DNA from: Gammaproteobacteria bacterium
GTDB lineage: Bacteria; Pseudomonadota; Gammaproteobacteria; Steroidobacterales; Steroidobacteraceae
Reading direction: 5' to 3'
Assembly: GCA_027307325.1 (NCBI GenBank)
Contig: DAHUXE010000175.1
Coordinates: 1-35,782 of the forward strand
Length of the DNA: 35,782 nt
Shown here piece by piece: positions 1 through 35,782 of this stretch. Position 1 is the stretch's first letter. The number at the start of each line of letters is the position of its first letter. The notes under the pieces were generated by a model. That model was not told the origin of the DNA. It saw nothing but the letters and a program-made list of their open reading frames with translations, and did no database searches. The translations under genes and the position numbers were made by a program.

Positions 1-2443
1 CGCGCTTGCCCGCAGCTCCCTTGCCGGCCGTCCGCGCAGCCTTCGGTTGCTCGGCGGGTGCGGCCGCCGCTGCCGCCGCATCGCCGCCCGCCGCTGCACG
101 GGTCTGCTTGCCACGGCGGAAGCGCCCGAAGCGTGCGCCGCGCTCGGGGGCGGCGGCGAGCATCGCCTTGCACTCCTCCAGTGCCAGGCTCTTCGGGTCG
201 CGGTCCTTGGGCACCTTGGCGTTCTTCTTCCTGTCCGTCACGTACGGGCCGTAACGGCCGTTCAGCACCTGAATCCCGTCCTCGGGAAAGTCGCGGATCA
301 GGCGCGCCGCGTCCGCTTCCTGCTTCAGGCGGATGACCTCGAGCGCCCGCTCGAGCGTAACCGTCCAGGGATCGTCCTCCTTGAGGGAGACGAACTTGGC
401 TCCGTACTTCACGTAGGGGCCGAAGCGGCCCACGTTGGCGACGACGGTCTCGCCCAGCGCGGTGGCGCCGAGCGTGCGCGGGAGCTTGAAGAGCTCCATC
501 GCGTCGTCGAGCGTGATCGCATCCATCTTCTGCCCGGGCTTGAGGCCCGCAAAGCGCGGCTTCTCCTCGTCGTCCTTGGTGCCGATCTGCACGAACGGTC
601 CGTAGCGGCCCATGCGCACCGTGACCGGCTTGCCGCTCGCTGCGTCCTTGCCGAGCTCGCGCGCCATGGCGACCTGCTCGCGGGTGACGGTCTTCTCGAT
701 CCTCTCGACCTGGTTGATGAACGGCTTCCAGAACTTGGCGAGCGGGGTCGTCCAGGACTCCTCGCCGCGCGACACCGCATCGAGCTCGTCCTCCATCGCC
801 GCCGTGAAGCCGTACTCCACGTAGCGGTGAAAGTGATGGGTGAGGAAGCGGTTGACGATCTTGCCGATGTCGGTCGGCACGAAGCGGCGGCTGTCCATCT
901 CGACGTACTCGCGGTCCTGCAGTGTCGAGATGATCGAAGCGTAGGTGGAGGGACGGCCGATTCCATGCTCCTCGAGGGCCTTGACCAGCGAGGCCTCGCT
1001 GTAGCGCGGCGGCGGCTCGGTGAAATGCTGCTCGGCTTTGAGCGCGCTCAGCGCGATGCGCTCGCCTTCCCGCATCGGCGGCAGCACGTGATCGCCCTCG
1101 TCGGTCTTGGGCTCGTCACTGTCTTCCTGGTAGACCGACATGTAGCCGGGCTTCACCAGGGTCGAGCCGTTGGCACGCAGCAGATGGCGCGCGGGACCGT
1201 CGGGCCCGGCCAGCAGGTCGACCGCCACGGTGTCGAACAGCGCGTGGGCCATCTGCGATGCGACCGCGCGCTTCCAGATGAGCGAATACAGCCGATAGAG
1301 GTCGTCCTCGATCTTGCCCTCGATGTCCGCCGGCGTGATGGCGGCCGAGGTGGGACGGATCGCCTCGTGCGCTTCCTGCGCGTTCTTCGACTTGGTCTTG
1401 TAGACGCGCGGCTCCTCGGCCACCTCGTCCTTGCCATAGAGCCGGGCCGCGACCTCGCGGATCTCCTGCACGGCCTCACCCGCCAGCGACACGGAGTCGG
1501 TGCGCATGTAGGTGATCAGGCCGACGCTGCCCTCGCCGATGTCGAGACCCTCGTAGAGCTGCTGTGCGAGGCGCATGGTGCGCCGTGCGTTGAAGCCGAG
1601 CTTGCGCGCGGCCTCCTGCTGCAGCGTCGAGGTGGTGAAAGGCGGCGCCGGGTTGCGGCGGCGCTGCTTGCGGTCGATGGCGAGCACGCCGAGGGCCGCT
1701 TCCCCGCCCGCGCTGCGGGCGGCGGCGGCGATGGCGCGCTCGGCCTCGCGCGCCGCCGTTTCGTTGGTGAAGGTGAACTGCTCGACCTTGCCGCCGCGAT
1801 ACTCGAGGAGCTTCAACGGGAAGCTCTGCCCCGTGTGCGTGCCCTCGCCGTCGATGGTCCAGTACTCGAGCGCAATGAAGGCGGCGATCTCCTCCTCGCG
1901 CTCGCAGATCATGCGCAGCGCCGGGCTCTGCACCCGGCCGGCCGAAAGCCCGCGCCGCACCTTCTTCCACAGCAGCGGCGAGAGGTTGAAGCCCACCAGG
2001 TAGTCGAGCGCGCGGCGCGCCTGCTGGGCGTTGACCAGGTCGAGCGACAGGTCGCGCGGCTGCTCGACCGCGGCGCGGATCGCGTTGCGGGTGATCTCGT
2101 AGAACACCACGCGCCGCACGTCCTTGCCGTTCAGCTCGCCGCGCTCGCGCAGGATCTCCTTCAGGTGCCAGGCGATCGCCTCGCCCTCGCGGTCCGGGTC
2201 GGTGGCGAGATACAGGGCGCGCGATTTCTTGAGAGTGCGCGCGATGGCTTCCACGTGGCGCAGGTTCTTCTCCAGCACCTGGTACTTCATCGCGTAGCCG
2301 TTGTCCGGATCGACCGCGCCCTCCTTGGGCACGAGATCGCGCACGTGGCCGTAGGAGGCGAGCACGTCGAAGTCGCGGCCGAGATACTTCTTGATCGTCT
2401 TGGCCTTGGCGGGGGACTCGACTATGACGAGGTTGTCTGCCAT
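1..2443 (-). CDS. topA: DNA topoisomerase I (3' end beyond window)
   Basis: Type IA topoisomerase that relaxes negative supercoils by a transient 5'-phosphotyrosyl link. It starts at ATG 2443 with MADNLVIVESPAKAKTIKKY, the Toprim-domain opening of the family. The active-site motif GLITYMRTDSV is visible, with the tyrosine at residue 312 (codon 1508-1510). The C-terminal part carries repeats of the G-R-[FY]-G-P-[FY]-V type, as in TopA forms that use these repeats instead of classical zinc ribbons. An Ala/Lys/Arg-rich low-complexity tail follows and runs off the window after about 814 residues, so the stop is not seen. It lies downstream of smg in the same direction, but a terminator at 2474-2495 separates them. 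Such basic tails are common in TopA and probably aid DNA or RNA polymerase contact (inference). Confidence 0.97.
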   Translation of the reverse strand, partial: MADNLVIVESPAKAKTIKKYLGRDFDVLASYGHVRDLVPKEGAVDPDNGYAMKYQVLEKNLRHVEAIARTLKKSRALYLATDPDREGEAIAWHLKEILRERGELNGKDVRRVVFYEITRNAIRAAVEQPRDLSLDLVNAQQARRALDYLVGFNLSPLLWKKVRRGLSAGRVQSPALRMICEREEEIAAFIALEYWTIDGEGTHTGQSFPLKLLEYRGGKVEQFTFTNETAAREAERAIAAAARSAGGEAALGVLAIDRKQRRRNPAPPFTTSTLQQEAARKLGFNARRTMRLAQQLYEGLDIGEGSVGLITYMRTDSVSLAGEAVQEIREVAARLYGKDEVAEEPRVYKTKSKNAQEAHEAIRPTSAAITPADIEGKIEDDLYRLYSLIWKRAVASQMAHALFDTVAVDLLAGPDGPARHLLRANGSTLVKPGYMSVYQEDSDEPKTDEGDHVLPPMREGERIALSALKAEQHFTEPPPRYSEASLVKALEEHGIGRPSTYASIISTLQDREYVEMDSRRFVPTDIGKIVNRFLTHHFHRYVEYGFTAAMEDELDAVSRGEESWTTPLAKFWKPFINQVERIEKTVTREQVAMARELGKDAASGKPVTVRMGRYGPFVQIGTKDDEEKPRFAGLKPGQKMDAITLDDAMELFKLPRTLGATALGETVVANVGRFGPYVKYGAKFVSLKEDDPWTVTLERALEVIRLKQEADAARLIRDFPEDGIQVLNGRYGPYVTDRKKNAKVPKDRDPKSLALEECKAMLAAAPERGARFGRFRRGKQTRAAAGGDAAAAAAAPAEQPKAARTAGKGAAGKR

Positions 2444-2473
2444 CTGGGAGAAAAAAGCCCGAGCCTTAAGACG

Positions 2474-2495
2474 AAAAACCGCGGACGAGCCGCGG
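2474..2495 (-). terminator. Intrinsic terminator between smg and topA
   Basis: Read on the minus strand, a CCGCGG/CCGCGG stem with a 5-base loop is followed at once by TTTTT. It lies 35 bases past the smg stop and 31 bases before the topA start. Transcription of the LysM-dprA-smg genes would therefore end here, at least partly, and topA would need its own promoter in the remaining leader or depend on read-through. No clear -35/-10 pair for topA is visible in the short gap. Confidence 0.6.
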
Positions 2496-2530
2496 ACCAG
2501 AGCCACAACGCGCGCGCCCGGGCGGGCGCA

Positions 2531-3007
2531 TCAATGCGGCGCCCCCGGGCGATTGTCGGACACCAGCCCGTCGAGCCGCTCGAAGGCGAGCTCCTGCCCC
2601 GGCTGGCTCGAGAGCACCATCAGCACCACCCATTTGAGCTGCTCGGTGTCGGGCTCGTCGGCATCGAGCGCCAGCATGCGCTCGATGACGAGCTCGCGCT
2701 GCTGCGGCGCGAGCACGCCCAGGTGCTCGAGCGTCAGGAGAAATCCGCGGCACTCGGTCGAGAGGCGCGTGAGCTCGCTGTCGGAGAACACGCGCACGCC
2801 CGCCTGCGGCGCGCCCGGCAACGGCGGTCGGTCGCGCCCGAAGGCGAGGTCGGTGAGCCAGTCGAGCGCGCGCTCGACCTTTGCCGGCGTGAAGCCGGCG
2901 CGCTCGAGATCACGCGCCAGATGCTCGCGCTGCGGCACCTGCGGCGCATCCGCGAGCATGTACCGGTCGAAGACGTAGATCAGGATGTCGAGAATACTGC
3001 CAGTCAT
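2531..3007 (-). CDS. smg: Smg family protein (DUF494)
   Basis: A 158-residue protein beginning MTGSILDILIYVFDRYM, the usual opening of Smg/DUF494 proteins and of their usual length. The family is soluble, acidic and helical, and found mainly in Beta- and Gammaproteobacteria. Its biochemical role is not established. It starts three bases after the dprA stop, and the dprA-smg-topA order is the classical one for the family, so co-transcription with dprA is likely. No signal peptide or membrane segment is seen. Identity rests on the N-terminal motif, length and neighbourhood together. Confidence 0.93.
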   Translation of the reverse strand: MTGSILDILIYVFDRYMLADAPQVPQREHLARDLERAGFTPAKVERALDWLTDLAFGRDRPPLPGAPQAGVRVFSDSELTRLSTECRGFLLTLEHLGVLAPQQRELVIERMLALDADEPDTEQLKWVVLMVLSSQPGQELAFERLDGLVSDNRPGAPH

Positions 3008-3010
3008 CTT

Positions 3011-4102
3011 TTAAGGTATGCGGCCATACCGGCCGCCCGGAAGAGCCGCCACACGTCCTTCGAGCTCGAGTATCAACAGCATCGAGGCGATTGACTCGCT
3101 CGGCAGCTCGGTGCGCGCCACCAGACTATCGATGGTCGCGGGTGCAAAACCGAGCGCATCTAACAGCATTTCATACTCCTTGTCCAATTCGCGCCGCTCC
3201 GGGCGCGCCGCCGGCGGTCCCGTAAGTCGTTCTTTTGAAAAAGAAAATCCGAGCTCGCTCGTGACGTCGCCGGCCTTCTCGACGAGAACCGCCCCGGCTC
3301 TGATGAGTTGGTGACAGCCGCGCGAGAGGGGGCTGTGGATCGAGCCCGGAATGGCGAACACTCCACGGCCGGCCTCGAGCGCGTGATGAGCGGTGATGAG
3401 CGAGCCGCTGTCGCGCGCCGCCTCCACGACCAGCGTGCCGAGCGTGAGGCCCGCGATGATGCGATTGCGCCGTGGGAAGTTGCGGCGCAGCGGCGCGCTG
3501 CCCGGCGGGAGCTCCGACACCAGCGCGCCGCGCGCGCGGATGCGCTCGGCGAGCGTGCGGTTGGCGGACGGATACACCCGGTCGAGGCCGGTGCCGAACA
3601 CGGCGACGGTCGCGCCGTCGGCCTTGAGCGCGCCCTCATGGCTCGCCGCGTCGATGCCGGTGGCGAGACCGCTCGTCACCGTGAATCCCGCGCGCGCGAA
3701 CCAGGCGGCAAACTCGTGCGCCGTCGAGCGGCCGGCGGGCGTCGGGCTGCGCGAGCCGACCATCGCGAGCTGCGGCGTGGCGAGCAGCGGCACCGAGCCC
3801 TGCACGTAGAGCGCCGCCGGTGCGTCCGCGGTCTGCCTGAGCAGCGGCGGGTAGCCGGGATCGGTGCTGAGGATGATCACGGTGCCGCTTTGCTCGAGCC
3901 ATTCGAGATCGGCGGCCACGGCGCGCTCGTCGGGTGCGTTCAGCCAGGCCCGCGCCGCGGGTGGCAGCTCGATCCGCGCCGCGCAGCGCGCCAGAGACAC
4001 CGGGGCGAGCTCGCCGCCGGCGGCCGCGAGCAGCGCGTCGGCGGCCGGCGCGGTGAGTCCCGGGGTGCGGGCCAGTGTCGCGCGTGCCACCCTTGAGTCC
4101 AT
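3011..4102 (-). CDS. dprA: DNA-processing protein DprA
   Basis: A 363-residue DprA/Smf protein, which binds incoming single-stranded DNA and loads RecA during natural transformation. The N-terminal part (about residues 1-70) fits the helix-hairpin region. The Rossmann-like core (about 110-280) shows MVGSRSPTPAG, SGLATGIDAASHEGAL, FGTGLDRVYP, FPRRNRIIAGL and GSLITAHHALEAGR, all hallmark DprA blocks. The last 60 residues match the winged-helix C-terminal domain. Chosen start is ATG 4102; the upstream sequence has no strong Shine-Dalgarno. It sits between a LysM lipoprotein gene and smg on the same strand. With the TfoX-domain gene at 12909 it suggests that DNA-uptake functions exist, though dprA is widespread in non-competent species too. 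Confidence 0.96.
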   Translation of the reverse strand: MDSRVARATLARTPGLTAPAADALLAAAGGELAPVSLARCAARIELPPAARAWLNAPDERAVAADLEWLEQSGTVIILSTDPGYPPLLRQTADAPAALYVQGSVPLLATPQLAMVGSRSPTPAGRSTAHEFAAWFARAGFTVTSGLATGIDAASHEGALKADGATVAVFGTGLDRVYPSANRTLAERIRARGALVSELPPGSAPLRRNFPRRNRIIAGLTLGTLVVEAARDSGSLITAHHALEAGRGVFAIPGSIHSPLSRGCHQLIRAGAVLVEKAGDVTSELGFSFSKERLTGPPAARPERRELDKEYEMLLDALGFAPATIDSLVARTELPSESIASMLLILELEGRVAALPGGRYGRIP

Positions 4103-4194
4103 GGCGCGCGAGCATAAGGCAAGCGCGCGCGCCGCGAACGCGGCACGGCGCTTAACGCTGCTAACGGATCAGCTTTGCGTGACTGCCGCGATTC

Positions 4195-5478
4195 TCAAGG
4201 GTTGCGGACCACGTCGCCGACGTGAATGTTGTCCGAGGCGCCGAGGATGAGCGCGTAGCTCATGCGGTCATAGACCCTGAAGACCAGCGCCGTGCCGGTG
4301 CGCTCGTCGGGGAGCTTCACTTTGGGCGCGAAGGAGGTGCCGATGCCGGCCCCCATGGTGGAGATGCTGCGGCCGCCGCGATAGAGGTCGCGGACGGTAT
4401 CGCCGGTCCCGTCGACCGCGAGGACGTTGCCGGCCACGAGTCCGTGGCCCCTGCCGCGGTTGATGGCGACCACCCCGAACTGTCCGACGTGATCGGTGCC
4501 GCCCATCACGGCGATGATGTGACCGCGAATGTCGCTCGCGGGGGCGCGCAGCGTGAAGTTGACCGGCGTGGCTTCCTCGGTGGCCGTCACCAGGCGGTCG
4601 CCCGCCACGGTCTCGAGCGCCGAGTCGGTGAGCAGCGCCTTGGCGGGATTCCCCGGCCGCTCGACCAGCGCGGTCGCCGTGTAGATGCCCTCGTAGCCGA
4701 GCAGCGCATTGTCGTCCGGGTCGCGCAGCTCATCGCCCACGTGCATCACCGCGTAGCGTGAGTTCTGCTCGGCGCTCAGGTTCGCGATGTAGACCTCGAT
4801 GCCCGAGCCGCCCACCTGGTGAGAGTCGCGGAAGGCGAGCACGTAGGGGGCGGTGTTGATCTGATCGCGCGTCAGCAGGCGCGGATGCGCGAGGAATGCC
4901 TGGATCGCCGAGTAAGGTATGGTCGGTATCGCCTGATCGAGCGCGCTGCTGCGCAGGCGCGGATCGAGCTTCACCGAGTCGAGTCGCGCGGCGCCGGCCT
5001 GCGCAACCGTCACCTGCGGGCTGCCGTTGGCGCCGAAGGCGAGCGCCAGCGTGTCGCCGGGATAGATCAGGTGCGGGTTCGGAATATGCGGATTGATGAT
5101 CCACACCTCGGGCCACAGCCACGGATCCTTGAGGAACATCGTGGCGATGCCCCAGAGCGTGTCGCCCTTCTTGACGACGTAGCTCTTCGGTGCGCTCGGA
5201 TTCAGGACGCTCGCGGGAACCGGCTCCGCGGGGGCGGCAGCGGGCGCGGGTGCCTGCGTCTCGGCGCCGGCGATGGCGGCCTCGGTGGCCGTCATGTCCG
5301 CTGCCGGGGCGGTCTCGGCGGCCTCCGTGCTCGTGCTCGCCGCGGGTGCGGCGGCCGCGCCTTGCGCGGCAGCGGAATCGGAATGCCTGAAGGGGAAATG
5401 CCCACACCCGGCGAGCGCCTGCGACAGCGCGAGCAGGCCCGCACCCAGGCGGGCTCCAAGTAATTGATTAGAGACCAT
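4195..5478 (-). CDS. LysM-domain lipoprotein
   Basis: A 427-residue exported protein. Start ATG 5478 is preceded by a strong GAGGAGTGGAGG ribosome site; it is preferred over an upstream in-frame start at 5511 because it places a signal peptide ending in the lipobox LAGC (Cys25) correctly. An Ala/Pro/Glu-rich linker (about 26-96) leads to one LysM domain (about 99-147) with the YVVKKGDTLWGIA and NPHLIYPGDTL motifs, which bind peptidoglycan. The remaining 280 residues hold no domain I recognise by name. LysM proteins of this build commonly lie next to dprA in Gammaproteobacteria. The likely location is the inner leaflet of the outer membrane, tethered to the wall. A link to DNA uptake is only suggested by the neighbour. 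Confidence 0.9.
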   Translation of the reverse strand: MVSNQLLGARLGAGLLALSQALAGCGHFPFRHSDSAAAQGAAAAPAASTSTEAAETAPAADMTATEAAIAGAETQAPAPAAAPAEPVPASVLNPSAPKSYVVKKGDTLWGIATMFLKDPWLWPEVWIINPHIPNPHLIYPGDTLALAFGANGSPQVTVAQAGAARLDSVKLDPRLRSSALDQAIPTIPYSAIQAFLAHPRLLTRDQINTAPYVLAFRDSHQVGGSGIEVYIANLSAEQNSRYAVMHVGDELRDPDDNALLGYEGIYTATALVERPGNPAKALLTDSALETVAGDRLVTATEEATPVNFTLRAPASDIRGHIIAVMGGTDHVGQFGVVAINRGRGHGLVAGNVLAVDGTGDTVRDLYRGGRSISTMGAGIGTSFAPKVKLPDERTGTALVFRVYDRMSYALILGASDNIHVGDVVRNP

Positions 5479-5533
5479 CCTCCACTCCTCTTTGCACGAG
5501 GTGGGGCACACAAGCAGCGCCCGAGATTCTAAT

Positions 5534-5542
5534 TGTTATACT
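5534..5542 (+). promoter_or_regulatory. Candidate extended -10 promoter for def
   Basis: TG-T-TATACT matches an extended -10 element in the AT-richer gap between the divergent LysM and def genes. No good -35 hexamer lies 17 bases upstream, which fits an extended -10 promoter. It would give a leader of about 80 bases before the def ATG at 5628. The reverse strand has TTGACA and TATAAC in the same gap, but 32 bases apart, too far to form a standard promoter for the LysM gene. Confidence 0.4.
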
Positions 5543-5627
5543 GGCATGCCGCCCATTTGGCAGATGAATTAATGTCAAAATCGTGCGCTGGATCACGGGC
5601 GGCGGCGCCCCCACATACGGCGAGATC

Positions 5628-6173
5628 ATGGCCCAAAGAACCATCCTGGAGTTCCCGGATCCCCGGCTGCGCACGCGCGCCAGACCGGTGACCGCATTCG
5701 ATGCCGCGCTCGGGACGCTGATCGACGATCTGTTCGAGACAATGTACGCCGCACCCGGCATCGGGCTCGCGGCCACGCAGATCGACGTGCACCAGCGGGT
5801 CATCGTCATCGATCTCTCGAGCGACCGCAGCGGCCAGCTCGCCCTCGTCAATCCCGAGATCCTCGCCCGCGAGGGCGAGGCGAGCACCGAGGAAGGATGT
5901 CTCTCGGTGCCGGGGATCTTCGACGAAGTGAAGCGGGCGGCGAAGGTGCGGGTGCGCGCCCGGGACCGCACGGGTGCGGTGCTCGAGCGCGACTACGACG
6001 AGACCCTCGCGGTGTGCATCCAGCACGAGATGGATCATCTCGAGGGGAAGCTGTTCGTCGACTATCTCTCCGACCTCAAGCGCGAGCGGATCCGCAAGAA
6101 GCTCGACAAGGAGCGCAAGGAGCGTTCGGCGCACGTCGCGGCGCCAGAGAGCCGCGCGCACCGCGCCTATTAA
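5628..6173 (+). CDS. def: Peptide deformylase
   Basis: Removes the formyl group from the N-terminal methionine of new proteins using a bound divalent metal. The three family motifs are present: [13 protein letters not shown] and QHEMDHLEG, giving the Cys and two His metal ligands and the catalytic Glu. Chosen start ATG 5628 gives [15 protein letters not shown], matching the family N-terminus, and 181 residues; an in-frame ATG at 5583 would add 15 unusual residues. It leads the def-fmt-rsmB block. The stop codon is followed within two bases by repeat element copy A, which separates def from fmt by 101 bases, unusual for this normally close pair. Confidence 0.97.
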
Positions 6174-6174
6174 A

Positions 6175-6264
6175 TGGGCAAAAGTCGCCTTCGGCGCTTT
6201 TGCGGACAGCGCCTGCGTTTGCGCCGGCAAAGAGCGCGGTCTTTGCCGGCTGCTCAGTGCCGGG
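6175..6264 (+). repeat. Two-hairpin intergenic element, copy A
   Basis: The first of three related elements (others at 27353 and 34312). Hairpin 1 (6178-6203) pairs GCAAAAG with CTTTTGC and CGCC with GGCG around a TTC loop, with one bulged T. Hairpin 2 (6223-6250) is a perfect 11-bp stem, GCCGGCAAAGA with TCTTTGCCGGC, around a 6-base GC-rich loop. It starts two bases after the def stop and lies inside the def-fmt gap. No T-tract follows either hairpin, so it is not a canonical intrinsic terminator. The shared stem motifs GCAAAAG/CTTTTGC make hairpins 1 and 2 partly interchangeable. Confidence 0.85.
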
Positions 6265-6274
6265 GCTGTTAGCG

Positions 6275-7204
6275 TTGCGCGTCGCCTTCGCCGGCACGCC
6301 GGAATTCGCGGTGCCTGCGCTCGAGGCGCTGCTCGCGCTCCACCGCGTCGTCGGCATCCTCACACAGCCCGACCGCCCGAGCGGCCGCGGCCGCCTTCTC
6401 GCCGCATCTCCCGTGAAGGCCCTTGCCGAGGGGCACCACCTGCCGTGCCTGCAGCCGGCGACTCTGCGTGCAGAGGCACCGCTCGCCGCGCTCGCCGCCT
6501 GGAACCCCGACGTTCTCGTGGTCGTAGCCTACGGGCTCATCCTGCCGCCCGCGGTGCTCGGGCTCCCGCGTCACGGCTGTCTCAACATTCACGCCTCGAT
6601 CCTGCCGCGCTGGCGGGGCGCCGCTCCCGTGCAGCGCGCGATCCTCGCGGGCGATCCGGTCACGGGCGTCAGCATCATGCGGATGGACGAGGGACTCGAC
6701 ACCGGTCCCGTGCTCCTCACGCGGGAGAGCGCCATCGGCGCGCACGACACCGGCGGCTCGCTTACCCGCGCGCTCGCGGCGCTCGGCGCGGCGGCACTCA
6801 TCGACGCGCTCGAGGGCGTTGCCGCCGGGACGCTCGAGGCGCAGCCACAGCCACGCGAGGGCGCCACCTACGCGGCCAAGATCGGCAAATCCGAGGCTCG
6901 CATCGACTGGAGCCTCGACGCGGCGAGGATCGAGCGCCAGGTGCGGGCCTTCGATCCCTGGCCGATCGCCGAGACTGCCCTCGACGGGCAGCGCCTCCGC
7001 ATCCATTCTGCTGAGAATATGCAGGCAAGTGACGTTAAAAGCCATGATTCTGGTGCGATCATCTCAGTACGAGACGGTATCATGCTGGTCCAGTGTGGCC
7101 AGGGCCTGCTCGGCATCCGCAGAGTCCAGAAGCCGGGCGGGCGGGTCCTCGAGGTGTCCGAATTCGCTCACAACCTCGATCTCGTGGGCCGGCGTCTTGG
7201 CTAG
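6275..7204 (+). CDS. fmt: Methionyl-tRNA formyltransferase
   Basis: Transfers a formyl group from 10-formyl-THF to initiator Met-tRNA. The N-terminus reads (M)RVAFAGTPEFAVPAL, and the formyl-donor site motifs NIHASILPRWRGAAPVQRAI and MDEGLDTGPVL are intact, followed by the C-terminal tRNA-binding domain. The only start that gives the family N-terminus is TTG 6275; no ATG or GTG lies nearby in frame, and the Shine-Dalgarno is weak (CGGGGC). Length is 309 residues, slightly shorter than the usual 315. It follows repeat copy A and overlaps the start of rsmB by eight bases, so translational coupling to rsmB is likely. The weak start and the upstream hairpins hint at modest or regulated translation. 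Confidence 0.95.
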   Translation: MRVAFAGTPEFAVPALEALLALHRVVGILTQPDRPSGRGRLLAASPVKALAEGHHLPCLQPATLRAEAPLAALAAWNPDVLVVVAYGLILPPAVLGLPRHGCLNIHASILPRWRGAAPVQRAILAGDPVTGVSIMRMDEGLDTGPVLLTRESAIGAHDTGGSLTRALAALGAAALIDALEGVAAGTLEAQPQPREGATYAAKIGKSEARIDWSLDAARIERQVRAFDPWPIAETALDGQRLRIHSAENMQASDVKSHDSGAIISVRDGIMLVQCGQGLLGIRRVQKPGGRVLEVSEFAHNLDLVGRRLG

Positions 7205-8537
7205 GACGCCGTGGGCCCCGGGCGCCACGGCGCTGGCCGGGGCGGCCCGCGTCGTCGAGGCCGTCGTGGCGAGCGGCCGGTCGGCGGATGCCGCGCTCGC
7301 GGACGCGGAATCCACGGGTGAGCGAGCCGCCGTGCGTGCGATCGCGCTCGGGACGCTGCGCTGGTACCTGCGGCTCGCGCCGGCGCTCGAGGGATTGACG
7401 AAGCGGCCCTCCGGCATTGCGTCCCCGATACGCGCGCTGCTCGCCGTGAGCGCTCACCAGATCGAGTACTCGCGCAACGTGCCGCAGCAGACCGTGCACG
7501 CCGCGGTCGATGCGGCGCGCATCCTCGGCAGCGAGCGTTCCACCGGCCTCGTCAACGCGGTACTGCGCCGCTACCTCACGGAGCATACGGTCCTGCTCGC
7601 GCGGGTGGATCAGGAGCTGCCCGGACGCACCGCCCATCCCGCCTGGCTGGTCGAGCGGATCTGCGCCGCCTGGGGCGGGGCGTCCGAGGCGCTGCTCGCC
7701 GCCAACAACGCACATCCACCGCTCACGCTGCGCGTGGATCTCTCGCGTGCCAGTGCGGTGGACTACGTGGACCGGCTCCGCGAGGCCGGCATTGAAGCGC
7801 TGCCGATACAGTGGTGTCCGACTGCCGTGATTCTGCAGCGGCCAGTGCCCGTGGAGCGACTCCCCGGTTTCGCCGAAGGAGTGGTTTCCGTGCAGGATGC
7901 GGGAGCTCAGCTCGCGGCCCCGTTGCTCGCAGCCCGGGCGGGAATGCGGGTGCTCGACGTCTGCGCGGCGCCCGGGGGCAAGACCGGGCACATCCTGGAG
8001 CGGCTCGGCGAGGGGGTGGATGTCACGGCCGTCGACATCGAGGCGGCCAGAGTCGAGCTGATCCGTGAGAACCTCGTGCGCCTCAGGCGCGCAGCGCACC
8101 TGCGCGTCGGCGATGCGCGCGAGCCGCCAAGCTTCTGGGACGGGCGCCCCTTCGAGCGCATTCTGGTGGACGCCCCCTGCTCTTCCACGGGCGTCATCCG
8201 CCGGCACCCGGACATCAAGCTGCTGCGGCGCGCAAGCGACCTCCCGGCGCTCGCGACGGGTCAGCTCGCGATTCTCATGGCAGCCGAGCTCATGCTGGCC
8301 GTCGGCGGGCTGCTCGTCTATTGCACCTGCTCGGTACTTCCCGAGGAGAACGAGGCGATCGTGCAGCGCTTCCTCGAACGTGCGCCGCACATGCGGGCGG
8401 CTGGGATGCCACGCGCCGCCGAGCTCGCTCCCGGCGCCCTCGACCGGCCGGTGGGCATTCAGCTGTTATCCGGGGCAGAGGCGGGGACCGATGGGTTCTA
8501 TTATGCTTGTCTCGAAAAGACAACGGCCGGAACCTGA
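7197..8537 (+). CDS. rsmB: 16S rRNA m5C967 methyltransferase RsmB
   Basis: SAM-dependent enzyme that methylates C967 of 16S rRNA. The N-terminal NusB-like RNA-binding domain (about residues 10-140) contains VPQQTVHAAVDAARIL and GLVNAVLRRY. The Rossmann methyltransferase domain shows VQDAGAQLAAPLL, LDVCAAPGGKTGHIL (SAM site), DAPCSSTGVIRRHPDIK (the PC motif) and YCTCSVLPEENE (the catalytic TC motif). Both active-site cysteines are present. The most plausible start is TTG 7197, within the last codons of fmt and giving 446 residues; no ATG or GTG fits better. Gene order def-fmt-rsmB is ancient and common. Confidence 0.95.
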   Translation: MARTPWAPGATALAGAARVVEAVVASGRSADAALADAESTGERAAVRAIALGTLRWYLRLAPALEGLTKRPSGIASPIRALLAVSAHQIEYSRNVPQQTVHAAVDAARILGSERSTGLVNAVLRRYLTEHTVLLARVDQELPGRTAHPAWLVERICAAWGGASEALLAANNAHPPLTLRVDLSRASAVDYVDRLREAGIEALPIQWCPTAVILQRPVPVERLPGFAEGVVSVQDAGAQLAAPLLAARAGMRVLDVCAAPGGKTGHILERLGEGVDVTAVDIEAARVELIRENLVRLRRAAHLRVGDAREPPSFWDGRPFERILVDAPCSSTGVIRRHPDIKLLRRASDLPALATGQLAILMAAELMLAVGGLLVYCTCSVLPEENEAIVQRFLERAPHMRAAGMPRAAELAPGALDRPVGIQLLSGAEAGTDGFYYACLEKTTAGT

Positions 8538-8581
8538 GCGGTAAGCCACCAGTCCACCAATCGAGACCAGTCGTTGCATCC

Positions 8582-9181
8582 ATGCTACGCGGCGATCCAG
8601 CAAGGGATGGTTTGATCGGGCGGAGCCTCCTCACGACGCTCTGTGTGCTGGCTCTGGTCGCAACGCCCGCGCGGGCGCGGGCGGAAGCCCTCGACGGCGT
8701 ACTCGCGGTGCGCTCCGCGTACGTGAATATCGACCACGGGGTGTTTCTGCTGCACGCACGGGTGGACTACCCGGAGGGACTCGCGATCCGCAACGCGTTG
8801 CGGGACGGCATCACCCTGGCTTTCGACCTGGAAGTGCGCATCGAGAGGGAGCGGCGGCTCTGGTTCAACGCGAACATCGTCGAGGTCACCCTGCATCGCG
8901 AGCTCAGCTATCACGCGGTGAGCGACCGCTACGTGGTGCGTGACGTGCGCAGCGGCGATCAGGACACCTTCGCGACGCTCGACGAGGCGCTCGGCTCCAT
9001 CGGCAGGGTGGACGGCTGGCCGATCCTGGTGGAGCCGCAGCTCGATGGCGGCAACTACACGATCAGCGTGCGCGCCGGCGTGCGCCGCGGGCAGCTGCCG
9101 GCATCGCTGCGCGCGCTGATGTTCTGGACCGACGACTGGGCGCGCCAGAGCGAGTGGGACACATGGTCGCTGCCGGTATAA
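8582..9181 (+). CDS. DUF4390 exported protein
   Basis: A 199-residue protein with an N-terminal signal peptide (about residues 13-35, ending near ARARAEA), so probably periplasmic. The body, from LDGVLAVRSAYVNIDHGVFL to the C-terminal FWTDDWARQSEWDTWSLPV, is the conserved DUF4390 domain. This family is regularly encoded between rsmB and an NtrY-type kinase in Gammaproteobacteria. Function is unknown; an accessory role for the adjacent sensor kinase is inferred from the neighbourhood only. Its last 19 bases overlap the start of the kinase gene, implying translational coupling. Confidence 0.88.
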   Translation: MLRGDPARDGLIGRSLLTTLCVLALVATPARARAEALDGVLAVRSAYVNIDHGVFLLHARVDYPEGLAIRNALRDGITLAFDLEVRIERERRLWFNANIVEVTLHRELSYHAVSDRYVVRDVRSGDQDTFATLDEALGSIGRVDGWPILVEPQLDGGNYTISVRAGVRRGQLPASLRALMFWTDDWARQSEWDTWSLPV

Positions 9182-11412
9182 CCCCGCGCCGCCGGCGCCG
9201 CGCGCCGCTCAATGCCGTGGCGCTGGCGGTCTTCTCGGGCGCGATCGGCATCGGCGCCTTCCTGCTGCTCGCCAAGAGCGTGCAGAACTCGGGCGAGTTC
9301 GCCCGGCTGCAGTGGTGGATCGTGGTTTTCAGCACCGGCGCGGCGCTGGTGCTCACCGTGCTGGTGGTGCACAAGCTGTGGCGGCTGGCGCGCGACTACC
9401 GGGCGCACGTGCCGGGCTCGCGACTCACCGTGCGTACCGTCGCCATCTTCGGCTCGCTGGTGATCGCGCCGCTCCTGATCGTGTACCTGTCCTCCCTCGA
9501 GTTCCTGAACCGCGGCATCGACAGCTGGTTCACGGTGGAGGTGAAGCAGGGGCTCAACGATGCGGTGGTGCTGTCGCGCGCCGCACTCGACCTGCGCATG
9601 CGCGAGTACTCGCAGCGTACCGAGGCGCTGGCGCGCGAGCTCGCGACGCTGCCGCCCGCGGCGGTGCAGGCGCGTCTCGATGCCGAGCGGCGCGCCGGCG
9701 AGGCAATCGAGATCGCTCTGTTCGGCGCGCAGGGGCGCATCGTGGCGGCGAGCCTGGAGAATCCGCTCGAGGTGCTGCCGGCGCAGCCGCCGCAGGATCT
9801 GGTGCGTCAGGTGGCGCAGCACCTCCCCTACGTGAGCCTCGAGCCGCAGGCGGGAGGCCGCTACCTGATCCGCACCGGCGCACCGCTCAATGAGTCCGCG
9901 GCGAGCCACGATGCGCGCTTCGTCGCCGCCATCTACCCGGTGCCGGCGCAGCTCGCGGCGCTCTCGGAGGCGGTGCAGGGGACCTACTCGCAGTACGGCA
10001 ATCTCGCCGCCATGCGCGAGCCGCTCAAGTACAGCTTCAGCCTCACTCTCACGCTGGTGCTGCTGCTCGCCATGCTCGCCGCCATCTACGGCGCGATCTT
10101 CTCGGCGCAGCGCCTGGTGCGCCCGGTGCAGGATCTCATCGAGGGCACGCGCGCGGTCGGCAAGGGCGACTTCGCCACGCGGCTGCGGCTGCCGTCGCGC
10201 GACGAGATGGGCTATCTGGTGCACTCCTTCAACGACATGACCAAGCGGCTGCGGCGCGCGCGTGCCGAGGCGCAGCACAGCCAGGCGGCCGTGGAGCGCG
10301 AGCGCGAGCGGCTCGCGATCATCCTCGCGCGCCTCTCGACCGGGGTGCTCGCCGTCGACCGGCACATGACGGTGCGCATGGCGAACCAGGCGGCCGGGGC
10401 GATTCTCGGCACCGAGCTCGCCGCCGCTACGGGTAAGCCGCTGCCCGAGCTCGCCGCCGGCAACGAGCGGCTCGGCCAGTTCGTGGGCGCCCTCGCGGTG
10501 CGCTTCGCCGCCGGACGCGAGGAGTGGCGCGAGCAGCTCGATCTCGACGGTGCCACGGGCCGCCGCACGCTCATGTGCGCCTGCACCCCGCTGCCGGGCG
10601 AGGGCCGCGACATGGGTTTCGTGATCGTCTTCGACGACATCACGACACTGCTCGCGGCGCAGCGCGACGCTGCCTGGGGCGAGGTCGCGCGGCGCCTCGC
10701 GCACGAGATCAAGAACCCGCTCACCCCCATCCAGCTGTCGGCCGAGCGCCTGCGCCGCCGCCTGCGCAGCGGCATGAGCGAGCAGGACGCCGAGATCCTC
10801 GAGCGCGGCACCCGCACTATCGTGCAGCAGGTCGAGACCATGCAGCAGATGGTGAACGCCTTCAGCGAATACGCGCGGGCGCCCGAGATGCACATCACCC
10901 GCTTCAGTCTCAATCACCTCGTGACCGAGGTGGCAGACCTGTACCGCCCGCAGGCGCCGCGTACGCGCATCCGCCTCGACCTCGACTCGCGCCTCGAAGG
11001 AATCGAGGCGGACCGCGGCCGCGTGCGGCAGATTCTCAACAACCTCGTGACCAACGCGCTCGAAGCGCTCGAGGGCGTCGCGCAGCCGGCGCTCGAGATC
11101 GCCACGCGGCTCGAGAGCCAGGGGGATGGCGAGTACGCGAGCGTCACGGTGTGCGACAACGGCCCCGGATTCCAGCGCGAGCTGCTCGGGCGGGTGTTCG
11201 ATCCGTACGTGACCAGCAAGCCGAAGGGCACGGGGCTCGGGCTCGCGATCGTCAAGAAGATCGTCGAGGAGCATGGCGGCCGCATCGATGCGGACAACCG
11301 CCCGGAAGGCGGCGCCCGCGTGCGCGTGGTGCTGCCGGTGATGGACAGTACCCGCTCCGCCGGCGGCGGCGCGCGCGAGCGGCGTGATCAGATGCGGAGG
11401 GAAAGGGCATGA
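9163..11412 (+). CDS. ntrY: NtrY-type membrane sensor histidine kinase
   Basis: About 749 residues. Three N-terminal membrane segments (within about residues 15-115), an extracytoplasmic region, then a fourth segment (about 290-310) followed by HAMP, with RLVRPVQDLIEGTRAVGKGDF. A PAS-like region (about 390-500) precedes the HisKA box RRLAHEIKNPLTPIQLSAER, phospho-accepting His514. The ATPase domain has the N box NNLVTNALEALEG and glycine boxes DNGPGF and GTGLGLAIVKKI. Architecture and the ATGA overlap with a response regulator match NtrY of NtrYX systems, linked in other bacteria to nitrogen, redox or envelope control. Start ATG 9163 was chosen; GTG 9154 would add three residues. The input signal here is unknown. 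Confidence 0.92.
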   Translation: MVAAGITPRRRRRAPLNAVALAVFSGAIGIGAFLLLAKSVQNSGEFARLQWWIVVFSTGAALVLTVLVVHKLWRLARDYRAHVPGSRLTVRTVAIFGSLVIAPLLIVYLSSLEFLNRGIDSWFTVEVKQGLNDAVVLSRAALDLRMREYSQRTEALARELATLPPAAVQARLDAERRAGEAIEIALFGAQGRIVAASLENPLEVLPAQPPQDLVRQVAQHLPYVSLEPQAGGRYLIRTGAPLNESAASHDARFVAAIYPVPAQLAALSEAVQGTYSQYGNLAAMREPLKYSFSLTLTLVLLLAMLAAIYGAIFSAQRLVRPVQDLIEGTRAVGKGDFATRLRLPSRDEMGYLVHSFNDMTKRLRRARAEAQHSQAAVERERERLAIILARLSTGVLAVDRHMTVRMANQAAGAILGTELAAATGKPLPELAAGNERLGQFVGALAVRFAAGREEWREQLDLDGATGRRTLMCACTPLPGEGRDMGFVIVFDDITTLLAAQRDAAWGEVARRLAHEIKNPLTPIQLSAERLRRRLRSGMSEQDAEILERGTRTIVQQVETMQQMVNAFSEYARAPEMHITRFSLNHLVTEVADLYRPQAPRTRIRLDLDSRLEGIEADRGRVRQILNNLVTNALEALEGVAQPALEIATRLESQGDGEYASVTVCDNGPGFQRELLGRVFDPYVTSKPKGTGLGLAIVKKIVEEHGGRIDADNRPEGGARVRVVLPVMDSTRSAGGGARERRDQMRRERA

Positions 11413-12773
11413 GCAACCCACACATTCTCGTGGTCGATGACGAGGCGGACATCCGCGGCCTCCTGAAGGAGATCCTCTCCGAGGAAGGCTATGAGGTGGA
11501 CGTCGCCGCCAACGCTGCGCTGGCGCGCGCCTCGCGCGCGCGGCAGATCCCCGATCTCGTGCTGCTCGACATCTGGATGCCGGATGTCGACGGCATCACG
11601 CTGCTGCGCGAGTGGTCCACCGGTGCCGCCGACGGCTGCCCGGTCGTCATGATGTCCGGACACGGCACCGTCGAGACGGCGGTCGAGGCCACGCGCCTCG
11701 GAGCCTTCGACTTCGTCGAGAAGCCGCTGTCGCTCGCCAAGCTGCTGCGCACCGTGGAGCGTGCGCTGGATGCCGGGCGGCGTCATCGCCAGTCTGGCAA
11801 GCTACTCGGCGCTGCGCTCACGGCGCCGATCGGCAAGAGCCGCCTGATGCAGCAGCTGCGCGCCGAGCTGCAGCAGGTGGCGGCCAATTCCTCGCCGCTG
11901 CTGCTCATCGGCGAGCCGGGCTCGGGGCGCGAAGCGTTTGCGCGCTACGTGCACGAGCACGGACCGCACGCGGCGGAGCCGTTCATCACGCTGATCGCGA
12001 GCACGCTGCGCGAGGCGGACGCCGAGAGCCGCCTGTTCGGCCGCGAGGAGGCGGGGGCACGCGAGCAGGGGCTGCTCGAGCAGGCGGGCAACGGTACGCT
12101 CTTCATCCACGAGGTCGAGGACCTGCCCGCCGGCGTGCAGCGGCTCCTCTACGGCGTGCTCGAATCGGGCAAGTTCACGCGCGTCGCTGGAGCTGAGCCG
12201 GTGGCGCTGCGCGCGCGCCTCATCTCCTCGGCGCAGCCGGGCATCGAGCAGCGCGCCGGCGGCGAGACGCTGCGCCGCGATCTGCTGGCGCACCTCAACG
12301 TGCTCATCATGCGCGTGCCGCCGCTGCGCGAATATGCGGAGGACGTTCCGGACCTGCTGCGCTACCACGTCGACCGGGTGGTCGACAGCGAAGGACTCAC
12401 CTTCAGGCGCTTCAGCGTCGCCGCGCAGAATCGCCTGCGCAACTACCCCTGGCCTGACAATGTGCGCGAGCTCCGCCACCTGGTGCATCGCCTCCTGATC
12501 CACGGCGGGAGCGAGGAGATCCGCCTGGAGGAGATCGAGCGCGAGCTCGCCGTGCAGGCGCCGGCCGACGAGCCGCTGGTGAAGCAGGACCTGCTGGCGT
12601 TGCCGCTGCGCGAGGCGCGCGAGCAGTTCGAGCGCGCCTATCTGCAGCAGCAGCTGCTGCTCTGCAACGGCAAGGTCGGGCAGCTCGCCAAACGCGTCGG
12701 CATGGAGCGTACGCACCTGTACCGCAAGCTGCGGTCGCTGGGAGTGGACTTCAGGAATATCAGCGAGGACTAG
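11409..12773 (+). CDS. ntrX: NtrX-type response regulator with altered AAA+ domain
   Basis: A 454-residue regulator of receiver, AAA+ and Fis-type helix-turn-helix domains. The receiver is complete: acidic pair D10/D11, phospho-acceptor D54 in LVLLDIWMPDVDG, and the conserved Lys in FDFVEKP. The ATPase domain departs from the NtrC family: Walker A reads GEPGSGRE, so the catalytic Lys is Arg174; Walker B reads LFIHEV, so the Asp is His234; and the GAFTGA loop is missing, with only 11 residues between FG (210-211) and LEQA. The C-terminus VGMERTHLYRKLRSLGVD is a classic NtrX-like DNA-binding helix. It therefore probably binds DNA in response to phosphorylation but cannot activate sigma-54 polymerase in the usual way (inference). 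It overlaps ntrY by four bases. Confidence 0.92.
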   Translation: MSNPHILVVDDEADIRGLLKEILSEEGYEVDVAANAALARASRARQIPDLVLLDIWMPDVDGITLLREWSTGAADGCPVVMMSGHGTVETAVEATRLGAFDFVEKPLSLAKLLRTVERALDAGRRHRQSGKLLGAALTAPIGKSRLMQQLRAELQQVAANSSPLLLIGEPGSGREAFARYVHEHGPHAAEPFITLIASTLREADAESRLFGREEAGAREQGLLEQAGNGTLFIHEVEDLPAGVQRLLYGVLESGKFTRVAGAEPVALRARLISSAQPGIEQRAGGETLRRDLLAHLNVLIMRVPPLREYAEDVPDLLRYHVDRVVDSEGLTFRRFSVAAQNRLRNYPWPDNVRELRHLVHRLLIHGGSEEIRLEEIERELAVQAPADEPLVKQDLLALPLREAREQFERAYLQQQLLLCNGKVGQLAKRVGMERTHLYRKLRSLGVDFRNISED

Positions 12774-12786
12774 CCCTCATGCGCGG

Positions 12787-12902
12787 GGCCGCGATCGTCA
12801 GACAGGACCTTTCGGGGACGCCGCAAGTACGTCCCTGTAGGCTGCGGGCGCGCCATCCCAGGCGCGCACGCCCCCGAAAGCTCCTGTCTGACACTCGCGG
12901 CC
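12787..12902. repeat. Long inverted-repeat element, MITE-like
   Basis: Two 34-base arms (12787-12820 and 12869-12902) are reverse complements with four mismatches; each carries a TCAGACAGGA core near its outer part. The 48-base centre contains a second hairpin, GCGCGCC/GGCGCGC at 12848-12867. The whole fills the gap between ntrX and the TfoX-domain gene, ending six bases before the ATG of the latter. There is no transposase. The structure resembles palindromic or MITE-like intergenic repeats, but only one copy occurs here, so repeat status is inferred. Confidence 0.7.
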
Positions 12903-12908
12903 GTCCTG

Positions 12909-13274
12909 ATGACAGTCAGTGCTGATTATCTGCAGTACGTACTCGACCAGCTTGCCGCACTGAGCAACGTCAGCTCGCGGCGCATGTTCGGTGGCGTCGG
13001 GCTTTACAGCGACGCGCTGTTCTTCGGGCTGATAGCCGAGGACACGCTCTATCTGCGGGTCGACGACTCCAACCGGGATGACTACACGGCGCGCGCTGCG
13101 GCGCCGTTCCGGCCGTACGCGGACCGGCCGGACGTCAGCATGAGCTACTACGAGGCCCCGGCGGAGGTGCTGGAAGATACGCGGCAGCTCACCGAGTGGG
13201 CGCGGCGCTCGGTGGCGGTGGCACAGCGCGCACCGCCGCCGAAATCAGTGCGGCGGCGGCCGCTTCTCCGGTGA
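12909..13274 (+). CDS. TfoX N-terminal domain protein
   Basis: A 121-residue protein matching the N-terminal domain of TfoX/Sxy: RRMFGGVGLYSDALFFGLIAEDTLYLRVDD and a later MSYYEAP motif. It lacks the C-terminal TfoX domain found in the enterobacterial and Vibrio competence regulators, as is common for stand-alone N-domain proteins. Start ATG 12909 lies six bases past a long inverted-repeat element and has no recognisable Shine-Dalgarno. The 3' end overlaps the convergent DUF2059 gene by 30 bases. A link to competence is possible given dprA in the same region, but single-domain members are not proven regulators. Confidence 0.88.
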   Translation: MTVSADYLQYVLDQLAALSNVSSRRMFGGVGLYSDALFFGLIAEDTLYLRVDDSNRDDYTARAAAPFRPYADRPDVSMSYYEAPAEVLEDTRQLTEWARRSVAVAQRAPPPKSVRRRPLLR

Positions 13275-13829
13275 GGGCGGGGGCTCCTGAGCCGACGGCG
13301 GCTCGCCCGGCGATGCGGGCGGGGGGCTGGCAGCGTCCTTGATCCGTTGCGCCGTCTCCTTTTGCAGCTCGACGATGCGGGGAACCAACGCGCGCACCCG
13401 CTCCTGCGTCAGCTGCATCATCTGCTGGGTCGCCTGCGGGAGCTTCGCGACCACGGCCTGACCACCCGGGGAACTATAGAACTTGAGCATTGCGTCGATC
13501 TCGCCGGGGGTGAAGTTGCTGCGGTATACCTCGATCATCTGCGGCTCGAGGCGCGGCCAGGCGAGCTCGTCCTTCAGCATCCCCTCGATCTTCGCGCGCA
13601 TGTCGTCGTGCAGTTGCTGCTGCTGCGCGTTGAGGGGCCGGCCGCCCGTGGCCCGCTCGAGCGCCCCGCGGAGGTTGGTATCCATCTGCGACATGACCGT
13701 GTCGATCATCTGACTGGTATGCATGACCCCGAAGAGGCGGCGCACCGATTCCTCGCTCGGCTTGGCGTTCTCGGCGAACGCGGTCGGCAGCCCGAGCAGT
13801 GCAACCGCGGCCACCATGCAGATTCTCAT
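13245..13829 (-). CDS. DUF2059 exported protein
   Basis: A 194-residue protein with a clear signal peptide (MRICMVAAVALLGLPTAFA) and a helical DUF2059 domain (about residues 70-165) including VYRSNFTPGEIDAMLKFYSS and GGQAVVAKLP. The C-terminal 30 residues are Pro/Ser/Glu-rich and probably disordered. Start ATG 13829 is preferred to an upstream in-frame GTG at 13847 because it gives a standard signal peptide. It starts four bases after the stop of the SPOR-domain gene, so it is the last gene of a priA-argS-SPOR-DUF2059 run. The function of the family is not known; a periplasmic location is expected. Confidence 0.88.
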   Translation of the reverse strand: MRICMVAAVALLGLPTAFAENAKPSEESVRRLFGVMHTSQMIDTVMSQMDTNLRGALERATGGRPLNAQQQQLHDDMRAKIEGMLKDELAWPRLEPQMIEVYRSNFTPGEIDAMLKFYSSPGGQAVVAKLPQATQQMMQLTQERVRALVPRIVELQKETAQRIKDAASPPPASPGEPPSAQEPPPSPEKRPPPH

Positions 13830-13833
13830 GTGC

Positions 13834-14415
13834 CTAGTCTCCCACACGGATCACCAGCGCATCCACCTCGGCGGCCCGCAGCTGCTTGCGCACCTTGTTG
13901 AGCTCGGCGAGATTGGTGATCGGGCCGAGGCGCACGCGGTGCCAGACGTCGGCGTCGATCGCCACGCGCTGCACTTTGGCCTGCACGCCCTGCAGCGCGA
14001 GCTGCTGCCGCACGCGCTCGGCGTCGGCCTCGTTGCGATAGGAGCCGGCCTGCAGCACGTACACGCCGGGCCGCTCGATCGGTGCGCCGGCGGGCTGATC
14101 GCGCTTGACCTCCTTGTCCTTCTCCGGCACCACCACCTCGAAATTCGGCAGCATCCGATAGAAGTCGTACTTCTCCGAGCCCTTGGCCGGGGACGTCTCG
14201 CCCGGCTCGCCGCCGGCGTCCCGCGCGCGGCGCGGATCGGGGCGGGGCGCGTCGGCGAGCTCGGCGGCCTTGTGGCTCCTGCCGCCGGCATAGACGAACG
14301 CCACGCTCGCGAGCGCCGCCCCGGCGAGCAGCCCGAAGCCGAACTCGCGCCAGCGCGATAGCTCGAGCGGGCGGCGCGCGGTCCTCTTGTAGTCGCGGGA
14401 GGTGAGTTTCGCCAT
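13834..14415 (-). CDS. SPOR-domain membrane protein (FtsN-like)
   Basis: A 193-residue bitopic protein: short cytoplasmic N-terminus with basic residues (MAKLTSRDYKRTARRP), one membrane segment (about 25-44), a charged linker, and a C-terminal SPOR domain (about 117-192, from PGVYVLQAGSYRNEADAERV to VDALVIRVG). SPOR domains bind denuded glycan strands at the division septum. Position directly after argS, small size and topology match the FtsN-like proteins found at this locus in many Gammaproteobacteria. It may assist septal peptidoglycan synthesis; whether it is the true FtsN cannot be told from sequence alone. Confidence 0.92.
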   Translation of the reverse strand: MAKLTSRDYKRTARRPLELSRWREFGFGLLAGAALASVAFVYAGGRSHKAAELADAPRPDPRRARDAGGEPGETSPAKGSEKYDFYRMLPNFEVVVPEKDKEVKRDQPAGAPIERPGVYVLQAGSYRNEADAERVRQQLALQGVQAKVQRVAIDADVWHRVRLGPITNLAELNKVRKQLRAAEVDALVIRVGD

Positions 14416-14436
14416 ACGCCCGGAAGCTCCCGCGCC

Positions 14437-16197
14437 TTACATGGTCTCGGGCGCGGAGACGCCGAGGAGCGTCAAGCCGTTGCGTATCACCTGCTGAACG
14501 CCGAGCACCAGCGCCAGGCGCGCGTTGCGCAGCGGCGCGTCCTCGACGATGAAGACTTCCGCGTTGTAGTAGGTGTGGAAGGCGTTGGCGAGCTCGCGCA
14601 GGTAGTGCACCAGCGCGTGCGGCGCGCGGTTCACCGCCGCCTGCTCGAGCACCTCCGGATAGCGGGCGAGCGAGCGCAGGACGGCCTGCTCGTGGCTCGC
14701 GGTGAGCGCAGCCACGGCGGCGAGGCCCGCGGCGCGGTCGAAGGCGAGGCCGCGCGCGGCGAGCTGCTTCATGACGCTCGCGACCCGCGCATGCGCGTAC
14801 TGGATGTAGTACACGGGGTTCTCGTTGGTGCGTGACTTGGCGAGCTCGAGATCGAAGTCGAGCGGCTGGTCGTGGCTGCGCATGAGATAGAAGAAACGGC
14901 AGGCGTCGTTGCCAACCTCCGCGCGCAGCTGGCGCAGCGTGACGAACTGCGCCTCGCGCTTGCCCATGGGAATCTTCTCGGTGCCGCGGTACAGGCTCAC
15001 GAACTGGATCAGCGGCGCCTCGAGGCAGTCGCCGGGCTGTCCCATGGCGGCGAGTCCGGCTCGCACGCGCGCCACGTAGCCGTGGTGATCGGCGCCCAGC
15101 ACGTCGATCAGATGCTCGAAGCCGCGCTCGCGCTTGTTGAGGTGGTAGGCGATGTCGGAGGCGAAGTAGGTCTTGTGGCCGTTCTCACGCACCACCACGC
15201 GATCCTTCTCGTCGCCGAACTCGGTGGCGCGGAACCACAGCGCGCCGTCCCGGCGGTAGAGGCGCTTCTGGGACTCGAGGACTGCGAGCGCATGATCGAT
15301 GGCGCCGGACTCGGCCAGCGCGCGCTCCGAGCACCAGTTGTCGAATGTCACGCCGAATTCCCCGAGATCCTCGCGGATATCGGTGAGCATCGCCTCGAGC
15401 AGCAGCTCCAGCACCTGGCGGAAGCCGTCGCTACCCAAGAGCTCGCGCGCGCGTGCGATGAGCGCATCGATATAGGCTTCCTTGTCCCCGGCGGGCGCGT
15501 CGGCGGGGAGGTTGGCGAGCACGGCGGCGGCCGGGCGCCGCAGCGTCGCCTCGCCGGCCGCGGCCTTCAGGTCCTGCGCCAGCACCCGCACGTAGTCGCC
15601 GCGGTAGCCGTTCTCGGGGAACGGCAGCCGCTCGCCGCACAGCTCGAGATAGCGCACCCAGGCGCTCGCCGCGAGGATGTCCATCTGCCGGCCGGCGTCG
15701 TTGATGTAGTACTCGCGCGCCACGTCGTAGCCGGCGGCCTGCAGCACGCTGGCGAGCGTCGCGCCGTAGGCGGCCTGACGGCCGTGGCCCACGTGCAGCG
15801 GGCCGGTGGGGTTCGCCGAGACGAACTCGACCAGCACGCGCCGGCCGGCACCAAGCGCACTCTCGCCGTAGTGCGCACCGCGCTCGTGGATTGCGGCCAG
15901 CTCGCGCGCGTAGGCCTGCGGCGCGAGGTGGAAGTTGATGAAGCCGGCGCCCGCGACCTCGGTGCGTGCCACCAGCTCATTCGCCGGCAGGGCCGCGACG
16001 ATCGCGGCGGCGAGCTCGCGCGGCTTGACTCTCGCGGCCTTCGCCAGCCGCAGCGCCACGTTGCTCGCGAAGTCGCCGTGCTGCGCCTCGCGGGTGCGCT
16101 CGACCACTACGCTCGATGCAGCAGGCTTCTCCGGGAGGAGGCTGCCGGCGAGCTTTTCAAGCGCAGCCTGCAGCAGCTGCTCGAGTTCCTGCTTCAA
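14437..16197 (-). CDS. argS: Arginyl-tRNA synthetase
   Basis: Class I synthetase of 586 residues that charges tRNA-Arg. The N-terminal Add-1 domain ends near residue 110, followed by the HIGH-type motif [18 protein letters not shown]. The second signature is the degenerate KMSKS equivalent around [16 protein letters not shown], normal for ArgRS. The C-terminal anticodon-binding DALR domain ends with [12 protein letters not shown], the typical family terminus. It lies 84 bases after priA and 21 before the SPOR gene, all on one strand. The priA-argS gap holds no structure I can identify. Confidence 0.98.
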
Positions 16198-16281
16198 GGG
16201 TGTTCTTCGGCCGACAGCAAAACGCGCGCGCGGCGCCTCGCGGGAAGTTTACCCGAAGCGCCCATGCGGTACGCCGCGCGC

Positions 16282-18498
16282 CTAGAAGAGCTCGAGCGGG
16301 TCGACGTCGAGCGCCCAGCGCGCCCGCTGCGCGCTCTTGAGCGCCTCGACCTGCGGCAGCCAGCCGTCGAGGAACCGATGCAGCACGCGGCGCTCGCGGC
16401 TCTCGATCAGGAGCTGCGCGTGGTAGCGCCCGGCGCGCTTCGCCATGGCGGCGGGCACGGGGCCGAGGAGCTTCAATACCCGCGGCGGCGCGCCGGCCGC
16501 GGCGCGGGCCTCGGTGAGGAATCCGAGCGCCGCCTCGCGCGTCTTCCCCGAGGCGCGCAGTGCCGCGAGGCGGCTGAAGGGCGGCCACGACGCCTGCAGC
16601 CGCTCCTCGAGAGCCGCATCCGTGAAGCCATCGTAGCCGCGCTCGAGGAGGCTCACGAGGAGCGGATGTTGCGGGAACTCCGTCTGGATCAGTACCTCGC
16701 CCGGCTTGTTGCCGCGTCCGGCGCGGCCCGCAACCTGCACGATGGTCTGCGCGAGGCGCTCGGGGGCGCGGAAGTCGCTGCTGAAGAGACCCTGGTCGGC
16801 GTTGAGCACCACGACCAGCGTCAGGTTGGGGAAGTCGTGACCCTTGGTCACCATCTGCGTGCCGACGAGGATCCGCGCCTCGCCCGAGGACATGCGCCGC
16901 ACCACCTCATCGAGATCGCCGCGGCGGCGCACCACGTCGCGATCGAGCCGCACGATGCTGACACCCGGAAAGCGCGCGCCGAGCGCCGCCTCGATGCGCT
17001 CGGTGCCCTGGCCCACGGGCTTCACCGCGAAGCCGCACTGCGGGCAGCGTTCCGGCAGCGGCGCATCGGCGCCGCAGTGGTGGCAGCGCAGCCGCGCGGC
17101 GGCCAGATGCACCGTCAGGCGTGCGTCGCAGTCGCGGCAGGGCGCGATCCAGCCGCACGCGGTGCACAGCAGCGTGGGCGCGAAACCGCGGCGGTTGAGG
17201 AAGATCAGCACCTGGGCCCCGGCGGCGAGATGGCGCTCGATCGCGAGCACGGCGGGCGTGGAGATGCCGGCCTCGATGGCGCTCACGCGCAGGTCGATGA
17301 GCTTCAGAAGCGGCGGCCGCGATTCACCGGGCCGGCGCAGCAGGCGCAGCCGCGTGTAACGGCTGGCGGCGACGTTATGCAGCGTCTCGAGCGAGGGTGT
17401 CGCGGAGCCGAGCAGCACCGGTACTGACGCGTGCCGTGCGCGCACCACGGCGAGATCGCGCGCCGAATAGCGCAGCGCGCCTTCGTGCTGCTTGAAGGAG
17501 GGATCGTGCTCCTCGTCGACCACGATGAGCCCGAGATCCTGAAGGGGCGCGAACACCGCGGAGCGCGTCCCGAGCACTATGCGTGCCCGCCCGCTCCAGG
17601 CCGCGCGCCACGCGGCGAGGCGCTCGGAATCCGTGAGCGCCGAATGCAGCACCGCAAGCGGTGCCGCGAAGCGCTCACGAAAACGGCCGACCAGCTGCGG
17701 GGTGAGGCCGATCTCCGGCACCAGCACCAGCACCGCGCGTCCGCGCGCGAGCGCCTCTTCGGTGAGGCGCAGGTACACCTCGGTCTTACCGCTGCCGGTG
17801 ACGCCCTCGAGGAGGAAGGCGGCGTAGGCGCGCGAGGCCGCCGCGACCCGCTCGACGGCGTCACGCTGCTCAGGCAGCAAGGTGGGCCCCGCGGCGCGCA
17901 CCTGCGCCGGCTCCGGGGCCTCGACCAGCGCCACCTCGGCGCGCGCCAGCCAGCCGCGCTGCTCGAGTGGGCGCGCCGCGTCGCGCCACAGCGGTGAGTG
18001 CCCGGCAAGGTCGCCGGCCACAGCGGTGCCGCCCCGGGAGAGGAGGAACTCGAGGAGCGCGCGCTGTCTCGGCGCACGGCGCGGTTCGCCGGCCGCGGCG
18101 GCGTCGCTCCCTGAGCCGGTGAGTGCCCAGCGCTCCTCGGTTGCGGCGACGCCGGCGCCACGGCGCAGCAGCGCCGGCAAAGCGGCCGCGAGCACCTGGC
18201 CGACGGGATGGTGGTAGTACTCCGCCGCCCACCGGATGAGCTCGAGTGCGGAAGCCTCGAGCGCCGGCGCCGCGTCGAGCACCTCGAGGATGGGCTTCAG
18301 GCGCTCCGGCGGGAGGTCCGACCTGTCCGCTACGTCCATGACCATGCCCACCAGGCGGCGGCGGCCGAACGGCACCCACACGCGCGCGCCGGGCTTCGGC
18401 TCCGCGGCGCCCTCCGGCATGGCGGGCGGGAGGTAGTCGAAGAGCCGCCGCAGGGGGGTGTCGACGGCCACCCTGAACAAAGTGTGAACGGATCCCAC
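16282..18498 (-). CDS. priA: Primosomal protein N' (PriA helicase)
   Basis: Superfamily 2 DNA helicase, 738 residues, that restarts stalled replication forks. The N-terminal 3'-DNA-binding domain contains TPLRRLFDYLPP. Walker A is GVTGSGKTEVYLRL and the Walker B box is VDEEHDPSFKQ. A zinc-binding region with paired CxxC motifs (CTACGWIAPCRDCD and CHHCGADAPLPERCPQCG) interrupts the helicase lobes, as in all PriA. LVGTQMVTKGHDFPNL and VAGRAGRG are the late helicase motifs. Start is GTG 18498; the family N-terminus begins within a few residues and no ATG fits. A perfect 14-bp AT-rich palindrome begins three bases upstream of this start, over the expected ribosome site. Confidence 0.97.
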   Translation of the reverse strand: MGSVHTLFRVAVDTPLRRLFDYLPPAMPEGAAEPKPGARVWVPFGRRRLVGMVMDVADRSDLPPERLKPILEVLDAAPALEASALELIRWAAEYYHHPVGQVLAAALPALLRRGAGVAATEERWALTGSGSDAAAAGEPRRAPRQRALLEFLLSRGGTAVAGDLAGHSPLWRDAARPLEQRGWLARAEVALVEAPEPAQVRAAGPTLLPEQRDAVERVAAASRAYAAFLLEGVTGSGKTEVYLRLTEEALARGRAVLVLVPEIGLTPQLVGRFRERFAAPLAVLHSALTDSERLAAWRAAWSGRARIVLGTRSAVFAPLQDLGLIVVDEEHDPSFKQHEGALRYSARDLAVVRARHASVPVLLGSATPSLETLHNVAASRYTRLRLLRRPGESRPPLLKLIDLRVSAIEAGISTPAVLAIERHLAAGAQVLIFLNRRGFAPTLLCTACGWIAPCRDCDARLTVHLAAARLRCHHCGADAPLPERCPQCGFAVKPVGQGTERIEAALGARFPGVSIVRLDRDVVRRRGDLDEVVRRMSSGEARILVGTQMVTKGHDFPNLTLVVVLNADQGLFSSDFRAPERLAQTIVQVAGRAGRGNKPGEVLIQTEFPQHPLLVSLLERGYDGFTDAALEERLQASWPPFSRLAALRASGKTREAALGFLTEARAAAGAPPRVLKLLGPVPAAMAKRAGRYHAQLLIESRERRVLHRFLDGWLPQVEALKSAQRARWALDVDPLELF

Positions 18499-18500
18499 CA

Positions 18501-18514
18501 GATTTAGCTAAATC
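18501..18514. promoter_or_regulatory. Perfect 14-bp AT-rich palindrome, possible operator
   Basis: GATTTAGCTAAATC is its own reverse complement and sits in the gap between divergent priA and the sigma-factor gene, three bases from the priA GTG. Its AT-rich makeup stands out in this GC-rich sequence. It could be an operator acting on both genes or overlap a priA translation signal. No protein can be assigned to it. Confidence 0.35.
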
Positions 18515-18573
18515 AATGGCTTGTGATCATCGAGGGCGTCAACCGGGCGGGGTACGCGCGCGTTATACACGCC

Positions 18574-19200
18574 ATGCCCGAGTTTGCTACGCTCGCGTCG
18601 CCTTATAGCATGCCGGCCGCACTGCACGGCGACGTGGACCTGACGGACCCCGAAGAGCAAACACAAACCCGAGCGCTGAACCAGTTTCTGGCCGGCGTCG
18701 AGCTGAAGGCTTTCAAGATCGCCCAGGCGGCGCTGCGGCACGAGGACGATGCCCTCGATGCGGTCCAGGACGCGATGCTGCAGCTGGCGCGCGCCTACGC
18801 GGCCCGTCCGCCCGAGGAGTGGAAGCCGCTCTTCTACCGGATTCTCGAGAACCGCATCCGCGACATGCAGCGCCGGCGCACGGTGCGCGGCCGCGTCATG
18901 GCGTGGCTGCCGCTGCGGGGTGAGGATGACGACGAGGATGCGGACCCCGTGGCGCAGGCGCCGAGCCTCGAGCCGCAGCCGGTGCGCCGGCTCGAGCTCG
19001 ACGAGGCCGTGGGAGCGCTCGAGCTGGCGCTCGGACGGCTGCCGCCGCGGCAGCAGCAGGCATTCCTGCTGCGCACGCTCGAGGGTTTCGACGTGGCGCA
19101 GACGGCGCAGGCGATGGGCTGCTCGGAAGGCAGCGTGAAGACTCATTACTTTCGCGCAGTGCAGGCACTGCGCGCGCAACTCGGAGAGCTCTACTTATGA
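18574..19200 (+). CDS. ECF-like RNA polymerase sigma factor
   Basis: A sigma-70 family protein with region 2 (FLAGVELKAFKIAQAALRHEDDALDAVQDAMLQLARAYA, read in two parts) and region 4 (LPPRQQQAFLLRTLEGFDVA, then MGCSEGSVKTHYFRAVQALR), joined by an acidic linker rich in Glu and Asp. Regions 1 and 3 are absent, as in group 4 sigma factors. The start is uncertain: ATG 18574 is given (208 residues); GTG 18523 and ATG 18610 are alternatives, and none has a good Shine-Dalgarno. Homology begins only after about residue 25, so 18610 may be real. The stop overlaps the next gene by four bases (ATGA). It probably directs a small envelope-related regulon with the partner protein downstream (inference). 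Confidence 0.88.
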   Translation: MPEFATLASPYSMPAALHGDVDLTDPEEQTQTRALNQFLAGVELKAFKIAQAALRHEDDALDAVQDAMLQLARAYAARPPEEWKPLFYRILENRIRDMQRRRTVRGRVMAWLPLRGEDDDEDADPVAQAPSLEPQPVRRLELDEAVGALELALGRLPPRQQQAFLLRTLEGFDVAQTAQAMGCSEGSVKTHYFRAVQALRAQLGELYL

Positions 19201-19598
19201 GCCGGGGCGATGAAGCACTGACGGAGTTCGAGCGCAATGCACGCGTGGTCCTCGAGGAGGGCGTGCGGCGCATCGACGCGCGCAAGCGCTCGCGCCTGAA
19301 TCAGGCGCGCCATGCCGCGCTCGCGCGCAGCCGCAGACGCCGCCGCGCCTGGTGGGGCAGCTTCACGCTGATGCCGGCCGCGGGCGCGGTGGCCGCGGCG
19401 CTGCTGGTGGCCGTGGTGCTGTGGCACCGCGAGCCTCAGGGCACGGCGCCGCGGGCGCTCGACGGGCAGCATCCCGCGGTCGAGGACATGGAGCTGCTGA
19501 CGGATAACGACTCGATCGATCTGATCGAGGGTTGGGACGGCTCGTTCTACGAATGGGCGGCCGCGCAGTCCGATGCCGGTGCCGAGAGCAACACCTGA
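19197..19598 (+). CDS. One-TM protein, DUF3619-like putative anti-sigma partner
   Basis: A 133-residue protein. The N-terminal half is cytoplasmic and strongly basic (ARKRSRLNQARHAALARSRR), one membrane segment follows (about 58-75, MPAAGAVAAALLVAVVLW), and the C-terminal tail is acidic with a DLIEGWDGSFYEWAAAQ motif. This layout and its position overlapping a sigma-factor gene match the DUF3619-type proteins found after such sigma factors. An anti-sigma role is plausible from topology and operon position, but no zinc-binding anti-sigma motif is present. The stop codon overlaps the next start by one base (TGATG), suggesting coupled translation. Confidence 0.75.
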   Translation: MSRGDEALTEFERNARVVLEEGVRRIDARKRSRLNQARHAALARSRRRRRAWWGSFTLMPAAGAVAAALLVAVVLWHREPQGTAPRALDGQHPAVEDMELLTDNDSIDLIEGWDGSFYEWAAAQSDAGAESNT

Positions 19599-19873
19599 TG
19601 TGGCTCCATCGCGCCGCTGCGACCGCGGTGCTGAGCGTCCTGGCGCTCGGCAGCGCCGTCGGCCGCTCGGACGATGCCAGCAAGGCGCCAGCGCCGCCGC
19701 CCGCCGCGGGATTTCTCGAGTTCCTCGGCAGCGTCGACCGGCTCTCGGAGCTGAACCCCAACTATCTGCCGCCGCCGGTTCAGGCCAAGGGAGCGCGGCC
19801 CGCGAACCACGGCGGCACCAGGCCGCCGCCCGCTCCGCCGCCGCCTCCCCCCGGAGACAAGAACAATGGGTAG
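19598..19873 (+). CDS. Small exported Pro-rich protein
   Basis: A 91-residue protein starting ATG 19598, which shares a base with the previous stop. It has a signal-peptide-like N-terminus (MWLHRAAATAVLSVLALGSA), a short conserved-looking core (GFLEFLGSVDRLSELNPNYL), then a Pro/Ala/Gly-rich disordered tail. I do not recognise a named family. Its place between the anti-sigma-like gene and the DUF3106 gene, with overlaps at both ends, argues that it is real and part of the same operon. It probably acts in the periplasm. Confidence 0.72.
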   Translation: MWLHRAAATAVLSVLALGSAVGRSDDASKAPAPPPAAGFLEFLGSVDRLSELNPNYLPPPVQAKGARPANHGGTRPPPAPPPPPPGDKNNG

Positions 19874-20444
19874 CCCGATAACAGGCAAGGTCCGGGTGTC
19901 CGCGCTACTCGCCGCGGCGTTGCTCGCCGCGGCCGCGCCATCCTTCGCGCAGGCGCCGCCGCCCGCAGCCGCGCCAGCCCCCGCCGCGGGGAGTCCGCCC
20001 GCGCCGGTCCCCTGGTCGAGCCTCTCGAGCGAGCAGCAGAAGCTCCTCGGCCCGATGGGAAGTCAGTGGGGGAACCTGCCGCCCGAGCGGCAGCAGGCGC
20101 TCATCCACGGAAGCGAGAGATGGCTCTCGATGTCGCCCGAGCAGCGCGACCAGGCGCACGAGCGCGTCTCGCGCTGGCAGTCGCTGCCTCCGGAGCAGCG
20201 CCATGCGCTGCGCGATCGCTGGCAGCGCTTCCAGGCGCTGCCGCCCAGGGAGCAGGAGGCCGTGCGGCAGAACTATCACCGCTTCCAGCAGCTGCCGCAG
20301 GCGCAGCGCCAGCAGCTGCGCCAGCGGTGGCGCAACGCCACCCCCGAGCAGCGCCAGCAGATGGTGGAGCACGCGCGCGAGCAGCGCGCCAGGCGCATGG
20401 AGCAGCGCGGCGGGGGACGTGCGCCGCCGCCCCCGCACCGCTAG
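19866..20444 (+). CDS. DUF3106 exported protein with 18-residue repeats
   Basis: A 192-residue protein with a signal peptide (about 1-29, ending PSFAQA), an Ala/Pro linker, and six consecutive 18-residue repeats (residues 51-158) with consensus xxLPPEQRxxLRxRWxRF. A partial seventh begins TPEQRQQMV, and a basic Gly/Pro tail ends the protein. This is the DUF3106 pattern. The L-P/S-P-E-Q-R core recalls the LTxxQ motifs of CpxP/Spy periplasmic chaperones, so an envelope-stress or protein-binding role is plausible but unproven. It overlaps the preceding gene by eight bases and closes the sigma-factor operon. Confidence 0.87.
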   Translation: MGSPITGKVRVSALLAAALLAAAAPSFAQAPPPAAAPAPAAGSPPAPVPWSSLSSEQQKLLGPMGSQWGNLPPERQQALIHGSERWLSMSPEQRDQAHERVSRWQSLPPEQRHALRDRWQRFQALPPREQEAVRQNYHRFQQLPQAQRQQLRQRWRNATPEQRQQMVEHAREQRARRMEQRGGGRAPPPPHR

Positions 20445-20480
20445 TTTGAAGCTCGGCTGCGGCGGCGGGCACATTGCGCT

Positions 20481-20546
20481 GCGCGGTCCTTAGCTCCGCG
20501 CAAGCCCTGGGCGGCCATCCTGACCGCCCGCTCGGCCCTTCGGGCC
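20481..20546. other. Three consecutive hairpins between convergent genes
   Basis: The 127-base gap between the DUF3106 gene and the convergent cyclophilin gene contains GCGCGG/CCGCGC (20481-20501), GGGCGG/CCGCCC (20509-20529) and GGCCC/GGGCC around TTC (20534-20546). None is followed by a T-tract. They may act as factor-assisted or bidirectional terminators or RNA 3'-end stabilisers for both converging transcripts. Confidence 0.5.
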
Positions 20547-20571
20547 TCGCCCATGTGCCTGGGGCGCTACG

Positions 20572-21537
20572 CTAGTGGCTGCGGGCGTTCGCCTCCCGCA
20601 CTGGCACCGGGATGTTGCACACGTCGATCCGCCCGGCGGGCACCTTGAACCATTCCTCGTGGCGGTTGCGCCGCGCCTCGACGTAGGCCGCGAAGGTCGG
20701 AGTGTCGGTGCGCAGCTCCTCGAGCGGCGTGCGCTCGCCCTCGGGGAGGTCCGCGGCGAGGCGCAGCGAGCGGATCGGCATGCCGCTCTCCGAGGGCTCG
20801 TAGAAGCCGAGGGCACCGTGGCCGCGCGGCAGCGCCGACAGGAGCTCCATGCCGCGCACTACGCGCCCGAGCAGCGTCACGTTGCGGTCGAGATGCCGCG
20901 GCGCCTGGCCGATCACTGCATAGAGCTCCGTGCCACCGCCCGAGTCGACGTCGTTGTCGCGCCCGGCGCCAACCATGCCGTAGCAGTGCACCAGCCAGGC
21001 GCGTCCGAGCTGCGGATCGGCGGCCACCGGGAAACCGTCGAGGAAACCGACCATGGGCGCATAGCTGTCGGGATCGCTGATGCGGGCTATCGCAAGCCCG
21101 CGCAGCGAGCGCTCGAACTCGGCGGGGAGCGTGCGTACCGCCTTGTGCAGCGGCTTCTTGCCCTGCGCATCGCCCCACTGCACGACGTAGTTGTCCTGCG
21201 AGCGCATGAACGCCAGGCCGTCGAAGTAGCCCTCGCGCGCGAGCGCGGTGACGTTGGCGACGTGATTGGGCGCGAAAACGCCAGCCATCTCGATGATGAC
21301 GCGCCCCACGGGCAGCTCGAGGTAGAGCGTCTCCTGCGGGTTGAGCGGTCGCCAGTCCGAGGGCGAGGAGGCGCTCAGCACTTCCGCGGTCGTCTGCGCC
21401 CTGGGACCCGGCGCGGCCGGCGCCGCAGATGCGGTCTGCACCGCCACCGCACCGAGCAGCACTCCCGCGGCGAGCGCTCCGAGCGCGGTCGGTGCCCTGG
21501 GTGTGCTCTGCCTCCGGGGGAATCGCTGTGTGCTCAT
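20572..21537 (-). CDS. Periplasmic cyclophilin-type peptidylprolyl isomerase
   Basis: A 321-residue protein with a basic N-terminus and signal peptide ending near VQTASA, so exported. The cyclophilin fold is visible from [21 protein letters not shown] onward. [19 protein letters not shown] corresponds to the canonical FHR...QGGD block: the catalytic Arg and the Gln are kept, the His before the Arg is Met. A long insertion (about residues 130-185) precedes [15 protein letters not shown] and [15 protein letters not shown], which complete the domain. Insert-bearing forms of about 320 residues are typical of xanthomonad-like bacteria. Likely role: proline isomerisation in periplasmic protein folding. 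Its start overlaps the upstream gene by four bases. Confidence 0.88.
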
Positions 21538-21881
21538 CGGTCGCGCTCGTCGCAGTGAAAGAGATGCAGCATCCGGTGCATCACCGGGGCGAGGATGATG
21601 CTCGCGGCTACCAGGAAGACGAGTCCCGCGTACAGCGCATACCAGCCGGCGAACAGTTTACCCGCGGGTGTCACCGGATTGTTCACCGGCCCCATGCCTC
21701 CGAGCAGCATTGCCGCGTTGAGGAATGCGTCGCGCCAGTCGAGATGCTCGTAATGCGCGTAGCCCGCCATGCCGAGTGCCAGCGAGAACGCGAGCAGCAG
21801 CGCCGCGAGCGCGCCATGGCGCAGCAGCCGCAGCGCGAACTGCGGGCGCGGCAGCGGCGGGGTGCGGCGCGACTCGTACAT
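21534..21881 (-). CDS. Two-TM protein resembling a K+ channel pore module
   Basis: A 115-residue membrane protein: TM1 about 24-43, a loop with a short helix (51-60), the sequence [20 protein letters not shown], then TM2 about 78-100. The order TM, pore helix, glycine-rich loop, then TPAGKLFA leading into TM2 matches the 2-TM ion-channel module, where TPAGR/KLF typically follows the selectivity filter. The filter signature TVGYG is replaced by LGGMG, so K+ selectivity is doubtful. It may be a non-selective or non-conducting relative. It overlaps the cyclophilin gene (ATGA) and starts 17 bases after the flavoprotein gene, so the three are probably co-transcribed. Confidence 0.75.
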
Positions 21882-21898
21882 TCAGCCGGTCTCCTTCC

Positions 21899-23689
21899 TC
21901 ACTTGAGCCGCGTGAAGCCGTCCGCGCTCCAGTCCTCGCTCCCCACCCCGTGATGCACGATGAACAGGCCCTCGGGGTCGTAGCGCTTCTTGACGGAGAG
22001 CAGACGCGGGTAGTTCGCGCCGAAGTACGCCTCCTGCCAGCGCTCGTTGAAGAAGTTGCTCTCCGAGAGGTACGAGCCGGCCTGCGGCGCGACAGCCTTG
22101 AGCTCCGCGGTCGCCGCATCGATGGCGCGGGCGTCGCGGTGAGCGGCGTCGAGGTCCATCGGCGGCCGCGACTCGCCGGGATAGGAGGGCCGCTCGCCGT
22201 CGGCGATGATCGCGAGCGCGAAGGCCTCGGTCACTGCGGGGTTCATGGCGGTGTCGAGCGAGGCTTTGATCGCCGCGGGCGCGGCGAACGCCAGGCCCTT
22301 GTTGATGTGCAGACCGACTTTCTTGTGGCGCGAGGCGGCGAACAGCGCCGCGGCGAGACGCGGCTGCGCTCGAGGCTCGATGAGAGCGGCCGGCAGCCAC
22401 AGCGAGTCGTAGCCGTGGAGGAAGGCGCCCACCTGATCCTGGTCGCCGTGCCAGTAGCCGTGATCCGCAGGGGCCCCGGCCCGCTTGTCGGGAATCATGC
22501 TGGGGTTGCCCTGGACCTCCCACCAGCTCCGTGCCTCGTGGCCGCCGGCACCGAGCTCATCCGTGATCTTGAGGTCGGCGGAAAGTTTCGCCCACTCGAA
22601 GAACGGCTGCCATGCCGCCCGCGCCTCCTCGCGCGACAGGCCCTGCTGCACCATCGAGATCTCGAGCGAGTTGTCGGACTTCAGCGCGATCTGCTCGCCC
22701 CAGTGAGGGTTGGCGAGCCGCTCGGCGTAATGCGCGAGGAAGCGCGCAATGAGCATGCGGAAGGCGCCGTCGCTCTTCGCCTGGATGGCGCCCCAGGCGC
22801 CGCCGAAGAACTGCGGCAGCTCGTGAGTGCGCAGCGTCAGGCGCGTCACCACCCCGAAGGTTCCGCCGCCGCCGCCTTTCAGCGCCCAGAAGAGCTCGGG
22901 ATCGCGGCAGGCGTTGACGAGGCGCACCTGTCCGTCGGCCGTGACGACCTCGGCTTCGAGGAGCCCGGCGGCGGCGTTGCCGAAGCCCCTGGAGAAACTG
23001 CCGAAGCCGCCCGACTGGACGAGGCCGGCGACGCCGACGGAGGTGCACCCGCCCCCCTGTACGTAGCGCCCGGCGCGCGTCGTGACCGCGCCGTACGCAT
23101 CCGCCCACATGCAGCCGGCGCCGAGCGAGACCGCGGGCACCGGGTCGACCTTGCCCGCACAGCCCGCGCCGACGAACTCATCGTGCAGGCGGACGTCGGT
23201 GAGCGCACGCGTCCAGACCAGGAGCGAATCGGGGGCGCTCGAGGTGCCGAGATAGCTGTGGGCGCCGCCCTTCACCACCAGGCGCAGGTTGTGCGTGCGC
23301 GCGAAGTCGACCGCCCGGGCGACGTCCTGCGCGTGCCGGGCCTTGACCGCGCAGGCGCTGGCGGCGGGCGTCCAGGCATCGAGCCAGCCCGAGACCTGCG
23401 TGCCGCCCGGCTGGTCGCCGATCCAGAAGGGGTTGCGCAGGTTCTGCGCGACCTCGCTGCAAGCTGCGGTCGCCGCGTCGGCGACGCAGGGAGCGAACAG
23501 CGCATGGGGCTCGAGCAGCTTGCCGCCGACCGCCGCCTCGAGCTCGCTCCACTGCGCCGGCGTCGGCCAGTAGGGGTCCTTGGGCCGCACGCGCGCGAAG
23601 GGCGACATGACACGCGCCGCGAGGCGCGCCGGCGCCGCGAGCGCCAGCGGCGCCGCCAGCCCGAGCTTCAAGAGATCTCTGCGCTGCAT
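21899..23689 (-). CDS. Tat-exported FAD-linked oxidase (BBE family)
   Basis: A 596-residue flavoprotein. The N-terminus MQRRDLLKLGLAAPLALAAP is a twin-arginine signal, indicating export after folding with FAD. The FAD-binding PCMH domain spans about 110-310. VVKGGAHSYLGTS carries His144 and GGGCTSVGVAGLVQSGGFGS carries Cys215, the two residues that bind FAD covalently in berberine-bridge and oligosaccharide oxidases. The C-terminal BBE segment has YFGANYPRLLSVKKRYDPEG, the usual family end. It likely oxidises an alcohol, sugar or aromatic substrate in the periplasm with O2 or another acceptor; substrate unknown. A good GAGGAGAGG ribosome site precedes ATG 23689, 52 bases after pntB. Confidence 0.9.
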   Translation of the reverse strand: MQRRDLLKLGLAAPLALAAPARLAARVMSPFARVRPKDPYWPTPAQWSELEAAVGGKLLEPHALFAPCVADAATAACSEVAQNLRNPFWIGDQPGGTQVSGWLDAWTPAASACAVKARHAQDVARAVDFARTHNLRLVVKGGAHSYLGTSSAPDSLLVWTRALTDVRLHDEFVGAGCAGKVDPVPAVSLGAGCMWADAYGAVTTRAGRYVQGGGCTSVGVAGLVQSGGFGSFSRGFGNAAAGLLEAEVVTADGQVRLVNACRDPELFWALKGGGGGTFGVVTRLTLRTHELPQFFGGAWGAIQAKSDGAFRMLIARFLAHYAERLANPHWGEQIALKSDNSLEISMVQQGLSREEARAAWQPFFEWAKLSADLKITDELGAGGHEARSWWEVQGNPSMIPDKRAGAPADHGYWHGDQDQVGAFLHGYDSLWLPAALIEPRAQPRLAAALFAASRHKKVGLHINKGLAFAAPAAIKASLDTAMNPAVTEAFALAIIADGERPSYPGESRPPMDLDAAHRDARAIDAATAELKAVAPQAGSYLSESNFFNERWQEAYFGANYPRLLSVKKRYDPEGLFIVHHGVGSEDWSADGFTRLK

Positions 23690-23741
23690 CGCGACACCTC
23701 TCCTCAGGCGGCGCCCCGCCGAACGGCGATCAGCGTCCGCT

Positions 23742-25130
23742 TCAGTCGACCGCCTTAACCGCCGCGATCAGCTCCGCTCCGGCCTTCTGCGCGTCCCCGT
23801 ACAGCATGCGGGTGTTGTCGAGATAGAAGAGCGCGTTCTCGATGCCGGAGAACCCCGCGCCCTTGCCACGCTTGATGACGATGACGTTCTTCGCCTTGTC
23901 GGCGTTCAGGATCGGCATGCCGTAGATGGGGCTCGACTTGTCGGTGCGCGCCACCGGGTTCACCACGTCGTTGGCGCCGATGATGAGCGCTACGTCCGCG
24001 GTCTCGAACTCGGCGTTGATCTCGTCGAGATCCGAGATCAGGTCGTAGGGCACTCCCGCCTCCGCCAGCAGCACGTTCATGTGGCCCGGCATGCGCCCCG
24101 CGACCGGGTGAATGGCGAAGCGGACGTTGACGCCGCGGTCGATCAGCAGCTGGCACAGCTCCCAGATCTTGTGCTGCGCCTGGGCCACGGCCATGCCGTA
24201 GCCCGGCACCACGATGACCTTGGAGGCAAACGCCATCATCACGCCGACGTCGGATGCCTCGATGGGCTTCAGGCTCCCGCTCACCGTCCCGGTCGCCTCG
24301 CCCCCCGTGTCGCCGAAGCCCGAGAACAGCACGTTGCCGAGCGAGCGGTTCATCGCCTTCGCCATCAGCTGGGTGAGGAGCGTGCCGGCCGAGCCCACCA
24401 CGGTACCGGCGATGATCATCGCCGCATTGTCGAGCACGAAGCCCTCGAGCCCGACCGCGAGCCCGGTGAGCGCGTTGTAAAGGGAGATCACCACCGGCAT
24501 GTCGGCGCCGCCGATCGGCAGCGTCATGGTGACGCCGAGCACCAGCGCCAGCACGAAGAAGCCGGTGACCACCGCGGGGCCGGCGTTGAGGTGAGCCGCC
24601 ACCATGGCGCCGAGCCCGAACGCCGCGGCGAGGATCAGGAGATTGAGGATCTGCTGACCCGTAAAGCGGATGCTGCGCGTGATGAGACCCTGGAGCTTGC
24701 CGAAGGCGATGGCGCTGCCGGCGAAGGACACCGCCCCGATGATGCCGCCGAGGACGGCGAGCGAGGCGGAGACATAGCCTTGCGCCCCGCCGCGGTAGAG
24801 CTCGACCGCCGCGATGGCCGCCGCCGCGCCGCCGCCCATGCCGTTGTAGAGCGCGATCATCTGCGGCATGTTGGTCATGGCGACGCGCTTGCCGCTCCAC
24901 CAGGCGAACACTCCGCCCACCAGCATCGCCGGCAGGATCAGCCCGTAGTTGGACATCCCGGGATAGAGGAAGGTGATGAGGGTCGCGACCGCCATCCCGG
25001 CGCCCGCCCACAGGATGCCGCTGCGTGCCGTCACCGGGGAGCTCATGCGCTTCAGGCCCATGATGAACAGCACCGCGGTGACGAAGTAGCTCGCCTGGAT
25101 CGCGAGTCCCGCCGACAGCCAGGCCGGCAT
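23742..25130 (-). CDS. pntB: NAD(P) transhydrogenase subunit beta
   Basis: A 462-residue integral membrane subunit of proton-translocating transhydrogenase, which makes NADPH from NADH at the expense of the proton gradient. The N-terminal two-thirds is the multi-TM domain II. The C-terminal domain III binds NADP(H): VVPGYGMAVAQAQHKIWEL, ADVALIIGANDVVNPVA, NVIVIKRGKGAGFSGIENAL and NTRMLYGDAQKA are near-invariant family blocks. The start ATG 25130 shares one base with the pntAB stop, so translation is coupled. Length is normal. Confidence 0.97.
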   Translation of the reverse strand: MPAWLSAGLAIQASYFVTAVLFIMGLKRMSSPVTARSGILWAGAGMAVATLITFLYPGMSNYGLILPAMLVGGVFAWWSGKRVAMTNMPQMIALYNGMGGGAAAAIAAVELYRGGAQGYVSASLAVLGGIIGAVSFAGSAIAFGKLQGLITRSIRFTGQQILNLLILAAAFGLGAMVAAHLNAGPAVVTGFFVLALVLGVTMTLPIGGADMPVVISLYNALTGLAVGLEGFVLDNAAMIIAGTVVGSAGTLLTQLMAKAMNRSLGNVLFSGFGDTGGEATGTVSGSLKPIEASDVGVMMAFASKVIVVPGYGMAVAQAQHKIWELCQLLIDRGVNVRFAIHPVAGRMPGHMNVLLAEAGVPYDLISDLDEINAEFETADVALIIGANDVVNPVARTDKSSPIYGMPILNADKAKNVIVIKRGKGAGFSGIENALFYLDNTRMLYGDAQKAGAELIAAVKAVD

Positions 25131-25435
25131 CAGTGCGTTCCTTTCTTCGCGCCGCGCTGCCCGCTCGACTTGAACATCTCGAGCATGCGCTCGGTCACGA
25201 CGTAGCCGCCGACGGCGTTGCCGGCCGCGAGCAGCACGCCGATGACGCCGATGGTCTTCTCGAGCGTAGTGACGGCGTTGCCGAGCGCGACCATCGCGCC
25301 GACCAGCACGATGCCGTGCACGAAGTTCGAGCCCGACATGAGCGGCGTGTGCAGGATCACCGGCACGCGCGAGATGACCTCGTAGCCGGTGAAGGCCGCC
25401 AGCATGAAGATATAAAGTGCCACCATTCCGGTCAT
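25130..25435 (-). CDS. pntAB: NAD(P) transhydrogenase subunit alpha, membrane part
   Basis: A 101-residue membrane protein equal to the C-terminal membrane segment of PntA, encoded separately as in Rhodospirillum rubrum and many other bacteria. About three TM helices are seen; the blocks LAAFTGYEVISRVPVILHTP and MSGSNFVHGIVLVGAM are characteristic. The C-terminus is cytoplasmic, basic and short (SSGQRGAKKGTH). It begins one base after the pntAA stop region and overlaps pntB by one base, forming a compact three-gene operon. Confidence 0.95.
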   Translation of the reverse strand: MTGMVALYIFMLAAFTGYEVISRVPVILHTPLMSGSNFVHGIVLVGAMVALGNAVTTLEKTIGVIGVLLAAGNAVGGYVVTERMLEMFKSSGQRGAKKGTH

Positions 25436-25436
25436 G

Positions 25437-26561
25437 TCAGCCCCCGAGAGCCTTGGCCGTCGGCTCGTGTTTGATCGCGCCGTCGCGCGTCAGGCACGAT
25501 TGCGCGAACACCTCGTCGTTCCAGTCGATCGCCAGCTCCCCCTTGGAGAGGGCGGGCTTGAGAAAATTGAAGAGATTGCGCGCGTACATCTCGCTCGCGT
25601 TGTAGGCGAGCTCGGCGGCGAGGTTCACCGGCCCCACGATCTTCACTCCCTGGTGCTCGAGCACCTCGCCGGCCCTGGTGAGTTCGCAGTTGCCGCCCTG
25701 CTCGGCGGCGATATCGACCACGACCGAGCCGGCGCGCATACGCTCGACCGCGGCGCGCGAGATGATCTTCGGCGCCGGCCGGCCGGGGACGGCGGCGGTG
25801 GTCACGACCGCATCCGCCACCGCGATGCGCGCATCGAGCGCTTCCTGCTGCTTCGCCTTCTCCTCGGCGGTGAGCTCGCGTGCGTAGCCGCCGGCGCCTT
25901 CCGCGCTCACCCCGGTCTCGACGAACTTCGCTCCGAGCGACTTGACCTGCTCGCGGGTGGCGCTCCTCACGTCGTAGGCCTCGACCACCGCACCCAGGCG
26001 CTTCGCGGTGGCGATCGCCTGCAGCCCCGCGACGCCGGCGCCGATCACGAGCACCTGCGACGGGCGGATGGTGCCGGCGGCGGTCGTGAGCATGGGGAGG
26101 AACTTCTGCAGGTGGCTCGCGGCGATCAGCACCGCCTTGTAGCCGGCGATCGCCGCCTGCGAGGAGAGCGCATCCATCGACTGCGCCCGCGAAATGCGCG
26201 GCACCAGCTCCATGGAGAAGGAGGTGAGGCGCCGCTCCCTGAGCGCGCGCACCTCGGCGGCACGCGCGTAGGGCTGCATGAAGCCGATCACCACGGCGCT
26301 GGCCTTCAGCTGCCCGATCTGTGCGACGGTGAGCGGCTGCACCGTGAGGAGCACGTCCGCGGCCGCGAGCACCGCCGCGGAGGAATCCGCCCACGCTACA
26401 TTCTTATAAGCGGAGTCGGGAAAGCGCGCGCGCTCGCCCGCGCCGCGCTCGAGGAGAATTCGCGCGCCTTCCTTGCCGAACTTGTCGGCAATCTCCGGAG
26501 TCAGACTGACGCGTGTTTCCCCGTGCGCGCTCTCGCGCAGCGCGCCTATCGTCGCTGGCAT
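25437..26561 (-). CDS. pntAA: NAD(P) transhydrogenase subunit alpha, NAD-binding part
   Basis: A 374-residue soluble domain I that binds NAD(H) and hydride-transfers to the NADP domain of PntB. The N-terminus (MPATIGALRESAHGETRVSL) and RALREROR-like helices resemble alanine dehydrogenase, to which it is related. The dinucleotide-binding loop is VLVIGAGVAGLQAIATAKRL, followed by AYDVRSATREQVKSLGA. The mobile-loop region lies near residues 220-240. It is the first gene of the pntAA-pntAB-pntB operon. The upstream gap to the divergent HNH gene is AT-rich at 26603-26642, but I found no convincing promoter for this direction. Confidence 0.96.
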   Translation of the reverse strand: MPATIGALRESAHGETRVSLTPEIADKFGKEGARILLERGAGERARFPDSAYKNVAWADSSAAVLAAADVLLTVQPLTVAQIGQLKASAVVIGFMQPYARAAEVRALRERRLTSFSMELVPRISRAQSMDALSSQAAIAGYKAVLIAASHLQKFLPMLTTAAGTIRPSQVLVIGAGVAGLQAIATAKRLGAVVEAYDVRSATREQVKSLGAKFVETGVSAEGAGGYARELTAEEKAKQQEALDARIAVADAVVTTAAVPGRPAPKIISRAAVERMRAGSVVVDIAAEQGGNCELTRAGEVLEHQGVKIVGPVNLAAELAYNASEMYARNLFNFLKPALSKGELAIDWNDEVFAQSCLTRDGAIKHEPTAKALGG

Positions 26562-26636
26562 TCAGTATCCCTCGCAGTGCCGTGGCTGCCCGGCCACGCG
26601 ACTTGAAAATTTCAATTTAATTAAGATGTTGCGGTG

Positions 26637-26666
26637 TTGAATTCTTGCACAAAAGTGCCGTATCTT
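26637..26666 (+). promoter_or_regulatory. Candidate promoter of the HNH gene
   Basis: TTGAAT (26637-26642) and TATCTT (26661-26666) are spaced by 18 bases. The predicted start of transcription lies at about 26673-26675, at the ATG itself, which would give a leaderless or near-leaderless mRNA. Just upstream is an AT-rich stretch with TGAAA-A-TTTCA (26603-26613), a small inverted repeat that could bind a regulator. Confidence 0.35.
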
Positions 26667-26674
26667 ACAGCGTT

Positions 26675-27349
26675 ATGCCCGGGATCGACCTCGATCGTGC
26701 TGACCACGGCCTCCTCGACGACCTCGCGGTGATCGCCACACACGCGCCGCGCGGGCTATCGCAGCTCGTGCTGCGCACGGACGTGGCCGGGATGCCGCTC
26801 GAGTGGATCGATTACAAGGAAGCCGCGCGACTTTACACCCAGAGCCAAGTCGCATACACGTGCGGCTCGCTGCTCTATGAGCTGTACGGCGGCACCAATG
26901 CGCGCACCGGGCGCCGCACCGTGCTCGAGGTGAACTCGATCGTCGCCACGGTGGGCCACACCGGTAATCCCGGCAACACGCGCCACGACTACATCCCGCC
27001 GCTCAACAACCAGACCCTGTTCCGGCGCGATGCGTACCTGTGCATGTACTGCGGGCTGCGCTTCCCCTCGCGCGAGCTGTCGCGCGATCACATCCGCCCC
27101 TTCAGCCAGGGGGGCACGGACATCTGGACCAACGTCGTGGCTTCCTGCCGCCGCTGCAACAACCAGAAGGCCTCGCGCACTCCCGAGCAGGCGCGCATGC
27201 AGCTGATCGCGGTGCCGTTCACGCCTACCTACGCGGAGTACATTTTCCTCAAAGGGCGGCGCGTGCTGGCCGACCAGATGGAGTACCTGGTGGCGCACTT
27301 CCCGCGCACCAGCCCGCTGCACGACCGTATCCGCACCTATTTGAGCTAG
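26675..27349 (+). CDS. HNH endonuclease family protein
   Basis: A 224-residue protein. The N-terminal half (about 28-105) has LVLRTDVAGMPLEWIDYKEAARLY, seen at the start of a chromosomal HNH family of Gammaproteobacteria. The HNH domain (about 110-170) shows CMYCG, the catalytic-type LSRDHIRPFSQGGTDIWTN, and CRRCNNQKASRTPEQA; four cysteines form a zinc-ribbon frame. It probably binds Zn and nicks or cuts nucleic acid, but the biological substrate is unknown and there is no adjacent methylase or phage gene. ATG 26675 is chosen; the first 28 residues look poorly conserved, so ATG 26792 is a possible but less likely start. Repeat copy B begins right after the stop. Confidence 0.87.
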   Translation: MPGIDLDRADHGLLDDLAVIATHAPRGLSQLVLRTDVAGMPLEWIDYKEAARLYTQSQVAYTCGSLLYELYGGTNARTGRRTVLEVNSIVATVGHTGNPGNTRHDYIPPLNNQTLFRRDAYLCMYCGLRFPSRELSRDHIRPFSQGGTDIWTNVVASCRRCNNQKASRTPEQARMQLIAVPFTPTYAEYIFLKGRRVLADQMEYLVAHFPRTSPLHDRIRTYLS

Positions 27350-27352
27350 TTA

Positions 27353-27444
27353 ATTGGGCAAAAGTCGCCTGCGGCGCTTTTGCCGGACATCAGCTTTGTT
27401 GCCGGCGGCAACAGGAGCGACTTTTGCCGCCTGCGCATCAGGGA
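27353..27444 (+). repeat. Two-hairpin intergenic element, copy B
   Basis: Related to copies A and C. Hairpin 1 (27358-27383) is nearly identical to that of copy A, with a TGC loop in place of TTC. Hairpin 2 (27404-27431) pairs GGCGGCAA with TTGCCGCC and AG with CT, with one mismatch, around a GAGCGA loop. In this copy the 5' arm GGCAAAAGTCGC (27357-27368) is also an exact reverse complement of GCGACTTTTGCC (27417-27428), so two exclusive folds are possible. It lies directly after the HNH stop. The 85 bases from here to the exonuclease start hold no clear signal. Confidence 0.85.
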
Positions 27445-27529
27445 TGCGGTTTTGGCGGGTACGTCCGTGTGACCGGGAGACGGTCAGGGCGCGTGACGGT
27501 CTGGGGCGCCGCCTGCTAAGGTCCGCGGC

Positions 27530-28426
27530 GTGATCTTCCTCGTCGACGCCTCGGTCTACGTCTTCCGCGCCTACCACTCGATGCTGCCGGATATGCGCGA
27601 TGCGGACGGCAATCCGACGCACGCGGTGTTCGGCTTCGCACGGTTCCTCGGCGATCTCATCGAGCGCGTGCGCCCCGCCTACATGGCGGTGGCCTTCGAC
27701 CAGCGTGGCCAGCACTCCTACCGGCGCGGCATCTACCCCTCGTACAAGGCCAACCGCGAGCCGGCCCCGGCGGCGCTGACGCAGCAGTTCGGGCGCTGCC
27801 GCGAGCTGTGCCGGCATCTGGGTATCGCGGAGTTCGTATACCCGGAGTACGAGGCCGACGACATCATCGGCACGCTCGCGGGAGTGATGCGCGCGGCCGG
27901 CGTGCGCGCCGCCTTCATCACGCGCGACAAGGATCTCGCGCAGCTGATGCGCGACGGCGACCTGTTCTGGGACTTCGGCGCCCGCGGACAGTTCGGCTAT
28001 CACGACATCGAGCGCCATTTCGGCGTGCAACCCGAGCGCTTCGCCGATTACCTGGCGCTCGCCGGGGACGAGTCCGACAACATCCCGGGCGTGCCGGGCG
28101 TCGGACACCGCACCGCCGCCTCGCTCATGAAGGCGTTCGCCTCGCTCGATGACCTCTACGACGATCTCGAGCGTGTCGCCCGCCTCAAGATCCGCGGGTC
28201 GGGCACGCTCGGCGCACGTCTCGCCGCGCATCGCGATGCGGTGTATCTCGCCCAGCGGCTCACGCGCATCGCCTGCGACCTGCCGCTCGGCGTCGGCGCC
28301 GCCGGGCTCGTGCGCCGCGCTCCGGACCTTGCGGCGCTGTCGCGCCTCTACGACCGGCTCGGCTTCGGTCCGTTCCTGCGTAAGCAGGGGACGCGCCTGG
28401 CGCAGCTGCCCGCGGCGTACGCCTGA
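27530..28426 (+). CDS. Stand-alone 5'-3' exonuclease (PolA exo-domain family)
   Basis: A 298-residue protein equal to the 5' nuclease domain of DNA polymerase I without the polymerase. Metal-binding acidic motifs are present: FLVDASVYVFRAYH, VAFDQRGQHSYRRGIYPSYK, EYEADDIIGTLAG and ITRDKDLAQLM, and the helix-3-turn-helix DNA-binding motif reads ESDNIPGVPGVGHRTAASL. It likely processes flaps or RNA primers and resembles ExoIX/Xni or free-standing FEN-like nucleases. Start is GTG 27530, which gives the family N-terminus (M)IFLVDAS. It follows the HNH gene and repeat copy B; a functional link between the two nucleases is not evident. Confidence 0.92.
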   Translation: MIFLVDASVYVFRAYHSMLPDMRDADGNPTHAVFGFARFLGDLIERVRPAYMAVAFDQRGQHSYRRGIYPSYKANREPAPAALTQQFGRCRELCRHLGIAEFVYPEYEADDIIGTLAGVMRAAGVRAAFITRDKDLAQLMRDGDLFWDFGARGQFGYHDIERHFGVQPERFADYLALAGDESDNIPGVPGVGHRTAASLMKAFASLDDLYDDLERVARLKIRGSGTLGARLAAHRDAVYLAQRLTRIACDLPLGVGAAGLVRRAPDLAALSRLYDRLGFGPFLRKQGTRLAQLPAAYA

Positions 28427-28455
28427 AGCGCACGCTTGCTGCGCGCCATGACGCC

Positions 28456-29343
28456 ATGGAGTCCTGGCCAGCGGTCGCGGCGGAGCTGACGCTTCTCACC
28501 GGCACGAGCTTCGGACCCGAGCCCGAGCGGCGCGTCGCCGGCGGCAGCATCAACCGCTGCTACCGCTGGCCGACGGAATCGGGCCCGGCGTTCGTCAAGG
28601 TGGCGGCAAGCGCCGCCGCGCCGATGCTCGAGGCCGAGGCCGCCGGAATCGCCGAGCTCGCGCGCGCCCGCGCGGTGCGCGTGCCGCGCGTACTGGCGTG
28701 CTCCCGCGCCGGGGCGTCGGCCTTTCTCGCGCTCGAGTGGCTCGAGGCCGGCGCCGCCACCGAGGCGAGCGCCGAGCGCTTAGGCCGGCAACTCGCCGCG
28801 CAGCACGCCGTCACCGCGCCGCAGCACGGCTGGTGGCGCGACAACACCATCGGCAGCACGCCGCAGGCGAACGGTGCCATGGACTCGTGGCCGGAGTTCT
28901 TCCGCGAGCGGCGCCTGCGCCCGCAGCTTCGGCTCGCCGTGGCGAACGGCTTCGGCGCGCTGCTGGAAACGCCCGGCGAGCGGCTGCTCGAGGGGGTTGG
29001 AGCGCTCCTTGAGACGCATCGCCCGCAGCCCTCGCTCCTGCACGGGGATCTGTGGGGCGGCAACTGGCTCGCGACGCCCGACGGCGAGCCGGCGATCTTC
29101 GATCCGGCGGTGTACTACGGGGACCGCGAGACGGATGTCGCGATGACCGCGCTCTTCGGGGGTTTCGGTCCGCGCTTCTACCGGGCCTACGCTGCGGCGG
29201 CCCCGCTGCCGCCCGGGGCGGAGCTGCGGCGCGAGCTCTATAACCTCTATCACGTGTTGAACCACGCCAACCTCTTCGCCGGCGGCTACGCCGCGAGTGC
29301 GCGCCGCGTGATCGAGCGGCTGCTCGCGGAGCTACGCGGTTAG
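28456..29343 (+). CDS. Fructosamine kinase family protein
   Basis: A 295-residue kinase of the aminoglycoside phosphotransferase-like fold. VAGGSINRCYRW is the N-lobe start, FVKVAA holds the ATP-binding Lys, and LLHGDLWGGNW and AIFDPAVYYGDRETDVAMTALFG are the catalytic and metal-binding loops diagnostic of fructosamine-3-kinase relatives. NTIGSTPQ and FFRERRLRPQL are further family blocks. These enzymes phosphorylate ketoamines on glycated proteins or small molecules so they break down (deglycation). Length is normal. It starts 29 bases after the exonuclease gene and may share its transcript. Confidence 0.93.
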   Translation: MESWPAVAAELTLLTGTSFGPEPERRVAGGSINRCYRWPTESGPAFVKVAASAAAPMLEAEAAGIAELARARAVRVPRVLACSRAGASAFLALEWLEAGAATEASAERLGRQLAAQHAVTAPQHGWWRDNTIGSTPQANGAMDSWPEFFRERRLRPQLRLAVANGFGALLETPGERLLEGVGALLETHRPQPSLLHGDLWGGNWLATPDGEPAIFDPAVYYGDRETDVAMTALFGGFGPRFYRAYAAAAPLPPGAELRRELYNLYHVLNHANLFAGGYAASARRVIERLLAELRG

Positions 29344-29401
29344 AGGCTATGCTGCGCACCCGGCCCCGTGCCGGCGCAATTCACTGTCCTGAGGGGTGAG
29401 T

Positions 29402-31584
<2,183 letters not shown>

Positions 31585-31588
<4 letters not shown>

Positions 31589-33759
31589 GCCCCGAGCTCC
31601 GTGCCCGCGGTCGCGTCGAGTCCTAGCACGACGAGCTGCTGCTCGAGCCGTTCGCGGAGGTTGCGCGGCCGATCGAGCGCCATGCGCTTGAGCGCGGCCG
31701 CGTGCCGCGGCCCGGGGCTTGCGCCGATCGCGGCCGCCGCTGCGGTGGCGAGCAGGGCGCGGGTCGAGCCGGCGCGCGCATCGAGGTAGCGAAGCGCGCG
31801 CACCAGCGCGGTCTCTTCGGCTGTGAGGTCGGTGCCGAAGGGATACTCGCTGAAGAATCCCCTGCGGCGATGCTCGGCGAAGGTGCGCGCCAGGTGCTGC
31901 GGCGTGTTGTCGCGGCAGGCGTCCGGGATACGGTAGTCGGCGCGGATCTTGCCGGCGCGCACGGCCTGCGCCAGCAGCCCTTCCTGGAAGCGCGAGTCGG
32001 CGACGTTGAGCAGCGCCATGATGATCTCCTCGTCGGTGCGGCCGCGCAGGTCGGCGGCGCCGTATTCGGTGACCACGATGTCGCGCAGGTGCCGCGGGAT
32101 AGTCTCGTGGCCGTAGCTCCAGAGGACGTTCGAGGTGCTGCGGCCGTGCTCGCTGCGTGTGGCGCGCAGGCACAGGATCGAGCGCGCCCCGGGCAGCGCG
32201 TGCGCCATGGCGACGAAGTTGTACTGGCCGCCGACGCCGCTCACCACCCGCCCGCTCTCGAGGGCGTCGGAGACGGCAGCCCCGAGCAACGTCACCATCA
32301 TGGTGCTGTTGATGAAGCGCGCGCCACGGCGCTGCAGGGTGCGCAGCTCCTGGTCCGCGCCATAGAGCTGGTTGATGTAGCCGACCCCGCGCATGCCGAA
32401 GCGGCCGCGGGTGCTTTCGGGCAGGTCGCGCAGCGCCGCGTAGAACCCGCGGGGACCGACGAAGAATCCGGCGTGCAGCACCTGGCCGTTGCGCAGCTCG
32501 CGCCCCAGGCACTCGCCGAGGCGCGCGCGGCTCGCGGGGTCGCCGAGGTCCGCCTCGATCCAGCCGCCGCCGCGGCCACGGACGCGCCCCGCGTCAAACT
32601 CGACGTCGGCACGGAACACGCCGTGGTGCTGCAGCTCGGCGAACTCGGCGGCGCTCAGGCGCGGCCCCATGCCGGCCTCGGCCAGCAGCCCGAGGATGCC
32701 TTCGTCGAAGCGCTCGCCGATCCGGCCGGCAGCGAGCAGCCGCTCGAGCGCCAGACAGTCATACACCGGGCGGCGCAGGACTCCCGCGTGATACAGCTCG
32801 AGCAGCTGTGCGACGAACATCTCCGTGGCGGCGTACAGGCCGCTCACGAACGGCTCCGTGCCCCCAACCGCTGCGCGCAGCGGCGCCGCCGTGCCGTGCG
32901 GATCGAGCGCCTCGAGCGCGGCGCGCCAGGAGGCGTTCTGCTGATGGCGCAGCAGCAGCGCATAGATCGTCGCCTCGGCCAGCTCGCCGATGCCCACCTG
33001 CAGCGTGCCGCCATCGCACACCAGGCTGCTGGCATGCATGCCGATGGCGTGGTGGGCGATGCTGAGCGGCGGGTTCGGCGGGCAGAACAGGTCGTAGTCG
33101 TAGCGCGGATCATCCACCAGGAAGTCGAAACGCCGCGGGTCCACCTGCGCGTGGCCGGTCATGAAGGGCATCTGCGCGTGGGTCTCGCCTACCAGCACGA
33201 TGTCGCGACCGGCCTGGCGCTCCGCGTCGATGAGCGGCAGCAGGTCGGCGGTGACGTCGGCATTGGACCCGAGGCTGAGCAGCATCTCGCCGTCCTGTGC
33301 ACGCCGCGCCACGAGCTGGGCGATCACGTTGACGCCGCGCGCCAGGCAGTCGCGCGCCACGTGGGTGTAGTTCGAGCACAGGTAATCACGCTGCGCCTGA
33401 GTTGAGCCGAGGAACTGTCCGAGTGTCAGGAAGAACTCGCTGACGCGCACATTGGCGGGCAGCGCGTCATGCAGCAGCGCACGCGCGTATTCGGGCTCGA
33501 CGTAGTTGCCGAACACGCGCGCGACCAGCGGCGTCGTCAGGCGCGCCTCCAGCGCCGAGCGGGCGCCCGGCTTCAGCAGCGACAGCGCCGTCAGGATGGT
33601 GAGGTCGATGCCCGGATCGCGCAGCGCGCGGCGGTAGAACTCGTTGACGAGCGGATTGGGCTTGCCGATGCCGAGCGGCAGCGCCAGCACGATGCGCGAT
33701 CCCACCCGCCGCAGCACCGCGTCGACGCAGTGTCCGACGTCGTTGAATATTTCAGGCAT
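31585..33759 (-). CDS. Acetyl-CoA hydrolase/transferase family protein
   Basis: A 724-residue long-form member of the acetyl-CoA hydrolase/CoA-transferase family. The N-terminal half carries [20 protein letters not shown], with later blocks [20 protein letters not shown]. The C-terminal AcCoA-hydrolase domain shows [20 protein letters not shown] and [18 protein letters not shown], where the Glu in TEYG is expected to form the CoA thioester. Start ATG 33759 ([16 protein letters not shown]) is preferred to in-frame starts up to 33861, which add unlike residues and run into the divergent cupin gene. It would move CoA between acetyl-CoA and another acid or release acetate, opposite in direction to the neighbouring acs. 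Confidence 0.9.
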
Positions 33760-33830
33760 GCGAGTTGTGGCATGCTCCCCGATGACGACGCGGCGCGTCA
33801 ACCGCGCGCCGCGCACCCAAGGAGCGCGAC

Positions 33831-34307
33831 ATGGCATCGCAGAGGCAGGCCATCGAGGCACGCAGCGTCACGGCGCAGAGCCGCTCGAGTTATCCGGAGC
33901 CCTACCGCTCGCGCGTGCTGCCGCGCGAGAAGCGCCGCCTGGGCGATGCTTTCGGGCTGACGCGCGTCGGCATCAACCAGACGACGCTGCCGCCGGGCAA
34001 GGAGTCGTCGATGCGCCACTGGCACACGCGCGAGGACGAGTTCGTGTACGTCCTCGAGGGGGAGGTGGTGCTGCGCACCGGCGCCGGCGAGCAGCTGCTC
34101 ACCGCCGGCATGTGCGCCGGGTTTCCTGCCGGCGTCGAGGACGGGCACCAGCTCATCAACCGCAGCGGCCGCCCGGCGGTCTACCTCGAGGTGAGCAACC
34201 GCGATCCGGAGGACGAAGGGCGCTACTCCGAGCCCGACGTGGACCTGGTGTGGAACGCGCCGCACGCCCGCGGCAGGATGAGCCGCCGCGACGGCAGGCC
34301 GTACTGA
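33831..34307 (+). CDS. Cupin-domain protein
   Basis: A 158-residue single-domain cupin. Motif 1 is HWHTREDEFVYVLEGEVVL, giving ligands His63, His65 and Glu70; motif 2 is FPAGVEDGHQLIN, giving His106. Together they make a standard metal site. No signal peptide. Substrate and reaction cannot be told: small cupins include isomerases, dioxygenases and binding proteins. Start ATG 33831 has an AAGGAGCG ribosome site. It is divergent from the CoA-transferase gene over a 71-base gap without a clear promoter, and repeat copy C starts five bases after the stop. Confidence 0.9.
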   Translation: MASQRQAIEARSVTAQSRSSYPEPYRSRVLPREKRRLGDAFGLTRVGINQTTLPPGKESSMRHWHTREDEFVYVLEGEVVLRTGAGEQLLTAGMCAGFPAGVEDGHQLINRSGRPAVYLEVSNRDPEDEGRYSEPDVDLVWNAPHARGRMSRRDGRPY

Positions 34308-34311
34308 TCTA

Positions 34312-34402
34312 TAGGCCAAAATCGTCTGCGACGATTTCGGCGGACATTAACTTCGATTGTCGCCGGCGAAAGGCGTGACTTTCGCCGGCTGCGCAGCAGG
34401 GA
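34312..34402 (+). repeat. Two-hairpin intergenic element, copy C
   Basis: The most diverged copy. Hairpin 1 (34316-34340) pairs CCAAAATCGTC with GACGATTTCGG around TGC, with one mismatch. Compared with copies A and B several pairs differ on both sides, keeping the stem. Hairpin 2 (34362-34389) is a perfect 11-bp stem, GCCGGCGAAAG with CTTTCGCCGGC, around GCGTGA. A third small stem, CAGG/CCTG with AGC/GCT, follows. It lies between the cupin gene and the convergent YceI gene. Confidence 0.82.
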
Positions 34403-34440
34403 GCGCTCCTGCGGACAGTGCCAGCGCCCGAGGCGAGGCT

Positions 34441-35061
34441 CTAGCGCGATGTGCGCCTCAGGCGCAGTGCGAACGACACCGTGACCTCGTTCCCGGCCTG
34501 GTCGGTGGCTTTCCAGTCACCCTGGCCGACGCCGAAGTCGAGGCGGCGCACCAGCGTCTTGCCCGTCATGAAGGCGACCGCGGCGCCGCCTTCGGTGGCC
34601 TCACGGAAGGTGAAGGGCACTTTTGTCTCGCGAGTCACGCCGCGGATGGTGAGCGCGCCCTCGGCCTCGTAGCCGGCCGCGGTCTTCACGATGCGCGTGG
34701 CGAGAAAGTGCGCCTGGGGGAATTTCGCCACGGCGAACAAGTCATCTCCGCGCAGGACGTCGTCGCGATCCACGTCGCCGGTATCGAGCGCGGCGACCTC
34801 CACCGTGACCTCGAGCCGCCCGCCGGCCGGCTCCGGGCCCGGACAATCGAGCGTCACCGTGAAGCGCGGGAAACGCCCGGTGTTCTTCGCGCCCGCCTGC
34901 AGGAACGTGAACTCGAGCGAGCTCTTCGCCGGGTCGAGCGTGTAGTGCGCGGCCGCCGGGGCGGCGGCAGCCGCCGGCGCAGCAGCGGCGCACGCCCACC
35001 CGGGAGCGCCGGCGGCGAGCAGCGTAGCGGCGAGTATCGGCGAGAGCATGGCGTAGCGCAT
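34441..35061 (-). CDS. YceI family periplasmic protein
   Basis: A 206-residue protein with a signal peptide (MRYAMLSPILAATLLAAGAP...ACA) and an Ala-rich linker, then the YceI lipocalin-like barrel from AHYTLDPAKSSLEFTFLQAG to VTVSFALRLRRTSR. Family blocks DLFAVAKFPQAHFLATRIV and GALTIRGVTRETKVPFTF are clear. YceI proteins bind polyprenoid-like lipids or quinones in the periplasm. It starts 30 bases after the cytochrome b561 stop on the same strand, the usual pairing, so the two probably form an operon and may work together in quinone redox chemistry (inference). Confidence 0.94.
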   Translation of the reverse strand: MRYAMLSPILAATLLAAGAPGWACAAAAPAAAAAPAAAHYTLDPAKSSLEFTFLQAGAKNTGRFPRFTVTLDCPGPEPAGGRLEVTVEVAALDTGDVDRDDVLRGDDLFAVAKFPQAHFLATRIVKTAAGYEAEGALTIRGVTRETKVPFTFREATEGGAAVAFMTGKTLVRRLDFGVGQGDWKATDQAGNEVTVSFALRLRRTSR

Positions 35062-35091
35062 CGAGCGGCTCCTTCCCGTGGGTTGTGCGGC

Positions 35092-35643
35092 TCAGGTGCG
35101 CGTGAACGGCAACATGCGCCGCAGCACGTCGTCCTTGTGCACGAAATGATGCTTGAGGGCTCCCGCGACGTGCAATCCGATCACCGCGAACAGCGTCCAG
35201 GCCAGCGTGTGGTGCGTCACCAGCAGCGCCTCATACAGCGGGCGGCTCTTCGGCACCAGATCCGGCAGCTGGAAGAACCCGAACCAGCTCACCGGGAACC
35301 CACGCGCCGAGGACATCGTCCAGCCCGAAAGCGGCATCGCGAACAGCAGCACGTAGAGCGCCAGGTGCGTGAAGCGCGCCATGGTCCGCTCGTAGCGCCT
35401 GAGAGTCTCGGGCAGGGGCGGATGCTCGTTCAGCCAGCGCCACGCGAGGCGCAGGATCACGAGGCCGAGGATCGTGATGCCGAAGGACTTGTGGCGCGCC
35501 AGCAGGGTCAGCTTGCGCACTCCGGCCGGCAGGTCGTCGGCCATCTCCGCGAGCGTTACCTGCGCGATGATCAGCGCGACAATGAGCCAGTGGAATGTCT
35601 GCGCGATCGCGCCCCCGCGGCGGGTCGTGTTGCGGAGGGCCAT
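35092..35643 (-). CDS. Cytochrome b561
   Basis: A 183-residue membrane di-haem cytochrome with four TM helices. Likely haem ligands are His18 in AQTFHWLIVAL, the His in LARHKSFGITILG, and the pair of histidines in LLVTHHTLAW and VIGLHVAGALKHHF. The C-terminus DVLRRMLPFTRT is typical. In other bacteria such proteins oxidise ubiquinol and pass electrons to superoxide or a periplasmic partner. Start ATG 35643 gives the usual short N-terminus; in-frame starts up to 35733 add a basic stretch that also crosses the palindrome at 35647. The start codon overlaps that of the divergent lipoprotein gene. Confidence 0.92.
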   Translation of the reverse strand: MALRNTTRRGGAIAQTFHWLIVALIIAQVTLAEMADDLPAGVRKLTLLARHKSFGITILGLVILRLAWRWLNEHPPLPETLRRYERTMARFTHLALYVLLFAMPLSGWTMSSARGFPVSWFGFFQLPDLVPKSRPLYEALLVTHHTLAWTLFAVIGLHVAGALKHHFVHKDDVLRRMLPFTRT

Positions 35644-35782
35644 GACCTTTAAGCTTAAAGAGGTGCAGGACGGTTGCAAGACCCGCGCACTGGGCACTTT
35701 ATTCCTCGCGTTCCTGCTGACCGCGTGCCCCACGCGCCCGCCGCCGCCTCCGCCCGGGGTGCGCGCGGCGCCGCCGCCGGGC
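35642..35782 (+). CDS. Putative Pro-rich lipoprotein (5' end only)
   Basis: An open frame from ATG 35642 to the window end, 47 codons so far. A basic N-region with several Lys is followed by a hydrophobic core and lipobox, LGTLFLAFLLTAC, then a Pro-rich stretch. This is the layout of a small lipoprotein signal peptide. GGAGG lies three bases before the ATG, a little close. The start codon overlaps that of cytochrome b561 on the other strand (CATG), which is awkward for promoters; GTG 35663 is an alternative. The protein family cannot be told from this fragment. Confidence 0.5.
   Translation, partial: MTFKLKEVQDGCKTRALGTLFLAFLLTACPTRPPPPPPGVRAAPPPG
35647..35660. promoter_or_regulatory. Perfect 14-bp AT-rich palindrome, possible operator
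   Basis: CTTTAAGCTTAAAG is a perfect palindrome just upstream of the cytochrome b561 start and at the 5' edge of the divergent lipoprotein gene. Like the one at 18501 it is AT-rich, has the TTTA...TAAA pattern around a GCT core, and lies in a divergent gap. It may be an operator, or overlap the ribosome site (AAAGG) of the cytochrome gene. Confidence 0.35.

What the first reader, a model, noticed from the sequence alone, without database searches (positions are those of the whole stretch)
6175..34402. Three-copy family of ~90-base two-hairpin elements placed right after stop codons
Copies at 6175-6264, 27353-27444 and 34312-34402 share order, spacing and core motifs: hairpin 1 with a TNC/TGC loop, a GGACA spacer, hairpin 2 with a 6-base loop, then TGCGCAnCAGGGA. 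In copy C stem 1 has CGTC/GACG where A and B have CGCC/GGCG, and stem 2 differs among copies but stays paired (GCCGGCAAAGA, GGCGGCAA, GCCGGCGAAAG and their partners). Such paired changes imply selection on a fold, or spread of a palindromic mobile element. All three lie on the plus strand, 2-5 bases after a stop codon. They lack a T-tract and the GTAG signature of classical REPs.
Basis: seen in the sequence. Interest (0 to 1): 0.72.

Follow-up and report, generated by a model that had tools for sequence, protein, structure and literature searches.

The report
Mobile hairpin repeats docked at stop codons
Short DNA pieces that fold into hairpins have spread through a group of soil bacteria by landing right behind the ends of genes, and because the enzyme usually held responsible for such spread was not found in most carriers tested, they may point to an undescribed way for small DNA elements to move.

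Summary
The three window copies belong to a repeat family with 45 model matches (E<=0.01) in this 2.98 Mb genome. Pairing is strongly constrained: across 103 copies 96.9% of cells pair, against 81.8% shuffled and 30-51% slid. It was found in one genus only, patchily: 15 of 25 genus genomes, 0 of 15 others; 0 of 184 others in a wider scan. It is mobile: orthologous sites are empty or filled between relatives, at two sites filled in opposite orientation. It docks at stop codons: of 17 sense-tandem copies with at least 60 nt free, 15 have the 5' end within 9 nt of the upstream stop, 1.4 expected. Hairpin 2 has a near-fixed loop (GCGYGR) and recurs in a second, four-hairpin family, in this genome and in distant Gammaproteobacteria, also behind stop codons. 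RAYT-type transposases were not found in 8 of 10 carriers tested, this genome included. Best reading: REP-like palindromic mobile elements, recognised as hairpins by an unidentified enzyme; a new variant of a known kind.

The parts
6174..6263 (+). Copy A of the two-hairpin element, between def (stop 6171-6173) and fmt (TTG start taken as 6275)
   Evidence: cmsearch 82.3 bits; empty site in relatives; filled with the same kind of element in G043, with two compensatory pair changes in hairpin 2
6178..6203 (+). Copy A hairpin 1
6223..6250 (+). Copy A hairpin 2 (core hairpin, loop GCGCGG)
27353..27444 (+). Copy B, between an HNH endonuclease gene (stop 27347-27349) and a 5'-3' exonuclease gene (start 27530)
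   Evidence: cmsearch 96 bits; absent at the same site in G043, whose upstream flank is 93% identical
27357..27384 (+). Copy B hairpin 1
27404..27431 (+). Copy B hairpin 2 (imperfect core)
34311..34402 (+). Copy C, between convergent genes: cupin (stop 34305-34307) and YceI-like (minus strand, 34441-35061)
   Evidence: cmsearch 100.6 bits
34315..34341 (+). Copy C hairpin 1
34362..34389 (+). Copy C hairpin 2 (core hairpin, loop GCGTGA)

Best explanation
A REP-like, non-coding, mobile palindromic DNA element of about 90-120 nt (with a long form of about 175 nt). Its two hairpins, above all hairpin 2 with its near-fixed GCGYGR loop, are what a mobilising enzyme recognises, probably when the strand is single. 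It inserts with its 5' end (consensus roughly YTAG or TGA, then TTN-ATTGG) at the stop codon of a gene, more rarely in the other orientation, so that reading frames stay closed. Shown: the family, covariation, presence/absence differences between relatives, stop-codon anchoring, no RAYT gene detected in most carriers tested. Inferred: hairpin recognition, the single-stranded step, and the nature of the enzyme, which was not found. Once in place the hairpins lie in mRNA 3' ends and may secondarily protect them.
For: 45 matches in the own genome at E<=0.01. 15 of 25 genus genomes against 0 of 15 others, and 4 of 12 against 0 of 184 in a wider, stricter scan. Covariation over 103 copies: 287 double-change cells against 57 shuffled and 10-34 slid. 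At def/fmt five named MAGs without the element and three with it. Copy B missing in G043. Ten of 38 own sites matched on both flanks among 41 G043 loci, two of them with the element in opposite orientation. 5' end from -6 to +9 nt of the upstream stop in 32 of 35 sense-tandem copies; with at least 60 nt free, 15 of 17 (1.4 expected) and 0 of 17 near the downstream gene. Loop of hairpin 2 conserved (79 of 103) while its stem changes. The same core hairpin sits in other element types; reversed-pattern control 0 in the rows listed.
Against: No mobilising gene was identified. Genes between the close element pairs looked at are ordinary. Target-site duplications could not be fixed, and the 3' end varies. 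Two carriers do have a PF01797 match: G003 (6 copies) strongly and G008 (1 copy) weakly. RAYT was not searched in the carriers G017, G018, G019, G021, G022 and G043, and several of the tested carriers are incomplete genomes. Some site differences could be deletions or gene conversion rather than insertions. 20 of 137 copies are inverted to both genes and 11 of 137 lie between divergent genes.
Confidence: 0.6

Rival explanations
1. MITE of a DDE transposase with a TA-containing target such as CTAG. Because CTAG lies almost only at stop codons in the window, stop-codon docking would follow from target choice alone.
For: In the window 9 of 10 CTAG overlap a called stop codon. The 5' junction is often (C/T)TAG, with TAG in 56 of 150 copies. 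By eye, eight of 38 own copies are followed by a repeat of the hairpin-1 arm, giving partly matching ends. One related unit is bounded by CTAG on both sides (L442).
Against: Most own copies lack matching terminal inverted repeats (by eye). In the junction window TGA without TAG is seen in 25 of 150 and none of the three stops in 60 of 150. I saw no autonomous IS with these ends, but ran no search for DDE transposases. Long covarying internal hairpins are not needed by DDE transposases (established knowledge).
Confidence: 0.25
2. An RNA element: bidirectional 3' processing or stabilising hairpins in mRNA, kept by selection behind genes.
For: 71 of 137 copies with both neighbours called lie between convergent genes against 3 of 32 neighbouring gene pairs in the window. 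Compensatory changes between the def/fmt copies of two relatives. REP-type hairpins are proposed to act in mRNA (PMC3733652, abstract and section 15 read).
Against: No T-tract. Copies differ between close relatives and sit in either orientation at one site. 20 of 137 are inverted relative to both genes and 11 of 137 lie between divergent genes. This explains retention rather than spread.
Confidence: 0.3
3. A GTAG- or CGTC-type REP mobilised by a RAYT present elsewhere or lost.
For: On the minus strand a TGTC-like tag (from GGACA) precedes hairpin 1 and CCAAT follows it. [quoted passage not shown] REPtrons can be lost (same paper, section 16 read). PF01797 matches exist in the carriers G003 and G008.
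Against: No PF01797 match in 8 of 10 carriers tested, among them those with 45, 40, 12 and 19 copies, G000, G002, G005 and G010. Stems are 11-12 bp rather than the reported 8-9. Hairpin 2 carries no such tag.
Confidence: 0.12
4. A Csr/Rsm-type protein-binding RNA, because GGA motifs lie in hairpin loops.
For: AGGA in the hairpin-1 loop of 32 of 103 copies. A weak RsmW match to a distant relative, 36.5 bits. Minus-strand loops of the four-hairpin family resemble the CsrA consensus (consensus recalled, not from a call; compared by eye).
Against: The RsmW score is below its curated 52 bits. The GGA motifs are on opposite strands in the two families (by eye). 71 of 103 family-1 loops lack AGGA.
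Confidence: 0.04

Closest known systems
CGTC-tagged REPs (Di Nocera et al. 2013, PMC3733652; abstract and sections 6, 15, 16 read)
   Same: Small extragenic palindromes next to gene 3' ends, mostly between convergent or unidirectional genes, no dedicated transposase known; the TGTC tag variant and CCA-like tail resemble hairpin 1 on the minus strand
   Different: Stem 11-12 bp instead of 8-9; coupled to a second, untagged core hairpin; 5' end fixed to the stop codon; CGTC REPs are reported mainly from alpha-Proteobacteria
GTAG REPs, BIMEs and REPINs with RAYT transposases (PMC3733652 sections 15-16 read; PMC8266576 passages seen; PMC3116915 only in a search listing)
   Same: Palindromic, intergenic, hairpin recognition by the enzyme; GTAG REP ends often supply the TAG stop
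   Different: No GTAG tag at the hairpin foot, two different hairpins rather than inverted copies of one, no RAYT found in 8 of 10 carriers tested
Bacterial MITEs such as RUP, Correia/NEMIS, YPAL (PMC2229807, passages seen)
   Same: Under 200 bp, non-coding, intergenic, empty and filled sites
   Different: No clear terminal inverted repeats or fixed target duplication seen; internal hairpins under covariation
MIRU of mycobacteria (PMC12548453, one passage seen)
   Same: Small mobile repeat that places itself at codon boundaries of neighbouring genes
   Different: The passage says MIRUs insert at start codons and carry an ORF coupled to the gene; here the anchor is the stop codon, and no ORF is proposed

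Membership tests
GTAG REP / RAYT system | GTAG tetranucleotide at the foot of the palindrome | tested here: not met
   5' junction consensus roughly Y-T-N-K-TTN-ATTGG over 150 copies; hairpin-1 3' foot mostly GGACAT (59 of 103)
GTAG REP / RAYT system | Y1_Tnp (RAYT) gene in carriers | tested here: not met
   0 matches in 8 of 10 carriers tested (G000, G002, G005, G007, G009, G010, G014, G015); matches in G003 and, weakly, G008; rings in 5 of 14 control genomes; not tested in G017, G018, G019, G021, G022, G043
GTAG REP / RAYT system | Intergenic palindrome near gene 3' ends | tested here: met
CGTC REP | CGTC (or TGTC/CCTC) tag next to the stem and CCA-like tail | tested here: inconclusive
   GGACA- or AGACA-type spacer after hairpin 1 in most of 103 rows gives TGTCC/TGTCT on the minus strand, with CCAAT at the other foot; likeness judged by eye
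CGTC REP | Stem of 8-9 bp | tested here: not met
   12 modelled pairs in hairpin 1, 94.8% of cells paired
MITE | Terminal inverted repeats | tested here: inconclusive
   By eye, hairpin-1 arm repeated at the 3' end in 8 of 38 own copies, absent or degenerate in the rest
MITE | Constant target-site duplication | tested here: inconclusive
   Empty/filled comparisons at three loci, read by eye, give no unambiguous duplication
Intrinsic terminator | Stem-loop followed by T-tract | tested here: not met
   0 found at A, B, C
Rfam families | Match at gathering score | tested here: not met
   0 matches in the window
Csr/Rsm sRNA | RsmW/RsmV covariance match at gathering score | tested here: not met
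   RsmW 36.5 bits against 52 in distant relative L486; RsmV 18.7 against 100 in L488; nothing in the window
MIRU | Sequence homology to mycobacterial MIRU | not tested
   Only functional likeness from a review passage

The most novel reading that the evidence does not exclude
A superfamily of modular hairpin elements across Gammaproteobacteria shares one recognition hairpin (GCAAAARGCGYGRYTTTTGC) and a habit of docking at stop codons. It is moved without a RAYT transposase by a hairpin-reading enzyme not yet described, swapping its outer hairpins between families.
Probability: 0.35. Interest if true: 0.78.

Novelty: new variant of a known kind. Interest (0 to 1): 0.55.

Why it matters
How REP-like repeats without a RAYT (such as CGTC REPs) spread is stated as open in the abstract of PMC3733652. 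This family gives a defined core hairpin, a defined docking point and pairs of empty and filled sites, so a mobiliser can be looked for by co-occurrence and the cost of docking at stop codons can be measured. It also shows how mobile DNA can settle in a compact genome without breaking genes.

Tried and rejected
Chance resemblance: rejected by E-values down to 7e-23 in one genome, by pattern counts 64 against 12 control for the tail motif with one mismatch allowed and by covariation controls.

RAYT: looked for in the own genome and in 24 genomes. Matches in 9 of the 24. Of the ten among them that carry the element, eight have none; G003 has a strong and G008 a weak match. The two strong same-genus matches (G003, G004) show none of the element motifs that a script sought in their fetched loci.

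A transposase between close pairs of elements: only ordinary genes such as FabH, PlsX, CheY-like and CBS-domain proteins in the seven loci translated, named by eye.

Rfam at low threshold: BjrC68 23.1 bits (cut-off 39), RsmW 36.5 (cut-off 52) and RsmV 18.7 (cut-off 100), below curated scores.

Plasmid and phage collections with one 201-base query from a distant relative: no match. Text searches for two hairpin sequences found 0 papers.

First gene-caller training picked antisense shadows and was discarded; the version seeded with known genes was used. In the placement test a gene call running into the element was counted as distance 0; one search repeats it with such rows set apart, and its stricter numbers are the ones given. 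A first regular expression for the long form found none; the relaxed one found eight true cases and one false.

Not explained: why two hairpin-1 loop kinds coexist, and what the roughly 70-nt insert of the long form does.
Full report
WHAT WAS CHECKED. The three copies were read and aligned. Each lies on the plus strand directly behind the stop codon of a real gene: def (A), an HNH endonuclease (B) and a cupin protein (C). Their downstream neighbours are fmt, a 5'-3' exonuclease and a convergent YceI-like gene (gene calls, Pfam). Rfam has nothing in the window at gathering score, and no T-tract terminator was found at any copy.

THE FAMILY. A blastn search with copy B gave 10 places in the 2.98 Mb genome. 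A covariance model from 10 copies or half-copies gave 83 matches at E<=1 and 45 at E<=0.01; some of the weak ones are antisense echoes of strong ones, and the working list of own copies has 38 rows. The consensus is ATTGG, hairpin 1 (stem 11-12 bp), GGACATYA, a linker, hairpin 2 (stem 11 bp, loop GCGYGR), then TGCGCA-CAGGGA. In 8 of 38 own copies, read by eye, this is followed by a repeat of the hairpin-1 arm with GGACATYA. A long form carries about 70 nt inside the hairpin-2 loop; eight distinct examples were listed, and further ones lie in G021 and in a named MAG (L099).

COVARIATION. On the first ten rows, 11 of 23 pairs change on both sides against 4.1 in shuffles. On 103 distinct copies from six genomes (matches with E<=1e-10 in 97 of the loci held), 96.9% of 2345 cells are paired (81.8% shuffled, 30-51% slid), 287 cells have double changes (57 shuffled, 10-34 slid) and the covariation score is 0.371 (0.104 shuffled). 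The alignment was fitted to the structure, so it leans that way; the slid controls suggest that this does not explain the size of the effect. One modelled pair, the innermost of hairpin 1, is unpaired in 41 of 103, because the AGGAA-type loop is larger. At def/fmt, the copy in G043 differs from copy A by two adjacent compensatory pair changes in hairpin 2.

DISTRIBUTION. With the model, 15 of 40 genomes matched at E<=0.01: 15 of the 25 of the same genus (own included) and 0 of 15 from other families of the order. A wider scan with stricter filters matched 4 of 196, all among the 12 listed genomes of the genus; the other 184, of which 172 are not listed one by one, have none. Copy numbers of carriers run from 1 (G007, G008) to 45 (own). 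Five further genus genomes, chosen because of their neighbour loci and not at random, all matched; G043 had 68 at E<=0.001. The best named relatives found through Fmt are uncultured MAGs labelled Proteobacteria, Gammaproteobacteria or Steroidobacteraceae (lineage), so the host is probably an uncultured member of Steroidobacterales. That is an inference.

MOBILITY. At def/fmt, of 16 named loci printed, L096, L097, L100, L107 and L120 have def's stop within about a dozen nt of fmt's start and no element, while L098, L099 and L103 carry one. One search finds these three, at that place, among the 25 of 80 loci given to the model. At copy B, of 30 loci (L285-L314, one of them the own genome) the own genome and G021 carry the element, G021 in the long form. 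G043, 93% identical in the upstream flank, does not; one other locus gives 15.1 bits. Five more loci show family 1 only at noise level (at most 19.5 bits), but two of them hold the second family. At dnaK/dnaJ the own genome is filled; of 20 loci fetched G043 and G040 are filled, G050 and G052 give weak matches (18.3 and 15.5 bits), and 16 give none. Of 38 own copies, 10 have both flanks matched among 41 G043 loci (40 fetched of G043's 68 matches, plus L315); matches on one flank only were left out, and the other 28 are not shown to be empty in G043, copy B apart. At two of the ten sites the element lies in opposite orientation in the two genomes. This is best explained by repeated use of the same docking points.

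DOCKING AT STOP CODONS. With a home-made hexamer gene caller, 31 of 38 own copies have an upstream gene pointing at their 5' end, and 25 of these 31 lie from -1 to +9 nt of its stop; the other six gene calls run 12-82 nt into the element. Over 152 copies from own, relatives and G043, 137 have both neighbours called: 71 convergent, 35 tandem in the sense direction, 20 tandem inverted, 11 divergent. In sense-tandem sites 32 of 35 have the 5' end from -6 to +9 nt of the stop (one gene call overlaps more, two are far). With at least 60 nt free it is 15 of 17 (1.4 expected under uniform placement), with 0 of 17 near the downstream gene. For convergent sites it is 59 of 71 (six overlap more, six are far), and 9 of 13 with at least 60 nt free (1.0 expected). 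Leaving out seven G043 copies at sites shared with the own genome changes little: 30 of 33 and 15 of 17, 56 of 68 and 9 of 13. Rows are still not fully independent, since tandem copies and other orthologues remain. The 5' junction reads roughly Y-T-N-K-TTN-ATTGG (150 copies). In the eight bases looked at, without regard to frame, TAG is seen in 56, TGA without TAG in 25, TAA alone in 9 and none in 60. In the window 9 of 10 CTAG overlap a called stop codon, so a CTAG preference would by itself lead to stop codons; TGA junctions speak against that being the whole story.

THE CORE HAIRPIN AND A SECOND FAMILY. The exact core GCAAAARGCGYGRYTTTTGC occurs in 17 of 296 genomes of the order, with 0 control hits in the listed rows, including other genera of the same family, and in 6 of 369 of the class, own included. 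Of ten places read outside the genus, one falls inside a called gene (L444) and may be chance. Elsewhere the core sits in other architectures. The chief one is a four-hairpin element (alignment A6; 94.0% paired against 87.8% shuffled, 19 double changes against 5.9, nine rows). Its model gave 9 matches in the own genome and matched 9 of 40 relatives, all in the genus. Of 30 fetched loci, 20 could be placed; of 14 rows with a sense upstream gene and a called downstream gene, 12 lie within -6 to +12 nt of the stop. Two of these rows show the same element, so 11 of 13 are distinct. The same model aligns with all ten loci examined from four other families of the class, at E from 1e-10 to 4e-4 in a 69 kb search. 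Those loci were picked by the core, so the core helps the score. Several again start right behind a stop codon (by eye).

MECHANISM. Shown: a structured, repeated, stop-codon-anchored element that differs in presence between relatives. Not shown: the enzyme. A RAYT/IS200-type gene (PF01797) was not found in 8 of the 10 carriers tested, among them G000, G002, G005 and G010 with many copies; G003 and, weakly, G008 have one, and 9 of the 24 genomes do. The conserved loop on variable stems and the covariation fit an enzyme that reads folded single strands, as TnpA-REP does (PMC8266576, passages), but a different one. The rival with a TA-targeting DDE transposase stays open because the ends and target duplication could not be fixed and DDE genes were not searched. 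An RNA role after insertion is plausible and compatible.

COMPARISON. The nearest described kind is the REP, above all CGTC REPs, which lack a known transposase and lie beside gene ends (PMC3733652, abstract and sections 6, 15 and 16 read). Placement near stop codons is thus known for REPs. What differs here is the two-hairpin make-up, the tightness of the 5' anchoring, the shared core across families, and the missing tag and stem length. No paper in the listings of my text searches was seen to describe this element; I read parts of four papers only, and the library lacks most subscription journals.

Noticed in passing
L195, L188, L191 (own genome contigs C3, C195, C180): A second, four-hairpin element family with the same core hairpin lies in the own genome behind stop codons; 9 matches to its model.
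   Followed up: yes
L431, L432: Tandem arrays of core-hairpin units with 68-base and 85-base periods in genomes of other genera of the family.
   Followed up: partly
L481-L488, L490, L491: Four-hairpin relatives in distant Gammaproteobacteria; minus-strand loops look by eye like CsrA/RsmA sites (consensus recalled) and one gives a sub-threshold RsmW match.
   Followed up: partly
L002, L009, L029, L033, L059, L181, L418, L420: Long form with a conserved insert of about 70 nt inside the hairpin-2 loop, also found at locus B in G021.
   Followed up: partly
L002 about 1648-1700: The convergent downstream gene seems to run into the element and end at a TGA inside it (read by eye).
   Followed up: no
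L236-L249 (G010): A fairly uniform subfamily with a different hairpin 1 in most of the 14 copies fetched from a 7.9 Mb genome, suggesting recent spread there.
   Followed up: no
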